Below, one piece after another: positions 1-64,000 of a DNA stretch of 64,000 nt; position 1 is the stretch's first letter; each line of letters begins with the position of its first letter. Location: NCBI GenBank assembly GCA_030538425.1, contig JAUNTZ010000002.1, forward strand, positions 62,001 to 126,000, written 5' to 3'. This DNA is from Paracoccus sp. (in: a-proteobacteria) (GTDB taxonomy: Bacteria > Pseudomonadota > Alphaproteobacteria > Rhodobacterales > Rhodobacteraceae). Both the position numbers and the translations under genes were made by a program. The notes beneath the pieces are model-generated. The model saw only the letters and a list, made by a program, of their open reading frames with translations, made no database searches and was not told where the DNA came from.

Positions 1-1012
1 AATCCTCAGCGTGCGAGGGCAGGTCAAAGTTGAACACATGGCTCACTTCGGGGATGTCGAGCCCGCGCGCCGCCACATCCGAGGCGACCAGAAACCGCAG
101 GCTGCCATCGCGGAACGCATCAAGCGTCGCCATCCGCTGTTTCTGGTCCAGATCGCCATGGATCGGCGCGGCGTCAAACCCATGCGCCTTAAGCGATTTG
201 GCAACGATATCGACCTCAGTCTTGCGGTTGCAGAAGATGATCGCGTTCTTGATCCCGTCGCCATCGCCTTCGGCCTTGATCAGCGCGCGCAGCAATTCGC
301 GTTTCTGCTTGGCGCTCTGGTCGCGGCGGGTCGGCGTGATCTCAACCAGTTGCTGCGTGATGGTTTCCGAGGTGGTGGCCTGACGCGCGACCTCGATCCG
401 TTCGGGGGCGTGCAGGAAGGTGTTGGTGATCCGCTCGATCTCGGGGGCCATGGTGGCGCTGAAGAACAGGGTCTGGCGGGTAAAGGGAGTGAGCTGGAAG
501 ATGCGTTCGATATCGGGGATAAAACCCATGTCCAGCATCCGGTCGGCCTCATCGACGACCATCACCTCGACCCCGGTCAGCAGCAGCTTGCCACGCTCGA
601 AATGGTCAAGCAAACGGCCCGGCGTGGCGATCAGCACATCGACGCCGCGGTCGATCAGCTTGTCCTGTTCCACGAAAGAAACGCCGCCGATCAACAGCGC
701 CTTGGTCAGCCGGGTATGTTTGGCATAGATATCGAAATTCTCGGCGACCTGCGCGGCCAGTTCGCGGGTGGGGCACAGCACAAGGCTGCGTGGCATCCGC
801 GCCCGCGCCCGCCCGCGCGACAGGCGGGTAATCATCGGCAGGGTAAAGCTGGCAGTCTTGCCGGTGCCGGTCTGCGCAATGCCCAGCACGTCGCGCCCCT
901 CCAGAGCGGGGGGAATCGCGCCCGCCTGAATTGGCGTGGGGGTTTCATACCCCGCTTCGGCAATCGCCTTGAGAACCTTGGGATCGAGTTTGAGATCGGA
1001 AAACTTGGTCAT
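1..1012 (-). CDS. DEAD-box ATP-dependent RNA helicase (3' part beyond the window)
   Basis: RNA helicase of the DEAD-box family, probably acting in ribosome assembly or RNA turnover in the cytoplasm. The 337 visible codons read from an ATG at 1012 to the window edge without a stop. The motifs come in family order: Q motif (YETPTPIQ, residues 22-29), Walker A (AQTGTGKT, 46-53), PTREL, TPGR, the DEAD box in VVDEADRMLDMGF, SAT (FFSATM), and the helicase C-terminal domain up to ASDVAARGLDIPEVSHV. Only the last part of domain 2 and any basic C-terminal tail are missing. The family assignment is secure. Which paralogue it is (RhlE is likely from the Q-motif context) cannot be decided without the tail. 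Confidence 0.95.
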   Translation of the reverse strand, partial: MTKFSDLKLDPKVLKAIAEAGYETPTPIQAGAIPPALEGRDVLGIAQTGTGKTASFTLPMITRLSRGRARARMPRSLVLCPTRELAAQVAENFDIYAKHTRLTKALLIGGVSFVEQDKLIDRGVDVLIATPGRLLDHFERGKLLLTGVEVMVVDEADRMLDMGFIPDIERIFQLTPFTRQTLFFSATMAPEIERITNTFLHAPERIEVARQATTSETITQQLVEITPTRRDQSAKQKRELLRALIKAEGDGDGIKNAIIFCNRKTEVDIVAKSLKAHGFDAAPIHGDLDQKQRMATLDAFRDGSLRFLVASDVAARGLDIPEVSHVFNFDLPSHAED

Positions 1013-1127
1013 TTACGTCCGTTCTGCCGTGGCGCAGCATGGCGCGGCAAATAAAAAACGGGACGCCATTCCACGCCCCTCGGCTGTCCGCCGGATGCGG
1101 ACCTGCGGCTGGTTAGCGCAAAACCGG

Positions 1128-2057
1128 CTATCCGTCAAGTTCTGCTTGATTTTCCGCGCGAGGGGCGGTGGCGGCCTCGATGTTTTTCCAGCGGCGATGC
1201 ACCCAGAACCATTGTCCGGCATGGGCGCGGACCAGCCGCTCCAGATCGTCATTCAGCGCCTGCATCATCGTCGCGGGGTCCGAGGGCGGGATGGGCGCGC
1301 CGACCTCGACCCGAAAGGACAGCCCGTCGGGCAGGCGAATCCCCGCAATCGGGATCAGCGCCGCGTCATATTTCAGCGCAAGCTCGGCGGGGGTCAGCAC
1401 GGTGAGCGTGGGCAGGCCGAACAGGCGCAGTTCGGTCCCTCCATGGTCGAACTGGTCAAAGCCAAGGCACATCCAGCCGCCACCGCGCAGAAACCGCAGC
1501 ATCGCGGCCAGACCGGCGCGGCCGCGTGGAAAGATCGGCTCGGCAATGGCCTGCATGGCGGGGATGTAATGGGCATTGAAAGCCGCGTTGTTCATGGGCC
1601 GGTAAAGCGCCCCCACCGGCCAGCCCTGCGCGGCAAGCGCGGCCCGCATTGCGTCGTAATTGCCGAAATGCGCACAGGCGAGGATGACCGGACGCCCGGT
1701 CTCGGCGGCCTCGGCCAGCGCGGGCAGGCCCGGCCCGGTCAGGGGCTGACTGTCGCGGATGCGGGTGGTGAAGGCGGTGCCCGAATAGATCTCCGCCATC
1801 GAGCGGCCCGCATTGTCGGGCACCGCGCGGATGATCCGCTCGACCTCACCCTTGGGCAGATTCGGCAGAGCCAGCGCGAGGTTGCGCCGGATGCGGCCGC
1901 GCCAACCCGCCAGAGGGGCCAAGACGCGCGAGAACACCCAGCCCATGAATGCGATGCGCCGCTGATAGGGCAGAAGCTGCGCCGCCCCCATCAACAGCCG
2001 GAACGCCCCGCTGGCAAGGCGGTCGGGCAGGTCGGCGCGGGTCTCGTCCTGGCTCAT
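1128..2057 (-). CDS. Lysophospholipid/lipid A acyltransferase (LpxL/HtrB family)
   Basis: Inner-membrane-associated acyltransferase that should transfer a secondary acyl chain to lipid A or a related lipid. It has 309 residues, the normal family length. The catalytic HX4D motif is visible as HFGNYD at residues 130-135, followed by the typical GVLYRPMN-like segment (here GALYRPMNN) and an FPRG motif. The ATG overlaps the stop of the upstream EamA gene (ATGA at 2054-2057), so the two are very probably co-translated. Function as lauroyl/myristoyl transferase is inferred from the family; the exact acyl donor and acceptor are not visible in sequence. Confidence 0.88.
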   Translation of the reverse strand: MSQDETRADLPDRLASGAFRLLMGAAQLLPYQRRIAFMGWVFSRVLAPLAGWRGRIRRNLALALPNLPKGEVERIIRAVPDNAGRSMAEIYSGTAFTTRIRDSQPLTGPGLPALAEAAETGRPVILACAHFGNYDAMRAALAAQGWPVGALYRPMNNAAFNAHYIPAMQAIAEPIFPRGRAGLAAMLRFLRGGGWMCLGFDQFDHGGTELRLFGLPTLTVLTPAELALKYDAALIPIAGIRLPDGLSFRVEVGAPIPPSDPATMMQALNDDLERLVRAHAGQWFWVHRRWKNIEAATAPRAENQAELDG

Positions 2058-2995
2058 GCGGCGCTGTCCTTCTTGCGGGTAATACGCATCGCGGCGGCCT
2101 CACGCGCCCAGACATAGAGCCCCGCCGCCACGATAACGCCTGCGCCGATCACCGTCCACAGGTCGGGCAAAACGCCCCAGAAGAGCCAGCCCCACAGCCC
2201 CGCCCAGATCAACCCGGTATAGCCGAAAGGCGCGATGGCGGCGGCCTCGGCCAGCGCGAAGGCGCGGATCAGCAGCGCATGGGCAAGCGCGCCCAACATG
2301 CCGATCAGCACAAAGGCCCAGAGATGCGCCACAGCCACCGGCTGCCAGACAAAGGGCAGAACAAGCGAGGTCAGCCCGGTCCCGACAAAGCAGGTCCACA
2401 GGATCGAGGTCGCCATCGCATCCCCGCGCAGCACCCGCGTCAGCAGCGCATTGGCCGCATAGGTGAACGCGCCCAGAAGCGGCAGGATGGCGGCGGGGTG
2501 GAACACGCCCTGACCGGGGCGGATGATGATCATCGCACCCAGAAAGGCCACCGCGATGCCAAGGATACGCCGCCAGCCGATCGGCTCGCCCAGGAAAAGC
2601 GCGGCGCCCAGCGTGATCAGCACCGGGTTGATGTCCATGATCGCGGTGGCCTCGGCCAGCCCGATATATTGCAGCGATGAGATGAACAGCACTGCCGAGG
2701 CCAGCCCGGTGACCGCGCGGGCCAGTTGCAGCCATGGCTGGGCCGAGCGCATCAGCACCGGCACCCGCCCGCGCAGGATCAGCAGGACCAGAACCAGATT
2801 GCCCGCGAAACGCGCCCAGACGATCTGTCCGGTCGGATAGAACTGGCCCAGATATTTCGCGGTGGCATCCATCAGCGTGAAGGTAAAGATCCCGCCGAGC
2901 AGCAGGAGAATCCCCGCCGTCTGCTCCGAGCCGGGCTTGCGCGTCCCGTCCCGCTCGCGCCCCATCAGCGCCCAGCCACGTGGCAGCGCACGCAT
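2054..2995 (-). CDS. EamA/DMT-family transporter
   Basis: Membrane exporter of the drug/metabolite transporter superfamily: two EamA repeats with about ten hydrophobic segments across 313 residues. The first repeat covers roughly residues 25-160 and the second 165-300, with a basic C-terminal tail (RITRKKDSAA). The substrate is unknown; members move amino acids, nucleosides or other metabolites. It is followed with a 4-base overlap by the acyltransferase gene. The start at 2995 gives a 28-residue hydrophilic leader before the first membrane segment; a start at the internal ATG (2965) would also be acceptable. Confidence 0.85.
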   Translation of the reverse strand: MRALPRGWALMGRERDGTRKPGSEQTAGILLLLGGIFTFTLMDATAKYLGQFYPTGQIVWARFAGNLVLVLLILRGRVPVLMRSAQPWLQLARAVTGLASAVLFISSLQYIGLAEATAIMDINPVLITLGAALFLGEPIGWRRILGIAVAFLGAMIIIRPGQGVFHPAAILPLLGAFTYAANALLTRVLRGDAMATSILWTCFVGTGLTSLVLPFVWQPVAVAHLWAFVLIGMLGALAHALLIRAFALAEAAAIAPFGYTGLIWAGLWGWLFWGVLPDLWTVIGAGVIVAAGLYVWAREAAAMRITRKKDSAA

Positions 2996-3051
2996 CTAGA
3001 GGCCCCCGCGCGGGCGGGGGGTGCGGATGCCCGCGGCGCGGATATTGGGGG

Positions 3052-3089
3052 ACAGAAGACAGGCAGGCGCAATGCCTGCTGTCCTCTGT
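3052..3089 (-). terminator. Strong hairpin downstream of tkt
   Basis: Long near-perfect hairpin: ACAGA-a-GACAG-g-CAGGC pairs with GCCTG-CTGTC-c-TCTGT around a 5-base loop (gcaat). It starts 35 bases after the tkt stop, so it probably terminates tkt transcription or protects its 3' end. There is no clear U-run on either strand. Its left arm contains the end of the dispersed GATATT-N-GGACAGAAGAC motif described in the findings. Confidence 0.5.
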
Positions 3090-3123
3090 GCCGCCGGATA
3101 TCGGCCCGAGGGCCTGCGCGCTG

Positions 3124-5148
3124 TCAAAGCAGCGCCTTGGCGCGGCGGGCGACCTCATCGGCGGTGATGCCGAATTCGGCGTAAAGCTCGGGTGCGGGGG
3201 CAGAGGCGCCAAAGCCGGTCATGCCGACGAAGTCCGAGCGGTCCTCGCGCCCGCCCTCACCCAGAAGCAGCCAGTCCCAGCCCTGACGGATGGCCGCCTC
3301 GACCGCGACGCGGACGGTCTTCTTCGGCAGCATCTTGCGGCGGTATTTCGCGGATTGCTTGCGGAACAGCTCCATCGAGGGGACCGAGACGACGCGGGTC
3401 GGGATGCCGTCGCCTTCCAGCAGCTCGCGCGCGGCGACGGCGATTTCCACCTCGGACCCGGTGGCCATCAGCACCACCTGCGGATCCTCGTCCGAGGCCT
3501 CGCGCAGGATATAGGCGCCCTTGGCCGACAGGTTCTTGTCGCTGTTTTCCGTGCGCAGCGCGGGCAGGTTCTGCCGCGACAAAGCCAGAACCGAGGGGCG
3601 GCGCGCCTCGTTCAGGGCAATCTCCCACGCCTCGGCGGTCTCGACCACATCGCAGGGGCGCAGCACCAGCGTGTTCGGGGTGGCGCGGCTGATCGCCAGA
3701 TGCTCGACCGGCTGATGGGTCGGGCCGTCCTCGCCCAGACCGATGGAGTCGTGGGTCATCACATAGATCACCCCGATTTCCATCAGCGCCGACAGCCGCA
3801 TCGCGCCCCTCGCGTAATCGGTGAAGGTCATGAAGGTGCCGCCATAGGGCCGGAACCCGCCATGGAGGAAAATGCCGTTCATCGCGGCGGCCATGCCATG
3901 TTCGCGAATGCCGAAATGGATATAGCGGCCCTTGCGGTTGTCGGGCGTGAAGATGCCCAGATCGCCGGTTTTGGTGTTGTTCGAGCCGGTGAGGTCAGCC
4001 GAGCCGCCGAACATCTCGGGCAAAGCCGGGTTCACCACCTCAAGCACCATTTCCGAGGCGCGGCGGGTCGCGACCTTGTGACCTGCCTCGACGGCCTGTT
4101 TCTTGAGCGCGTCGATCACCGGGCCAAGCCGGTCGCTGGCCTCACCCGAGACACGGCGGGCGAATTCGTTGCGGGCCTCGCCGTCAAGGGCATCCACACG
4201 CTCGGCCCATGCCTCACGGGTTTTGGCCCCGCGCGCGCCGATCTTGCGCCATTCGCCAAGGATATCCTCCGGCACGACAAAGGCCGCGTGATCCCAGCCA
4301 TAAGAGGCGCGCGAGGCGGCGATTTCCTCGGCCCCAAGGGGTGAGCCGTGAACGCCGTTGGTGTCCTGTTTCTTGGGCGCGCCAAAGCCGATGATGGTCT
4401 TGCAATCGACAAGCGTCGGACGACCGTCGGACTTCGCCGCTTCGGTCAGCGCGCGGTCGATATCGGCGGCGTCATGGCCATCACAGGACAGCACCCGCCA
4501 GCCCGAGGCGGCAAAGCGCGCCCTCTGGTCCGTCTTGTCCGAGAGCGAGACCCGGCCGTCGATGGTGATGTCATTATTGTCCCACAGCACGATCAGGTTG
4601 CCCAGTTCCTGCATCCCGGCAAGGCCGATCGCCTCCTGGCTGATTCCCTCCATCAGACAGCCGTCGCCGGCAATGACCCAGGTTTTGTGATCGCAAAGAT
4701 CGGCACCGAACTCGGCCCGCATCGCCTCTTCGGCAATCGCCATGCCGACCGAGGTCGCGATGCCCTGACCAAGCGGGCCGGTGGTGGTCTCGACCCCCTC
4801 GACATGGCCATATTCGGGATGGCCCGCCGTGATCGCGCCCAACTGGCGAAAGTTGCGGATCTGGTCCAGCGTCATCTGCTCATACCCGGTCAGATAAAGC
4901 AGCGCATAGATCAGCATCGAGCCATGGCCCGCCGACAGAACAAAGCGGTCGCGGTCGAACCAGTTCGGGCTGGAGGCGTCGAATTTCAGGTGGTTGCGGA
5001 ACAGCACGGTCGCCACATCGGCCATGCCCATCGGCATGCCGGGATGGCCGGAATTGGCGGCCTGCACCGCATCCATCGCCAGAACGCGAATGGCGGATGC
5101 AAGTTTCCAATGTTCGGGATCGGCCTTGCGGCGGGCGTCGAAATCCAT
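3124..5148 (-). CDS. tkt: Transketolase
   Basis: Thiamine-diphosphate enzyme moving two-carbon units between sugar phosphates in the pentose phosphate and Calvin-type pathways. About 674 residues, normal for the family. Visible signatures are the substrate-binding HPGMPMG near the N-terminus, the TPP fold GDGCLMEG...DNNDITIDG, the central GSADLTGSN and FGIREHGMA (catalytic Glu), and [14 protein letters not shown]. An upstream in-frame ATG exists at 5169, but the start at 5148 ([14 protein letters not shown]) is preferred because AAGGACAG lies six bases before it and the protein then begins like its relatives. It stands alone, with a divergent promoter region towards rplU. Confidence 0.96.
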
Positions 5149-5265
5149 GAGACTGTCCTTTGTCGGCATGATGTCGTCACTGACGGGTTGTGGCAGGTTG
5201 CGCCCCTGATAGCAGGGATTGGCCCGGTTTCAAGCCGTCCCCGCGCGGCCCGCTCTAAGCATCGC

Positions 5266-5296
5266 TTGACTTTGGCCACCGAATCCCTCATATACG
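5266..5296 (+). promoter_or_regulatory. Probable sigma-70 promoter for rplU-rpmA
   Basis: TTGACT at 5266-5271 matches a -35 element. CATATA (17-base spacer) or TATACG (19-base spacer) between 5289 and 5296 fits a -10 element. It is the only good promoter-like pair in the tkt/rplU divergent gap. Transcription from here would give a leader of about 140 bases before rplU. Confidence 0.5.
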
Positions 5297-5300
5297 CGCG

Positions 5301-5328
5301 ACCGGCCGGGCATCTGCTCTTGGCCGGT
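5301..5328 (+). promoter_or_regulatory. Hairpin in the rplU leader followed by a U-rich stretch
   Basis: ACCGGCC (5301-5307) pairs perfectly with GGCCGGT (5322-5328) around a 14-base loop, followed by gcgttatttt. It lies right behind the predicted promoter and well before rplU, so it could act as an attenuator or a ribosomal-protein leader structure. No known leader family was recognised, and the U-run is interrupted. Confidence 0.3.
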
Positions 5329-5442
5329 GCGTTATTTTCAACACCACCCCATCGCAACGGGTGCGCTGTCCGAAGGCGGGAATGATCCCCTGAAACGCCG
5401 TGCAAACGGGGCCGCAGGACGCGGGATACGAAGGATAAGACG

Positions 5443-6024
5443 ATGTTCGCAGTTCTGAAAACGGGCGGCAAGCAATACAAGGTGCAGGCGGGTGACGTGC
5501 TGCGCGTTGAAAAGCTGGCTGCCAATGCCGGTGAGACGGTGCAGTTCAACGACGTGCTGATGATCGGCGCGACCGTGGGCGCGCCGCTTGTCGAGGGTGC
5601 CGCCGTGCAGGCCGAAGTGATCGACCAGATCAAGGCCGACAAGGTGATCACCTATGTCAAGCGCCGCCGCAAGCACAGCTCGCAGCGCACCCGTGGCCAC
5701 CGCCAGCAACTGACCCTGATCCGCATCACCGACATGCTGGAGACGGGCGCGGACAAATCCGGCGTTCAGGCCGCCATCGGCGCGCGTGTCGCGGGTGGTG
5801 AATGGGTCGGGCAGGGCACCGACCGCTTTGCCAAGAACGCGACCGAACAGGCTGAGATGAAGGCCCGCGTGGCCTCGGGCGAGGCTGGCGAAAAGCCCGC
5901 CAAACCGGCGAAGGCCGCGAAAGCTGAGAAAGCCAAGCCGGCGAAAGCTGACAAGGCTGAGAAGGCCAAACCGGCCAAAGCCGAGAAAACCAAACCGGCC
6001 GCCGAAGAACCGGCTGCCGAATAA
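5443..6024 (+). CDS. rplU: 50S ribosomal protein L21 with long Lys/Ala/Pro tail
   Basis: Structural protein of the large ribosomal subunit that binds 23S rRNA. The first ~102 residues are a complete L21 (MFAVLKTGGKQYKVQAGD start; the KRRRKHSSQRTRGHRQ signature near the end). It is followed by a helical linker and a repetitive tail of KPAKA/EKAKPAKA units ending in EEPAAE, giving 193 residues in place of the usual ~100. Such basic tails occur in some alphaproteobacterial L21 proteins. It is followed 18 bases later by rpmA, the classical L21-L27 operon. Confidence 0.97.
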   Translation: MFAVLKTGGKQYKVQAGDVLRVEKLAANAGETVQFNDVLMIGATVGAPLVEGAAVQAEVIDQIKADKVITYVKRRRKHSSQRTRGHRQQLTLIRITDMLETGADKSGVQAAIGARVAGGEWVGQGTDRFAKNATEQAEMKARVASGEAGEKPAKPAKAAKAEKAKPAKADKAEKAKPAKAEKTKPAAEEPAAE

Positions 6025-6042
6025 GATCAGAGGACTGAACAC

Positions 6043-6315
6043 ATGGCACATAAAAAAGCAGGCGGTTCGTCCCGTAACGGCCGCGATTCCGCAGGGCGCC
6101 GCCTTGGCGTCAAACTGTTTGGCGGTCAGCAGGCCGTCGCAGGCAATATCATCGTTCGTCAGCGCGGCACCACCTGGTGGCCGGGCGACAATGTCGGCAT
6201 GGGCCGCGACCACACGCTGTTCGCGCTGACCGATGGTGAGGTGAATTTCCGCAAGGGCCTCAAGGGCCGCACCTATATTTCCGTGATGCCGGCGGCCAAT
6301 ACCGCCGCCGAATAA
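6043..6315 (+). CDS. rpmA: 50S ribosomal protein L27
   Basis: Large-subunit protein close to the peptidyl transferase centre. It has 90 residues and begins [16 protein letters not shown], the near-invariant N-terminus of the family, with the GVKLFGGQ and [10 protein letters not shown] signatures following. It is second gene of the rplU-rpmA operon, with an SD-like AGAGGA eight bases upstream and a strong GC hairpin 25 bases after the stop. Confidence 0.98.
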
Positions 6316-6340
6316 GCCGAGCATCCCGGCCAATGACAAA

Positions 6341-6369
6341 AAGGGGGATCGGCGCCGCCGGTCCCCCTT
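6341..6369 (+). terminator. Terminator-type hairpin after rpmA
   Basis: AAGGGGGA at 6341-6348 pairs with TCCCCCTT at 6362-6369 around a 13-base loop. The following bases (gccatttc) are only weakly T-rich. Confidence 0.55.
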
Positions 6370-6409
6370 GCCATTTCCGGGCCTCCCGCCCGGATGCGGA
6401 GGAGACGAC

Positions 6410-6949
6410 ATGACCGCGTCTGACATTCTTGATCAGCCCGTGATCGACACCGAACGGCTGCGCCTGCGCCCGTTGCGCGGCTCGGATGCGGGGCTGATCG
6501 CGCTTTATGCCGGCGACCGGCGCGTGGCCGAGGGCACCCGCGCGATTCCCCATCCCCTGCCGCCCGGCGCCGCCGAGGCATTCGTCGCCCGCGCTCAGGC
6601 CGAGGATCGCGCCGAGGATGTCTGGGCCATCGATGGCAAGGATGCGGGGCTTGCGGAATTGCTGGGCATCGTCTCGCTGACCCGGATTGATGATGATCAG
6701 TCCGAGCTGGGCTTCTGGGTCGGCCCGGGCTTCTGGAATACCGGCTTCGCAACCGAGGCGGTCGAGGCTTTGCTGGGCGCCAACCCCCACCGCTCGCGCA
6801 CGCTCTTTGCCGAGGCGTTTCAAGACAATCCCGGCTCCGCCCGTGTGCTGTCGAATTGCGGCTTTGAGTATCTGGGCGATGCCGAAGCCTGGTCCGTCGC
6901 CCGCAACGCCCGCGTGCCGACATGGACCTATCTTCGCCGGATGGCGTGA
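6410..6949 (+). CDS. GNAT-family N-acetyltransferase (RimJ/RimL-like)
   Basis: Acetyl-CoA-dependent acetyltransferase of 179 residues. The N-terminal TERLRLRPLRGSDA and the central ELGFWVGPGFWNTGFATEA followed by NPGSARVLSNCGFEYLG are the standard strand/acetyl-CoA-binding pattern of the RimJ/RimL type. The substrate, possibly a protein N-terminus or small amine, is unknown. The start at 6410 has GGAGGAGA just upstream, better than the earlier in-frame start at 6368. A decayed copy of its 3' end, including ATGGCGTGAG, lies about 80 bases downstream. Confidence 0.9.
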   Translation: MTASDILDQPVIDTERLRLRPLRGSDAGLIALYAGDRRVAEGTRAIPHPLPPGAAEAFVARAQAEDRAEDVWAIDGKDAGLAELLGIVSLTRIDDDQSELGFWVGPGFWNTGFATEAVEALLGANPHRSRTLFAEAFQDNPGSARVLSNCGFEYLGDAEAWSVARNARVPTWTYLRRMA

Positions 6950-7030
6950 GGGGCGGCGCTTTTGTGGGGCCACGATAAGGCCACGGTGCGTTTGATCGAA
7001 TGGACCGCGCGGGGCGTCTGATGGCGTGAG
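6922..7030 (+). repeat. Degenerate direct duplication of the GNAT gene 3' end
   Basis: ATGGACC occurs at 6922 and 7000, and ATGGCGTGAG (last codons and stop) at 6941 and 7021, giving a 78-80-base period with diverged filler between. The second copy is non-coding. This is the smallest member of the 3'-end duplication pattern seen at several genes in the window. Confidence 0.5.
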
Positions 7031-7043
7031 CGCTCTCTGCCTG

Positions 7044-7065
7044 CTTCTTCTGTGCAAAAATACTC
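7044..7065 (-). repeat. Dispersed 22-base motif, copy 1
   Basis: CTTCTTCTGTGCAAAAATAC plus TC. It is the exact reverse complement of the copy at 10200-10221 behind glpK, about 3 kb away, and nearly matches 50012-50033. It sits in the gap between the GNAT and aldo/keto reductase genes. Confidence 0.7.
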
Positions 7066-7182
7066 ACCTTGGCGCAGCGCTTGATACGGCTCTTGACACG
7101 GCGGCATGAAACCGGATCGTCGGCGCGGGGTTTCTTTTCTGCGCCGTAACGCCTAACCCGGGCGCAAGCCGCAAGGGGTCTT

Positions 7183-8076
7183 ATGGAACGCGTTGACATT
7201 GCCACGGATCTGCAACTCAGCCGCATTGCCTACGGGATGTGGCGGCTGGGCGATGATCCCGACACCTCGCCCGCGCATGTGCGCCGCAAGATCGAGGCGG
7301 CGCTTGCGCAGGGCATCACCACGATTGATCAGGCCGATATCTATGGCGGCTATCGCGCGCAGGCGCTGATGGGCGCGGCGCTGCGTGAGGCGCCCGCGCT
7401 GCGTGACGGGATCGAGATCGTCTCGAAGGCCGGGATTATTGAGCTGTCCGGCCCTTTCGCGGACCGCCGCGTCAAGCATTACGACCTGTCGCCCGCGCAT
7501 CTGACCGCCTCGGTCGAGGCGTCCTTGCGCGATCTGGCCACCGACCGGATCGACCTGTTGCTGATCCACCGCCCCGATCCGACGATGGATGCCGATGAGA
7601 CCGGGCCTGCGCTTGACCGGCTGGTGAGCTCGGGCAAGGTGCGCGCCCTGGGCGTGTCGAACTTTCGGCCATGGGACATCGAACTCCTGCAAAGCCGGAT
7701 GGCCGAGCCGCTGCGCGTCAACCAGATTGAGCTGTCGCTGGCCGCGCATGAGCCCTTCGCCAATGGCGATCTGGCCTATATGCAGCAGCATCGGATCTTG
7801 CCGATGGCCTGGTCGCCCTTGGCGGGTGGTGCACTGATGGCGGGGGCGGAGCCTGACCTTCTGGCCGCGATGCGCGACATGGCGGCGGCCAAGGGCTGCG
7901 ATATGGCCGCGCTTGCGGTGGCCTGGCTTCTGGCGCATCCGGTCGGCATCGTGCCGGTGATGGGGACGAACAATCTTGAGAGAATCGGGCGGCTCTCGGA
8001 TGCGCTGCGCATCAATCTGGACCGCGAGGACTGGTTCACGCTTTATGCCGCGGCGCTTGGCCGCCCGGTCGCATGA
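7183..8076 (+). CDS. Aldo/keto reductase
   Basis: NAD(P)H-dependent oxidoreductase with the (beta/alpha)8 barrel of the AKR superfamily; 297 residues. The catalytic tetrad is visible: Asp and Tyr in QADIYGGY, Lys in IVSKAGI, and His in LLLIHRPDP. The phosphate-binding region near [12 protein letters not shown] is also typical. It most resembles the YdhF-type cytosolic reductases. The stop overlaps the next start (ATGA), so it is translationally coupled to the flavin reductase gene. The substrate is unknown. Confidence 0.9.
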
Positions 8077-8567
8077 GCGGATTTGCCCCCGATCACGCCC
8101 ATGCCCGCGCCTTTCGCGACGCCTTGGGCCAGTTCGCGACCGGCATCACGGTCGTGACCATCGCAGGCCCGACCGGGCCTCAGGGCGTGACCGTGAACAG
8201 CTTTGCCGGCGTGTCGCTTGCCCCGCCGCTGATCCTGTGGTCGCCCGGCAAATTCTCACGCCGCCATGACCTCTTCGCCGAGGCGCGGGCCTTCAGTGTC
8301 CATGTGCTGGCCGAAACGCAACGCGAGATTGCCGACCGCTTCACCCGAGGCGGCGCGCAGTTCGACGGCCTCGCCACCACGCCCAACGCCGATGGCGTGC
8401 CGGTGATCGACGGCGTTCTGGCGCGGTTCGACTGTCTGCGCGAGGTCACCCATGACGCGGGCGACCACAGCATCGTGATTGGCCGCGTGCGCCATGTCGA
8501 GACCGCGCCGGGCCGCCCGCTGATCTTTGCGCAAGGGCTTTGGGGCGGGTTCCGCCCCGAGGCGTGA
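8073..8567 (+). CDS. Flavin reductase family protein (FMN-binding split barrel)
   Basis: Protein of 164 residues with the FMN-binding split-barrel fold of NAD(P)H:flavin reductases. Visible signatures are the N-terminal [16 protein letters not shown], the flavin-binding [20 protein letters not shown], and the DHSIVIGRV strand. Such enzymes supply reduced flavin to monooxygenases or reduce flavin-linked substrates. The start ATG overlaps the stop of the aldo/keto reductase by four bases, suggesting that the two reductases work together. Confidence 0.9.
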
Positions 8568-8699
8568 CGCTCAGGTCGCGCGAACGGGGCTTGCGGGCCG
8601 GGAAAGCGGGCTGTTAACCTTTGCCCCCGGGCAGGCGGGCGCGGGCCATGGCACCCTAAAGGGGCCGTGGTTATCGGGTTTGAGAAAAGGCGAGTTGCA

Positions 8700-10174
<1,475 letters not shown>

Positions 10175-10181
<7 letters not shown>

Positions 10182-10198
10182 GCCGAAAGGCTCGCCCT
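10175..10198 (+). terminator. Hairpin terminator overlapping the glpK stop
   Basis: GGGC-t-GAGCC pairs with GGCTC-GCCC around a GAAA tetraloop and includes the glpK stop codon. It is followed directly by TTGAGTATTTTT, which supplies the T-rich stretch and is the beginning of the dispersed motif. Confidence 0.6.
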
Positions 10199-10199
10199 T

Positions 10200-10221
10200 G
10201 AGTATTTTTGCACAGAAGAAG
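10200..10221 (+). repeat. Dispersed 22-base motif, copy 2
   Basis: GAGTATTTTTGCACAGAAGA plus AG, directly after the glpK terminator hairpin. Exact reverse complement of 7044-7065. Confidence 0.7.
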
Positions 10222-10277
10222 ACGCGGGCGCGCAGACAACAAAAAACCGGCCACGCGGCCGGTTGTTGGAGACGAAC

Positions 10278-10352
10278 TGGAGCGGGTGATGAGATTCGAA
10301 CTCACGACCCTTACCTTGGCAAGGTAATGCTCTACCCCTGAGCTACACCCGC
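10278..10352 (-). tRNA. tRNA-Gly (GCC)
   Basis: Cloverleaf on the minus strand with 5' acceptor GCGGGTG pairing with CACCCGC, D-arm GCTCAGGGGTAGAGC, anticodon loop TTGCCAA (anticodon GCC), T-arm GTGAGTTCGAATCTCAT, and an encoded CCA end. 75 bases including CCA. Confidence 0.95.
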
Positions 10353-10510
10353 ATCCGGTTCATGTCGCGGCGCTGTCCTGCGCCGGTGAAGGGTGATTTA
10401 GGGGATGCGGCCCAGGGCTGCAAGCGAAAAATGCAAAAAATTGGCAAAAAGATGTGACTTGCCGAAGCGCCCCGCTGCGTGTCTGATTTCACTGGAAAAA
10501 GAGAGTGGGG

Positions 10511-11128
10511 ATGCGCATGGAAGATCAGTTGAACGCCTTTGTGCGCGACGCTTACCGGGCGGGCCATGACCCCGCGCGGATCGACGCGGCTATGGCGCGC
10601 GCCGGGTGGGACGCCACGCAGCGGCAAGCCGCATTGGATCGCTGGCTGGTTGAGGACGGCCTGCCGCCCGTGCCGCGCGCGCCGGTGCGCATCATGGTGC
10701 GCGATGTGGTGATGAACGCGCTGCTCTTGGTCTCGCTGGCTGTGGTGGCCTGGCATATCTGCCAGCTGGGCTTTGCGCTGATCGACCGCAGCTTCCGCGA
10801 CCCGGCGCTGATGGCCTATTTCCCGGATTATTCCGGCACGATCCGGTGGTCGATTGCGGCGCTTGTGGGCTTTGTGCCGCTGCTGCTGTTTCTCACCAAC
10901 CGGACCCGGCGCGATGAAAAAGGCCCGCGCAGCCCCGCGCGCAATTTCTTTGCCGCGCTGACGCTGTTTCTGGTCGCGGTGGTGCTGCTGGGGGATTTCG
11001 TCTTCGTCGTCTATGAATTGCTGACCGGAGATCTCACCATCCGCTTTGTGCTGAAATCGCTGCTGGTGGCGGCGGTCGCGCTGCTGGTGCTGTGGTATTA
11101 TCGTGAGGAACTTGATGGCAAATCCTGA
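10511..11128 (+). CDS. Membrane protein with N-terminal helical domain and four TM segments (DUF5671-like)
   Basis: About 205 residues. The first ~45 form a small helical domain (FVRDAYRAGHDPARIDAAMARAGW pattern), as in proteins whose N-termini resemble UBA-like helix pairs. Four hydrophobic segments follow at roughly residues 62-85, 105-125, 140-165 and 175-195. This arrangement recalls DUF5671 membrane proteins, whose function is not known. Two further ATG codons (10511, 10517) compete for the start. It overlaps the next gene by 14 bases, so the two form a unit. Confidence 0.7.
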   Translation: MRMEDQLNAFVRDAYRAGHDPARIDAAMARAGWDATQRQAALDRWLVEDGLPPVPRAPVRIMVRDVVMNALLLVSLAVVAWHICQLGFALIDRSFRDPALMAYFPDYSGTIRWSIAALVGFVPLLLFLTNRTRRDEKGPRSPARNFFAALTLFLVAVVLLGDFVFVVYELLTGDLTIRFVLKSLLVAAVALLVLWYYREELDGKS

Positions 11129-11540
11129 TCGTTACGCGGGCTATGCGATTGCCGCTCTGGCGGGCGCGATGGTGATTGCCGGGCTGATGATCATCGGCGG
11201 GCCGGGGCGCGCGCAGCAAGAGGCGCGCGACCGCGCGCGCCTGGACGATCTGCAAAGCCTTGCCGCGACGGTCGATTGTCTGGCCAATGGCGGCCCGCCG
11301 CCCGCGCAGATCACACCGTCTGATCTTTGCCCCGACCCGCCGCGGCAAACCGACCCGCAGACCGGCGCGCCTTACCTCTATGAGGTGCTCGACAGCCACA
11401 ATTACCGCCTCTGCGCGACATTCGAGCGGCCCGAACAGTCCCCCGCCACCCAAAGCTTCATGCAATTCGATGGCACGCGCGGCTGTCTGCCCCGCCGTCT
11501 CGATCACTCATTCTTCATCACCCCAATACCCCCGGGGTGA
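11115..11540 (+). CDS. Small membrane-anchored protein with pseudopilin-like periplasmic domain
   Basis: 141 residues: one N-terminal membrane segment (residues 8-30) followed by a periplasmic domain with RARLDDLQSLAATVDCLA, two paired cysteines, and the DPQTGAPYLYEVLDSHNYRLCATF segment. The helix-plus-'DP-TG-PY-Y' pattern recalls pseudopilin-like small proteins. No peptidase cleavage motif was recognised. GTGAGGAAC upstream supports the ATG at 11115, which overlaps the DUF5671-like gene by 14 bases. The function is not known; physical coupling suggests a shared membrane complex. Confidence 0.65.
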   Translation: MANPDRYAGYAIAALAGAMVIAGLMIIGGPGRAQQEARDRARLDDLQSLAATVDCLANGGPPPAQITPSDLCPDPPRQTDPQTGAPYLYEVLDSHNYRLCATFERPEQSPATQSFMQFDGTRGCLPRRLDHSFFITPIPPG

Positions 11541-11558
11541 ATTGGCCGCAGGCCAAGA

Positions 11559-11575
11559 GGGGGCGGCGCCCCCTT
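11559..11575. terminator. Bidirectional terminator hairpin between convergent genes
   Basis: GGGGGC (11559-11564) pairs with GCCCCC (11568-11573) around GGC, in the 33-base gap between the pseudopilin-like gene and pyc, overlapping the pyc stop codon. Confidence 0.5.
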
Positions 11576-14500
11576 ACTCCATCTCGATCAACAGATCCTT
11601 CGCGTCGATCTGCTGTCCTGCGCCGACATGGATGCGGGCGATGCTGCCCTCTCGTTCGGCATGGATGGCGGTTTCCATCTTCATGGCCTCGATGGTCAGC
11701 AGTAGGTCACCCGGATTGACGCGCGCGCCTTGCGCCACCGCGAGTGAGGCCACCACGCCCGGCATCGGCGCGCCGATATGGGCGGGGTTGCCCGCATCCG
11801 CCTTGAGCCGCACCGTTTTCTCGCCCGAGACCTTGCGGTCGGGCACGCGGATATTGCGCGGCTGGCCGTTGAGCTCAAAGAACACCTTGATCTCGCCGTT
11901 CTCGTCGGTCTCGCCAAGGGTTTGCAGCCGGATCTCCAGCGTCTTGCCGGGGTCGATCTCGACGCTGATCTCCTCGCCCGGCTCCATTCCATAGAAGAAA
12001 TTGCGGGTCGGCAACACGCGGACCGGGCCATAGCTCTGGTGCCGCTCGGCATAGTCGGTGAAGACCTTGGGATACATCAGATAGCCGTTCAGATCCTCAT
12101 CATCGACGGGCTGCCCGATCTTTTCGGCAAGCGCGGCGCGCGTCTCCTCAAGATCGACCGGAGGCAGGTGCTTGCCGGGGCGCTCGGTCAGCGGCGCCTC
12201 GCCTTTGAGCACCTTGGCTTGCAGCGTGGCCGGCCAGCCACCGGGGGGCTGACCCAGATTGCCGCGCATCATGTCGATGACCGAATCGGGAAAGCTGACC
12301 TCGGTTGCCGGGTCCTCGACCTGTTCGCGGCTCAGCCCCTGCGCGACCATCATCAGTGCCATATCGCCCACCACTTTCGACGACGGCGTGACCTTGACGA
12401 TATCGCCGAACATCCGGTTCACCTCGGCATAGGTGCGGGCGACCTCGTGCCAGCGATCCTCCAGCCCCATCGAGCGGGCCTGCGCCTTGAGGTTGGTGAA
12501 CTGGCCGCCCGGCATCTCATGGAGGTAAACCTCGGATGCGGGGGCTTGCAGGCCGGACTCGAAGGCCGCGTAATTCTCGCGCACCCGTTCCCAGTAGTTC
12601 GAGATGTCGCGGATCGCGCCCACATCAAGGCCGGTATCGCGTTCGGTGCGCGCCAAAGCCTCGACCACAGACCCCATGGTCGGCTGCGAGGTATTGCCCG
12701 ACAACGCATCCATCGCGCAATCGACCGCATCCACGCCCGCCTCGGCGGCCGCAAGGATCGTCGCGCCGCCCATGCCCGAGGTGTCATGGGTGTGGAAATG
12801 GATCGGCAAGCCCACCTCATCCTTCAGCGCGCGGATCAGCCGCCCGGCAGCGGCGGGTTTCAGCAGCCCCGCCATATCCTTGAGACCAAGGATATGCGCG
12901 CCCGCATCGCGCAGCTCACGCCCCATCGCGACGTAATAGTTCAGGTCGTATTTCGCGCGGTCGGGATTCAGGATGTCGCCGGTGTAACAGATCGACGCCT
13001 CGCAGATCTTGCCGCTGTCGATTACCGCATCCATGGCCACGCGCATATTCTCGACCCAGTTGAGGCTGTCGAACACGCGGAACAGGTCAATGCCGGTCTG
13101 GGCCGCCTGACGCACGAATTCCTGCACCACATTGTCGGGATAGTTGGTATAGCCCACCCCGTTGCTGGCCCGCAGCAGCATCTGCGTCATCAGGTTCGGC
13201 ATGGCGGCGCGGATGTCGCGCAGCCGTTGCCAGGGGCATTCCTGCAAGAACCGATAGGCCACGTCAAAGGTCGCCCCACCCCAGCATTCGACCGAGAACA
13301 GTCCGGGCAGGTTCGCCGCGTAGGATGGCGCGACCCGGATCATGTCGATGGACCGCATCCGCGTCGCAAGCAAGCTCTGATGCCCGTCGCGCATGGTGGT
13401 GTCGGTGATCAGCAGGCGCTTTTGCGCGGCCATCCAGTCGGCCACCGCCTGCGCGCCCTCATCCTCAAGCATCTGCCTTGTCCCGCGCGCGGGGGCTGTG
13501 CGGGGCGCGGGCGGTGCGGGGCTGCGCGCCTCGGCCGGGGGCAGGGCGCGGCCTGCGGTTTCGGGATGCCCGTTGACCGAGATATCGGCCAGATAGGTCA
13601 GGATCTTGGTCGCCCGGTCGCGACGTTGGCGGAACTGGAACAGGTCGGGCGTGGTGTCGATGAATTTGGTGCTGTATTCGTCGGACAGAAAAACCGGGTG
13701 CTTCAACAGGTTGATAACGAAATCAATATTCGTGCTGACCCCACGCACGCGAAACTCGCGCAGCGCCCGGTCCATCCGCGCGATGGCCTGCTCCGGCGTC
13801 TGCGCCCATGCCGTGACCTTGACCAGCAGGCTGTCATAGTATCGCGTGATGACCCCGCCCGCATAGGCCGTCCCACCATCCAGACGGATGCCCATCCCCG
13901 TGGCGCTGCGGTAGGCGGTGATCCGGCCATAATCGGGGATAAAGTTGTTCTGCGGATCTTCGGTCGTGACCCGGCATTGCAGCGCATGACCCGAAAGGGT
14001 GATCGCGTCTTGGCTGGCATGGCCGGTCGCCTCGGCCAGGGTCGCGCCCTCGGCGATGCGGATCTGCGATTGCACGATGTCGATGCCGGTTACTTCTTCG
14101 GTGACGGTATGTTCGACCTGAACGCGGGGGTTCACCTCGATGAAGTAGAACTGCCCGCTGTCCATATCCATCAGGAACTCGACCGTGCCTGCGTTCTGAT
14201 AGCCGACCGCGCGCCCGATTTTCAGCGCCAGTTCGCAGACCTCGGCCCGCTGAGCGTCGCTGAGATAAGGGGCGGGGGCGCGTTCGACGACCTTCTGGTT
14301 GCGCCGCTGCACGGTGCAGTCGCGCTCATACAGGTGGTAAAGCCCGCCATGCGCATCGCCCAGCAATTGCACCTCGACATGGCGGGCGCGCAGGATCATC
14401 TTTTCCAGATAGCCCTCGCCATTGCCGAACGCGGCCTCGGCCTCGCGCCGCCCCTCGCGGATCTTTTCGGCCAGCTCTTCGGGGCTGTTGATCGGACGCA

Positions 14501-15005
14501 TCCCGCGCCCGCCGCCGCCCCATGACGCCTTGAGCATCAGGGGATAGCCGATCTGTTCAGCCTCGGTGCGGATGGCGTCCATGTCGTCGCCCAGAACCTC
14601 GGTCGCGGGAATGACCGGAACGCCCGCGCTGATCGCCACCCGCCGCGCGGATGCCTTGTCGCCAAGCGCGCGCATCGTCTGGGCCGAGGGCCCGATAAAG
14701 GCAATGCCCGCCGCGGCGCAGGCATCGACAAAATCAGGGTTTTCGGACAGCAGCCCATAGCCCGGATGGATCGCATCCGCCCCGCATTCCTTCGCCACCC
14801 GGATGATCTCGGGGATGCTCAGATAGGCCGCCACCGGGCCCAGACCCTCGCCGATGCGGTAAGCCTCATCCGCCTTGAAACGGTGCAGGCCCAGCTTGTC
14901 CTCTTCGGCATAGACCGCGACGGTGCGCTTGCCCAGCTCATTGGCGGCGCGCATGACGCGGATCGCGATTTCGCCGCGATTGGCGATGAGGATCTTCTGG
15001 AACAT
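11574..15005 (-). CDS. pyc: Pyruvate carboxylase
   Basis: Biotin enzyme converting pyruvate, bicarbonate and ATP to oxaloacetate, the main anaplerotic route in many alphaproteobacteria. At 1143 residues it is a complete single-chain enzyme. The biotin carboxylase domain covers residues 1-~450 (ILIANRGEIAIRVMRA, the Gly-rich loop SWGGGGRGM, and FIEVNPRVQVEHTVTE). The carboxyltransferase covers ~520-810 (DTTMRDGHQSL, FHTHDTSG metal ligands), followed by the allosteric/linker domain. The C-terminal biotinyl domain has EAMKMET with biotin on Lys1109. It stands alone, convergent with the upstream pair and divergent from trkH. Confidence 0.98.
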   Translation of the reverse strand: MFQKILIANRGEIAIRVMRAANELGKRTVAVYAEEDKLGLHRFKADEAYRIGEGLGPVAAYLSIPEIIRVAKECGADAIHPGYGLLSENPDFVDACAAAGIAFIGPSAQTMRALGDKASARRVAISAGVPVIPATEVLGDDMDAIRTEAEQIGYPLMLKASWGGGGRGMRPINSPEELAEKIREGRREAEAAFGNGEGYLEKMILRARHVEVQLLGDAHGGLYHLYERDCTVQRRNQKVVERAPAPYLSDAQRAEVCELALKIGRAVGYQNAGTVEFLMDMDSGQFYFIEVNPRVQVEHTVTEEVTGIDIVQSQIRIAEGATLAEATGHASQDAITLSGHALQCRVTTEDPQNNFIPDYGRITAYRSATGMGIRLDGGTAYAGGVITRYYDSLLVKVTAWAQTPEQAIARMDRALREFRVRGVSTNIDFVINLLKHPVFLSDEYSTKFIDTTPDLFQFRQRRDRATKILTYLADISVNGHPETAGRALPPAEARSPAPPAPRTAPARGTRQMLEDEGAQAVADWMAAQKRLLITDTTMRDGHQSLLATRMRSIDMIRVAPSYAANLPGLFSVECWGGATFDVAYRFLQECPWQRLRDIRAAMPNLMTQMLLRASNGVGYTNYPDNVVQEFVRQAAQTGIDLFRVFDSLNWVENMRVAMDAVIDSGKICEASICYTGDILNPDRAKYDLNYYVAMGRELRDAGAHILGLKDMAGLLKPAAAGRLIRALKDEVGLPIHFHTHDTSGMGGATILAAAEAGVDAVDCAMDALSGNTSQPTMGSVVEALARTERDTGLDVGAIRDISNYWERVRENYAAFESGLQAPASEVYLHEMPGGQFTNLKAQARSMGLEDRWHEVARTYAEVNRMFGDIVKVTPSSKVVGDMALMMVAQGLSREQVEDPATEVSFPDSVIDMMRGNLGQPPGGWPATLQAKVLKGEAPLTERPGKHLPPVDLEETRAALAEKIGQPVDDEDLNGYLMYPKVFTDYAERHQSYGPVRVLPTRNFFYGMEPGEEISVEIDPGKTLEIRLQTLGETDENGEIKVFFELNGQPRNIRVPDRKVSGEKTVRLKADAGNPAHIGAPMPGVVASLAVAQGARVNPGDLLLTIEAMKMETAIHAEREGSIARIHVGAGQQIDAKDLLIEME

Positions 15006-15129
15006 CTGGGCCTCCGCTTTGGGTTCGCGGGTGATCCTAGCGGGCAGGGGGCGCGGCGCAAGGGTGGGTGGTGTGAATATGCGTGGGGAAGGGGCGTGGG
15101 GAGATGCGCGGGGCGGAGCGTGCGAACTT

Positions 15130-15142
15130 CCCCCCCCCCCCC
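15130..15142 (+). repeat. Homopolymer tract of 13 C in the trkH upstream region
   Basis: Uninterrupted C13 at 15130-15142, directly followed by alternating GCGCGCG, 55 bases before the likely trkH start. The longest homopolymer noticed in the window. It lies outside the probable coding sequence. Confidence 0.85.
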
Positions 15143-15196
15143 GCGCGCGTGACCAAAGCCTTGACCCGCGCTGTTCCGGGGCGCAATCAGGCAGCC

Positions 15197-16645
15197 ATGA
15201 TCGACCTGCGCCCCGTTGCCCATATTACCGGACGAGTCCTTGCCGTGGCGGGGGTCTCGATGCTGTTTCCGGCATGGGTCGATTGGGCCGATGGCAATCC
15301 CAACTGGCAGGCTTTTGCGGTCTCGGCGCTGATCACGGCCTCCTTGGGGGTGATGGTCGCCATGGCCGCAGCAGGCCCCCGAGCCGCGCCCGATATCCGG
15401 CAAAGCTTCGTGCTGACCTCGACGCTTTGGGCCGTGCTGCCCGCGATGGGGACCATGCCCCTGATGATGGGTGCGCCGGGGGCGGGTCTCACCGATGCCA
15501 TGTTCGAAACCATGTCCGGCGTCACCACCACCGGCGCGACCGCCTTTGCCGCGCTGGACCCGCTTCCGCGCGGAGTGCATCTGTGGCGGGCGATGCTGCA
15601 ATGGATGGGGGGGCTGGGCATCGTCGTCGTGGCGATGGTGTTTCTGCCGCTGATGCGGGTCGGCGGGATGCAGTTCTTCCGCTCCGAGGGCTTCGACACG
15701 ATGGGCAAGGTGCTGCCCCGCGCGGGGCAGATCGCGGCGGATATGACATGGTGCTATGTCGGCATCACCTTTCTGTGCATGGTGCTGTATGGCATGGCGG
15801 GGATGAGCGGCTTTGACGCGCTGATCCATGCGCTGACGACCTGCTCGACCGGCGGGTTTTCGAATTACGACACAAGTTTCGCAGGCTTTACCCCGGCGGC
15901 GCAATGGGTGGCGGTGCTGTTCATGGTGCTGGCCACGCTGCCCTTCGTGCGGCTGGTGCAGGCGGGGCTTGGCGATATCCGCCCGCTATTGCGCGACAGC
16001 CAGATCCGCGCCTATCTGCGCATCATCGCGGTGGCGGTGGCCCTTGTGCTGATCTACCGCGTGATCCGAGCGCCCCTGCCCGAGGCGGGCGGCGTGATCC
16101 GTGAGACGGTGTTCAACATCGTCACGGTGATCTCGGGGACCGGCTTTGCTTACGGCGATGTGACCCTTTGGGGGCCGATGGGTTTCGTGGTGCTGATCCT
16201 GATCGGGTTGATCGGCGGCTGCACCGGCTCGACCGTCTGTTCGATCAAGGTGTTCCGCTATCAGGTGCTGTTCAAAGCGGTCACCGCGCAGATCCGCCGG
16301 ATGCAGTCGCCCCACCGCGTCTATGCGCTGCGGATGCAGGGCAAGCGGCTTGATCAGGACGTGATAGGCTCTGTGATGAGCTTTTTCACGCTGTTTATCC
16401 TGAGTTTCGGGCTGCTGATCATCGCGCTGTCGCTGACCGGGCTGCACCCGCGCACCGCGCTGACCGCCGCCTGGACCTCGATTGCGAATGTGGGGCCGGT
16501 CTGGGGGCCGGAAGTGACCTCAAATGGCAGCGTCGCGGCCTTTCCGGCAAGCGCGAAATGGCTGATGATCGCGGGGATGTATCTGGGCCGGCTGGAGCTG
16601 ATCTCGGTCTTTGTGCTCTTCCTGCCCCGGTTCTGGCGCGATTAG
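15197..16645 (+). CDS. trkH: TrkH-family potassium uptake protein
   Basis: Pore-forming subunit of the Trk potassium uptake system in the inner membrane; 482 residues. The four pore-loop segments are visible in order: TMSGVTTTGATAF, TCSTGGFSNYDTSF, VTVISGTGFAYGD and TSIANVGPVWGPEV, each with the filter glycine. The reading frame extends upstream to 15083 through the C13 tract, but MIDLRPVAHITGRVL at 15197 matches how family members begin, so that start is chosen. The regulatory subunit gene trkA is not in this window. Confidence 0.93.
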   Translation: MIDLRPVAHITGRVLAVAGVSMLFPAWVDWADGNPNWQAFAVSALITASLGVMVAMAAAGPRAAPDIRQSFVLTSTLWAVLPAMGTMPLMMGAPGAGLTDAMFETMSGVTTTGATAFAALDPLPRGVHLWRAMLQWMGGLGIVVVAMVFLPLMRVGGMQFFRSEGFDTMGKVLPRAGQIAADMTWCYVGITFLCMVLYGMAGMSGFDALIHALTTCSTGGFSNYDTSFAGFTPAAQWVAVLFMVLATLPFVRLVQAGLGDIRPLLRDSQIRAYLRIIAVAVALVLIYRVIRAPLPEAGGVIRETVFNIVTVISGTGFAYGDVTLWGPMGFVVLILIGLIGGCTGSTVCSIKVFRYQVLFKAVTAQIRRMQSPHRVYALRMQGKRLDQDVIGSVMSFFTLFILSFGLLIIALSLTGLHPRTALTAAWTSIANVGPVWGPEVTSNGSVAAFPASAKWLMIAGMYLGRLELISVFVLFLPRFWRD

Positions 16646-16655
16646 GGGGCGAGAT

Positions 16656-16678
16656 TAAGGGGGCGCGGGGCCCCCTTA
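16656..16678. terminator. Bidirectional terminator between trkH and the FAH gene
   Basis: TAAGGGGG (16656-16663) pairs perfectly with CCCCCTTA (16671-16678) around a 7-base loop, in the short gap between two convergent genes. Confidence 0.65.
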
Positions 16679-16683
16679 TCCTG

Positions 16684-17523
16684 TTACGCGACGACCTTTT
16701 GCGTCTGTTCGCCCAGACCCTCGATGCCCAGACGGATCACCTCACCGCCCTTGAGATAGACCGGCGGCTTCTGGCCAAGCCCGACGCCGGGCGGGGTGCC
16801 TGTGGTGATGATATCGCCCGGCTTCAGCGTCATGAAGCGCGAGCAATAGGCGACCAGATCGGCCACCCCGAACACCATGGTCGCGGTCGTGCCGTCCTGA
16901 TAGCGGTGGCCGTCCACCTCAAGCCAGAGGCGAAGGTTCTGCGGATCGGGGATCTCGTCGCGCGTCACCAGCCAGGGCCCGACCGGCCCGAAGGTGTCAA
17001 AGCCCTTGCCCTTGTCCCAGGTCGCGCCGCGTTCCAGCTGCCATTCGCGTTCGCTCACATCATTGACGACGCAGTAACCGGCGACATGATCCATCGCGTC
17101 CTCAACCGAGATCTGACTGCCGCCATCGCCGATGATCACGCCCAGCTCCACCTCCCAATCGGTCTTGGTTGAGCCCGGCGGAATGCGGATATCGTCATTG
17201 GGGCCGGTAATACAGCTTGTCCATTTGTTGAACACGACCGGCTCAGCGGGGACATCCATGCCGCTTTCGGCGGCGTGATCGGCATAATTCAGACCGATGG
17301 CGATGAATTTCTGCGTGCCCGCCACGCAAGGACCAAGGCGCGGCGCATCGGGGGCGAGCGGCAGGGTCTCAGGGTCAACGCCCGCGATATGGGCCAGCCC
17401 CTCGCGGGTCAGCGCGCCGCCTGCCAGATCGGCGATGACGCCCGACAGGTCGCGGATCTTGCCGTTCTGGTCAAGGATGCCCGGTTTTTCCTGCCCTTCG
17501 GGGCCAAAGCGCAACAATTTCAT
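16684..17523 (-). CDS. Fumarylacetoacetate hydrolase family protein
   Basis: Metal-dependent enzyme of the FAH superfamily, 279 residues. N-terminal domain MKLLRFGPEGQEKPGILD, then the catalytic domain with the metal ligands in DWEVELGVIIG and NDVSEREWQ, the KGFDTFGPVGPWLVT loop, and TTGTPPGVG. Members are hydrolases, lyases or hydratases acting on diketo or ureido acids; the overall look is of the 'ureidoglycolate lyase/2-keto-pentenoate hydratase' type. Neighbours give no pathway hint, so the substrate stays open. Confidence 0.9.
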   Translation of the reverse strand: MKLLRFGPEGQEKPGILDQNGKIRDLSGVIADLAGGALTREGLAHIAGVDPETLPLAPDAPRLGPCVAGTQKFIAIGLNYADHAAESGMDVPAEPVVFNKWTSCITGPNDDIRIPPGSTKTDWEVELGVIIGDGGSQISVEDAMDHVAGYCVVNDVSEREWQLERGATWDKGKGFDTFGPVGPWLVTRDEIPDPQNLRLWLEVDGHRYQDGTTATMVFGVADLVAYCSRFMTLKPGDIITTGTPPGVGLGQKPPVYLKGGEVIRLGIEGLGEQTQKVVA

Positions 17524-17627
17524 CTCATCCTCCGCGATTTTTTTTGATCTTTGGGCCGGTTTTGCGTGAACCTTTACCCGATCTTTACGCTTTCGGTATA
17601 GACCCGACCAAAGCAGAGGAAAACATC

Positions 17628-17963
17628 ATGCGGAATATATTTGCCGCGCAGGCGGCGCTGTTCGCGCTTGGGATGGAATACAGCCGGATGATGACGCAGG
17701 CGCAGATGGTGATTGCGCTGCGGATGATGGGCATGGGCGGCATGTGGAACCTTGGCCCGGGTGAGGAAAACCGGATGGTCGCGGAAAAGCAAAAGGCGTT
17801 CACGCAGGCCGGTTTCGATATGTGGAAGGCGGCCTTGCGCGGGGGCGGCGCGGACGCGGTGCTGCGCGCCGGCGTGCGCTCTCTGGACCGCGCGACCGGG
17901 GCAAACGTGCGCCGTCTGGGGCGCCGGGGGCCAAGCCTGCCGGGCGGGCGGCGGCGGAAATAG
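17628..17963 (+). CDS. Small Met/Ala-rich hypothetical protein (phasin-like appearance)
   Basis: 111 residues beginning MRNIFAAQAALFALGMEYSRMM, amphipathic and methionine-rich (RMMGMGGMW), with a helical middle (NRMVAEKQKAFTQAGFDMWKAAL) and a strongly basic tail ending GGRRRK. GAGGAAAAC precedes the ATG at a good distance. Similar small proteins are frequent in Rhodobacterales and are sometimes labelled antifreeze-like in databases; that label has no visible basis here. The helical, phasin-like look is only an impression. Its last codons and stop are duplicated in the DNA downstream. Confidence 0.65.
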   Translation: MRNIFAAQAALFALGMEYSRMMTQAQMVIALRMMGMGGMWNLGPGEENRMVAEKQKAFTQAGFDMWKAALRGGGADAVLRAGVRSLDRATGANVRRLGRRGPSLPGGRRRK

Positions 17964-18120
17964 GGGCGCGGCGCGCGGGTTTTGCTGTGGGTTCGCCTGT
18001 GCCGGTGAGCGCGACCTGTATGTGGCGCGCGGCGGCGGAAATAGGGGCGCGCGGCCTGCGGTTTTTTCCGTTGGCTGGGGTCTGTGCCGCATGGCGTGGC
18101 GGTGAGCGCGACTTGCCGGG
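17949..18120 (+). repeat. Two decayed tandem copies of the 3' end of the preceding gene
   Basis: The 16-base CGGCGGCGGAAATAGG, which contains the gene's last codons and stop, occurs at 17949 and again at 18030 (period 81). GTGAGCGCGAC follows at 18005 and 18102. The second unit is about 16 bases longer. Both units run G-rich on the plus strand and are non-coding after the first stop. Confidence 0.75.
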
Positions 18121-18283
18121 GCCGCGGTATAGGCGGCAAGCGTTCGCGACGATGTGGCCGCCTGCATTGAAGCCGTTTCTCTGCCTTGCATCATGCAGCT
18201 TTCGAGCGAGTGAAATGACCCCGCGCGCCGGGTATCGTCCGCACCCCCACGGCGTCTTGCCTCAACAGCAAACACCCCCCCGC
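18121..18283. other. Intergenic DNA without recognisable feature
   Basis: Remainder of the gap between the repeats and the small minus-strand ORF. No convincing gene, promoter or terminator was seen; base composition is more mixed than in the adjoining repeat. Confidence 0.5.
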
Positions 18284-18373
18284 CTAATTCAACGCGGTGG
18301 CCAGCGTTGCGGCCAGAGCCACGCTCCATAGGGTCAGGGCGGCGGCGATGATCGGGGCCAGATAGGGGCGCAT
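18284..18373 (-). CDS. 29-residue single-span membrane microprotein (candidate)
   Basis: ATG at 18373 is two bases after the stop of the ferric-reductase-like gene. The frame runs 29 codons to TAG and encodes MRPYLAPIIAAALT followed by a further hydrophobic stretch ending ATALN: one transmembrane helix and almost nothing else. The tight spacing would allow translational reinitiation. Small single-span subunits are common partners of membrane haem/flavin enzymes, so a role as accessory peptide is conceivable but is inference. It is too short for conventional gene callers. Confidence 0.4.
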   Translation of the reverse strand: MRPYLAPIIAAALTLWSVALAATLATALN

Positions 18374-18375
18374 GA

Positions 18376-19689
18376 TTACACCATCTCAAAGATTTCTTTT
18401 TCGATATTCCAGCGACTGACCCCCATCGAGATCAGCGCCTCGGTCACCGCTCCCGTCATGGGAACCGGCCCGCAAAGCAGATGCGGCCAGTCGCGGGTGC
18501 TCTGGGGCAGATGCCGGGCCAGCATCTTGGCGTCGATCTGGCCGGTCTCGCCCTCCCAACCCTCGGGTGGCTCTTCGATGACATGGATCAATGTCAGGTT
18601 CAGCGCCTCTTGCAGATCGTCCAGCTCGGCGCGGAACGGCACCTCGTCCCAGTCCTTGTTGGCGAAAAACAGCGTCACCGGGCGGGCATCGCCGCGCGCT
18701 TTCATCGAACGCAGGTTCGACATGAAGGGCGTGATGCCAACCCCCCCGCCGACAAAGACGAACCCCTCTGCCTCAGGCGTCCGGTCAATCGAGAACACGC
18801 CATAAGGCCCGTCGAAATAGGCGATCTCGCCCGGCTTGGCCTCAACGATTTTTTTCGTATCATCGCCCAAGGCCTTGATCGACATGGTGATTTCCGGCGC
18901 GTCCTCGGGCGGTGATGAGATGGTGAAGGGATGCTCACGCAGGCCGAAGGGTGAGGCCCCCAAGGTCAGCCAGGCGAATTGGCCGGGGTTCCAGGGCCGG
19001 GGCCCGCGGCCCATCGGCGCAAAGGTCAGTGAGCGGACGCCGCCGCCCTCATCGCGGTTCTCAACCAGTCGCCACGGGTTGCGCATCTGCACAAAGGGCT
19101 TGCCGACCCGCACCCAGAGGATCAGCGCCAGCCAGCCCGCCATGATGCCCAGCATCAAGGCCCGCTTGCCCGCGCCTGCGGTCATTTCGCCCACGCCCGT
19201 GACATGCGCAAGCGCCGCCACAAAGGCAATCACGGCCAGACCCGCATGGGTGATCCGCCACCAGCCGAACTCAAACCGCAGCCATTTGCGCAGCTCCGAC
19301 AGCCCGATCAACAGGGCAAACCCGCCCATCGCCACGCGACCCGAGGTCAGCTCCCACCGCGCGGTCAGCGGGTTCAACTCACCCAGATCATCGTGAAACC
19401 AGATATAGAGGATCAGCCAATGCCCCGCGACCAGAGCGATCAGGCCCCAGGCCATCCAGCGGTGGAACTGATAGATGATGTCCGCGCCGTAAGGATAGGT
19501 CATGCGACGGAACCGGGCGGTCAGCGCGAATTGCATCCCCGCCATGGCCAGCGCGCCAAAGCCCAGACCGATCGAGAAATCGCGCAGCCAGCCGCCCCCC
19601 GCCGGGCGCGTCCCGGCCATCAGGACCAGAAACGGCAAGGCCAGCGCAAAAACCGCCAGAGAGATCCAGAACAAGGCGCGGGTCTTCAT
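18376..19689 (-). CDS. Ferric-reductase-like transmembrane flavoprotein (FAD/NAD(P)H)
   Basis: Membrane electron-transfer protein of 437 residues. The N-terminal half has about six membrane helices of the ferric reductase-like type, with possible haem-ligand histidines in YQFHRW, AGHWLIL, THAGLA and ALAHVTG. The C-terminal half is a ferredoxin-reductase module: FAD-binding REHPFTISS, then the NAD(P) site FVFVGGGVGITPFMSNLR, ending in LLCGPVPMTGAV and the aromatic-like EIFEMV tail. It may reduce iron or pass electrons from NAD(P)H through the membrane. The ATG at 19689 follows AGGAT and removes a spurious nine-residue extension. Confidence 0.88.
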   Translation of the reverse strand: MKTRALFWISLAVFALALPFLVLMAGTRPAGGGWLRDFSIGLGFGALAMAGMQFALTARFRRMTYPYGADIIYQFHRWMAWGLIALVAGHWLILYIWFHDDLGELNPLTARWELTSGRVAMGGFALLIGLSELRKWLRFEFGWWRITHAGLAVIAFVAALAHVTGVGEMTAGAGKRALMLGIMAGWLALILWVRVGKPFVQMRNPWRLVENRDEGGGVRSLTFAPMGRGPRPWNPGQFAWLTLGASPFGLREHPFTISSPPEDAPEITMSIKALGDDTKKIVEAKPGEIAYFDGPYGVFSIDRTPEAEGFVFVGGGVGITPFMSNLRSMKARGDARPVTLFFANKDWDEVPFRAELDDLQEALNLTLIHVIEEPPEGWEGETGQIDAKMLARHLPQSTRDWPHLLCGPVPMTGAVTEALISMGVSRWNIEKEIFEMV

Positions 19690-19742
19690 CGGATATCCTG
19701 CTCTATTCTGGGCCAACGTCAGCCCGCGCGCAGGGTTCCCGA

Positions 19743-20537
19743 CTATTCCCCGCGCCGCGCGTTCTCAGCCGCCTCAAGCCGCGCCTCGATCTGGCGCAGC
19801 CGGTCCAGAACCTCATTGCGATAAAGATCGGTGCGCAGGTTTTCCTCACCCTGATGCGCGTCCTGCATGGAGTTGACGATCAGACCGACCACCAGATTGA
19901 CCACCGCGAAGGTGGTGACCAGAACGAAGGGCAGGAAAAACGCCCAGGCCCATGGCATGTCGGCCATCACCTCTCGGGTGACGCCGGTGAACCAGCTGTC
20001 CAGCGTCATCACCTGAAACAGCGTCAGCGCGGATGCGCCCAGATCTCCGAACATCTGGGGATGGGCCGCGCCGAACAGCTTGGTCGCCATGACCGCGCCC
20101 ACATAAAAGATGATCCCCATCAGCAGAAAAACCGAGGCCATGCCGGGCAGGGCGGTCAGAAACCCCTCGACCACCTGCCGCAGACGCGGCGCGACCGAGA
20201 TCACCCGCAAGAGCCGCAAGATCCGCAGCGCGCGCAGCACCGACAGGCCCTGACCGCTGGGAACCAAAGCGATGCCCACGATCAGGGCGTCAAACAGGTT
20301 CCAGCCCGAGCGGAAAAAGCGCGGACCATAAGCCAGCAGCTTTGCGCCGATCTCGATCACGAAGATGGTCAGGCACAGCGCGTCAAGCGCCCGGATCAAC
20401 CCGCCCGCTTGCGCCATGGCCTGCGCCGAGGTCTCCAGCCCCAGAATCAGAGCGTTGAACAGGATCACGCCAAGGATGAAATTCGCGGTTGCGCGCCGTT
20501 CCAGAAATGCGGCGAGACTGTTGCGAAAAGCGGTCAT
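19743..20537 (-). CDS. Voltage-gated NaV-type ion channel with TLDSW filter
   Basis: Six-helix ion channel subunit of the bacterial NaV (NaChBac) family, 264 residues, working as a tetramer in the inner membrane. S4 shows the regular positive charges SVLRALRILRLLRVISVAPRLR. The pore helix and filter read FQVMTLDSWFTGV, where well-studied relatives have TLESW: the ring-forming Glu is replaced by Asp. S6 is FVLVTTFAVVNLVVGLIV, and the C-terminus has the expected coiled coil (LDRLRQIEARLEAAENA). The start at 20537 is preferred to 20567 because the extra ten residues look like leader sequence. Confidence 0.92.
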   Translation of the reverse strand: MTAFRNSLAAFLERRATANFILGVILFNALILGLETSAQAMAQAGGLIRALDALCLTIFVIEIGAKLLAYGPRFFRSGWNLFDALIVGIALVPSGQGLSVLRALRILRLLRVISVAPRLRQVVEGFLTALPGMASVFLLMGIIFYVGAVMATKLFGAAHPQMFGDLGASALTLFQVMTLDSWFTGVTREVMADMPWAWAFFLPFVLVTTFAVVNLVVGLIVNSMQDAHQGEENLRTDLYRNEVLDRLRQIEARLEAAENARRGE

Positions 20538-20572
20538 TCTTTGCCCCCGAGCGATTCGCGCCCGCATCTATC

Positions 20573-20860
20573 GCAACCGGGCTGCGCAGGGAACCTGTGA
20601 TGTCTTTTGTCGGCGTCTTTTGTGGGCAACTATCCTCGGGGGGAGGGGCCGCCCCCCCCCTGCCGCCCCGCGCGCCGTCAGCAGCGAGATTTGCGTCGAT
20701 TTTTCGCAACGGGCCCTCGCAGGAAACCGGCGATGCCCTTTTTCGGCGTCTTTTGTCGGCAAATATCCTCGGGGGGGCGGCCGCATGCCGTAGGGGGCGG
20801 AAAGCCCCCCTGCGGCCCCGCGCCTCAGCGCGCCATCAGCACCGGGATTTGCGTATCGGT
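20573..20860 (-). repeat. Tandem duplication of the uspA 3' end with its terminator region
   Basis: Two diverged copies, about 20573-20705 and 20705-20860. GATTTGCGT (last codons of the stress-protein gene, read on plus) occurs at 20846 and 20688; CGTCTTTTGT-N-GGCAA-N-TATCCTCGG occurs at 20747 and 20614; the CGCAACGGGC/CGCAACCGGGC joint marks both ends. The copy nearest the gene contains ~36 coding bases plus stop. The 25-base size difference comes from the longer GC hairpin in the proximal copy. Confidence 0.8.
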
Positions 20861-21661
20861 CAGCATATTGCGCGTCGCGCCGCCCAGAATTGCCTGACGG
20901 AACCGCGAATGGCTATAGGCGCCCATGACGATCAGATCGGCACCGATCTCAACGGCGCGATGGCTGATCATCTCGGATATCTGCGGCCTTGTGCGGGCCA
21001 GAACGGCGATCTCGGCGCGCACGCCGTGGCGGGTCAGCATCTGGCACAGCGCGCCGCCCGGGTCCGAGCGTTCCGGCCCGCTGGCCTTCGGGTCGATCAC
21101 AGTGATCTCCACCGCAGCTGCGGCTTTCAGCAGCGGCATGGCGCGGCGGACGGCCTGCATCGCCTCTTCGCTCTGGTTCCAGGCGATCAGGATCTTCTTG
21201 CCAAAGCCGCCCGGCAAGCCTTGTCCCGGAACGATCAGCACCGGGGCCGAGCCGTCAAACAGCGCGGCCTCGGTCACCGCCTCACCGTCGGGTCCGGCCT
21301 CATCGCCGTAAGGGCGGCCCATCACCACCAGATCGGAGAACCGTGCCCGCATCCCGATCAGGTTGGTCAGCCCGCCGACATGGGCGACCGCGCTTTCGAC
21401 CGACCAGCGGATATCCTCTGCCTCAAGCCGGGCGCGGGTGGCGCGTTCGAGTTCCTCTGCCATCTGCATGGAACGGTCGATGCTTTCCTGAAACACATGC
21501 GCCGAGGCCCCGGCATAATAATAGCCGGTCTGCGCGTGATCGACGCCCAGACAGAACACGTCCAGATGCGCGTCGCGGTCCCGCGCCACGTCAATCGCGG
21601 CCTGCAACAGCTGATCCTGACCGGCGCCGGTCAGCACGGTTAAAATCGTCTTGTAGCCCAT
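20825..21661 (-). CDS. Universal stress protein with two tandem Usp domains
   Basis: 278 residues made of two UspA folds (about 1-140 and 150-278). The first starts GYKTILTVLTG; the second contains KKILIAWNQSEEAMQAVRRAMP and ends with the nucleotide-binding pattern VMGAYSHSRFRQAILGGATRNMLTDTQIPVLM (G-2X-G-9X-G type), so ATP binding is likely in the second domain only. It is divergent from ccoN and shares the FNR box at 21724, implying co-regulation with oxygen limitation. Of two adjacent ATGs, the second (21661) is better spaced from GGAGG. Confidence 0.9.
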   Translation of the reverse strand: MGYKTILTVLTGAGQDQLLQAAIDVARDRDAHLDVFCLGVDHAQTGYYYAGASAHVFQESIDRSMQMAEELERATRARLEAEDIRWSVESAVAHVGGLTNLIGMRARFSDLVVMGRPYGDEAGPDGEAVTEAALFDGSAPVLIVPGQGLPGGFGKKILIAWNQSEEAMQAVRRAMPLLKAAAAVEITVIDPKASGPERSDPGGALCQMLTRHGVRAEIAVLARTRPQISEMISHRAVEIGADLIVMGAYSHSRFRQAILGGATRNMLTDTQIPVLMAR

Positions 21662-21723
21662 CATCGCCTCCGATCGCGTCCTTCGCGTTCCGACTATCCT
21701 ATGTGGGCCGGGGTCGATTTTAC

Positions 21724-21737
21724 TTGATGCAGATCAA
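21724..21737. promoter_or_regulatory. FNR/FnrL box between uspA and ccoN
   Basis: TTGATGCAGATCAA is a perfect match to the FNR consensus TTGAT-N4-ATCAA. It lies 63 bases before the stress-protein start and 105 bases before ccoN, so one palindromic site can serve both directions. It predicts low-oxygen activation of the cbb3 operon. Confidence 0.9.
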
Positions 21738-21841
21738 GGTTTCGTGTTCGCGAGACGCATAGACGGAACAGGCCGGTCGTCCGGTTCGCCGCGTTTGGCG
21801 AATCGTCGCGTGCCGGGCCTTGCGAGATAGGGACAGAGAAA

Positions 21842-23446
21842 ATGTCGGATTACGTTAAGCTGATCGTGCTTGGCCTGATCACGGTGCTTGCCGCGATTGC
21901 AGCCAATTACGGGCGGGATCTGGCCTATATGGTCAATATGCTGACCATCATGGCGGCCGCCGGGATCACCTTTGTTTATGTGCTGCGCCGCGCCGATGAG
22001 CCGCGCCTGGCCGTGAATGAGGGCGAATATATGGACGGGGTCGTCCGTGCGGGGGTGATTGCCACCGCGCTTTGGGGCGTCGTGGGCTTTCTGGTGGGCG
22101 TGGTCATCGCGTTCCAGCTGGCCTTTCCGGTGCTCAACTTCTCTGAGCTGACGCAAGGTTACACCAATTTCGGCCGGCTGCGCCCGCTGCATACCTCGGC
22201 GGTGATCTTCGCCTTTGGGGGCAACGCGCTGATCGCGACCTCGTTCTATATCGTGCAGCGCACCTCGGCGGCGCGGCTCTGGGGTGGCAACACGGCGTGG
22301 TTCGTGTTCTGGGGCTATCAGCTGTTCATCGTGCTGGCCGCGACCGGCTATGTTCTGGGTGCCACGCAGGGCAAGGAATATGCCGAGCCCGAATGGCTGG
22401 TGGACTGGTGGCTGACGGTCGTCTGGCTGGCCTATCTGGCCGTGTTCCTGGGCACCGTGATCAAGCGCCGTGAGCCGCATATCTATGTCGCGAACTGGTT
22501 CTTCCTGGCCTTTATCGTGACCATTGCCATGCTGCATGTGGTCAATAACCTGTCGCTGCCGGTCAGCCTGTTCGGCTCAAAATCGGTGCAGCTCTTCGCC
22601 GGAGTGCAGGACGCCATGGTGCAATGGTGGTATGGCCATAACGCGGTGGGCTTCTTCCTGACCGCAGGCTTCCTTGGGATGATGTATTACTTCATCCCGA
22701 AACAGGCCGAGCGCCCGGTCTATAGCTACAAGCTGTCGATCATCCACTTCTGGGCGCTGATCTTCATGTATATCTGGGCCGGTCCGCACCACCTGCATTA
22801 TACGGCTTTGCCTGACTGGGCCTCGACGCTTGGCATGGTGTTCTCGGTCATGCTGTGGATGCCGTCCTGGGGGGGCATGATCAACGGTCTGATGACGCTT
22901 TCGGGCGCATGGGACAAGCTGCGCACCGATCCGGTGATCCGCATGATGGTGATCGCGGTGGGCTTCTACGGGATGGCCACCTTCGAAGGCCCGATGATGT
23001 CGATCAAGGCGGTCAACAGCCTGTCGCACTATACCGACTGGACCATCGGCCACGTCCATTCCGGCGCGCTTGGCTGGAACGGGATGATCACCTTCGGCGC
23101 GCTTTACTATCTGGTGCCGCGCCTCTGGGGTCGTGAGCGCCTCTATAGCCTCAGCCTGGTCAGCTGGCATTTCTGGCTGGCGACCATCGGGATCGTGCTT
23201 TACGCCGCCTCGATGTGGGTGACCGGCATCATGGAGGGCCTGATGTGGCGCGAGGTCGATGCGCAGGGCTATCTGGTCTATCAGTTCGCCGACACGGTTG
23301 CGCCGAAATTCCCGATGTATGTGGTGCGCGCACTTGGCGGGACGCTGTTCCTGACCGGCGGTCTGATCATGTGCTATAACCTTTGGGCCACCGTCGCCAA
23401 ACAGCCGCGCAAAGCACCGCTGCGCGTGGCCGTTCCGGCCGAGTAA
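21842..23446 (+). CDS. ccoN: Cytochrome c oxidase cbb3-type, subunit I
   Basis: Catalytic subunit of the high-affinity cbb3 terminal oxidase in the inner membrane; reduces O2 to water at the haem b3-CuB centre and pumps protons. 534 residues with twelve or more membrane helices. Metal ligands are visible in context: [10 protein letters not shown] (haem b), [12 protein letters not shown] and [14 protein letters not shown] (CuB His residues), and [14 protein letters not shown] (b3/b ligands). First gene of ccoNOQP; 12 bases before ccoO. Confidence 0.98.
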
Positions 23447-23458
23447 TGGGGGATCACA

Positions 23459-24187
23459 ATGAAAATCCTTGATAAACACAAGATCCTTGAAAAGAACGCG
23501 ACGCTTCTGCTTGTCTGTTCCTTTCTGGTCGTGACCATTGGCGGCGTGGTTGAGATTGCGCCCCTGTTCTACCTGCAAAACACCATCGAGCCGGTTGAGG
23601 GCGTGCGCCCCTACACGCCGCTGGAGCTGACCGGACGCGACATCTATATCCGTGAGGGTTGCTATACCTGCCACAGCCAGATGATCCGCCCGATGCGCGA
23701 TGAGGTCGAACGCTATGGCCATTACAGTCTGGCGGCGGAATCGATGTATGACCACCCGTTCCAATGGGGGTCCAAGCGCACCGGGCCGGATCTGGCCCGT
23801 GTGGGCGGGCGGATCACCGATGAATGGCATGTCCGCCATCTGGTGAACCCGCAAGCTGTGGTGCCGTCCTCGATCATGCCGTCATACGGCTATCTGCTGA
23901 ACCGCCCGATCACCGCGCAATATATCGAGGATCGGCTGGTCGCAGACCGCCGCGTCGGCGTGCCCTACACCGATGAGATGATCGAGAATGCGCGCGTCGA
24001 TTTCGCCTCGCAGGCCGACCCGTTCGGCGATCCGGGCCTGCAAGAGCGTTATCCGGGCGCACAGCAGCGCAAGTTCGATGGTCAGGCCGGCGGCCCGATC
24101 ACCGAGATGGACGCTCTGGTGGCCTATCTTCAGGTTCTGGGCACGATGGTCGATTTCTCGACCTATCAGCCCGACCCGACGCGATAG
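23459..24187 (+). CDS. ccoO: Cytochrome c oxidase cbb3-type, subunit II (mono-haem)
   Basis: Membrane-anchored c-type cytochrome passing electrons to CcoN. 242 residues: an N-terminal helix ([19 protein letters not shown]), then a periplasmic domain with one haem c site CYTCH starting at residue 68 in [23 protein letters not shown], and a distal Met ligand probably in [10 protein letters not shown]. Lies between ccoN and ccoQ in the same operon. Confidence 0.98.
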
Positions 24188-24196
24188 GGGGGCTTG

Positions 24197-24394
24197 ATGG
24201 AACTTTATACCGCGCTTCGGGCCTTTGCCGACAGCTGGATGCTTTTGGCGCTGACGCTGATCTTTGTCGGGGTGGTGTTCTTCGTGTTCCGCCCCGGCGC
24301 GACAGCCCTGCAACGTGATGCCGCCAACAGCATCTTCCGCAACGAAAAACGCCCCGCCCCGCCGGTGGAGCCTGTGGAAAGGGAGGCCAAGTGA
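24197..24394 (+). CDS. ccoQ: cbb3 oxidase accessory subunit CcoQ
   Basis: Small single-span protein of 65 residues ([17 protein letters not shown] followed by a helix ending FFVFRPGA, then a hydrophilic tail). CcoQ stabilises the cbb3 complex in related bacteria. An in-frame TTG at 24194 is ignored in favour of the ATG. The stop overlaps the ccoP start by one base (TGATG). Confidence 0.93.
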
Positions 24395-25455
24395 TGGCCG
24401 ACAACGAAAACAAGAACGGTCCTGACGACCACGATAGCCCCCAGAACCCCGATAACCGCATCGAGGTCGAACGCCAGGCCGCCGACCGTGAGCATCAGGC
24501 CGATATTCTGGCCCAACCCGCCGGTGAGGAACAGGGCAAGGATCTGCACGATCCGATCCCGAAATCGCAGACGCAGCGCGTCACCCGCCGCCGGATCGGC
24601 AAGAATGTGGTCGAGGTCAAATCGACCGGCCATAGCTGGGACGGGATCGAGGAATATGACAACCCGCTGCCGCGTTGGTGGCTTTGGGTGTTCTATGCCA
24701 CGATCATCTGGTCGATCGGCTATATGATTGCCTATCCCGCGATTCCGCTGATCAATGGCGCGACCCAAGGCGTGCTTGGCACCAATTATCGCAAGGAAGT
24801 GGCCGCCGAGATCACCCGCTATAATGAGGCCAACGCCCCCGTGCAGGCGCGTCTGGTTGAGGTCGGGCTGAACGACATCGGCACCGATCCTGAACTTGAC
24901 GGCTATGCCCGCAATGCGGGCCGGGCGATCTTCGGGACCTGGTGCGCGCAATGTCACGGTGCCGGTGGCGGCGGCGCGGTGGGCTTCCCCTCGCTGGTGG
25001 ATGATGACTGGCTGTTCGGTGGCACGATGGAGGATCTCCATCTGACCATTCAGCACGGCATCAGCGACCCCGTGGACCCCGCGACCCGCTTCTCTGAGAT
25101 GACCGCCTTTGGCGGCCCGAACGGGGTGCTGAGCAACACTGAGATCGACGATGTGGTCCATTACGTCTTGCAGATTTCGGGCCAGAACCATGACGCGGCG
25201 CGGGCTGCGGCGGGTGAGCCGCTGTTTGCGGATAACTGCACCGCCTGCCACGGCCCGGACGGGACCGGCGACCGGATGCAGGGCGCGCCGAACCTCACGG
25301 ATGCGATCTGGATCTGGGGCGGTGACGCCGCGAGCTTGCGTGAGACCATCCACAACGGCCGCAACGGCGTCATGCCGTCCTGGAATGAGCGCCTGACCGA
25401 GGCCGAGATTCGCGCCGTCACCCATTACGTTCACGGGCTTGGCGGGGGCGAATAA
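24394..25455 (+). CDS. ccoP: Cytochrome c oxidase cbb3-type, subunit III (di-haem)
   Basis: Di-haem c subunit that accepts electrons from soluble cytochromes. 353 residues: an unusually long hydrophilic N-terminus rich in Asp/Asn/Pro (about 75 residues), one membrane helix ([20 protein letters not shown]), then two cytochrome c folds with CAQCH at residue 184 and CTACH at residue 282. The end [10 protein letters not shown] is typical. Last structural gene of the operon; followed by GC-rich hairpins before the ccoG FNR box. Confidence 0.97.
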
Positions 25456-25503
25456 CCCCCGCCCGGCCCCGGAATCCCGGTGCGCTTGCGTGCCGGGGTC
25501 TCG

Positions 25504-25544
25504 CCGCCCCCCCATCCTGTTCGCGCGTTTCCTTGGGGGGGCGG
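25504..25544. terminator. Perfect 10-bp GC hairpin after ccoP
   Basis: CCGCCCCCCC (25504-25513) pairs with GGGGGGGCGG (25535-25544) around a 21-base loop, 48 bases after the ccoP stop and before the second FNR box. Probably ends the ccoNOQP transcript and insulates ccoGHIS. The remaining ~140 bases up to the FNR box show no further feature. Confidence 0.55.
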
Positions 25545-25682
25545 TGTTGCCATTCTGGCAGATTTTCAGACGCGCTTGAATACCCGGCGCGCCCCCGGCA
25601 CGTTGGGTCTTTTCATGCCGCATCCTCGCGTCATTGCGCCGCATGGGCGCGGCACGGCGCGGGTGTTATCAGGCCAGTTCTT

Positions 25683-25696
25683 TTGATACAGATCAA
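25683..25696. promoter_or_regulatory. FNR/FnrL box upstream of ccoG
   Basis: TTGATACAGATCAA is a perfect TTGAT-N4-ATCAA palindrome 55 bases before ccoG. It implies that the assembly operon has its own oxygen-regulated promoter in addition to any read-through from ccoNOQP. Confidence 0.9.
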
Positions 25697-25751
25697 CGAA
25701 GCCCCATCAGGGCAGGTCTAAATCAGGCTTTGCGCGAACAAGGAACCTGTC

Positions 25752-27203
25752 ATGTCCTCACCCGATACCGACCCGCCCAGCTTGTATGCCAAGCGTGAGC
25801 CGATCTTTCCCAAGGCCGTCAACGGCTGGTTCAGGCGCCTGAAATGGGTGATCCTGGGGATCACGCTGGCGATTTACTATATCACGCCATGGATTCGCTG
25901 GGATCGCGGGCCGGGCATGCCCGATCAGGCGGTTCTGGTCGATCTGGCGCATCGGCGGTTCTTCTTCTTCTTCATCGAGATCTGGCCGCATGAATTCTAT
26001 TTCGTCGCGGGCCTTCTGGTCATGGCGGGGCTTGGCCTGTTCCTGTTCACCTCGGCGCTTGGCAGGGTCTGGTGCGGCTATGCCTGCCCGCAAACCGTCT
26101 GGACCGACCTTTTCCTTCTGGTCGAGCGCAAGGTTGAGGGCGACCGCAACAACCAGATCCGCCTGCTGCGGCAGAAATGGGATGCGCAGAAAATCCGGCT
26201 GCGGCTGACCAAATGGTCGCTCTGGCTGCTGATCGGCCTGCTGACCGGCGGCGCATGGGTGTTCTACTTCACCGACGCGCCGACGCTGTTGCGCAACCTC
26301 TTCACCGGAGAGGCGCATCCGGTCGCCTACACCACCATCGCCATCATGACCGCGACGACCTTCTTCTTTGGCGGTTTCGCGCGCGAACAGATCTGTATCT
26401 ATGCCTGCCCATGGCCTCGGATTCAGGCCGCGATGATGGATGAGGACACGCTGACCGTGGCTTACCGCGAATGGCGCGGTGAGCCGCGCGGCAAGATCGG
26501 GCGCGGTGAGGCCACGAAATCCGATGGCGGGGTCAAGGGCGATTGCATCGACTGCATGGCTTGCGTCAATGTCTGCCCGATGGGGATCGACATTCGCGAC
26601 GGGCAGCAGATGGAATGCATCACCTGCGCTTTGTGCATCGACGCCTGCGATGAGATCATGGACCGCATCGGCAAACCGCGCGGGCTGATCGACTATATGG
26701 CGCTGAAGGATGAGACGGCGGAACGCGCGGGCAACGCGCCGGTGCCGGTCTGGCGCCATATCCTGCGCCCGCGCACGATGCTCTATTTCGGGCTCTGGTC
26801 GCTGATCGGGGTGGGGCTGGTGGTGGCGCTGTTCATGCGCTCACCCTTCGATCTGACCATCTCGCCGGTGCGCAACCCGCTTTTCGTGACCATGTCGGAC
26901 GGCTCGATCCGCAACACCTATGAGCTGCGGCTGCGCAACAAACAGCATGAACAGCGCAGCTTTGCCATCTCGGCGCAGGTGGACGGCACCCCGCTTGACC
27001 CCGGAATGCTGAGCATCGAGGGCGAGGCGGGTGCGCAAACCGATGTCGCAGCCGACCTCACCCAGCTTGTGCGCATCTATGTGACTGCGCCCGCAGGCAG
27101 CCCGCTTGCGACCCGTTCGGCGACGGGCCTGCGTTTCTATGTCGAGGATCTGGCCACCGGGCAGATCGAATCCGTGGCCAGCCTGTTCAACGGCCCGAAC
27201 TGA
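25752..27203 (+). CDS. ccoG: cbb3 oxidase assembly protein CcoG (copper reductase/ferredoxin-like)
   Basis: Membrane protein with two [4Fe-4S] clusters, implicated in reducing copper for cbb3 assembly. 483 residues with four or five membrane helices. CGYACPQTVW and CIYACPWPRIQ lie near the membrane; the ferredoxin domain reads CIDCMACVNVCPMGID and CITCALCIDACDEIM. The C-terminal ~110 residues form a periplasmic Ig-like domain. First gene of ccoGHIS, directly behind an FNR box; ccoH begins 11 bases downstream. Confidence 0.97.
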   Translation: MSSPDTDPPSLYAKREPIFPKAVNGWFRRLKWVILGITLAIYYITPWIRWDRGPGMPDQAVLVDLAHRRFFFFFIEIWPHEFYFVAGLLVMAGLGLFLFTSALGRVWCGYACPQTVWTDLFLLVERKVEGDRNNQIRLLRQKWDAQKIRLRLTKWSLWLLIGLLTGGAWVFYFTDAPTLLRNLFTGEAHPVAYTTIAIMTATTFFFGGFAREQICIYACPWPRIQAAMMDEDTLTVAYREWRGEPRGKIGRGEATKSDGGVKGDCIDCMACVNVCPMGIDIRDGQQMECITCALCIDACDEIMDRIGKPRGLIDYMALKDETAERAGNAPVPVWRHILRPRTMLYFGLWSLIGVGLVVALFMRSPFDLTISPVRNPLFVTMSDGSIRNTYELRLRNKQHEQRSFAISAQVDGTPLDPGMLSIEGEAGAQTDVAADLTQLVRIYVTAPAGSPLATRSATGLRFYVEDLATGQIESVASLFNGPN

Positions 27204-27213
27204 GGAGAGCGCG

Positions 27214-27678
27214 ATGAAACGCGAACTGACCGGCCGGCATGTTCTGGCGATTGCGCTTGGCGCTTTTGGCACGATTATCGTGGTGAATCTGGTGATGGCC
27301 TATTTCGCGGTCAGCAGCTTTCCGGGGCTGGAGGTGCGCAATTCTTACGTTGCCTCGCAAAGTTTCGACCGCGACCGCGCCGCGCAAGAGGCCTTGGGCT
27401 GGACCGCGCGCCCGGCTTACGAAAATGGCCATATCTCGCTTTGGCTGGCCGATGCGACAGGCGCGCCCGCCCGCGCCTCGGATGTGGTTGTGACCCTTGG
27501 CCGGCCCACCCATGGCCGCGATGATGTGACGCCCGCGCTGCATTATGAGGGCGGGCTGTGGACGGGCGCGGTCGATCTGGCGCCCGGCGCATGGGTCGCC
27601 CAGATCCGCGCGACCGCGCCCGATGGCACCGAGTTCCGTCAGCGCATCGACAGCTACCCCGGAAACCGTGTGAACTGA
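27214..27678 (+). CDS. ccoH: cbb3 oxidase assembly protein CcoH (FixH family)
   Basis: 154 residues: N-terminal membrane helix (HVLAIALGAFGTIIVVNLVM), the FPGLEVRNSYVASQSFDRDRAAQEALGW segment typical of FixH, and a periplasmic beta-rich domain. CcoH joins CcoN during complex assembly. GAGGAGAGCG supports the ATG. Second gene of the assembly operon; ccoI follows after three bases. Confidence 0.95.
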   Translation: MKRELTGRHVLAIALGAFGTIIVVNLVMAYFAVSSFPGLEVRNSYVASQSFDRDRAAQEALGWTARPAYENGHISLWLADATGAPARASDVVVTLGRPTHGRDDVTPALHYEGGLWTGAVDLAPGAWVAQIRATAPDGTEFRQRIDSYPGNRVN

Positions 27679-27681
27679 GCC

Positions 27682-29901
27682 ATGGCCGAGCTTTCCGCAT
27701 CCCGCAATTACGACGCCCGCATCAGCGCCTGTCCGGCCTGCGATGCCGCACCCTTGGCCGCGCGTGTGGCCGGTCGCGCGCCTGCCGCGCCCTCCGATCT
27801 GATCCTCTCGCTGCCGGGTGTTCATTGCGCGCAATGCATCACCGATGTCGAACGCGCGCTGATGGCGGTGCCCGGCGTGCGCATGGCGCGTGTCAACCTG
27901 ACCCTGCGCCGCGCCCTGATCGACGCGCCGGGCATCGACGCCGAAGAGCTGATCCGCGTGGTCGAAAAGACCGGATATGAGGCGCATGAGCTCGACCCCT
28001 CGATCCTCTCGTCAAGCGCCGCCGACCGGCAGGGCCGCGATATCCTGATGCGCATCGGCGTGTCGGGCTTTGCGATGATGAACGTGATGATCCTGTCCAT
28101 CGCGGTCTGGTCGGGTGCCGAGGGCGCGACCCGCGACATGTTCCACTGGCTTGGCGGGCTGATCGCGATTCCGACCGTGCTGTTCGCGGGCCAGCCGTTT
28201 TTCAAGGGCGCATGGCGCAGCCTTCGCAACGGGCGGTTGGGCATGGATGTGCCGATCTCGCTGGCGCTGATCCTGACCACCGCAATTTCGCTCTATGAGA
28301 CCGCCCATTCCGGCCCCCATGCCTATTTCGACGGCGTGGTGATGCTGTGCTTTTTCCTGCTGATCGGGCGCTATCTCGACTATCGCACCCGCGCGGTGGC
28401 GCGCTCTGCCGCGGAGGAACTCACCGCGCTTGAACTGCCCCGCGCCACGCTGTTGCGCGACGGGGTGGAAGAAATTGTCGCGGTGACCGACCTCACCCCC
28501 GGCGACATGATCCGGGTGCGCCCCGGCGCGCGCCTTCCTGCCGATGCGCAGGTGGTCGCGGGCATGTCTGAGATCGACCGCTCGCTTCTGACCGGCGAAA
28601 GCCTGCCCGTGCAGGCCCGCCCCGGCAGCCTGCTGTCAGCGGGTGAGGTGAACCTGACCGGCCCGCTTGATCTGCGGGTCACGGCGGCGGGGCGCGATTC
28701 CTCGCTGTCGCGGCTGGCCGATCTGGTCGCAAGCGCCGAGGCCGCGCGGGGCCGCTATGCCTCGCTGGCGGACCGTGCCTCTAGCCTTTATTCGCCACTG
28801 GTCCATCTGCTGGCCTTTGTCAGCTTTCTGGGCTGGATGTATGTCACGGGCGGCGATTGGCGGGTCGCGATCAATGTCGCGGCGGCGGTGCTGATCATCA
28901 CCTGCCCCTGTGCGCTTGGGCTGGCCGTGCCTGCGGTGGTGACGGCGGCCTCGGGCAAGCTGTTTGCGCGCGGCCTCCTGATCAAGGACGGCACCGCGCT
29001 GGAACGGATGGCCCAGATCGACACCGTGGTGTTCGACAAGACCGGCACGCTGACCCTTGGCCGGCCTGAGCTTGAGAGCCTTGCCGCGCTGCCCCTTGAT
29101 CTGCGCCCGCTGGCTTTGGCGATGGCGCAAGGCTCGGCCCATCCGCTGTCTCGCGCCTTGGCGCAGGCGCTTGAAGAGAGCGGTGTGACCCCCGCGGATC
29201 TTGACGCGGTGCGTGAGGTTCCGGGCTACGGGGTTGAGGCCGAATGGCAAGGCGCCGGGCTGCGTCTGGGCCGCGCCGATTGGGTGGGGGCGGCGGCCCC
29301 CGAGGATGCGCAGGGCCCGGTCAGCCTGTTCTCACTCGCCGGGCGCGCGCCGGTGGTTCTGCGCTTTGCCGACGCGCTGCGCCCCGGCGCGGCTGAGGCC
29401 GTGGCACAGATCGCGCAGTCCGGCCGGCGCGTGATCATGCTGTCGGGTGATGCGGAACCGGCGGTCGCCCGGGTCGCCGCCCTGCTGGGCATTGATGAGT
29501 TCCGCGCCAATATGTCGCCCGCCGAAAAAGCCGATGAGATTCAGGCGCTTGGTCAGGGTGGTGCGCATGTTCTGATGGTTGGCGACGGGCTCAATGACAC
29601 GGCGGCGCTTGCGGGCGCCCATGCCTCGATCTCGCCTGCGACGGCGCTTGATGCGGCGCGGGTGGCCTCGGATATCGTTCTGATGGGCCGCGATTTGCGC
29701 CCGGTGGCCGAGGCCCTGTCGGTGGCACGTGTCGCCACCCGCCGCATCCGTGAGAATTTCGCGATTTCGGGGGCCTATAACGTGGTCGCCGTGCCGATCG
29801 CCATTCTGGGCTTTGCGACCCCGCTTCTGGCCGCGCTTGCGATGTCGATCAGCTCGATCACGGTGACGCTCAACGCGCTTCGCCTGAAGGCGGATCGCTG
29901 A
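27682..29901 (+). CDS. ccoI: Copper-translocating P-type ATPase CcoI
   Basis: P1B-type ATPase that moves copper across the inner membrane for the CuB centre of cbb3 oxidase. 739 residues. The N-terminus has an extra CPAC motif (CPACDAAP) before a heavy-metal domain with CAQC in LPGVHCAQCITDVE. Then come membrane helices, the actuator motif TGES, the ion-binding ITCPCALGLAVP, phosphorylation motif DKTGTLT, SAHPLSRAL and the hinge GDGLNDTAALA. The stop overlaps the ccoS start by one base. Confidence 0.97.
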   Translation: MAELSASRNYDARISACPACDAAPLAARVAGRAPAAPSDLILSLPGVHCAQCITDVERALMAVPGVRMARVNLTLRRALIDAPGIDAEELIRVVEKTGYEAHELDPSILSSSAADRQGRDILMRIGVSGFAMMNVMILSIAVWSGAEGATRDMFHWLGGLIAIPTVLFAGQPFFKGAWRSLRNGRLGMDVPISLALILTTAISLYETAHSGPHAYFDGVVMLCFFLLIGRYLDYRTRAVARSAAEELTALELPRATLLRDGVEEIVAVTDLTPGDMIRVRPGARLPADAQVVAGMSEIDRSLLTGESLPVQARPGSLLSAGEVNLTGPLDLRVTAAGRDSSLSRLADLVASAEAARGRYASLADRASSLYSPLVHLLAFVSFLGWMYVTGGDWRVAINVAAAVLIITCPCALGLAVPAVVTAASGKLFARGLLIKDGTALERMAQIDTVVFDKTGTLTLGRPELESLAALPLDLRPLALAMAQGSAHPLSRALAQALEESGVTPADLDAVREVPGYGVEAEWQGAGLRLGRADWVGAAAPEDAQGPVSLFSLAGRAPVVLRFADALRPGAAEAVAQIAQSGRRVIMLSGDAEPAVARVAALLGIDEFRANMSPAEKADEIQALGQGGAHVLMVGDGLNDTAALAGAHASISPATALDAARVASDIVLMGRDLRPVAEALSVARVATRRIRENFAISGAYNVVAVPIAILGFATPLLAALAMSISSITVTLNALRLKADR

Positions 29902-30068
29902 TGGAGATTCTGGTCATCCTGATCCCGGTATCGCTCTGTCTCGGCGCGGCAGGTCTGGCCGCCTTCCTCTGGGCGCTGCGCAACCACCAGTTCGAGGACC
30001 CCAAAGGCGATTCCGAGCGAATGCTGAGCAAGGAATGGGACGACCGACCCAAGCCGCCCAGGGCGTGA
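29901..30068 (+). CDS. ccoS: cbb3 oxidase maturation protein CcoS
   Basis: 55 residues: MEILVILIPVSLCLGAAGLA membrane helix, then the conserved FLWALRNHQFEDPKGDSERM segment. CcoS is required for haem/copper insertion into cbb3 oxidase. Too short to appear in a list of longer open frames, but placement (overlapping ccoI by one base) and sequence leave little doubt. Confidence 0.95.
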   Translation: MEILVILIPVSLCLGAAGLAAFLWALRNHQFEDPKGDSERMLSKEWDDRPKPPRA

Positions 30069-30200
30069 CAGGCGGGCGTGCTTTGTTGCATATCAGCCGT
30101 CGGCCTTGCAGATCAGCGGTCGGCCATTGCGATGAACAGTCCTTGCGTTTTGGGTGAACCGGGCGAGGCTCTGCGGTTAACGTGTCCCATCCATCCGCAC

Positions 30201-30231
30201 AAAAAAAGCGCGGCTGGTTTCGCAGCCGCGC
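30201..30231 (-). terminator. Rho-independent terminator of the carboxypeptidase gene
   Basis: On the minus strand GCGCGGCT and AGCCGCGC form a perfect 8-bp stem around GCGAAACC, followed by seven T. The clearest intrinsic terminator in the window, 27 bases after the stop at 30258. Confidence 0.9.
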
Positions 30232-30257
30232 CTTGTGGATGCCCTTTCGGTCAGGCG

Positions 30258-31898
30258 TCAGGGGCCCGTCACGCGGCAGCTTTGGCTGCGCGCGGCAAGG
30301 CGTTCGCAGGCCAGATGCGCCGATTCGCGGGTCATGGCGGTAAAGCTGGCCTGCCAGCCGCGTTGCGTGTCGCCGATATGGCGGTTGGCATTGCCCAGAA
30401 CGCCGCTTTCCTGAATCGCGGTGCGCAAAAGCAGCTCATCGGCCTCTTGCCGGGTGCGGTAATGCCCAAGCGTCACTCCCCAACGCCGCCCTGATGAGCT
30501 GGACACGCGCGAGACATATTCGGCGGGCGCGGCCGCATCGGCAAGGGTAAGCGCCGGGCCCACCATCGTGGCGTCCGAACGCCGCTGCGGCGGCGCGGAC
30601 GAGTCGATCACGGTCTCAGCCCGGCTTGCCTCGGGGGTAGGCGCAGCAGGCGTCGCCGCCGTCGTCGTTGCGCGGCTTGCGCGCGGGGCAGGGCGGGCGG
30701 AGACGGTCAAGCCACCGCGATTGGTCGCGGCAGGCGCCGCCTGCGCCTCAGGCGCGGCGGTAGCGACGGCTTGCGGCGCAGCACTGCCCGGACGCGACAG
30801 GGGCCGCGCGCTGCGGGTCAGACCGCGCGCGGCGGCGGGGGCCGCCGTGGTCGAAGCAGTGGTCGAAGCCGCAGCCGCAGGCCGTTCCGCAGGCGCCGTC
30901 GCAAGCGCGCTGCGCAGCGCATCGTTGAGCGCATTGGACGAGGTCGAGGCGCTTGCCGTCACCGCAGGACGCGCCACCGGCGCGGCACTTGCCAGCGTGG
31001 GCGCGGGCGCCGCCGGTGCCTGGGCGCGGCGTGAGCTGCCCTGCTCAGCGATATATTGCGGCGGTGCGGGGCGCACCTCATTGACGCGCTGCGGCGCACG
31101 GCCGAAGCCCATGTCAAGCAACTGCCCCATCACCGCATTGCGCTGCGCAGTCGAGGTGCCGCCGAAAACGGTCGCGATGATGCGCTGATTGCCGCGCTGC
31201 GCCGAGGCCGTCAGGTTAAAGCCCGCCGCCCGCGTATAGCCGGTTTTGATCCCGTCAGCGCCTTGATAATTATCAAGAAAATTCCGGTTGGTCGATTGCA
31301 CGGTGGCAATCCCCGCATCCGCGCTGCGCCGCGAGAAGATGTTGTAATATTGCGGGAAGTCATAAAACAGGCGGCGGCCCATGATGCTCATGTCGCGCGC
31401 GGTTGAGAAATGGCCCTGCTGCGTCAGCCCATGCGCATTGCGGAACTGCGTGTTGTTCATGCCAAGCGCCCGCGCCATGGCGGTCATCTGGGCCGCGAAC
31501 TGTTCCTCGGACCCGCCCAGATTTTCGGCAATCGCCGTCGCCGCATCGTTGGATGAGCGCACCGCCGCGGCGCGGATCAGATAGCGCAGTTCAATCCGCT
31601 GACCGGCGCGCAGGCCCAGACGCGAGGGCGGCTGGTTCGCGGCATGGTTCGAGATCAAAAACGGCGTATCCAGCCGCACCTGCCCGCGTTCGACGGCGGT
31701 AAAGGCCATATAAAGCGTCATCATCTTGGTCAGCGATGCCGGATGCAGCCGCGTATCGGCGTTCTGCGCATGGATCTGCTGGCCCGTTCGGGCATCCATG
31801 ACAAAGGCGGCGAACGGAGCGGCATTGGCGGCCATCGGTGCAATCAGCACCGCTATGGCCAGCAACCCCGCGCGGAGGAGATGATGCAAATTGGTCAC
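30258..31898 (-). CDS. D-alanyl-D-alanine carboxypeptidase with SPOR domain
   Basis: Periplasmic serine peptidase of the S11/PBP5 family trimming peptidoglycan stem peptides. 546 residues: signal peptide (LLAIAVLIAPMAANA), catalytic motifs SLTK, SSN (VRSSNDAATA) and KTG (GIKTGYTRAAGF). A long disordered Ala/Pro/Thr linker follows at about residues 285-470, containing the diverged repeat RGLT-SARPLSRP / GGLTVSARPAPR. The C-terminal ~75 residues are a SPOR domain (GVTLGHYRTRQEADELL), which binds denuded septal glycan. So a division-site role is likely. Stands alone, divergent from clpS. Confidence 0.93.
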   Translation of the reverse strand: MTNLHHLLRAGLLAIAVLIAPMAANAAPFAAFVMDARTGQQIHAQNADTRLHPASLTKMMTLYMAFTAVERGQVRLDTPFLISNHAANQPPSRLGLRAGQRIELRYLIRAAAVRSSNDAATAIAENLGGSEEQFAAQMTAMARALGMNNTQFRNAHGLTQQGHFSTARDMSIMGRRLFYDFPQYYNIFSRRSADAGIATVQSTNRNFLDNYQGADGIKTGYTRAAGFNLTASAQRGNQRIIATVFGGTSTAQRNAVMGQLLDMGFGRAPQRVNEVRPAPPQYIAEQGSSRRAQAPAAPAPTLASAAPVARPAVTASASTSSNALNDALRSALATAPAERPAAAASTTASTTAAPAAARGLTRSARPLSRPGSAAPQAVATAAPEAQAAPAATNRGGLTVSARPAPRASRATTTAATPAAPTPEASRAETVIDSSAPPQRRSDATMVGPALTLADAAAPAEYVSRVSSSSGRRWGVTLGHYRTRQEADELLLRTAIQESGVLGNANRHIGDTQRGWQASFTAMTRESAHLACERLAARSQSCRVTGP

Positions 31899-32143
31899 TG
31901 TCGGTCTCTTCTGCCTGTTGGCCCTGTTCTTATAGCGGGCCTTTCTTAATAAACTGACAATAACATGCTGCTCTCCCTGCGGAAACAGCAGATTTTATCT
32001 ATTTTCTGGCCAAAGCTCGCCTTGCGCCGGTTTTCGCCCATCCGTCCCGCCTGTCGCAGGGGTTTAATCGCCGGTGAATTGCATTATATTCATCGCAAAC
32101 CGCTCTGCCTTAGCCCAGACCTGCCTCAGCCCAGAATTGCGCA

Positions 32144-32461
32144 ATGACCGAACCCAACGCTCCCCATCAGGACGGTGATCTTGCCGTCAAGACCGCGCCC
32201 CGGACGCAGCGTCCGCCGATGTATAAGGTCTTGCTTTTGAACGATGATTTCACTCCGATGGATTTCGTCGTGCATATTCTGGAACGTCTCTTCGGGATGA
32301 GCCATGCGCAGGCGATTGAGATCATGCTGACCATTCATCGCAAGGGCATCGCCGTGGTTGGCGTGTTCTCGCGCGAGGTGGCCGAGACCAAGGTCGCGCA
32401 GGTCATGGATCTGGCCCGCAGGCAGCAGCACCCGCTGCAATGCACGATGGAAAAAGAATAG
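32144..32461 (+). CDS. clpS: ATP-dependent Clp protease adaptor ClpS
   Basis: Adaptor delivering N-degron substrates to ClpAP. 105 residues with the signature [18 protein letters not shown], the helix [17 protein letters not shown] and the end of the fold [20 protein letters not shown]. The gene stops at 32461 and the next ATG begins at 32462, so it is joined in one operon with the methyltransferase. No clpA is in this window. Confidence 0.96.
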
Positions 32462-33451
32462 ATGCGCGCCGCGCGTTTCCGGCTGGCCTTTGGTGAGGCT
32501 GCGCCTTTGGGCCGTGTCGTTTTGTTCGGCGCCCGTGCGGGGGACGATCTGGACCCGCTCTCCCGCGAAAATACCGTTATTGTTGAGGGGTTTGCGCCCG
32601 ATTATTCAGGCCTTGCCGCGCAGGGCTGGCAGGTCGCGCATGAGCCGGAAACGGGCTTTGATATCGCCGTCGTGACACTCCCGCGCGCGCGCGATGCGGG
32701 CCGCGCGCGCATTGCGGCGGCGGTTGCCGCCTTGCGTGAGGGCGGTACGCTTTGGGTCGATGGGCAGAAAACCGACGGCATCGAATCGACCCTGCGCGAG
32801 CTGCGAGATCTGGCCGGCATCGCCGAGACCCACTCCAAGGCGCATGGCAAGATTGCCCGGCTGGAGGTCGCGCATGGCTGGCTGCCAGAGGGTTGGGCCG
32901 CCCGCCCGCGTGAGGTTGCGCCGGGTCTCATAACGCTTCCGGGGGTGTTTTCGGCGGATGGGATCGACGCGGGCTCGGTGCTGCTGGCCTCGGCGCTGCC
33001 TGACAAACTGCCGACGCGGATCGTTGATCTGGGCGCGGGCTGGGGTTGGCTGTCCGCGCAGATCCTGGGCCGGTCCGGCGTGCAATTGCTGCATCTGGTT
33101 GAGGCTGACCATGACGCGCTGAGTTGCGCGCGCCAGAATATCACCGACCCGCGCGCGCATTTCCACTGGGCCGATGCGCGGCATTTTTCGCTGCCCGAGC
33201 CGGTGAACGGCGTCATCATGAACCCGCCTTTTCACGAAGGCCGTGCGGGCGACCCGTCAATCGGTGTGGCCTTCATCGCGGCGGCTGCGCGCCTGCTGAC
33301 CGGCGCGGGCCGGCTCTGGATGGTCGCGAACCGGCATCTGCCCTATGAGGCCGCGCTATCGCAGCATTTCGGGGAACATGCTGAAATCGCAGGTGATTCC
33401 CGGTTCAAGGTCATCACCGCGACCGGGGCCGGGCGCAAGGCGCGGCGCTAG
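32462..33451 (+). CDS. 16S rRNA guanine-N2 methyltransferase family (RsmC/RlmG-like)
   Basis: S-adenosylmethionine-dependent methyltransferase of 329 residues with the duplicated architecture of RsmC: a degenerate N-terminal domain (about 1-155) and an active C-terminal domain with IVDLGAGWGWLS (motif I) and the catalytic NPPFHEG motif at about residue 258. Likely modifies a guanine in 16S rRNA. Start ATG immediately follows the clpS stop. RsmC versus RlmG cannot be settled without alignment. Confidence 0.87.
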   Translation: MRAARFRLAFGEAAPLGRVVLFGARAGDDLDPLSRENTVIVEGFAPDYSGLAAQGWQVAHEPETGFDIAVVTLPRARDAGRARIAAAVAALREGGTLWVDGQKTDGIESTLRELRDLAGIAETHSKAHGKIARLEVAHGWLPEGWAARPREVAPGLITLPGVFSADGIDAGSVLLASALPDKLPTRIVDLGAGWGWLSAQILGRSGVQLLHLVEADHDALSCARQNITDPRAHFHWADARHFSLPEPVNGVIMNPPFHEGRAGDPSIGVAFIAAAARLLTGAGRLWMVANRHLPYEAALSQHFGEHAEIAGDSRFKVITATGAGRKARR

Positions 33452-33861
33452 CCCGCTTCCGGGTAGGCTGCGGCGCATTGGCGCAGCACCTGGTCGTTGC
33501 GCGCGCCCAGGGTGGCGACACGCTCGGCCAGGTTGGCACGCTTGCGTTCCTCAACCGCCGGGTCGATTGCCACGCGAAAGCGTTCGACATCGGTGTAATC
33601 GCGCCAGCAAGGATAGGTCTCAACCCGCCGGGCGCCGTCACGGCTGCGCAACACCCGCTGGCAATCGGTGAAGCGGGTGCGGGTGACTTGCCGTTCCTGC
33701 CAGGCATAGCCGCGCGCCAGATTCGCCTCGGTCTCAGCCAAAAGCCCGCTGACCGCGCGATATTCACGGGTGTTCTGGCGGATGCAATTTTCCTGCGGCG
33801 TGCCGCAAGCCGCCAGAAACGGCAGGACGCAAAGCGAAATCAGGGCGATGTTGCGGGTCAT
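33448..33861 (-). CDS. Hypothetical lipoprotein
   Basis: 137 residues with a signal peptide and lipobox (SLCVLPFLAACGTPQ; Cys about residue 19), so it should be lipid-anchored. The mature part is helical and Arg/Glu-rich with four more cysteines (CIRQNTREY, DCQRVL, YPCWRDY, RQCAAAYP), possibly two disulfides. The chosen ATG (33861) places the signal peptide at the very N-terminus. The stop overlaps the end of the convergent methyltransferase gene. Function not recognised. Confidence 0.75.
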   Translation of the reverse strand: MTRNIALISLCVLPFLAACGTPQENCIRQNTREYRAVSGLLAETEANLARGYAWQERQVTRTRFTDCQRVLRSRDGARRVETYPCWRDYTDVERFRVAIDPAVEERKRANLAERVATLGARNDQVLRQCAAAYPEAG

Positions 33862-33936
33862 GACTCTTGCCTTTATGGATCGCTGCAATCCTAGCGCGGC
33901 ATGGGCCCGCGCGGCAAATCAACTTTTGAGGCAGCG

Positions 33937-34803
33937 ATGGACAGCGCGATGCAGGACCAAAGACAGCAGGCGGCGGCGTGGTTCCGGGCGCTGCGCGACC
34001 GCATCACCGGCGCGTTTGAGGATCTGGAGGACGGCGCGGGCGGCGAAACCGCGCCGGGCCGGTTTGAGGTCACGCCCACCACCCGCGCCGAAAATGGCGG
34101 CGGCGGGATCATGTCGGTGATGCGCGGCGGTCGTGTCTTTGAAAAGGTCGGCGTCAACTGGTCCGAGGTCCACGGCACCCTTGCCCCCCGCGCTCAGGCC
34201 GCGATGGCCGCGCGCGGCGTGCCGGGGATCGAGGCCGACCCGCGCTTCTGGGCCTCGGGCATCAGCCTTGTCGCGCATATGCAAAACCCCCACGCGCCCG
34301 CCGTCCATATGAACACGCGGATGTTCTGGACCCCCGCCGCATGGTGGTTCGGTGGCGGCGCCGATCTGAACCCCTGCATCGAATATCCCGAGGATACCGC
34401 GCATTTCCACGCCGCGCTGAAAGCCGCCTGCGATGCGCATGACGCGGCCTATTACCCGCGCTTCAAGGCCTGGGCGGATGAGTATTTCTTTATCCCGCAT
34501 CGCGGGCGCGCGCGCGGTGTGGGCGGCGTGTTTTATGACGATCTGAACAGCGGCGACTGGGCGGCGGATTTCGCCTTTACCCAATCGGTCGGCAGCGCGT
34601 TTCTGCCCGCCTTCCTGCCCTTGGCCGAGGCGCGGATGGGCCAGCCATGGGACGAGGGCGACAAGGACCGTCAGCTGATCCATCGCGGGCTTTATGCCGA
34701 ATATAACCTTGTCTATGACCGCGGCACCAAGTTCGGGCTTGAGACCGGCCATAACGCGGACGCGGTGCTGATGAGCCTGCCGCCGCTGGCGAAATGGGTC
34801 TGA
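33937..34803 (+). CDS. hemF: Oxygen-dependent coproporphyrinogen III oxidase
   Basis: Aerobic haem biosynthesis enzyme converting coproporphyrinogen III to protoporphyrinogen IX. About 288 residues with family blocks RFEVTPTTRAENGGGGIM, VNWSEVHG, NPHAPAVHMNTRMF, WWFGGGADLNPC (signature) and HRGRARGVGGVFYDDL. The ATG at 33937 is preceded by GAGGCAGCG and fits homologue length better than the upstream ATG at 33901. It is convergent with hemE, in a small haem gene neighbourhood. Confidence 0.96.
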   Translation: MDSAMQDQRQQAAAWFRALRDRITGAFEDLEDGAGGETAPGRFEVTPTTRAENGGGGIMSVMRGGRVFEKVGVNWSEVHGTLAPRAQAAMAARGVPGIEADPRFWASGISLVAHMQNPHAPAVHMNTRMFWTPAAWWFGGGADLNPCIEYPEDTAHFHAALKAACDAHDAAYYPRFKAWADEYFFIPHRGRARGVGGVFYDDLNSGDWAADFAFTQSVGSAFLPAFLPLAEARMGQPWDEGDKDRQLIHRGLYAEYNLVYDRGTKFGLETGHNADAVLMSLPPLAKWV

Positions 34804-34829
34804 GCGGCGGCACCGTCCTTGGCAAAGCA

Positions 34830-34844
34830 CCGCCGTTCTGGCGG
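34830..34844. terminator. GC hairpin between convergent hemF and hemE
   Basis: CCGCC (34830-34834) pairs with GGCGG (34840-34844), loop GTTCT. Short but centrally placed in the 50-base gap; weak T-run. Confidence 0.35.
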
Positions 34845-34853
34845 CGGACCGGA

Positions 34854-35882
34854 TCAGCCGTTGCGCACGGTCTCGATCATCAGCGCGACATGATCGGGAT
34901 TCGCGTCAGGCGTAATGCCGTGGCCAAGGTTGAAGATATGCGGGCCGCCCCGGAACGCCTCGACGATGCGGCGGGTCTCACGCACCAGATCATCGCCGCC
35001 CGTGACCATATGTCGCGGGTCGAGATTGCCCTGAACGCAGCCGTCTTTCTGCACATGGCGCGCCGCCCAATCCGCATCGACCGAGTTGTCAAGCGCGACA
35101 CAATCCGCCCCCACCGCCGAGGCGAAACCTTCGTAACGCGCGCCCGCCTCACGCGGGAAGGCGATGACCGGAACATGCGGATGGCGGGCCTTCAGCGCGG
35201 CGATGATCTCACGGGCGGGGGCAAGGGCGAAATCGTCGAAATCCTGCCCCTTGAGGCTGCCTGCCCATGAATCGAACAGCTTGACCACCTCGGCCCCGGC
35301 CGCGATCTGCGCCGAGAGATATTCGATCGTGGCCTCGGTGATCCGCGACAAAAGCGCCTGAAACGCCGCGCGGTCCTGCGCTTTGAGCGCATGGGCTGGG
35401 CCCTGATCCTTGGTCCCGCGACCGGCGATCATATAGGTCGCGACGGTCCATGGCGCGCCCGCAAAGCCGATCAAAGTGGTCTCATCAGGCAACTCACGGC
35501 GCAGGATGCGCACGGTCTCATAGACCGGCGACAGGGTCTCATGGATGTCTGAGACGGGCCGCAGCGCCTCGACCCCGGCCCGGTCGGTGATTGTCGAAAG
35601 CCGTGGGCCTTCGCCGGTCACGAACCACAGATCGGCGCCAAGTGCCTGAGGAACAAGCAGAATATCCGCAAACAGAATCGCCGCGTCAAAGCCGAACCGG
35701 CGGATCGGTTGCAGCGTGACCTCGGCGGCGAGTTCAGGATTATAGCACAGCGACAGAAAATCGCCCGCCTGCGCGCGCGTCGCGCGGTATTCGGGCAGAT
35801 AGCGCCCGGCCTGACGCATCATCCAGATCGGCGGAACGGGCAGGGTCTCGCCAGCAAGGGCGCGAAGGATGGTCTTGGTCAT
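34854..35882 (-). CDS. hemE: Uroporphyrinogen decarboxylase
   Basis: Decarboxylates the four acetate side chains of uroporphyrinogen III. 342 residues, usual length. Signatures: [17 protein letters not shown] near the start, [40 protein letters not shown], and near the end [11 protein letters not shown] and [16 protein letters not shown]. An open frame continues upstream over hemC, but the start at 35882 ([12 protein letters not shown]) is the real one. Divergent from hemC. Confidence 0.97.
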
Positions 35883-35934
35883 GGCGTCTCCTTTGCGGCG
35901 TTTGTTGGCGGCGCGGGGGGCATTGTCAAGCCGG

Positions 35935-35957
35935 GCGCGCTTGGGTAGCAAGCGCGC
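35935..35957 (+). promoter_or_regulatory. Perfect hairpin abutting the hemC start codon
   Basis: GCGCGCTTG (35935-35943) pairs with CAAGCGCGC (35949-35957) around GGTAG, and the ATG of hemC begins at the very next base. No Shine-Dalgarno sequence is visible between hairpin and start. Confidence 0.7.
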
Positions 35958-36893
35958 ATGACACAGGTTTTTTCTCCCGAACACCCGCTCAAGATCGGCA
36001 CGCGTGGCTCGGCGCTTGCTCTGGCTCAGGCGCATGAGACGCGCGCGCGGCTGATGGTCGCCCATGCCTTGCCCGAGGCCGCCTTCGAGATCGTCGTGAT
36101 CAAGACGACCGGCGACCGCGTTCTGGACCGTCCGCTCAAAGAGATCGGCGGCAAGGGGCTGTTTACCAAGGAAATTGAGGACGCGCTTCTCTCGGGCGGG
36201 ATCGACATTGCGGTGCACTCGATGAAGGACATGCCGACCTGGCAGCCTGATGGATTGATGCTGGGCTGTTATCTGCCGCGCGAAGATGTGCGCGATGCCT
36301 TTGTAAGTTTTGAGTTTTCCTCGATCTCCGAACTGCCGCAAGGCGCCGTGGTCGGGTCGTCCAGCCTTCGGCGGCGCGCGCAACTGGCCCATATCCGCCC
36401 CGACCTGCAACTGGTCGAGTTTCGCGGTAATGTGCAGACACGGCTGAAGAAATTGCAGGACGGTGTCGCGCAGGCGACTTTTTTGGCGATGGCCGGGCTG
36501 TCGCGGCTGGGTCTGGTCGATCTGGCCCGCGGCCCCGTCCCGGTTGAGGAGATGCTGCCCGCCGTGGCGCAAGGTGCCATCGGGATCGAGCATCGCAGTG
36601 ATGACGCGGTGGTGGCGGGTCTGCTTGAGGCGATCAATGACCGCGACACTTCGACGCGGCTTGCGGCGGAACGCGCGCTTTTGGCGGGGCTCGACGGCTC
36701 ATGCGAGACGCCCATCGGCGGGCTGGCAGAGCTTGACGGTGACCGGCTGCGCCTGCGCGGCGAGATCCTCAGCCCCGATGGCGAGATCCGCGTGGCGGGT
36801 GAGCGTATCGGCGCCGCCACCGAGGGCGCGGCAATGGGCGCCGATCTGGCGCAGGAATTGCTGTCGCGCGCGCCGGATGGGTTTCGGGTCTGA
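35958..36893 (+). CDS. hemC: Hydroxymethylbilane synthase (porphobilinogen deaminase)
   Basis: Condenses four porphobilinogen units to hydroxymethylbilane. 311 residues. [38 protein letters not shown] and [18 protein letters not shown] are family signatures; the dipyrromethane cofactor is attached to Cys249 in GSCETPIGG. The 3' end of this gene is the template of the degenerate repeats that fill the following 400 bases. Start lies directly behind a 9-bp hairpin with no SD, so initiation may be leaderless or structure-controlled. Confidence 0.97.
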
Positions 36894-37295
36894 GGTCGCG
36901 CGCGCTTGGTTGCGGGCGAATGTATCGGCGTAGCCGCTAAGGGCGCAGAGACGGGCATCGATTTGGCGCGGGAATTGTCTTCGCTTGCGCCGGCTCGTTT
37001 TCGGGCCTGAGGTCGCACCCGATGCGTTACTGATGAGCGTATCGGCTCTGAAGATGCGCCCGGCGCGTTGCGGGTGAGGGCATGGGCCTAGCCGCCGAGG
37101 TGGGCGCTGATTTGACGCAGGAAGTGCTGTCGTGTGCGCCAGATGGTTTTTCCCGGCCCAAGATCCCACCTCCCCGCTTTGCGGCTGAGCATATTCGCGT
37201 AGCCGCCCACGGCCAGAGAAGGGCGTTGATCTGACGAGCGAGCCACTGTCTAGCGACAAACGGCTTTCGGGCCCGAAGCCGCGCTTGCCGACAAG
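36795..37295 (+). repeat. Decaying tandem array of the hemC 3' end
   Basis: Five diverged units. The anchor GAGCGTATCGGC (or variant) starts at 36801 (inside hemC), 36918, 37035, 37076 and 37187: steps of 117, 117, 41 and 111 bases. Unit 2 repeats the gene end closely, including GGAATTG, the TTTCGGG-TCTGAGGTCGC stop region and TGCGCCGG. Later units are progressively eroded and carry indels and stops. The 480-base hemC-lexA gap is almost entirely this array. Confidence 0.85.
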
Positions 37296-37373
37296 ACATT
37301 CTACAGCCTCGATCATCTGAACCAAGGCGGGCGGCTTTCGAACCAAAAGCGCCACCCGCCAACAGCGCCACCT

Positions 37374-38072
37374 TCAATAACTGCGGATCAGCCCGACCAG
37401 ACGGCCCTGAACCCGGACCTTGTTTTCAGGCAGGATGCGGGTTTCATATGCGGGGTTCGCAGCCTCAAGCGCGATCATCGCGCCGCTGCGGCGATAGGTT
37501 TTCAGCGTGGCCTCATGCCCCTCAACCAGGGCGACAACGATATCGCCGTTATCGGCGGTGCTTTGTTCGCAGATCACCACGATATCGCCGTGATTGATGC
37601 CCGCATTGATCATCGAGTCGCCCTTGACCTCAAGCGCGTAGTGATTGTTGCGCGCCGAGATCATCGAGCCGGGCACGGCGACGTGATGCGAGACCTCGGA
37701 AATGGCCTCAATCGGGACGCCTGCGGCGATGCGGCCCATCACTGGCAGATCGACCGCATAGGCCGAAACCGGCATCGCACCAGCGGGCGGGGGCGCGGTG
37801 TCCTGCAAATCGCCCTCAATCACCTGCGGCTGGAAGCCGGGCGTTTTCTGCGCAAGCGAATCGGGCAGGCGCAGGATTTCCAAGGCACGCGCGCGATGTG
37901 GCAGGCGGCGGATAAAGCCCCTTTCCTCAAGCGCGGTCACAAGCCGGTGGATGCCCGATTTCGACCGCAGATCAAGCGCGAGTTTCATTTCATCAAAGGA
38001 GGGCGGCACACCATCGCGCGCCATGCGTTTCTGGATAAATTCCAACAACTCGATCTGTTTTCTGGTCAGCAT
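37374..38072 (-). CDS. lexA: LexA repressor
   Basis: SOS repressor and self-cleaving serine peptidase, 232 residues. N-terminal winged helix [17 protein letters not shown] with [21 protein letters not shown]-type recognition region (here DLRSKSGIH). Cleavage site in [11 protein letters not shown], catalytic Ser in [10 protein letters not shown] and Lys in [17 protein letters not shown]. The start at 38072 rather than 38090 leaves the SOS box clear of the coding region. It is the last gene downstream of the trp/moa genes but has its own operator. Confidence 0.96.
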
Positions 38073-38094
38073 GTTCCGGCCCCGTTTCATCGAC

Positions 38095-38109
38095 GTTCAG
38101 GATATGTTC
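38095..38109 (-). promoter_or_regulatory. SOS box (LexA operator) of lexA
   Basis: GTTCAGGATATGTTC fits the alphaproteobacterial direct-repeat operator GTTC-N7-GTTC exactly. It sits 22 bases upstream of the lexA start, where it would block transcription, so lexA is autoregulated. Confidence 0.92.
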
Positions 38110-38164
38110 TGCCACATTTCCCGAATCACGTCAATAAAATCACATGAAAAGAATGAAGATCTGG

Positions 38165-39328
38165 TTAATCGAGCCGGATAAACGCGATTTTTTCGCCCGC
38201 TTTTCGCGCCGGATCGCCCGCAGGCCGCACGATCAGCGCGTCTGCCTCCGCCATCAGCGCAAGGCGGGCGCTGTCCTGATCGTCGAACGGGGTCACGATG
38301 CGAGCGTCAAGCCGCGCGCGTCGATAATGCTGGCGCGGGCCTTCGGGCGGAAGGTCTGCGCCAAGGACGCCTTCCTCAAGCCGGTTCTCGACCGGCAGGC
38401 CCTGCATCGCGCGCAGCATGGGGCGGATGAAGATCTCGGCGCAAACAATTGACGACACAGGATTTCCCGGCAGGCCGATCATGGCGGCATCACCGATCCG
38501 CCCGGCGATCAGCGGCTTGCCCGGGCGCATCGCGATCTTGTAGAAAGACCGCTCCATCCCGATCTCTTGGGTAACGCGACCGATCAGGTCGTGATCCCCG
38601 ACCGAGGCCCCGCCAATCGTCACGATCAGATCGGCCCCCGCCGCGCGGGCAAAGCGGTCGCGCAGCGCATCGAGCCGATCCGGCGCGATGGGCAGGCATT
38701 CGGCCACCGCCCCCGCACGGGTCGCAATCGCGGCGACGGCGATGTCGTTGGAACAGATGATCTGCCCCGGGCCGGGCGGCGTGCCGGGCGGCACCAGCTC
38801 ATCCCCGCCGGCCAGAACGGCGACGCGGGGGCGGCGGAACACGGTCAGGCTTGCGACATTCATCGCGGCGATCAGGGCAAGGTCGCGCGGGGTCAGCGGG
38901 CGCTTAGGGTCAAAGCTGGAACCTGATTTGAAATCAGAGCCTTGCGGGCGAATGTTCGTGTTGTTTCTGAGGTCTGATATGGTGATCATGTCACCATCGC
39001 GCGACACATTTTCCTGCATTACGACAAGGTCGTAACCCACCGGCACCGGCGCGCCGGTAAAGATGCGGATGGCGGTTCCGGGGCGGGGCTCGCCTTGCCA
39101 GGGGCGGCCGGCGGCGGCCTCGCCGATGACGGTCAGAGCGCCCCCCAGATCGGCGTGGCGCAGCGCGTAGCCGTCCATCGAGGCGGCGTCGAAAGGCGGC
39201 TGGGTCAGCGCGGCGGTGACCGGAGCGGCCAGCACCCGGCCAAGCCCCTGAGATAGCGGGATCTGCTCAGTCCCCACCGGGCGGGCAAGGTCCAGAAGTT
39301 TGGCAAGGGCCTCGTCAACGCTGATCAT
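38165..39328 (-). CDS. moeA: Molybdopterin molybdotransferase
   Basis: Inserts molybdate into molybdopterin-AMP in Moco synthesis. 387 residues: [14 protein letters not shown] start, [14 protein letters not shown], the [15 protein letters not shown] segment, [14 protein letters not shown], and the nucleotide/MPT-binding [13 protein letters not shown] and [10 protein letters not shown]. Start overlaps the moaC stop by four bases. Part of the trpGD-ung-trpC-moaC-moeA block, a known alphaproteobacterial arrangement apart from ung. Confidence 0.96.
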
Positions 39329-39795
39329 GGCGCGCGGTAATCCCCTGATTTTCCGCCGGTTTTCTGGCGCAGGCGGATGCCCTCGATCCGCATCCCCTTC
39401 TCGGCGGCCTTGAGCATGTCATAAACCGTCAGGCAGGCGACCGAGACGGCGGTCAGCGCCTCCATCTCGACCCCGGTCGGGCCGGTGGTGCGCACGGTCG
39501 CGGTGATCCGCAGGCCCGGCAGGGCTTCATCCGCGACCAGTTCAAGCGCCACCTTGGACAAGGGCAGCGGATGGCACAGCGGGATCAGATCGGCGGTGCG
39601 CTTGGCGGCCATGATCCCGGCCAGACGGGCCACGCCCAGAACATCGCCCTTGGCCGCGCCGCCCTGTGCAAGCGCGAGGGTCTCGGGCGACATGAGAACC
39701 GCGCCCTCGGCCACCGCCTCGCGCATGGTGGCGGGCTTGTCTGAGACATCGACCATATGCGCCTGACCTTGCGCGTCAAAATGGGTCAGGCTCAT
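39325..39795 (-). CDS. moaC: Cyclic pyranopterin monophosphate synthase
   Basis: Works after MoaA in the first stage of molybdenum cofactor synthesis. 156 residues with [31 protein letters not shown] (active site) and [38 protein letters not shown]. Overlaps both neighbours by four bases (trpC upstream, moeA downstream), so it is translated from the same transcript. Confidence 0.97.
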
Positions 39796-40568
39796 GCGCT
39801 TGCCCCCAGAATGGCGCGGGTCGCGGCGGTCACATCCTCTTGCCGCATCAGGCTTTCGCCAATCAGGAAACGCCGCGCGCCGACGCGGGCCATGCGGTCC
39901 AGATCGGCGGGCGCGAAGAGGCCGCTTTCGCAGACCAGATCACGGTCTGCGGGCAGGCGGGCGGCCAGCCGTTCGGTCGTGGCAAGGTCGATCTCGAAGG
40001 TGCGCAGGTTGCGGTTGTTCACCCCGATCAGGGGCGAGCGCAGTCGCAAAGCGCGGTCCAGTTCGGCCTCATCATGCACCTCGATCAGCGCGTCCATGCC
40101 CCAATGGCGGGCGGCATCCTCCAGCTCATGGGCAAGGCTGTCCTCGACCGAGGCCATGATAATCAGGATGCAATCGGCATTCCAGGCCCGCGCCTCGGCC
40201 ACCTGATAGGTGTCATAAAGAAAATCCTTGCGCAAAACCGGCAGTTTGCAGGCCGCATGTGCCGCGGTCAGATAGCCCGGCGCGCCCTGAAAGCTGGGCC
40301 CGTCGGTCAGCACCGAAAGGCAGGCCGCGCCGCCCGCCTGATAGGCGCGGGCCAGATCGGCGGGCTGAAAATCGGCGCGGATCAGACCCTTGGAGGGGCT
40401 GGCCTTCTTGATTTCGGCAATCAGCCCGTAGCCGTTCGCCGCCCGCTTGCTCAGCGCATCGGCGAAGCCGCGCGGGGCCTCGGCGTCGATCCGAGAGAGG
40501 GGACGGGCGGCCTTGGCGGCGGCGATCTCGTCCAGCTTATAGGCTTTGATCTTGTCCAGAATATCCAT
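39792..40568 (-). CDS. trpC: Indole-3-glycerol phosphate synthase
   Basis: Fourth step of tryptophan synthesis, closing the indole ring. 258 residues, monofunctional. [17 protein letters not shown], the catalytic lysines in [29 protein letters not shown] and [14 protein letters not shown] are diagnostic. Ten bases separate it from ung upstream, and it overlaps moaC by four. Confidence 0.97.
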
Positions 40569-40577
40569 GCGCGAACC

Positions 40578-41237
40578 TTAAGCCTGCGATGCGGGAAGGG
40601 AAAGCCCCGGCCAGTCGATCGGCACCTCTCCGCGCGCGGCCAGCCAGGCGTTGACGCGCGAAAACGGGCGAGAGCCAAAGAATCCCCGCCGCGCCGACAA
40701 GGGGGAGGGATGGGGCGAGGCGACGACCAGATCCTTGGCGCGGGGCAGCCCCGCCAGAGCCTTTTGCGCATGGGCGCCCCATAGAATAAAGGCGAGAGGG
40801 CGATGGGTTTGCGCCCGTGCCACCGCCTGACGCGCCAAGCCGGCCCATCCCCATCCGGCATGAGCGCCCGCCTGAGCGGGCGGCACCGACAGCGCGGTGT
40901 TGAGCAGCAAGACGCCCTGATCGGCCCAGTGGCTCAGATCACCATGCGGCGGCGCGTGGCCCAGATCGTCGCGCATCTCTTTGAAGATATTGGATAATGA
41001 GCGGGGCAGGGCGGTGTCTCGCGTGACCGAAAAGGCCAGCCCGTCGGCATGGCCGGGGGTCGGGTAGGGGTCTTGACCCAGAATGACCACGCGGGCGGCC
41101 TCGGGCGGGGTCAGCTCAAGCGCGCGAAAGATCGCCATGGGGCCGGGCAGCCAGTCCTGACCCGCCAGCCGGTCGCGGATCACGGGCCAGTCCTCGCGGA
41201 AAAAGGGCAGATCGGCCCATGCGGCGGGCGGTTGCAT
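40578..41237 (-). CDS. ung: Uracil-DNA glycosylase (family 1)
   Basis: Removes uracil from DNA, the first step of base excision repair. 219 residues. Water-activating Asp56 in GQDPYPTPGHADGLAFS; uracil-binding LLLNTALSV; His176 in SPHPSPLSA, with the minor-groove Leu-intercalation loop. The C-terminal half keeps the normal FFGSRPFSRVNAWL. It lies between trpD (5-base gap) and trpC (10-base gap), apparently inside the trp operon, which is unusual. Confidence 0.96.
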   Translation of the reverse strand: MQPPAAWADLPFFREDWPVIRDRLAGQDWLPGPMAIFRALELTPPEAARVVILGQDPYPTPGHADGLAFSVTRDTALPRSLSNIFKEMRDDLGHAPPHGDLSHWADQGVLLLNTALSVPPAQAGAHAGWGWAGLARQAVARAQTHRPLAFILWGAHAQKALAGLPRAKDLVVASPHPSPLSARRGFFGSRPFSRVNAWLAARGEVPIDWPGLSLPASQA

Positions 41238-41242
41238 GGGTC

Positions 41243-42262
41243 TCAGCCCGCAGCCGGAACCGCCGCAGACAGCGCGGCCAGCTTGGCCTGCGCCTTGCCG
41301 GAATCAATCGCCTCGGCGGCGCGTTCGGCGCCCTCGCGCAGATCGGAGGCCACGCCCGCAATCACCAAAGCCGCGCCCGCATTGAGCAGCACCGCGTCGC
41401 GATAGGCACCGCGCTCACCGCCAAGCAGGGCGCGGGCGGCGGCGGCGTTATGGGCGGGATCGCCGCCAATGATATCCTCGAAGCGATGGACCGGCAGGCC
41501 CGCATCCTCAGGGCTGATCTCGGTCTCAGAGATCTGGCCGCCCTCCAGCATCGCCACCCGGCTGGGCGCGCAGATCGACAGCTCATCCGTGCCGTCGCCG
41601 CCATGCACGATCCAGACCCGCTCCGAGCCAAGCGCCTGCAAAACCTCAGCCAGAGGGCGGTTCCACTTGGCGTCAAACGTGCCCGTCAGCTGGCGCGTGA
41701 CACCGGCAGGGTTGGTCAAGGGTCCCAACAGATTGAACACGGTGCGCGTGCCCAGTTCCGCCCGCGCGGGGCCCACATGGCGCATGGCCGGGTGGTGAAC
41801 CGGTGCCATCATGAAACAGATGCCCGTCTCATCAAGCGCCTTCTGGCTTTGTTCCGGCGTGGCCATCACGTTCAGGCCAAGCTGGGTCAGCGCATCGGCC
41901 GAGCCCGATTTCGACGACAGGTTGCGGTTGCCATGCTTGGCCACGCAGACCCCCGCGCCCGCCACAACAAGCGCGGCGGCAGTCGAGATATTCAGCGTGC
42001 CTTTGTGATCGCCCCCGGTCCCGACAATATCCATCGCGCCCTCGGGCGCCCGCAGCCGGTTCATCCGCGCCCGCATCGCGCCCGCCGCGGCGGCGATTTC
42101 GCCCACCGTCTCACCGCGCACGCGCATCGCCATCAGCAGCCCGCCAATTTGCGCGGGCGTGGCCTCTCCGTCAAACAAGGCCGAGAAGGCCGCCTGCGCC
42201 TCGGCCTCGGTCAGCGGGCGCTCGGCGGCGATGCCGATCAGCGGGCGGATGTCATGGGTCAT
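41243..42262 (-). CDS. trpD: Anthranilate phosphoribosyltransferase
   Basis: Second step of tryptophan synthesis, attaching phosphoribose to anthranilate. 339 residues: [19 protein letters not shown], the PRPP-binding [38 protein letters not shown], and [12 protein letters not shown]. Start overlaps the trpG stop by four bases. A monofunctional protein, not fused to trpG. Confidence 0.97.
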
Positions 42263-42849
42263 GCGCTCACCTTGTCGTCGCAGCGGGCCAGAAAGTTACG
42301 GATCATCTCATGCCCGTGTTCTGAGGCGATGGATTCGGGGTGGAACTGCACGCCCTCGATCGGCAGGGAGCGGTGCCGCACGCCCATGATCGTGCCGTCG
42401 CCCGCGCGCGCGGTGATCTCCAGCGCGTCGGGCAGGGTCGCGGGGTCGATGGTCAATGAGTGATAGCGGGTCGCGCGAAGCGGCGAGGGCAGGCCCGCGA
42501 AGACGCCGCGTCCTTCGTGCATGATATCATCCACCTTGCCATGAAGGATGCGGTCGGCCCGCACGATCTGGCCGCCAAATGCTTCACCAATCGCCTGATG
42601 GCCGAGGCAGACGCCAAACAGCGGCAGGCGCCCGTCGTCAGCCACCGCGCGGATCAGATCGACGCAGATCCCGGCCTGCGCAGGCGCACAGGGCCCGGGC
42701 GAGATCACGATGCCCGACGCCCCCATCGACAGCGCATCGGTCACGCTCAGGCGATCATTGCGCCGCACCTCGACCCGGGCGCCCGCTTCGCCCAGGTAAT
42801 GCACGAGATTCCAGGTAAAGCTGTCGTAATTGTCGATGAGCAGGATCAT
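42259..42849 (-). CDS. trpG: Anthranilate synthase glutamine amidotransferase subunit
   Basis: Supplies ammonia from glutamine to TrpE. 196 residues of class I amidotransferase: [16 protein letters not shown], nucleophile Cys in [15 protein letters not shown], and the His-Glu pair in [14 protein letters not shown]. First gene of the minus-strand trp block. Its partner trpE lies 5.6 kb away on the other strand behind ppiD. Confidence 0.96.
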
Positions 42850-42971
42850 GGGGGCTTGCCGCCGGATTGTGAAATGGGGTGAACATTGCGTTTTGTGGCC
42901 CTATAGATGGTCCAAAGCGCGACGCGGGGCAAGCCCGTGCGAAAGGCAAAAGGACGGCACAAGGGCAGGCA

Positions 42972-44954
42972 ATGGCGGGATTTGCGAAAGGTCTGATACA
43001 TGGCGGGCTGGTCGGCGCGGCCGGTATCGCGGCGCTTGCCTTGGCGCTGCCGCCCTCGGGTGATTCGGGCGCGCGGGCGGTTCCGGGGCGCGAGGCTGGG
43101 GTGGATGCGCGGGATGCCGCCCGCGACCGCACAGCCGCGCCGAGCGCGCGCGAGGCTGGCGCTGACCCTGCATCGGGCGGTGCCGCGCTATCGGATCAGG
43201 CGGAACCTGTCTTGGCTGAGCGGGACCGGGGCGAGGAACCCGCAGGCGATGAGCGCACCGCCGCATCTGGCGATGGAGATCTCGCACGCACGCATCCTGC
43301 CGGGGACGAGGTGACGGGATCGGCTCAGCCTCAGGCGGGCGCGGATGCCCCCTCGGGCGAGGTTGCAAGTCAGGCTGATCTCACCCCCGCCGAACCGGAC
43401 AGCCGGGCCAACCCCGACGCGCCCTCCCAAGGTGCCACCGTCGAGTTCGCCGCCCCGCGCGGCTCTGAATTCGCGCGGCCCGATCCGCACCGGTTGCCGA
43501 GCCTGCCCGCCGATGCGCCGCCGCCCGAACAGGCCCGTCGCGCCGCTCTGCCCGAGATCCCACCCGCCGAGGCCGCGCCGCAAAGCCCTGACCTCGCGCG
43601 CAGGCCTGCCGAGCCGGCCCCGCCCGCGCCGCTGCCCGATGCGGTGGCCGATGCGCCCGATGCGCCCTTGCCTGCCGCCTCGGGTGAGCCTTTGACGCAG
43701 CGTCCGGCGCGGCCCCGGCTGGCCGCCTCGGACGAGGCGGATGCCGCGCTTCCGCCTGCCACCGCCGCCAGCCCCGCCCCGCCCGAGCCGCAGGCCGACG
43801 GCCAGCCGCCCCGGCCAGGCGCGCCCATCGCGGCGGCGCAGGAGCCCGACATTCCGGACGCCGCCTCGACCGCGCCGCGCCCTGCGAGCGCCCCCGCGCT
43901 GAGCGCGCAAAGCGCCCCGGACCGCCCGCAGGATGAGAGCGTGGCGCAGCCCGACCGGCCCATCGCCGCCCCGGCCCTGGCTGATCCCGATGGCGCGGTC
44001 GAGACGCCGCAACTGCCCACGGGCGGCGACTCGCCTGCCCGCAGTTTGGCGCCCCAGCTCGATCGGCCCCTGCCGCTGAGCGAAACCGCGCCGCCTCCGC
44101 CACCCGCCGCCGATGATCCCGCACCCGATAACGCGGCTGGCGAGACGCAGGAGGTAACGGCACTTGAGCCGTCCACCGCTCAGGGCGCGCGCTCTGAGGC
44201 GACGCCTGCCACGCCTCACGCGGGGTCCGTGGCCACGCTTGGCGGAGGGGATGAGGCGACGGTGGAGACCCCAGCCACGGCGCAGAGCACGCAGGCCGGG
44301 ACAACCAGTCTTCCGCAAGCGACAGCGCAGGATGCCAGCCTTGAGGGGCTGACACCGCAGTCCGATGCCGCGACTGATACCGTCGGGCAGCCTGCGTCGG
44401 ACGTCGCTCGGGCCGCGAGTCGTGAGGCAACTGCTGAGACCACCACTCAGAGCACTCCGGCTGAGGCAGCGTCCACTGCGCCAGCTTCTGGGTCTGCGAC
44501 ATCAGCCACCGCGCAGGACGCGCGCCGCGAGGTGACGCATGCCCAGCAGCAGCCTGCGCGCGACCCCGCGTCCGGCGTGAGGCAGGACGCAGCGGCTGAA
44601 CCCGTCGCAGAGGTTACACCGTCCGAGGCGACGCCCACCGTGCCGGCTTCTGGGTCTGCGACATCAGCCGCCGCGCAGGACACGCGCCGAGAGGTGATGC
44701 CTGTTCAGCCGGATTCGGCGTCCGAGCGTGCTTCCGGCGCGAGGCAGGACGCGGCTGTTGAAGCCGTCGCAGAGGATACACTGTCCGAGGCGACGTCCGC
44801 CCGGCCGGATTCTGCGCCCGATGCCGCCCCCGCCGCCACCCCGCAGGCGGTGCCACCCACCGCGCCACGCCGCGCTGCACCATCGTCGCGGCCCGGTGCC
44901 GCGCCATCCGCGCCCGATCTGTCGGTGCCGCGCCTGCGTGAACTGGGACTTTGA
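42972..44954 (+). CDS. Giant Ala/Pro-rich membrane-anchored low-complexity protein
   Basis: 660 residues. One N-terminal hydrophobic helix (GFAKGLIHGGLVGAAGIAALALALP) and then an acidic, disordered stretch built of Ala, Pro, Glu, Asp, Ser and Gln, presumably periplasmic. Towards the end a 54-residue unit with PASGSATSA-AQD-RREV is repeated in tandem (DNA period 162 from 44484 to 44646), with a third partial unit. It ends in PRLRELGL without a folded domain. The anchor-plus-linker layout recalls divergent polysaccharide deacetylase (YibQ-like) proteins of this group, but the catalytic domain is absent. Function unknown. Confidence 0.6.
   Translation: MAGFAKGLIHGGLVGAAGIAALALALPPSGDSGARAVPGREAGVDARDAARDRTAAPSAREAGADPASGGAALSDQAEPVLAERDRGEEPAGDERTAASGDGDLARTHPAGDEVTGSAQPQAGADAPSGEVASQADLTPAEPDSRANPDAPSQGATVEFAAPRGSEFARPDPHRLPSLPADAPPPEQARRAALPEIPPAEAAPQSPDLARRPAEPAPPAPLPDAVADAPDAPLPAASGEPLTQRPARPRLAASDEADAALPPATAASPAPPEPQADGQPPRPGAPIAAAQEPDIPDAASTAPRPASAPALSAQSAPDRPQDESVAQPDRPIAAPALADPDGAVETPQLPTGGDSPARSLAPQLDRPLPLSETAPPPPPAADDPAPDNAAGETQEVTALEPSTAQGARSEATPATPHAGSVATLGGGDEATVETPATAQSTQAGTTSLPQATAQDASLEGLTPQSDAATDTVGQPASDVARAASREATAETTTQSTPAEAASTAPASGSATSATAQDARREVTHAQQQPARDPASGVRQDAAAEPVAEVTPSEATPTVPASGSATSAAAQDTRREVMPVQPDSASERASGARQDAAVEAVAEDTLSEATSARPDSAPDAAPAATPQAVPPTAPRRAAPSSRPGAAPSAPDLSVPRLRELGL
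44484..44810 (+). repeat. In-frame 162-base tandem repeat
   Basis: GCTTCTGGGTCTGCGACATC begins units at 44484 and 44646 (162 bases = 54 codons). Both units continue with a -GCGCAGGAC- block, AGGCAGGACGC and GTCGCAGAGG, with a partial third unit from about 44800. Similarity is much higher at DNA level than expected for a disordered linker. Confidence 0.8.
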
Positions 44955-44955
44955 T

Positions 44956-46131
44956 ATGATGCCGAATATGAACCCCGCCCTTGCCGCGACCTTTCGCCCT
45001 CCGGTGATGGAGGCGCGGCGCTGGCTGGATGGGGTCACCTTTCCGCCCGGGCGGCCCTTGCTCAACCTCTCGCAGGCCGCGCCGGTCGAGCCGCCGCCCG
45101 AGGGGCTTCGCCGCGCCATGGCTGAGGCCGCGCTGAGCCAGGATTCGGCGCATCTTTACGGGCCGGTTCTGGGCAATGACAATTTGCGCGAGGCTTTGGC
45201 GCGCGAATGGCGGCGGGGCTATGGCGGCAGCACAGGCGCGGCGAATGTTGCGATCACGCAGGGCTGCAATCAGGCCTTTTGCGCCGCGATTGCCACGCTG
45301 GCGGGCGCGGGCGATGAGGTGATCCTGCCTGCGCCGTGGTATTTCAACCATCGGATGTGGCTTGAGATGCAGGGGATTACGACGGTCCCGCTGGCCTGCC
45401 GCGCCGATATGGTGCCGCGCGCAGAGGACGCAGCCGCGCTGATCACGGCGCGGACGCGGGCCATCGTGCTTGTCTCGCCCAATAACCCGACCGGGGCGGA
45501 ATACCCTGCCGAGACGCTTGGCGCCTTCTATGATCTGTGCCGCGCGGCCGGAATCGCGCTGATCATCGACGAAACCTATCGCGATTTCGACAGCCGCGAG
45601 GGCGCGCCGCATGATCTGGCGACCCGTGAGGGGGCAGAGGACACGCTGATCCAGCTTTACAGCTTTTCCAAAGCGTATCGGCTGACCGGCCACCGGACGG
45701 GCGCGCTGATCACGGGCGCGCGGCGCATGATCGAGGTTGAGAAATTCCTTGATACCGTCGCGATCTGTCCGGGTCAGATGGGCCAGATCGGGGCGTTATG
45801 GGGGGTGCAGAACCTGCGCGACTGGCTGGCGGGTGAGCGCGCCGAGATTCTCGCGCGTCGCGCCGCCATGGTTCAGGCGATGGCCAAGCTGGACGAATGG
45901 CGCCTGGTCTCGGCGGGCGCCTATTTCGCCTGGGTGCAGCACCCGTTCGACATGCCCTCGGATCAGGTCGCGCAGATGCTGGTGCGCGAGGCGGGGCTGC
46001 TGGTTCTGCCGGGCACCATGTTCAGCCCCGAAGGGCAGGGCAAAGACGCGCTGCGCATCGCATTCGCGAATGCGGACGGGGGCGGCATTGCTGAAATGGC
46101 CGACAGGCTCGCGTCCCTGACGGCAGGGTGA
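44956..46131 (+). CDS. Pyridoxal-phosphate aminotransferase (class I/II)
   Basis: Fold-type I aminotransferase of about 391 residues. HLYGPVLGNDNLREALA, the substrate-binding ITQGCNQAFCAAI, VLVSPNNPTGAEYP, IIDETYRDF and the PLP-lysine region YSFSKAYRLTGHRTGALI are clear. The amino acid or keto acid substrate is not evident; Asp- or aromatic-type activity is possible. The start follows the stop of the Ala/Pro-rich gene by one base, so it is probably co-transcribed with it. Confidence 0.9.
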   Translation: MMPNMNPALAATFRPPVMEARRWLDGVTFPPGRPLLNLSQAAPVEPPPEGLRRAMAEAALSQDSAHLYGPVLGNDNLREALAREWRRGYGGSTGAANVAITQGCNQAFCAAIATLAGAGDEVILPAPWYFNHRMWLEMQGITTVPLACRADMVPRAEDAAALITARTRAIVLVSPNNPTGAEYPAETLGAFYDLCRAAGIALIIDETYRDFDSREGAPHDLATREGAEDTLIQLYSFSKAYRLTGHRTGALITGARRMIEVEKFLDTVAICPGQMGQIGALWGVQNLRDWLAGERAEILARRAAMVQAMAKLDEWRLVSAGAYFAWVQHPFDMPSDQVAQMLVREAGLLVLPGTMFSPEGQGKDALRIAFANADGGGIAEMADRLASLTAG

Positions 46132-46191
46132 CTTGCCGCGCCGCGCCCCGCGCCCTAGAACTGTCGCCGAACCACAAGCACGGACCGTTTC

Positions 46192-48420
46192 ATGAGCTCG
46201 CTTCGCACCAAGGGAAAATCAACGATTGTCTGGATTCTGATGGGCCTGCTGCTGCTGGGCCTTGGCGGGTTCGGCGTCACCAATTTCGCGGGGGGTGACA
46301 GCGATATCGGCCGGGCGGGGCAGACCAAGATCTCGGGCAATGATTATGCCCGCACGCTGAGCCGTCAGTTGCAGCAGATGGCGATGCAGACCGGCCAGCG
46401 GATGAGCGTCGAAGAGGCCCGCGCGGCGGGCATCGTTCCGGCCATCCAGTCGCGGCTGGTGACCTCGGCGGTGCTGGAAGAGGATGCGCGGGTGCGCGGC
46501 GTCTCGGTCGGTGATGCGCGCGTCGCGCAGGTCATTGCCGAGATGCCCGGTTTTCAGGGCGCGGGCGGCCAGTTCGACCGCGCGGGCTATGCCGACCTCT
46601 TGCGCCGCGAAGGCTATACGGAGCGCGATTTCGAGCATGATGTGCGGATGGATGAGGCGCGGATGATCCTTCAGGCGGCGGTGGCGGGCGGCGTCATCGC
46701 CCCCGAAGCGCAGGCCGAAACCATGGTCGGCTGGATGCTGGAACAGCGCGATATCTCATGGATGGAACTGACCGCGGCGGAATTGCCGAACCCGGTGGCG
46801 GAGCCCTCGGAAGAGACCTTGCAGGCCTGGCATCAGGCCAATGCCGACCGCTTCACCGCGCCCGAGATCCGCAGGATTTCCTATGTCTGGCTGACCCCTG
46901 AGCTGTTGGCCGAGACCGTGCAGCTGGATGAACAGGCGCTGCGCGATCTCTATGAGGCGGCGGGCGAGCGTTACCGGCTGCCGGAACGCCGCATGGTCTC
47001 ACGCCTGGTGTTCCAAAGTGCCGAAAGCGCCGCCGAGGCGCGCGCGCGGCTCGATGCGGGGCAGGTCACGTTTGAGGAACTGGCCATTGAGCGGGGGCTG
47101 AGCCTTGCCGATACCGATATGGGTGAGGTCACCCGCGCCGAACTGGGCCGCGCCGCCGATCCGGTCTTTGCCGCGACCGATAACGGCATTATCGGCCCGG
47201 TGGAGACCAGTTTCGGGCCGGCGATTTTCTCGCTCAACGCGATTTTCGATCCGGTCGAGATCAGCTTTGAGGATGCGCGCGCCGATCTGCGGGCCGAGGC
47301 TGCGGCGGACCGCGCGCGGCGCCTGATCGGGGATCTGTCGCATGAATATGAGGATCTGCTGGCCGGTGGCGCGACGCTCTCGCAAATCGCCGATGAGACC
47401 CAGATGCAGGCCGGTCAGATCGACTATAGCGCCGACACGCCCGCCGAGCCGGGCCAGATCAGCGGCTATCCCAGCTTCCGCGAGCGCGCCGCGCAGGTGC
47501 AGCAGGGCGATTTCCTGCGCCTTTATGAGCTGGAAGATGGCGGGATCTTTGCGCTGCAACTCGATGAGGTGGTCGCGCCCGCGCTGATCCCCTTTGACGA
47601 GGTGCGCGACGAGGTGGCCGCAGACTGGATCGAATCCGAGACCCGCCGTCAGCTTTTGCAGCTGGCCGAGGAACGCAAGCTGGCCGCGATGGCCGATGAG
47701 CTGAACGGGACCGGGACTGCGGCTGAGGCGGCAGAGGAAACGGCTGTGCCCGAGGCGGCGGAAGCGACGTCGCGCGAGACTGCGCCCGAAGCGACGTCGC
47801 CCGAGACAGCAGAGATCCCCGCGTCGGAGACGGCGGCAGACACAAACGTGACTGCGGCGGAGACGACTTCGCCTGAAACGGCGGAGACGGCCACGACCGA
47901 GACTGCAGATGCGACCGCCACCGAGGCCCCCGCGCCTCAGACGGCCACCGAACAGGCTACGGCTGAAGCCGCCCCCGAAGCCACCACCGCCGAGGCCAGC
48001 TTGCCCGACGCGGGCGCGGCTGAGGCTGAACCGGCGGATAGCGCCGCGGCCGAGCCCGCGCCTCCCGTTCTGCCCGGCAGCACCCCGCCCGCCGCAGGGC
48101 AATGGGCGACCGAAACCGGCATCGGGCGCGGCGATTATATCGAGGCCGCGCCGCAGGCGATGATCTCGGAGGCCTTCGAGCTTGAGCCGGGCCAGGTCGA
48201 TATCGTCGACGCCGAAGGTCGCGTCCTTCTGGTCCGCCTCGATGCCGTCCATCAGGCCCAGCCGGGCGAGGACAATGCGGGCCTGATTGCCTCGACCCGT
48301 GCGCGGCTGACCGAGGCGCTTCAGGGCGATATGTTCGACTATTACGTTCGCGCCCTGCAGCAGAAATACGGAGCCGAGCTGAACCCCTCGGCCATTGCCG
48401 CCATCGAATCGCGGATGTGA
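46192..48420 (+). CDS. PpiD/SurA-type peptidylprolyl isomerase, membrane-anchored
   Basis: Envelope folding factor with one N-terminal helix (STIVWILMGLLLLGLGGFGV) and a large periplasmic part; 742 residues. SurA_N-like region (ISGNDYARTLSRQLQQM ... YTERDFEHDVRMDEAR) is followed by a parvulin-like domain (about 265-365, MVSRLVFQSAESAAEARARL). A low-complexity Glu/Thr/Ala insertion built of SPETAE/TSRETAPEA-like repeats fills about residues 505-625, before a final ~95-residue domain. Such an insertion is not standard for PpiD. One base separates its stop from the trpE start. Confidence 0.9.
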   Translation: MSSLRTKGKSTIVWILMGLLLLGLGGFGVTNFAGGDSDIGRAGQTKISGNDYARTLSRQLQQMAMQTGQRMSVEEARAAGIVPAIQSRLVTSAVLEEDARVRGVSVGDARVAQVIAEMPGFQGAGGQFDRAGYADLLRREGYTERDFEHDVRMDEARMILQAAVAGGVIAPEAQAETMVGWMLEQRDISWMELTAAELPNPVAEPSEETLQAWHQANADRFTAPEIRRISYVWLTPELLAETVQLDEQALRDLYEAAGERYRLPERRMVSRLVFQSAESAAEARARLDAGQVTFEELAIERGLSLADTDMGEVTRAELGRAADPVFAATDNGIIGPVETSFGPAIFSLNAIFDPVEISFEDARADLRAEAAADRARRLIGDLSHEYEDLLAGGATLSQIADETQMQAGQIDYSADTPAEPGQISGYPSFRERAAQVQQGDFLRLYELEDGGIFALQLDEVVAPALIPFDEVRDEVAADWIESETRRQLLQLAEERKLAAMADELNGTGTAAEAAEETAVPEAAEATSRETAPEATSPETAEIPASETAADTNVTAAETTSPETAETATTETADATATEAPAPQTATEQATAEAAPEATTAEASLPDAGAAEAEPADSAAAEPAPPVLPGSTPPAAGQWATETGIGRGDYIEAAPQAMISEAFELEPGQVDIVDAEGRVLLVRLDAVHQAQPGEDNAGLIASTRARLTEALQGDMFDYYVRALQQKYGAELNPSAIAAIESRM

Positions 48421-48421
48421 T

Positions 48422-49936
48422 ATGCAGCTTTCCCCCGATTTTGACGTTTTCGCAAAAGGCTGGGCCGAGGGGCGCAACCAGCTTGTCACCGCGCGGCTGG
48501 CCGCCGATCTGGACACGCCGGTCAGCCTGATGCTGAAACTGGCCGAGGCCGCGCCCAACAGTTTCGTGCTGGAAAGCGTGACCGGGGGTGAGCTGCGCGG
48601 GCGCTATTCCATCATCGGCATGAAGCCGGACCTGATCTGGGAATGTCGCGGCAATGCAGCGCGGATCAACCGGCAGGCGCGGTTCTCGGACGCTTTTGAG
48701 CCCGACGCGCGGCCCGCGCTTGACAGCCTGCGCGCGCTGATCGCGGAAAGCCGCATCGACATGCCCGCCGATGTGCCGCCCGCCGCTGCCGGTCTGTTCG
48801 GCTATCTGGGCTATGACATGATCCGTCTGGTGGAACATCTGCCCGATGTGAACCCCGACCCGATCGGCGTGCCGGATGCGATGCTGATGCGCCCCTCGGT
48901 CGTGGCGGTTCTGGACGGGGTCAAGGGTGAGGTCACGCTTTGCGCGCCCGCTTGGCATGACGATGGGACCACCGCGCGCGCCGCCTATGCGCAGGCCGCC
49001 GAGCGGGTGACGGACGCGCTGCGCGCGCTTGACCGCGCGCCACATGAGCCGCGCGAGATGGGCCGCGAGGCCCATGTGGGTGAGCCTCGGTCCAACTTTA
49101 CCCATGAGGGCTATCTGGCCGCTGTCGAACGCGCCAAGGATTACATCCGCGCGGGCGATATCTTCCAGGTCGTGCCCGCGCAGCGTTGGGTGATGGATTT
49201 CCCGCTGCCGCCCTTTTCGCTTTACCGCAGCCTGCGGCGCACGAACCCGTCGCCCTTCATGTTCTTTCTCAACATGGCCCCCGAAGAGGGCGGCTTCCAG
49301 ATCGTCGGCGCAAGCCCCGAGATCCTTGTGCGCCTGCGCGGCGGCGAGGTCACGATCCGCCCCATCGCGGGCACCCGCCCGCGCGGCGCGGATGAGGCCG
49401 AGGACCGCGCGCTAGAGGCCGATCTGCTGGCCGATCAGAAGGAGTTGGCCGAGCATCTGATGCTGCTTGACCTTGGCCGCAACGATGTGGGCCGGGTCGC
49501 CAAGATCGGCACCGTCCGCCCGACCGAGCAATTCATCATCGAGCGTTACAGCCACGTCATGCATATCGTCTCAAACGTGGTCGGTGAGCTGCGTGAGGGT
49601 GAGGACGCGCTGTCGGCACTGCTGGCGGGGCTGCCTGCGGGGACGGTCTCGGGTGCGCCCAAGGTCCGCGCGATGGAGATCATCGACGAGTTGGAGCCCG
49701 AAAAGCGCGGCATCTATGGCGGCGCGGTCGGCTATTTCGCCGCCAATGGTGAGATGGACATGTGCATCGCGCTGCGCACCGGCGTGATCAAGGACGGCCA
49801 GCTTTATGTGCAGGCGGGCGGCGGCGTGGTCTATGACAGCGACCCCGAGGCCGAGTTTCAGGAAACCGTCAACAAATCCAAAGCCTTGCAGCGCGCGGCA
49901 GAGGGTGCGGCGCGCTTCGTGCGGGGCAACGGGTAA
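48422..49936 (+). CDS. trpE: Anthranilate synthase component I
   Basis: Makes anthranilate from chorismate using ammonia from TrpG. 504 residues with the Trp-feedback motif region LLESVTGG (here FVLESVTGGELRGRYS), IFQVVPAQRW, RTNPSPFMFFLN, PIAGTRPRG, ELAEHLMLLDLGRNDVGRV, and PAGTVSGAPKVRAMEII. The ATG is one base behind the ppiD stop, so translation is coupled to a folding factor and not to the other trp genes. No leader peptide attenuator is visible. Confidence 0.97.
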   Translation: MQLSPDFDVFAKGWAEGRNQLVTARLAADLDTPVSLMLKLAEAAPNSFVLESVTGGELRGRYSIIGMKPDLIWECRGNAARINRQARFSDAFEPDARPALDSLRALIAESRIDMPADVPPAAAGLFGYLGYDMIRLVEHLPDVNPDPIGVPDAMLMRPSVVAVLDGVKGEVTLCAPAWHDDGTTARAAYAQAAERVTDALRALDRAPHEPREMGREAHVGEPRSNFTHEGYLAAVERAKDYIRAGDIFQVVPAQRWVMDFPLPPFSLYRSLRRTNPSPFMFFLNMAPEEGGFQIVGASPEILVRLRGGEVTIRPIAGTRPRGADEAEDRALEADLLADQKELAEHLMLLDLGRNDVGRVAKIGTVRPTEQFIIERYSHVMHIVSNVVGELREGEDALSALLAGLPAGTVSGAPKVRAMEIIDELEPEKRGIYGGAVGYFAANGEMDMCIALRTGVIKDGQLYVQAGGGVVYDSDPEAEFQETVNKSKALQRAAEGAARFVRGNG

Positions 49937-49938
49937 GA

Positions 49939-49957
49939 AGGGGCCTCGCCGGCCCCT
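49939..49957 (+). terminator. Terminator hairpin after trpE
   Basis: AGGGGCC (49939-49945) pairs with GGCCCCT (49951-49957) around TCGCC, starting three bases after the trpE stop; followed by CTTGG with no long T-run. Confidence 0.6.
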
Positions 49958-49982
49958 CTTGGCCTGACGGCCAATTCACCCC

Positions 49983-50033
49983 GCGGATATTTGGGGACAA
50001 AAGACGGCCGGCTTCTTCTGTGTGCAAATACTC
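49983..50033. repeat. Inverted pair of the dispersed motif
   Basis: GCGGATATTTGGGGACAAAA plus GAC on plus (49983-50005) faces CTTCTTCTGTGTGCAAATAC plus TC (50012-50033), the minus-strand form. They lie back to back between trpE and the convergent phnA gene, one copy per gene 3' end. Confidence 0.7.
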
Positions 50034-50061
50034 ACGGCGGGGGCTCTCCACCTGCGCGGGG

Positions 50062-50577
50062 TTAGCGTTTCTTGACGAACTCGGTCAGGATGACGATGCG
50101 CTGTCCCTCGACGCGGCCTTCGATATGGGCGGGGTTGTCGGCCACCAGAGAGATGCCGCGCACCGCCGTGCCGCGTTTGGCGGTGAAACCCGCGCCCTTG
50201 ACCGGCAGATCCTTGATCAGAACCACCGTGTCGCCCTGCGCCAACAGGGCGCCGTTGCTGTCGCGATGTTCGACCGTTGCGGGGGCGGCTTGCAGGAGCG
50301 CGGTGGCGGCCTCCGACAGCATCATCGCCTCACGAGTGTCCGCCGCCCATGGCTCGGCCAGAGCATCGAGCTTGACGGCCACCGCCGCCTGAACCTCGGG
50401 CGTCTCGGACCATGCCGCGCCTTCGAGGCAACGCCAATGCGGGTCGCTGTCGTCAACATCGCGGCAGGTGGCACAAAGCAGAAGCTCGACCCCCGGCGGC
50501 ATGGTGGCGGGGGCAAGGACATCGGGGTTTGCGCAGAACTCACATACGCCACCGGCGCGGGTCATCAGATCGGTCAT
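50062..50577 (-). CDS. PhnA/YjdM-family zinc-ribbon protein
   Basis: 171 residues. N-terminal zinc-binding pair CEFCANPDVLAP and LLCATCRDVDDSD, then a helical part, and the C-terminal PhnA domain with SNGALLAQGDTVVLIKDLPVKGAGFTAKRGT. Despite the name, the family is not shown to hydrolyse phosphonoacetate; its role is unclear. GGAAACCACC precedes the ATG at 50577 (the longer frame to 50628 is not needed). Confidence 0.88.
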   Translation of the reverse strand: MTDLMTRAGGVCEFCANPDVLAPATMPPGVELLLCATCRDVDDSDPHWRCLEGAAWSETPEVQAAVAVKLDALAEPWAADTREAMMLSEAATALLQAAPATVEHRDSNGALLAQGDTVVLIKDLPVKGAGFTAKRGTAVRGISLVADNPAHIEGRVEGQRIVILTEFVKKR

Positions 50578-50638
50578 GGTGGTTTCCTTTTTGCGGTGGG
50601 CGTTTCGGGCGTCCTTACCTGCCCGCACTTATTACGGC

Positions 50639-51016
50639 CTAGCAACACAGTCCATTTTCGGTATAGCTTTGCAAGTTAGATACAAAAATCGCCTTTCCGG
50701 AAATCGCGTATTTATAACGCCCCATTTGAAAAACAATGTGAGTTGATTTTATAAACTGATCGTCCAGATTCAAATGGGTCTCGCCCAACGAAGAAACCTC
50801 CATCGAATAGTCGGGCACATCTAACAAAATATACAGACTATTTCTTGATTTGGGTCGAAAGTTCGGCGGGATGTTCTCTTTCTCGAAGCCCATCCTCACT
50901 TCAATAATTGCGGTATCACCATACAGCTTCACGCTTCGAACAGCTATATGTCCCGATATTTCTGCGCCCAAAACCTGCTTCAATCTGGCTCTCAACCCAT
51001 CATGCTCAATCAACAT
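50639..51016 (-). CDS. AT-rich hypothetical protein, probably horizontally acquired
   Basis: 125 residues starting MLIEHDGLRARLKQVLGAEISG, no similarity recognised; mixed alpha/beta look with DVPDYSMEVSSLGETH and a C-terminal double Cys. AAAGAGGTTGAA before the ATG is a decent SD. The bases stand out: positions 50641-50760 contain 43 G/C of 120 (36%), against well over 60% in neighbouring genes. It is read in the same direction as a broken gene behind gpt, suggesting it came in with the event that broke it. Confidence 0.6.
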   Translation of the reverse strand: MLIEHDGLRARLKQVLGAEISGHIAVRSVKLYGDTAIIEVRMGFEKENIPPNFRPKSRNSLYILLDVPDYSMEVSSLGETHLNLDDQFIKSTHIVFQMGRYKYAISGKAIFVSNLQSYTENGLCC

Positions 51017-51228
51017 TTCAACCTCTTTATGGAAAAACGGAATCGGCAGAGGCGCCCGGCATGAGACATGGCGTCGCATTTTCCCTGCACCGTCAGCGAC
51101 AGCGCGGCTTCGTGCAGCCTGCGCCCAAACGGCAATGCCAGCGTCAGCCCCGCAACCGTCTCGGCCCCGGCAAATGCCGCCTTGGCCGCCAGAGTGCCTT
51201 CAAAGACGCGATGGAGAAACCGGCTCAA
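51010..51228 (-). pseudogene. Truncated DUF2127-like membrane protein remnant
   Basis: A TTG start overlaps the gpt stop (TTGA). The first ~33 residues, [20 protein letters not shown] then ETVAGLTLALP, resemble the beginning of DUF2127 membrane proteins. After that the frame drifts (GKCDAMSHAGRLCRFRFSIK) and stops after 72 residues, where the AT-rich gene begins. The rest of the family's ~150 residues is absent from the window. Family resemblance is from memory and moderate. Confidence 0.4.
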
Positions 51229-51737
51229 TCTTCGCCGCGATAGGGGCGGACATATTGCAGGGCCATGTCCCAGGGGAAGAAGATCCAGGTGTCCTGCGAC
51301 ACTTCGGTCACATAGGTCTGGACCATCGGGCGGCCCTTGGGCTTGGCGTAGACGGTGGCGAAATGCGCCTTGGGATACATCTCGCGGATCAGCTCCAAGG
51401 TGCGGCCCGAATCGACCAGATCATCGACGACCAGAATCCCTTCACCATCGCCCATCAGCGAATCGTCGGGGCGCTTGAGAACCTGCAACTCACCCTGCTG
51501 GCCCTTGTCGCCATCGCCCTTGTAGGATTTGATCGAGATCGTGTCGATGGTGCGCAGATCCAGCTCACGCGCGACGATCATCGCGGGCACCATGCCGCCG
51601 CGCGTCACGGCGACCACGGCGCGCCAGTCAGTGCCGTCAAGCCGCCATGCAAGCGCGCGGGCGTCGCGGTGAAGCTGGTCCCAGCTGACATGAAAACCCT
51701 TTTCATGGGGCAGGCGGGTGTCGTTACGGTCGGTCAT
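51225..51737 (-). CDS. gpt: Xanthine/guanine phosphoribosyltransferase
   Basis: Purine salvage enzyme making XMP/GMP from the bases and PRPP. 170 residues. The PRPP-binding motif is [34 protein letters not shown] and [13 protein letters not shown] near the C-terminus are typical of the Gpt type. Downstream it overlaps the broken DUF2127-like frame, which was probably its operon partner. Confidence 0.95.
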
Positions 51738-51757
51738 GGCGGGCCTTTAGCTCTGAT

Positions 51758-52363
51758 TCAGCGGTCTAGGATCAACAACACGCCCAGAAGGATAATGGCA
51801 AGACCGGCGGCGCGGTCGATCCAGATTTTCGCGCGACGGTAGCGGGCGCGCATCGCATTGGTGGACATGGCGAGGGCCACGACCGCATACCAGAACAGTT
51901 CCGTCGAAAGCGCGGTCGCATAGATCCCCGCCTGCCGCAGCCATGTCAGATCGCCGGGAAACAGCGACAGGATAAGTGCTGCATAAAACAGCGCGGGCTT
52001 GGGATTGGCGAGGTTCAGCGCAACGCCCCCCGCAAAGGTCTTGCGCGCGCCGGTGGCGGCATCGGGCAGGGGTTCGGTGGCGGCACGGAATATCTGCCAG
52101 CCGACCCAGATCAGATAAGCGCCGCCGATCAGCGTCAGCCCCGCATAAAGCGCAGGATAAATGCGCAACAGCGCGGCCAGCCCCAACAGCGCACAAAGAC
52201 ACCAAAGCGACGCCCCAAAGGCCAGCCCCAAAGCATAGGGAAGCGCCTGATCGCGGCCCCGCGACATGGCGGTCTGGATGGCCGAGACAATGGCCGGCCC
52301 CGGCGACAGGATCGCGAGGGTCAGGGTTGCAATCAGCGTCAGATAGGGGGCCGCGCCTGTCAG
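51758..52363 (-). CDS. LysE-family amino acid exporter with probable CTG start
   Basis: Membrane exporter of the LysE/RhtB type. The first ATG (52267) would cut off the conserved beginning. The frame continues upstream as AAPYLTLIATLTLAILSPGP then AIVSAIQTAM, which is the family's N-terminus, up to the fabI stop. No ATG, GTG or TTG exists there; a CTG at 52363 stands seven bases after a perfect AAGGAGG inside fabI. Starting there gives 201 residues, normal for the family, with six membrane segments (LNLANPKPALFYAALI is typical). Substrate unknown. Confidence 0.8.
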   Translation of the reverse strand: MTGAAPYLTLIATLTLAILSPGPAIVSAIQTAMSRGRDQALPYALGLAFGASLWCLCALLGLAALLRIYPALYAGLTLIGGAYLIWVGWQIFRAATEPLPDAATGARKTFAGGVALNLANPKPALFYAALILSLFPGDLTWLRQAGIYATALSTELFWYAVVALAMSTNAMRARYRRAKIWIDRAAGLAIILLGVLLILDR

Positions 52364-52365
52364 GC

Positions 52366-53202
52366 TCAGCCCTCCTTGCGGCCAGTCACGGCGTCGATAT
52401 CGGGCGCATCCACCGCCTTCATGCCGACGACGTGATAGCCCGCATCGACGTGATGCGTCTCACCCGTCACGCCGCTGCCCAGATCGGACAGCAGGTAGAG
52501 CGCGGATTTGCCGACCTCATCCTGCGTGACGTTGCGGCGCAGGGGCGAGTTCAGCTCATTCCACTTCATGATATAGCGGAAATCGCCGATCCCCGAGGCG
52601 GCAAGTGTCTTGATCGGGCCTGCGGAAATGGCGTTCACGCGGATGCCGTCCTTGCCCAGATCCTCGGCCAGATAGCGCACCGAAGCCTCAAGCCCCGCCT
52701 TGGCCACGCCCATCACGTTATAATGCGGCATGACCCGTTCCGCGCCGTAATAGGTCAGGGTCAGCAGGCTGCCGCCGTCGTTCATCATCGCGCTTGCGTG
52801 GCGGCTGACCATGGTGAAGGAATAGACCGAAATATCCATGGTCATCAGGAAGTTATCGCGGGTCGTATCGACATAGCGTCCGCGAAGCTGTTCCTTGTCG
52901 GAATAGCCGATCGCATGGACCAGAAAATCCATCTTGCCCCAAGCATCGCGCAGCCCCTCGAACATCGCCACGACCGAGGCCTCGTCGCCCACATCGCAGT
53001 CGAACAGCAGCTCTGAGCCGACCTGTTCGGCCAAGGGTGCTGCGCGCTTCTTCATCGTCTCGCCCTGATAGGAAAAGGCCAGCTCGGCGCCCTGATCGGC
53101 CAGAGCCTTGGCGATGCCCCAGGCGATGGACTTGTCATTGGCCAGACCCATGATGAGGCCCCGCTTGCCCGCCATCAGGCCGGTTTTCTCATTGCTTGAC
53201 AT
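52366..53202 (-). CDS. fabI: Enoyl-[acyl-carrier-protein] reductase (NADH)
   Basis: Last reductive step in each cycle of fatty acid elongation. 278 residues, short-chain dehydrogenase fold with GLANDKSIAWGIAKAL (cofactor), FLVHAIGYSDKEQL, and the active site Tyr151/Tyr161/Lys168 in YYGAERVMPHYNVMGVAKAG. The Y-X6-K spacing between the second Tyr and Lys is the FabI hallmark. LysE gene follows with its SD inside the fabI end. Confidence 0.97.
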   Translation of the reverse strand: MSSNEKTGLMAGKRGLIMGLANDKSIAWGIAKALADQGAELAFSYQGETMKKRAAPLAEQVGSELLFDCDVGDEASVVAMFEGLRDAWGKMDFLVHAIGYSDKEQLRGRYVDTTRDNFLMTMDISVYSFTMVSRHASAMMNDGGSLLTLTYYGAERVMPHYNVMGVAKAGLEASVRYLAEDLGKDGIRVNAISAGPIKTLAASGIGDFRYIMKWNELNSPLRRNVTQDEVGKSALYLLSDLGSGVTGETHHVDAGYHVVGMKAVDAPDIDAVTGRKEG

Positions 53203-53271
53203 CGTTGCCCCTCGCAGCTTTCGATCTTTTGTTGCACAAAGGATTAGGCGAAACCCCCCGGAGCATCAAGC

Positions 53272-53919
53272 ATGAGCGACCGCAGCGGAATTTTTGCAGG
53301 AAACGACCCGTTCACCATCGCGAGGAGCTGGCTGGAAGAGGCCGGAACGGTTGAGCCGAACGACCCCAATGCCATCGCCCTTGCCACGGTGGACGCCGAC
53401 GGGATGCCCGATGTGCGCATGGTCCTGCTGAAGGAAATTGAGCCCGACGCCTTCGTTTTCTACACCAATTACGACAGCGCCAAGGGGCAGCAGATCGCCG
53501 CCACCGGCAAGGCAGCCTTCGTGCTGCACTGGAAAACCCTGCGCCGCCAGATCCGCGTGCGCGGCGATGTCATGCGTGAGGACGGCCCGCAAGCCGATGC
53601 CTATTTCGCCTCACGCTCGCTGCAATCGCGGCTGGGCGCATGGGCCTCGGCGCAAAGCCGCCCGCTGGACTCGCGCGCAAGCCTGATGGCTGAGGCGGCC
53701 CGCCAAGGGCTGCGCCACGGGCTGAACCCGGCCCGTCCGCCCTATTGGGGCGGTTTCCGCATCCGCCCGCGCAGCATCGAGTTCTGGGCCGACGGTGCCT
53801 TCCGCCTGCATGACCGCTTTCGCTGGACGCGGCGGGACGTTGCGTCCCCGGAGCCTTTTTCGGATGCAGTTCAGGATGAGTTGGGTCATAATTGGTTCGT
53901 CGAGCGGCTTCATCCTTGA
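53272..53919 (+). CDS. pdxH: Pyridoxamine 5'-phosphate oxidase
   Basis: FMN enzyme oxidising PNP/PMP to pyridoxal 5'-phosphate. 215 residues with [47 protein letters not shown], and the C-terminal [17 protein letters not shown] plus DRFRW. The usual ending (-RLYP) is RLHP here. Divergent from fabI. Confidence 0.96.
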
Positions 53920-53940
53920 AACTGAACAGCCGGTTCAGTT
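53920..53940. repeat. Perfect 8-bp inverted repeat after pdxH
   Basis: AACTGAAC-AGCCG-GTTCAGTT directly behind the pdxH stop and about 100 bases before the cold-shock gene. Could be a terminator (no T-run) or an operator for the gene downstream. It is not a LexA box: the half sites are inverted and closer. Confidence 0.45.
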
Positions 53941-54038
53941 AAACAGGAGAAAGCAGGCTGAAATCCTCGGTTTGCCACGGATTTCCGTAGTTTTTTCACG
54001 AAGGGTTGGGATTCGGTGAGTTTGAATCGGTGCGAGTC

Positions 54039-54623
54039 ATGATGGTCGAGGAACAGCCCGAGCGTTTTCGGGCCGAAGGTTTCGTGAAATGGTTCGACCC
54101 GGGCAAGGGCTTTGGCTTTGTCGTCAATGATGGCGAGGGGCCGGATATCCTGCTTCATGTGAATGTCCTGCGCAATTTCGGTCAAAGCACCATTGCGGAT
54201 CAAAGCTGGGTCTCGGTCGAGGTGCAGCGCACGCCACGCGGCCTTCAGGCCTCCGAAGTGCTTGAGATTCGCCCGCCCGAAACCGGAAGCACCGCGCCGA
54301 TTGCCGATCTGGTCGATACCGATCTTGACGACCTGTCGCGCCTGCCGATGCTGCCCGCGCGGGTCAAATGGTTCGACAAGGCCAAGGGTTTCGGCTTTGC
54401 GAATATCTTTGGCCGCTCGGGCGACGTGTTCTTGCATATCGAGGTGCTGCGCCATTGCGGTTTCGCCGATCTGGTCGTCGGTGAGGCGGTCGCGCTGCAA
54501 GTCGTCGATGGTCGCCGCGGATTGATGGCCGCCCGGATCTATCCCTGGGACCGCGCCACCGCCCCCGATGAGCAGGGCGCCGAGGGCGATGCGATGGCGC
54601 GCCACGTCATGGCCGGGCTGTGA
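54039..54623 (+). CDS. Double cold-shock-domain protein
   Basis: About 194 residues with two nucleic-acid-binding cold-shock domains: the first at ~8-75 with VKWFDPGKGFGFVVND (RNP1) and ILLHVNVLR (RNP2-like), the second at ~105-175 with VKWFDKAKGFGFANIFG and VFLHIEVLR. Likely an RNA chaperone. The two ATGs at 54039 and 54042 are both possible starts. The stop overlaps the start of the DUF192 gene by one base. Confidence 0.9.
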   Translation: MMVEEQPERFRAEGFVKWFDPGKGFGFVVNDGEGPDILLHVNVLRNFGQSTIADQSWVSVEVQRTPRGLQASEVLEIRPPETGSTAPIADLVDTDLDDLSRLPMLPARVKWFDKAKGFGFANIFGRSGDVFLHIEVLRHCGFADLVVGEAVALQVVDGRRGLMAARIYPWDRATAPDEQGAEGDAMARHVMAGL

Positions 54624-55138
54624 TGCGGGCCGCGATGCTCGCGCTGGCGCTGATCTTGGCGCCGCCTGTCCTTGCGCCGCATGTCGCGGCACAGGCTGAT
54701 CTGCCCGACTGTCGCCCCCTGATGCTGGCCTTTGAGAGTGCCGGGGACCATACCGGCTTTGTTGTCGAACTGGCCGACACGCCCGCCCGCCGCGCCGAAG
54801 GGCTGATGTTCCGCGAGACCCTGCCTCAGGGCCATGGCATGCTGTTTATCTATGAGCAGCCGCAATTCGTCGCCTTCTGGATGAAAAACACGCTGATCCC
54901 GTTGGATATGGTGTTCATGGACGGGGGCGGCGTGATCCGTCACATCCATGAGGGGGCGGTGCCGGGCGATCTGACCTCGATCCCGGGCGCGCGGCCGGGC
55001 GATCCGCAGCCCTTGCGGCAATATGTGCTTGAGATCGGCGCGGGCGAGGCGGCGCGTCTTGGCTTGGCTGAGGGTCAGCAGATGCGCTTTCCCTATGTGC
55101 CTGATGCGTATAGCACGCTGCCGCTTTGCGCGGCGTGA
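54623..55138 (+). CDS. DUF192 secreted protein
   Basis: 171 residues: signal peptide (MLALALILAPPVLAPHVAAQA), then a DUF192 domain with VELADTPARRAEGLMFRETL, MLFIYEQPQFVAFWMKNTLI and PLDMVFMDGGGVIRHIHEGA. Members are small, beta-rich, extracytoplasmic proteins of uncertain role. The ATG overlaps the upstream stop (TGATG), so the gene is in one operon with the cold-shock gene, a pairing that occurs in related bacteria. Confidence 0.9.
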   Translation: MRAAMLALALILAPPVLAPHVAAQADLPDCRPLMLAFESAGDHTGFVVELADTPARRAEGLMFRETLPQGHGMLFIYEQPQFVAFWMKNTLIPLDMVFMDGGGVIRHIHEGAVPGDLTSIPGARPGDPQPLRQYVLEIGAGEAARLGLAEGQQMRFPYVPDAYSTLPLCAA

Positions 55139-55189
55139 TCCGGTTTTGCTCTTTTCGCGGCGCGCGCGATAGGCTAAACGGTTCCGGTT

Positions 55190-55266
55190 CGGGGCGTGGC
55201 GCAGCCTGGTAGCGCGACGGTTTTGGGTACCGTAGGCCGGAGGTTCGAATCCTCTCGCCCCGACCA
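55190..55266 (+). tRNA. tRNA-Pro (TGG)
   Basis: CGGGGCG acceptor paired with CGCCCCG, anticodon loop TTTGGGT (anticodon TGG), T-arm GGAGGTTCGAATCCTCT, encoded CCA. 77 bases. Five bases from the next tRNA. Confidence 0.95.
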
Positions 55267-55269
55267 TCT

Positions 55270-55359
55270 GGAAGAGTGGCCGAGTGGTTTAAGGCTCTGG
55301 TCTTGAAAACCAGCGTGGGGGAAACCCCACCGTGGGTTCGAATCCCACCTCTTCCGCCA
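55270..55359 (+). tRNA. tRNA-Ser (TGA)
   Basis: Class II tRNA of 90 bases: GGAAGAG/CTCTTCC acceptor, anticodon loop CTTGAAA (anticodon TGA), long variable arm GTGGGGGAAACCCCAC, T-arm GTGGGTTCGAATCCCAC, encoded CCA. Confidence 0.95.
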
Positions 55360-55715
55360 GTTCTTTCACGATAGTATTGTCGCGGCTGGGCTGCGGCGCG
55401 ATCAGATTGATGAGATCAGCGCGGTGGCCGGTCTTGTCGATTCAGATGGCAAAGCGAGCCGGTGGCGGCATGGCTCTAGGGGCCGGCGCGTCGCCGCATT
55501 GTGGAGACGGGCGGGCAAGACTGTGACCTAATGGTGCTTCTGTCGCCGGAGATGCGAAAATTTCAGGAATATATAACTAGCACTTCGAGCGCGCTCAGCT
55601 GGGAGAACAAGCTGCGCGCGGAAGCGGTGCAACGTGGTCAAGCTGTCAGACGGCCCGGAGCCCGGCGGACGTCTGCTATCGCTTAAACAGACAAGACAAC
55701 AAACTAAGATAAAAG
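55360..55715. other. 356-base gap between tRNA-Ser and tRNA-Glu, no gene recognised
   Basis: Sequence is less GC-rich than its surroundings in parts (e.g. the AT-rich stretch near 55570 and the A-rich run near 55695). Short open frames exist on plus but none has an SD plus family resemblance. The position directly behind a tRNA-Ser makes a worn remnant of an integrated element possible; no attachment-site duplicate of the tRNA end was found in the window. Confidence 0.4.
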
Positions 55716-55790
55716 TGGCAGCCCGTAGGGGAATCGAACCCCTCTTTCCAGGTTGAAAACCTGGCGTCCTAACCGATAGACGAACGGGCC
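55716..55790 (-). tRNA. tRNA-Glu (TTC)
   Basis: Minus strand: GGCCCGT acceptor with ACGGGCT, D-arm TCTATCGGTTAGGA, anticodon loop TTTTCAA (anticodon TTC), T-arm GAGGGGTTCGATTCCCC, encoded CCA. 75 bases. Confidence 0.95.
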
Positions 55791-55909
55791 ACCTTTGCGC
55801 TGCGATGCTGTCGCTCGCGGCGTGAAGGGGTGTTTAGAAGAGGTCGCGAGGGGGCGCAAGGGGGAAAATGATGCGCTCGTGCATTTTTTCGCCCGCGCGC
55901 AGAACCGCC

Positions 55910-57655
55910 TCACACAGCCGCCGCGTCGTCCAGACGCAGGCGCGCGCGGGCGCGGCCGTTCCAGTGCGAAAGCTCCAGCTTGCCCGCGAAATGGAACCGC
56001 CTGCCGCGTGCTTCAAGCAGGGCGGGGCCAAGCGGGCCGGTCATCGCGCCCCATGCCACTGCCTCGACCACGGGCGAGCCGGGGGCGCGGAAGCGCAGGC
56101 GCAGGTGCTGTTCGCCCATCGTGCCGGCGCTGTCGAGCAGCATATCGGCAAAGGCGAATCGCGGGGCAGGGGCGGCCTGGCCGAACGGGCCCGCTGCCTC
56201 AAGCAATTCGCACAGCTCGGGCGTGACCGCCTCGGGGGCCAGCACGCCCGAGATGCGCAATTCGCGCAGCCCGCTGCGCCCGGCCAACTCGCCCGCGATC
56301 AGATCGGACAGCCGCGCCATGGCCGCGCCGATCTGCGCCTCGGCCACGGTCAGGCCCGCTGCCATCCGGTGGCCGCCGCCCTTTTCAAGCAGCCCCTCGG
56401 CGGCCAGACGCTGCACGGCGCGGCCCAGATCCACCCCCTCGACCGAGCGGGCCGAGCCTTTGCCGATCCCCCGCTCGACACCGATCACCACCGAGGGCAG
56501 GCCGGTGCGCTCCTTGATCCGCGCCGCGACGATGCCGACCACGCCGGGATGCCAGCCCTCGCCCGCCGCCCATGAGAGGCCCGCATCGCCGCGCGCCTCG
56601 ACCTGCGCCAGCGCCTCGTCCCGCACGGCGGCCTCAATGGCGCGCCGGTCGCGGTTTAGCTCATCGAGCTCGGCGGCCAGTTTTTCAGCGCGGGCGGGAT
56701 CGGTCGCAGACAAGCACAGCGCGCCCAGATCGGCACGGCCCACGCGGCCCCCCGCATTGACCCGAGGCCCGATCATAAAGCCCAGATGAAAGGCGGAGGG
56801 CGTGCTGTCCAGCCGCGAGACATCGGCCAGCGCGACCAGCCCCGGCCTTTCGCGCCGCGCCATCACCGCCAGCCCCTGCCGCACAAAGGCGCGGTTCACG
56901 CCCACCAAAGGCGCGACATCGGCCACCGTGGCCAGTGCGACCAGATCCAGCATCGGCATCAGCGCAGGCTCGGGCAGGCCCCGCGCACGCAACTCACGCC
57001 CCGCCTGCACCAGCGTCAGGAACACCACCCCGGCGGCGCAAAGATAGCCCAGCGTACCGTCCTCATCGGCGCGGTTCGGGTTCACCACGGCCAGCGCGGG
57101 GGGCAGGGTCTCGCCGCCCAGATGATGATCCAGCACGACCACATCCGCCCCCTGCGCCGCTGCAAGCGCGTCATGGGACAGCGTGCCGCAATCGACGCAG
57201 ACAATCAGGTCATGACCCGCCGCCAAGCCTGCCATCGCGGGGGCGTTGGGGCCATAACCCTCGTCGATGCGGTCGGGAATATAAAGCGTCGCATCACGCC
57301 CCTGCGCGCGCAGCCAGTCCAGCAGCAGCGCCGCCGAGGCCCCGCCATCGACATCGTAATCGGCAAAAATCGCGATCCGCTCACCCGCGACAAGGGCTGC
57401 GACCAGCCGCGCCGCCGCCGCCTCCATATCGCGCAGGCTCAGCGGGTCGGGCAGCAAATCGCGCAGCTTGGGCGCCAGATAGCCCGCCGCGTCGGCGGCC
57501 TCGACGCCGCGCTCGGCCAGCACGCGCGCCACCGCCAAGGGCAGCCCCGCCTGCTGCGCCAGAGCCTCGGCGCGGCGCTCAACCTCGGCCGAAGGGCCGC
57601 GCCAGAACCGCCCGCCCAGCGAATGATCGACTCCCAGAAAGGCGGGCTCTGTCAT
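55910..57655 (-). CDS. recJ: Single-stranded-DNA-specific exonuclease RecJ
   Basis: 5'-3' ssDNA exonuclease in recombination and repair; 581 residues. DHH phosphoesterase motifs: IAIFADYDVDGGASAALL, VCVDCGT, VVLDHHLGGETLP (DHH) and the DHHA1 region LVALATVADVAPL ... GLSWAAGEGWHPGVVGIVAARI and KGSARSVEGVDL. GHRMAAG is the GG(G)H motif. The start at 57655 (MTEPAFLGVDHSL) is chosen; an open frame further upstream covers the glpX end and is spurious. 47 bases after glpX. Confidence 0.95.
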   Translation of the reverse strand: MTEPAFLGVDHSLGGRFWRGPSAEVERRAEALAQQAGLPLAVARVLAERGVEAADAAGYLAPKLRDLLPDPLSLRDMEAAAARLVAALVAGERIAIFADYDVDGGASAALLLDWLRAQGRDATLYIPDRIDEGYGPNAPAMAGLAAGHDLIVCVDCGTLSHDALAAAQGADVVVLDHHLGGETLPPALAVVNPNRADEDGTLGYLCAAGVVFLTLVQAGRELRARGLPEPALMPMLDLVALATVADVAPLVGVNRAFVRQGLAVMARRERPGLVALADVSRLDSTPSAFHLGFMIGPRVNAGGRVGRADLGALCLSATDPARAEKLAAELDELNRDRRAIEAAVRDEALAQVEARGDAGLSWAAGEGWHPGVVGIVAARIKERTGLPSVVIGVERGIGKGSARSVEGVDLGRAVQRLAAEGLLEKGGGHRMAAGLTVAEAQIGAAMARLSDLIAGELAGRSGLRELRISGVLAPEAVTPELCELLEAAGPFGQAAPAPRFAFADMLLDSAGTMGEQHLRLRFRAPGSPVVEAVAWGAMTGPLGPALLEARGRRFHFAGKLELSHWNGRARARLRLDDAAAV

Positions 57656-57701
57656 GTCTTTTGTCCGAACATATCTCGGCCGGGGGCAGCGCCCCCCGCG
57701 C
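57656..57701 (-). repeat. Dispersed motif plus GC hairpin in the glpX-recJ gap
   Basis: Read on minus after the glpX stop: GGGGGC-GCT-GCCCCC hairpin, then GCCGAGATATGTTCGGACAA then AAGAC ending at the recJ ATG. It is the same stop-hairpin-motif order as at trpE and uspA. Confidence 0.65.
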
Positions 57702-57702
57702 C

Positions 57703-58665
57703 TCAGCGGATCGGGTTGCGATAGATCATCCGCCGAACCGAGCCAGTTTTCGACCGCATCAGGATGGTTTCGGTCTCGATAAAGCCCGGCTCGCGCCGCA
57801 CCCCGCGCAGGATCGAGCCATTGGTGACGCCGGTCGCCGCGAAGATCACGTCGGCGGTCACCATCTCGTCGCGCGAATAGATCCGGTTCAGATCGGTGAT
57901 CCCGGCCTTTGCCGCGCGGGCTTTCTCGTCCTCGTTGCGAAACAGCAGTCGCCCCCAGATCTGCCCGCCCATGCATTTGAGCGCCGAGGCCGCCAGCACC
58001 CCCTCGGGTGCGCCGCCAGAACCCATATACATATCAATCCCGGTGATTTCCGGCTCGGCGCAATGGATCACGCCCGCCACATCGCCATCGGTAATCAGCC
58101 GAATCGCCGCGCCGGTCGCGCGCACCTCTGCGATCATATCCTCATGGCGCGGGCGTTCCAGAATACAGACGGTGATATCCTCGGGCGTCACGCCGCCAGC
58201 CTTGGCCAGCGCATGAACACGCTCGGACGGGGTCATGTCCAGACTGACCACATCCTGCGCGTAACCCGGCCCGACCGCCAGCTTGTCCATATACACATCC
58301 GGCGCGTGCAGCAGCGTGCCGCGCGGCGCCATGGCGATCACGGTCAGCGCGTTGGGCATATCCTTGGCGGTCAGCGTCGTGCCTTCCAGCGGGTCCAGCG
58401 CGATATCGACCTCGGGACCATTGCCCGAGCCGACTTCCTCGCCGATATACAGCATCGGGGCCTCGTCCCGCTCACCCTCGCCGATCACCACAACGCCCTT
58501 GATGTCCAGCAGGTTGAGCTGTTCGCGCATCGCGTTGACGGCAGCCTGATCGGCGGCCTTCTCGTCGCCGCGTCCGATCAGCCGGGCCGAGGCATGGGCC
58601 GCGGCCTCGGACACGCGGGCAAGGCCCAGCGAAAGCATACGGTCGTTGAAATCCTTGACAGACAT
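57703..58665 (-). CDS. glpX: Fructose-1,6-bisphosphatase class II
   Basis: Gluconeogenic (and Calvin cycle) phosphatase of the GlpX family, 320 residues. Metal-binding and signature blocks: GRGDEKAADQAAVNAMR, VVIGEGERDEAPMLYIGEEVG, VDIALDPLEGTTLTAKD and MGSGGAPEGVLAASALKCMGG. Followed by recJ. Upstream lies the 1.1-kb repeat field. Confidence 0.96.
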   Translation of the reverse strand: MSVKDFNDRMLSLGLARVSEAAAHASARLIGRGDEKAADQAAVNAMREQLNLLDIKGVVVIGEGERDEAPMLYIGEEVGSGNGPEVDIALDPLEGTTLTAKDMPNALTVIAMAPRGTLLHAPDVYMDKLAVGPGYAQDVVSLDMTPSERVHALAKAGGVTPEDITVCILERPRHEDMIAEVRATGAAIRLITDGDVAGVIHCAEPEITGIDMYMGSGGAPEGVLAASALKCMGGQIWGRLLFRNEDEKARAAKAGITDLNRIYSRDEMVTADVIFAATGVTNGSILRGVRREPGFIETETILMRSKTGSVRRMIYRNPIR

Positions 58666-58807
58666 CGGGCCTCCTCGCGGCGATCAGGGGTCGCGGTGGC
58701 GCGACCGGGACGGGTTAACAGGCTTCTAGGCCGAAGGCGCGGGCCGGGCAAGCCCGCGTGAGAGGATCAGGCGGGGGCGGGAGGCGGTGGTTGGGCAGGG
58801 CGGGGTG

Positions 58808-59130
58808 AGGTGGAGCAAAGCCAAGTGGGTCAGAGTTGCGCGGGGCATGTTAACGCGGGTGAGATTGGCGGAGCGCGTTGCAAGCTCGCGCACCTCCCGG
58901 TGCGTTGCCGTGTGTCGTCAGGAGGGGCTGTTTACGGTGGGAGAAACCCAGTCCGCTCAAAGCTTGGCCGGGTGAGGCACGGCGGGCCAAAGCCAGGCGG
59001 AGCGAAGCCAAGCGGAAGGAAGTCGAGCGGGCCAGAATTGGGCAGGGTTGGCTAACGCGGGCTACATGGACAGAGCGCGTTGCAAGCTCGCGCACATCGC
59101 GGGGCATTGCCAGAAGTGGTCCGGAGGGGC
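58808..59130. repeat. Degenerate repeats, ~202-base subfamily
   Basis: The 20-base block GCGCGTTGCAAGCTCGCGCA recurs with its GA prefix at 58871 and 59073 (period 202). Units also share AAAGCCAAG/GAAGCCAAG, TAACGCGGG and GGAGGGGC. They adjoin the second subfamily at 59130. The stretch between glpX and 58808 holds only the presumed glpX promoter region, with no clear elements. Confidence 0.75.
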
Positions 59131-59840
59131 GGTTTCAGATGGGCCAAAGCAAGGTGGAAAAAGTCCGGTCGGACCAAATCTGGGCGGGGCCGAGGCGTGA
59201 GGGCTGCAAAGGCACCCGGCACCCCACTTGACGGCTTCGCGACCACCAACAGCATGCTGAGCGGTGCCACGCGGGTCGGGGACGTCTGCGTGACAAGATC
59301 ATAGTGGGACGCCGGGCGGCCAAAGCCGCCTAGGCCGAGGAACGCGGGCTGCATAGACGCCCGGCAAGCCGCTTGATGGTTTCGAGACCACGGGCAGCCT
59401 GTCGCGCGGTGGCATGCGGGGCGAGGACGTCAGCGTGCCAAGATCACAGCAGGCGCCTGATGACCAAAGCCAGCGGGGGCCGATGCACGCGGGCTGCATG
59501 GGCAACCCGGCACAGCACTCGCCGGTTTCGAGACCACCAAGAGCAAGCCGCGCGTTGTCAGGCGGGCCGGGGACGCCCAGCGGCCAAAGCTAAGGCGAGG
59601 CCCGGTAACGGGGGCTGCATCGACGTCGGACAGGCCACTAGACGGTTTCGAGACCACAGGCAGCATGCCGCGCGGTGCCATGCGGTGCGGGCACGCCTGC
59701 GCGACCAGATCAGGGCGAGACGCCCGGTAGCGAAAGCCAGCCCGGGCCGGGCAACGCGGCCTGCAGGCGGGCGCACCGCTAGGTGGTGCAGATCGCGGCG
59801 CCTCGCTGAGGGCAGATCGCGCGGTGTCAGGCGGGGCGGG
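59130..59840 (-). repeat. Decayed tandem array seeded at the ceramidase gene 3' end
   Basis: Read on minus from the end of the ceramidase-like gene, units begin with CCCGCCCCGCCTGACACCGC (the real stop) at 59840 and diverged versions at 59691, 59571, 59425 and 59280: steps of 149, 120, 146 and 145 bases. GGTCTCGAAACC marks the middle of units (plus TTCG at 59236, 59381, 59527, 59647). Frames through the array give repeated peptides such as LPVVSKPSSGLPGV, but stops and shifts make translation unlikely. Confidence 0.8.
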
Positions 59841-60510
59841 GGCTGCGCAGCAGGATTTGCAGGACGATGCCGATCATCAGCCCGTTGAGCAGATGCCAAA
59901 GGAAATGCGTGCCCAGCGGAAAACCGTCGCAGACCTGCGGGTCAATGGTGCGAAAGACCAGCGACAGCGCAAAGACCCCGAAACCGGCCAGCGCCCAGTT
60001 GCGCATCGGGTGGCGGCGGATCTGCATGACGATGACGAAGACCAGAAAGGCAATCACCGCCGGCAGATATTGCAATGAGCCGTTGAACGGGTCCGGCTGG
60101 GGCGGTGCGGCGGTCGTGCCGCCCGAACCTTCGCCCATTGCGGCGTAGATCGTGATCGCGCCGATCACCGCGGCCAGCCCGATCAGGATGCGGCCGGGGC
60201 GGACATGGCCGATCCGGTTGATGGCGACAAGGACGTAAAGCGCAACAAATGTCCAGATCGGCAGCACATCGGCGAAAGCCGACCAGCGGTTCGCGAAGGT
60301 GTGGAACAGAAACGAGCCGATCCCGATCACCGCCGCCAGCGCGATGAGCAGCCAGACCAGCGGGTTCGGCTCGGCCCGGCGCCGCGCCTCGATGGCGCCC
60401 CAGATCGCCGCCGCGACGAAGGCGGCATTTGTGATTGCGTTGACCGGCTCGGACCAGAAACCCGCGTCCAGCCGTTCGCAATAGATGTTGATCGGCTGGG
60501 TCCAGTTCAT
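59827..60510 (-). CDS. Ceramidase-family (CREST) integral membrane hydrolase
   Basis: 227 residues with about seven membrane helices. NIYCERLDAGFWSEPVNAIT at the start, the metal/catalytic block IGSFLFHTFANRWSAFADVL (Ser, His, Asp) and the C-terminal His pair in GTHFLWHLLNG agree with the alkaline ceramidase/CREST pattern of metal-dependent membrane hydrolases. Substrate in bacteria is unknown, perhaps an amide or ester lipid. Its 3' end seeds the repeat array. Confidence 0.88.
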   Translation of the reverse strand: MNWTQPINIYCERLDAGFWSEPVNAITNAAFVAAAIWGAIEARRRAEPNPLVWLLIALAAVIGIGSFLFHTFANRWSAFADVLPIWTFVALYVLVAINRIGHVRPGRILIGLAAVIGAITIYAAMGEGSGGTTAAPPQPDPFNGSLQYLPAVIAFLVFVIVMQIRRHPMRNWALAGFGVFALSLVFRTIDPQVCDGFPLGTHFLWHLLNGLMIGIVLQILLRSPRPA

Positions 60511-60545
60511 CAGGCCCTCGCGTCAGAGATGGTGCGCAAGGGCGG

Positions 60546-61808
60546 TCAACCCGCCGTCGCGCTTTCTTTCTGGGCGTCTTGATGGATCAGCAGGGGCTTG
60601 GCCTGCGCCGTCTCGACCGCGTCTTCATTGACGACCACCTCGGCCACGCTGTCCATTCCGGGCAGCTCGAACATGGTATCGAGCAGGATATCCTCCATGA
60701 TCGAGCGCAGCCCGCGCGCGCCGGTCTTGCGCTTGATGGCGCGTTTGGCGATGGCGGTCAGCGCGTCGTCGGTGAAGGTGAGTTTGACATCCTCAAGCTC
60801 AAACAGGCGCTGATATTGCTTGACCAATGCGTTTTTCGGCTTGGTCAGAATGATGATCAGCGCCTCTTCATCCAGATCGGTCAGGGTGGCGATGACCGGC
60901 AGGCGGCCGACAAATTCGGGGATCAGGCCGAATTTGAGCAGATCCTCGGGCTCGAGTTCCTTGAACAGCTCGCCCACGCCGCGGTCGTCACTTTCCTTGA
61001 CCGAGGCGCCAAAGCCCATCGCGCTGCCCTTGTTGCGCTGCGCGATGATGCGGTCCAGACCGGCAAAGGCGCCGCCGCAGATGAACAGGATATTGGTCGT
61101 ATCGACTTGCAGGAATTCCTGCTGCGGATGTTTGCGCCCGCCTTGCGGCGGAACGGAGGCGACGGTGCCTTCCATGATCTTGAGCAAAGCCTGCTGCACC
61201 CCCTCGCCCGAGACATCGCGGGTGATCGAGGGGTTGTCGGATTTGCGGGTGATCTTGTCCACCTCGTCGATATAGACGATGCCGCGCTGCGCCCGTTCGA
61301 CATTGTATTCCGACGCCTGCAACAGCTTCAGGATGATGTTTTCGACATCCTCACCGACATAGCCGGCCTCGGTCAGCGTGGTCGCATCGGCCATGGTAAA
61401 CGGCACATCCAGAATCCGCGCCAGCGTCTGCGCCAGCAGCGTTTTGCCGCAGCCGGTGGGGCCAATCAGCAGGATGTTTGACTTGGCCAGCTCAATATCC
61501 GATTTCGAGGCGTGGTTCAGCCGCTTGTAATGGTTATGCACCGCCACCGACAGCACGCGCTTGGCATGTTTTTGACCGATCACATAATCGTCCAGAACCC
61601 CGCAGATTTCCTGCGGCGTCGGCACCCCGTCGGCAGATTTCAGCCCCGAGGATTTGGTCTCCTCGCGGATGATGTCCATGCACAGCTCGACACATTCGTC
61701 GCAGATGAACACGGTCGGCCCCGCAATCAGCTTGCGAACCTCATGCTGGCTTTTGCCGCAAAAGCTGCAATACAGCGTGTTTTTGCTGTCGCCCGTTTCG
61801 TTCGCCAT
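60546..61808 (-). CDS. clpX: ATP-dependent Clp protease ATP-binding subunit ClpX
   Basis: AAA+ unfoldase feeding ClpP. 420 residues: zinc-binding domain [17 protein letters not shown] with CDEC, Walker [16 protein letters not shown], Walker [11 protein letters not shown], pore loop GYVGED, sensor RPG-like GARGLRSIM, and the IGF-like loop for ClpP (here MGFGASVKE). The ATG at 61808 begins [19 protein letters not shown]; nine upstream residues of the open frame are unneeded. 123 bases behind clpP. Confidence 0.97.
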
Positions 61809-61931
61809 CGTCATTTCCCCAGTCTGCGAAGACATCGCACAAGACGCGCCACATCATTCGCCCAGTTTAGGGGCGCAGCCGCCCCGTCTCAATCCCAAAA
61901 CCGCCCGGGTGCAAACCGCCCGGGCCCCGGG

Positions 61932-62564
61932 TTATTTCGTGTCCGCCGTAGCCTTGCCGCGCGGGGCCAGAACCTCATCAATCAGGCCCCAGTCCTTGGC
62001 CTCTTGCGGGGACATGAAGCGGTCGCGTTCCAGGGCCGCCTCAACATCTTCCAGCGTCTGGCCGGTATGCTGGACATAAATCTCATTCAGGCGCCGCTTC
62101 AGCTTTTCGGTTTCCTGCGCGTGGATCAGGATATCGGTCGCCTGGCCCTGGAACCCGCCCGAGGGCTGATGGACCATCACGCGGCTGTTCGGCAGGGCGT
62201 AGCGCTGCCCCTTTTCGCCCGCCGCCAGAAGCAGAGACCCCATCGAGGCGGCCTGACCGACCACCAGCGTCGAGATGCGCGGCCGAATATACTGCATCGT
62301 GTCATAGATCGACAGACCCGCCGTCACCACGCCGCCGGGGCTGTTGATATACATGGAAATTTCCTTGGACGGGTTTTCCGCCTCAAGGAACAGCAGTTGC
62401 GCGCAGATCAGCGTGGACATGCCGTCATGGACCGGACCGGACAGGAAAATGATCCGTTCCTTCAGCAGGCGCGAGAAAATGTCATAGGCCCGTTCCCCGC
62501 GCGAGGTCTGTTCGACCACCATCGGAACCAGTGTGTTCATGTAGAATTCTGCGGGATCGCTCAT
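61932..62564 (-). CDS. clpP: ATP-dependent Clp protease proteolytic subunit ClpP
   Basis: Serine protease ring subunit. 210 residues with catalytic triad Ser107 ([10 protein letters not shown]), His132 (VMVHQPSGG) and Asp181 (ERDRFMSP). The N-terminal [20 protein letters not shown] and [20 protein letters not shown] are conserved. Upstream of clpX in the standard order; tig is not adjacent. Confidence 0.97.
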
Positions 62565-62720
62565 CTATTATCCTTGCCTGTCAGCTGCTCGTGTCGCGCG
62601 ATTCGCGGCCCGGGTGTCACCGTCATAGCCACAAAAGGTTGACAGAGTCTTAGTAACGCCCGATCTCATCCGCAAGGGATGGATAAAATTCGACCTATTT
62701 TCCGAGGGGAAGGATGCGCC

Positions 62721-63419
62721 ATGAAGCTGATTGCGGGGCTTGGGAATCCGGGTGCGAAATATGCGGGGAACCGGCATAATATCGGCTTTATGGCAGTCGA
62801 GCGGATCGCCGCCGATCATGGTTTCGGGCCGTTCCGGGCGCGGTTTCAGGGCGAGGTCGCCGAGGGGCGGCTGGGCGGTGCGCGGGTCATGCTGCTCAAG
62901 CCGATGGGTTTTATGAACCTCTCGGGTCAGGCGGTCGGGGAGGCGATGCGTTACCTGAAGATTGAACCGCAAGATGTTGTTATCATTCACGATGAGCTTG
63001 ATCTTGCGCCCGGGAAGGCGCGGGTGAAAAGCGGCGGTGGTCATGCCGGGCATAACGGTTTGCGTTCGATCCATCAGCATATCGGGGCGGATTATCAGCG
63101 GGTCCGGCTGGGCATCGGGCATCCGGGCGACAAGGCGCGGGTGGCGGGTTATGTGCTGTCGGATTTTGCCAAATCCGATGCGGATTGGCTGGACGATCTG
63201 CTGCGGGGGGTCTCGGATGGCGCGGCGGCGCTTGCGGAGGGCGATGCGGGGCGGTTCCAGAACGCGGTCGCGCAGCGCACCGCGCCCGCCCGCAACAGCG
63301 GCACGGCGCCGCCGGGAGGGGCAAAGCCCGCGCCGAGAACAGGCGCCGAGGCAAAGCCCGAGCCTGCCCCGCAAAGCCTTGCCGACAAGCTGGCCGCTTT
63401 GGCTGGCCGGTTCCGCTAA
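62721..63419 (+). CDS. pth: Peptidyl-tRNA hydrolase
   Basis: Recycles tRNA from prematurely released peptidyl-tRNA. 232 residues: MKLIAGLGNPGAKYAGNRHNIG (Asn, His20-equivalent), MLLKPMGFMNLSGQAV, IIHDELDLAPGKARVKSGGGHAGHNGLRSI. A C-terminal low-complexity tail of about 45 residues (ARNSGTAPPGGAKPAPRTGA) exceeds the minimal enzyme, common in alphaproteobacteria. GGGGAAGGA upstream of the ATG at 62721. Confidence 0.96.
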   Translation: MKLIAGLGNPGAKYAGNRHNIGFMAVERIAADHGFGPFRARFQGEVAEGRLGGARVMLLKPMGFMNLSGQAVGEAMRYLKIEPQDVVIIHDELDLAPGKARVKSGGGHAGHNGLRSIHQHIGADYQRVRLGIGHPGDKARVAGYVLSDFAKSDADWLDDLLRGVSDGAAALAEGDAGRFQNAVAQRTAPARNSGTAPPGGAKPAPRTGAEAKPEPAPQSLADKLAALAGRFR

Positions 63420-63466
63420 GTCAGTCCTGTCTTGCCGCAGCCCCGGGCGCGGGCTAGCATCGCGGC

Positions 63467-63856
63467 ATGAAACACCCTGCGCTGAATGTTCTGGGCGGGC
63501 CGTTGCAGCCCTGCTCAAACGACCCGCTGACCGGGTTTTTCCGCGATGGCTGCTGCAATACCGGGCCTGAGGATAGCGGCAATCACACGGTTTGCGTGGT
63601 GGTGACCGCCGAGTTTCTGGCCCTGTCCAAATATCTGGGCAATGACCTGACCACACCGCGCCCTGAATACCGCTTTGCGGGGCTGAAGCCCGGGGATCGC
63701 TGGTGCCTTTGCGCGGCGCGTTTCATGCAGGCGGCCGAGGAATTCGCCGCCCCCAAGGTGGTGCTTGAGGCGACGCATACACGCGCTCTTGATATCGTGC
63801 CGCTGGCGCTTTTGCGGGCTCATGCGTTGAATGAGGGCGAGACGCCCTCATCCTAG
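63467..63856 (+). CDS. DUF2237 family protein
   Basis: 129 residues, starting LNVLGGPLQPCSNDPLTGFFRDGCCNTG, then HTVCVVVTAEFLALSKYLGNDL, RFAGLKPGDRWCLCAARF and THTRALDIVPLALLRAHA. Conserved cysteines (C16, C29, C30, C43-region and WCLC) suggest metal or redox function, but the family's role is unknown. Nine bases before the next gene. Confidence 0.92.
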   Translation: MKHPALNVLGGPLQPCSNDPLTGFFRDGCCNTGPEDSGNHTVCVVVTAEFLALSKYLGNDLTTPRPEYRFAGLKPGDRWCLCAARFMQAAEEFAAPKVVLEATHTRALDIVPLALLRAHALNEGETPSS

Positions 63857-63865
63857 GAGCATGAG

Positions 63866-64000
63866 ATGAAAGCATCTGGATTTCTGGTGGCCGCCGCGGT
63901 GCTGGCCGTGCCTGCCATGGCGGAAACCCCGGCGGGGGACTGGCTGAGGGCGGCAGATCGCGCCCGGCTTGGCGATTATCATCGCGCCGTCGGTGAGGCG
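63866..64000 (+). CDS. Secreted protein, cut by the right window edge
   Basis: 45 codons visible: a signal peptide (MKASGFLVAAAVLAVPAMA-ETP) followed by AGDWLRAADRARLGDYHRA. Probably exported to the periplasm; no family can be given from this much. TAGGAGCATGAG upstream of the ATG supports the start. Confidence 0.7.
   Translation, partial: MKASGFLVAAAVLAVPAMAETPAGDWLRAADRARLGDYHRAVGEA

Follow-up and report, generated by a model that had tools for sequence, protein, structure and literature searches.

The clearest tandem array in the 64-kb window (the whole stretch of DNA analyzed here) lies behind hemC, which encodes porphobilinogen deaminase (35958..36893, plus strand) and was identified from its translation and from Pfam matches PF01379 and PF03900 on residues from 36003. 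The hemC tail array (36789..37284, plus strand) is made of diverged direct copies at offsets of 117, 158, 266/275 and 386 bp and occupies most of the 480-bp convergent spacer that extends to the gene ending at 37374. The universal stress protein gene uspA (20825..21661, minus strand; Pfam PF00582) is followed by a tail array of two copies with units of 133-158 bp (20571..20854, minus strand). Behind a phasin-like ORF (17628-17963), which had no Pfam match at 1e-5, is a repeat with units of 81-97 bp (17943..18126, plus strand), and behind a ceramidase-family gene (59827..60510, minus strand; Pfam PF05875) is an array of several copies at offsets of 122-145 bp and sums thereof (59172..59841, minus strand). 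Self-alignment also revealed a second, separate tandem repeat family of 202 bp (58794..59153, unstranded) in the same spacer as the ceramidase array, on the start side of gene 57703-58665; this family was absent from the list of the first-pass annotation. An in-frame 162-bp repeat (44387..44814, plus strand) was found in the same way within ORF 42972-44954. A search of Rfam at gathering scores returned only four tRNAs in the window, and known RNA families were rejected on this ground as the source of the arrays.

The first-pass annotation had described tandem copies behind five genes, and comparison of self-alignment scores with dinucleotide shuffles upheld four of them. The spacers scored 56 (phasin-like; shuffle maximum 31), 91 (uspA; 26) and 91 (hemC; 27), with 0 of 100 shuffles reaching the score in each case, and 176 (ceramidase; 30, 0 of 40 shuffles). 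The fifth repeat, claimed in the spacer behind a GNAT gene (6950..7182, plus strand), was not above chance, with a score of 22 against a shuffle maximum of 27 and 11 of 100 shuffles reaching it; this spacer contains a short dispersed element at 7044-7075. A second run covered every spacer in the window that is 80 bp or longer (26 in total), with 120-bp flanks and 40 shuffles for each. Exactly four (phasin-like, uspA, hemC and ceramidase) had z above 11, the GNAT spacer had z 1.0, two weaker spacers had z 6.3 (30069-30257, period of about 20) and z 3.0 (52268-52365), and the seven divergent spacers gave no repeat signal. Chance self-similarity of GC-rich DNA is ruled out by these shuffle controls. 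The unit sizes given earlier agree with the offsets measured here (hemC 117/158/266/275/386, uspA 133/150/158, phasin 81/97, ceramidase 122/145/264/290/411). In hemC the first unit plainly extends over the stop codon, with about 105 nt of gene tail, but the overlap is short in uspA (about 30 nt) and the phasin-like ORF (about 20 nt), and in the ceramidase array, classed as spacer only in the census, it amounts to 15 nt under lax scoring only. Likewise, the proposal that the oldest copies lie farthest from the gene fits hemC (73, 69 and 66% identity), but at three other loci (L041:10667, L180:10530 and L104:3282) the farther copy is the more similar one, and an age gradient was not seen as a general rule.

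We took a census of 1.04 Mb, or 39%, of the 87%-complete assembly (92 contigs) of this uncultured, Rhodobacteraceae-like bacterium, and compared it with 1.20 Mb in total from thirty genomes of the same genus. From 62 candidates, one (L058:2814) was dropped as an artefact at an N run, which left 61 tandem arrays; 53 were not inside a gene, and 50 remained after removal of three pairs of adjacent paralogous genes whose proteins are 37-53% identical. These class counts, which carry error because the gene calls are home-made, come from the final gene caller except for 25 outgroup loci of the hemC comparison. The periods of the 50 arrays are mostly 60-300 bp, with a median of about 150 bp. The congeners yielded 15 arrays, five of them outside genes, so that the excess outside genes (50 vs 5 arrays in 1.04 vs 1.20 Mb) is 11-fold (binomial p 4e-12), a ratio that is lowered by the paralogue screen having been run on this genome only. 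When each stretch was shuffled locally once, neither this genome nor the first ten of the congeners gave any array. Arrays inside genes were not enriched (8 vs 10 in the congeners, or 7.7 vs 8.4 per Mb). At other hemC loci, 0 of 40 had a repeat within 700 bp of the 3' end, and in 38 of the 40 the sequence continues for 1 kb or more past the gene. The suggestion of a genome-wide phenomenon thus holds in the sampled 39% of this genome, but not in the congeners. The usual view of bacterial spacers is that they are trimmed rather than built, whereas in this genome recognisable self-copies make up about 13% of the non-genic DNA sampled.

The suggestion that the process is recurrent was supported: it is lineage-specific, the duplications are head-to-tail and in place, and the best-pair identity between copies ranges from 66 to 96% across arrays, indicating that they did not arise in one burst. 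An assembly artefact of this metagenome-derived genome is highly improbable. The assembly is fragmented into its 92 contigs and the array at the N run was one such artefact, but divergence between copies reaches 34%, only eight of the 61 arrays are inside genes although gene coverage is 88%, and the junction ORFs described below are frame-compatible. We give equally little credence to side-by-side insertions of a dispersed intergenic element of the REP/MIRU type, in which the same unit occurs at many loci. Both copies of the uspA array do contain a dispersed CCGAGGATATTTG element, one of them with a mismatch, and this element is genus-wide with 19 copies in this genome; its reversed control pattern was found 0 times in this genome and 0 times in 12 congeners. 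However, 48 of 53 arrays are locus-specific, with no other match in the sample at E 1e-4, and a search of the whole genome with the hemC unit gave no other strong hit, the best of the rest having E 0.026. The repeats are made in place, and an origin from dispersed elements is already refuted for most arrays.

The position of the 50 arrays relative to gene ends was compared with a null model of random gene-sparing duplication. Units crossing 3' ends were as frequent as expected (26 vs 25.5; null 0.509, p 0.89), while 5' ends were depleted (10 of 50 vs a null of 54%, p 1.3e-6; 8 of 50, p 4e-8, when ORFs below 250 nt were not counted as genes). The first-pass annotation had placed the duplication at gene ends or at sites of termination or collision, and a rival reading in which duplication is directed to the 3' ends of genes (termination of transcription, R-loops or convergent genes colliding head-on being possible causes) would account for several features. 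Arrays contacting only a 3' end outnumber those contacting only a 5' end (18 vs 2, p 0.0004), convergent spacers are richest in arrays (14 of 75, vs 24 of 254 co-directional and 3 of 140 divergent), in-gene repeats are not raised, and among the youngest 11 of the 50 arrays (best pair 88.5-95.5%) nine contact a 3' end vs 5.6 expected (p 0.04 one-sided, 0.07 two-sided). The junction at L177:14153-14178 also forms a perfect 11-bp hairpin. Against this, 3' contact over all 50 arrays is no higher than the null, operon junctions that need no terminator are spanned as well, and selection against 5' damage yields the same asymmetry. Inspection of eight young arrays by eye found no common breakpoint motif, and at the seven junctions other than the hairpin one no shared hairpin or motif was seen; read base by base, six of the eight have copies that abut or nearly so, and the other two (L164 and L090) leave 29 and 51 bases of each period unmatched. 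Duplication directed at 3' ends is not supported in the form proposed and we regard it as rather unlikely. Since 3' contact is at the null and 5' ends are strongly depleted, the 3' preference looks like a selection filter, although the youngest arrays do lean toward 3' ends. New 3' UTR plainly arises, as had been proposed.

We favor, with a probability of roughly 0.6, the reading that short segments have been duplicated in place at a raised rate or survival and then sorted by purifying selection. Segments of mostly 60-300 bp (median 150) would have been duplicated head to tail, genome-wide and over a long time, presumably by illegitimate recombination or template slippage, with a rate or survival about ten times the congener level. 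Purifying selection would then remove copies inside genes and most of those over starts and promoters, leaving copies in spacers, at gene 3' ends, and at operon junctions in frames that keep stop/start coupling; these survivors would decay nearly neutrally and be re-amplified at times. On this account the duplication itself would be position-blind and the 5' deficit would be caused by selection; the distribution of arrays among convergent, co-directional and divergent spacers counts in its favor as well. Because repeats inside genes are no more frequent than in congeners, an increase in rate that ignores position can stand only on condition that almost every duplication within a gene is purged. 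Nor does this simple model anticipate the 22 of 50 arrays with no contact to a gene end, a share above the null of 21%. An alternative that we consider unlikely is that ordinary background duplications are not made faster but retained longer under weak selection, owing to a small population or relaxed spacer constraint. The near-neutral decay of the copies and the continued protection of 5' and in-gene sites are compatible with it, and the 11-fold excess could reflect retention instead of rate; on the other hand, the non-coding share of about 11-12% is inside the congener range, so that spacers are not generally swollen, and fairly young arrays are common (11 of 50). This alternative overlaps the favored explanation, which leaves rate vs survival open. 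Under duplication followed by sorting, the bacterium probably makes or keeps small duplications unusually often, and only harmless ones survive. In this lineage one can read directly how duplications are born, are filtered and decay, estimate selection on 5' vs 3' ends, and follow the tolerance of operon junctions for inserts.

In E. coli, slippage or RecA-independent tandem duplication is limited by single-strand exonucleases, and such duplication resembles the present arrays in being local and head-to-tail with little homology. Loss of MutS or RecJ was ruled out as the cause, both genes being found in this genome. Ku was not found here, nor in congeners G109 and G020, yet neither of those two has an excess, with 0 and 3 arrays of which 1 is outside genes, and its absence was likewise rejected. 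Loss of ExoVII was a further candidate driver of duplication: xseA had no match in this assembly and is present in 10 of 10 congeners. Its neighbour (read as purD) also had no match, in a search that lacked a positive control, and an mreB-like gene a few genes from the xseA position lies 840 bp from a contig end. An assembly gap, in which xseA probably lies, is the best explanation of this apparent loss.

The arrays are minisatellite-like in that copies lie head to tail in place. Among the matches listed in the open-access literature, no account of such a pattern was found. In the report on Borg elements (PMC9879509), tandem repeats are, like those here, genome-specific, pervasive, head-to-tail and independently formed at many loci, and some start within gene ends. 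In-ORF units of Borgs are multiples of three, as are those of seven of our eight in-gene arrays, the exception being L167:11433 with a period of 121. In contrast to the perfect, short Borg units described there (18-21 nt), the units here are about 150 bp and diverged, and the arrays are bacterial, strongly depleted at 5' ends and associated with junction ORFs. Prokaryotic satellites, as described in a survey (PMC6749651), share non-coding tandem arrays with long units that are abundant in few species; to be counted in that survey an array needed 4 or more copies, regular in length and 10-260 nt long, whereas here 36 of the 50 arrays span fewer than 3 periods, eight span 3-4 and six at least 4, so that 44 fall below 4. 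Small local rearrangements are presented as a major source of diversity in an article on short variable segments of bacterial species (PMC2884548), a likeness shared here.

At six operon junctions with overlapping genes, the duplication has made small fusion ORFs that run from the head of gene B into the tail of gene A, and six of six duplications across overlapping operon junctions are in the frame that preserves translational coupling. These hybrid junction ORFs are a new observation and offer a testable path toward new small genes. Spacer copies evolve near neutrally, with pN/pS 0.69 between copies. For the hybrid minigenes, copy-vs-copy pN/pS was 0.39 over whole minigenes (three loci), and comparison of the gene tail with its copy was uninformative (0.41 in one class and 0.43 in the other). 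Because the tail codons of the minigenes gave 0.54 vs 0.69 in non-coding copies, selection on the minigene sequence is not claimed. It is tempting, if doubtful, to speculate that this lineage acquired a still-active generator of duplications of about 150 bp that rebuilds gene ends and repeatedly makes coupled hybrid minigenes, some of which may persist as genuine small proteins, so that new genes would arise naturally within operons. The distance between folB and folP is -4 to +80 bp in seven of nine congeners, the seven in which both genes were called.

Self-BLASTN of the window (offset <1,500, E <1e-3) returned nine direct-repeat pairs, eight in spacers named by the first-pass annotation and one within a gene. 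That annotation had described tandem copies of gene 3' ends behind five genes, and for the phasin-like gene, uspA, hemC and the ceramidase gene the repeats lay far beyond dinucleotide shuffles, whereas the GNAT spacer (6950..7182, + strand) was within the control (11/100). A scan of all 26 window spacers of at least 80 bp found the same four loci strong and two weaker, and none of the seven divergent spacers of that size had a repeat signal. The hemC array (36789..37284, + strand) is the cleanest: copies of the gene's final ~105 nt and of the sequence that follows reappear at offsets 117, 158, 266/275 and 386. Inside a coding region, the ORF at 42972-44954 carries an in-frame 162-bp (54-codon) repeat, 77% identical.

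The window sits in a 134,553-bp contig of a 2.69-Mb assembly (92 contigs, 86.6% complete, 0.7% contamination). The HemC protein of the nearest congener, in a comparison set of 124 other species of the genus, is ~77-80% identical, and among named records the top match was Actibacterium pelagium (72%); most of the next matches were Rhodobacteraceae assemblies, so we describe the genome as Rhodobacteraceae-like at most. Genes were called with a hexamer score whose training set was ORFs of normal codon-position GC, and tandem arrays were counted from self-BLASTN matches at least 40 bp long at offsets of 40-700 (E <1e-3) in 61 stretches of this genome totaling 1,039,436 bp including the window (39% of the assembly), a convenience sample of contig starts and blocks from long contigs. 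We found 62 arrays, one of which was dropped because of an N run; 8 of the remaining 61 were within genes and 53 were not. Ten congeners (800,000 bp) gave 13 arrays, 5 of them not within genes, and twenty more (395,415 bp) gave two, both within genes. One local shuffle per stretch of this genome and the first ten congeners produced no arrays. Three of the 53 non-genic arrays (periods 436-580) were adjacent paralogous genes with proteins 37-53% identical, leaving 50. Outside genes, arrays occurred at 48 per Mb here vs 4.2 per Mb in congeners (ratio 11.5, p 4e-12), while in-gene arrays did not differ (8 vs 10, or 7.7 vs 8.4 per Mb). Two arrays in total, both outside genes as delimited by an earlier caller, appeared across 25 of 26 loci from a hemC search (369 kb, mostly alphaproteobacteria). 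The small tandem duplications near gene ends that were first noticed in the window are real and, among the 30 congeners sampled, peculiar to this genome. An adjacent paralogous pair, presumably peptide-deformylase-like, was seen at L046:3598-4627 in a sampled stretch of this genome, with an 8-nt overlap and proteins 44% identical.

The duplications arose in place. No other match was found in the 1.04-Mb sample for 48 of the 53 arrays (E 1e-4); four of the other five have short dispersed elements in common, and the last is one of the three paralogue pairs, with one weak match. Base-by-base reading of eight young arrays showed copies adjoining or almost adjoining head to tail in six, where junction homology is by eye short or imperfect (~ten unmatched bases in L182); the other two, L164 and L090, have 29 and 51 unmatched bases per period. 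Best-pair identity is continuous from 66 to 96%, and the duplications therefore arose over a long time. At one duplication junction, L177:14153-14178, the sequence folds into a perfect 11-bp stem closed by a 4-base loop; the parental right edge matches it imperfectly, and the junction may mark a fold-back event.

Among the 50 arrays the unit contacted a gene's 3' end alone in 18, its 5' end alone in 2, both in 8 and neither in 22 (20, 2, 6 and 22 when genes shorter than 250 nt were disregarded). The asymmetry between 18 and 2 single-type contacts is real (p 0.0004). Our null placed random segments of the observed lengths on an array-collapsed map and kept those leaving every gene intact in one copy; it predicts 3' contact at 0.509 and 5' contact at 0.538. 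Observed 3' contact was 26/50 (p 0.89) and 5' contact 10/50 (p 1.3e-6), or 8/50 with genes of at least 250 nt (p 4e-8), and thus the asymmetry is a deficit at 5' ends. A mechanism acting at 3' ends, as first suggested, is possible but not needed, and we consider a machine directing duplication there unlikely: 3' ends are touched by 9 of the 11 young arrays (best pair at least 86%, range 88.5-95.5%; p 0.04 one-sided, 0.07 two-sided), but this sample is small and contact over all 50 arrays equals the random gene-sparing expectation. The same 11 arrays, again few, include 6 with 5' contact (4 by the stricter gene count), and both counts speak against reading the asymmetry as a 5' deficit. The best account is that tandem duplications in place would be produced or retained unusually often and the results then filtered by selection. 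Spacers of at least 50 bp held an array in 14/75 convergent, 24/254 co-directional and 3/140 divergent cases, the scarcity in the last being expected if promoters are protected. Arrays wholly within spacers (22/50) exceed the null's 21%, perhaps through fading of gene-overlapping parts or re-amplification of spacer copies.

Two of the eight arrays contacting both ends owe their 5' contact to a small ORF that the array contains: L041:520, at a convergent pair that we take to be cobalamin genes, and L090:18512, at a pair with a gap of ~18 bp before duplication. The remaining six lie between co-directional genes whose stop and start formerly overlapped, judging from present overlaps (-1, -4 or -8 nt). 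These are, with several family matches below the curated cut-off, NqrA-like and NqrB/RnfD-like genes (L176), folB-folP (L095), a ligase-associated exonuclease and DNA ligase (L179:12416), phosphotransacetylase-ackA (L179:9490), an ABC ATPase and a presumed permease (L057), and a response regulator and a presumed kinase (L093). Each junction contains one or two small ORFs (nine in total, 44-141 codons), whose starts lie in the overlap and which open with the head of the downstream gene, close, by reading, with the tail of the upstream gene (diverged in L057 and L093), and terminate in another overlap, with the next ORF or the downstream gene. The frame is compatible in 6/6 junctions (chance 1/3 each, (1/3)^6 ~0.0014, for a class defined after the cases were seen), which is suggestive of a filter preserving translational coupling. 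In congeners the folB-folP spacing is -4 to +80 bp in the 7 of 9 where both genes were called, as neighbours; folB was unrecognised in the other two. Between copies at three of these minigene loci pN/pS was 0.39; minigene tails gave 0.54 vs 0.69 for non-coding tail copies, so that selection on minigene sequence is not established. Four of the nine ORFs were scanned against NCBIfam, with no match.

Among candidate causes, loss of mutS or recJ was rejected, as both genes are present. Ku was not found here, but neither was it in congeners G109 and G020, which show no excess of arrays. In congener G013 (C1:985493-988101) mutS is matched by two overlapping segments, each under the family cut-off, which may reflect a disrupted gene or a frame error. 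For xseA, found in 10/10 congeners, this genome gave no match. Its congener neighbour, presumably purD, was also unmatched (in a search without positive control), and 840 bp separate a contig end from the start of an mreB-like gene a few genes beyond the place of xseA, so that the missing locus is best attributed to an assembly gap.

The uspA tail array (20571..20854, - strand) contains a genus-wide element, CCCCGAGGATATTTG. The pattern CCCCGAGGATATTTG ... ACAAAAGAC, with one mismatch tolerated, occurs 19 times in this genome and 1 to 50 times per genome in 12 congeners; its reversed control has no copies in any of the 13. Copies lie in the window at 49980(+), 20760(-) and 20627(-) and elsewhere at L047:288, L050:15379, L092:10184, L105:17904, L169:3171 and L173:7616. 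In 8/9 sampled cases a stop codon on the same strand lies 36-185 nt ahead of the element, which often follows, by eye, a GC-rich inverted repeat and resembles a conserved element of the 3' UTR or one linked to a terminator. Another short dispersed element is present in the window at 7044-7075, within the GNAT spacer, and at 10193-10226, and also in L099, L094 and other stretches.
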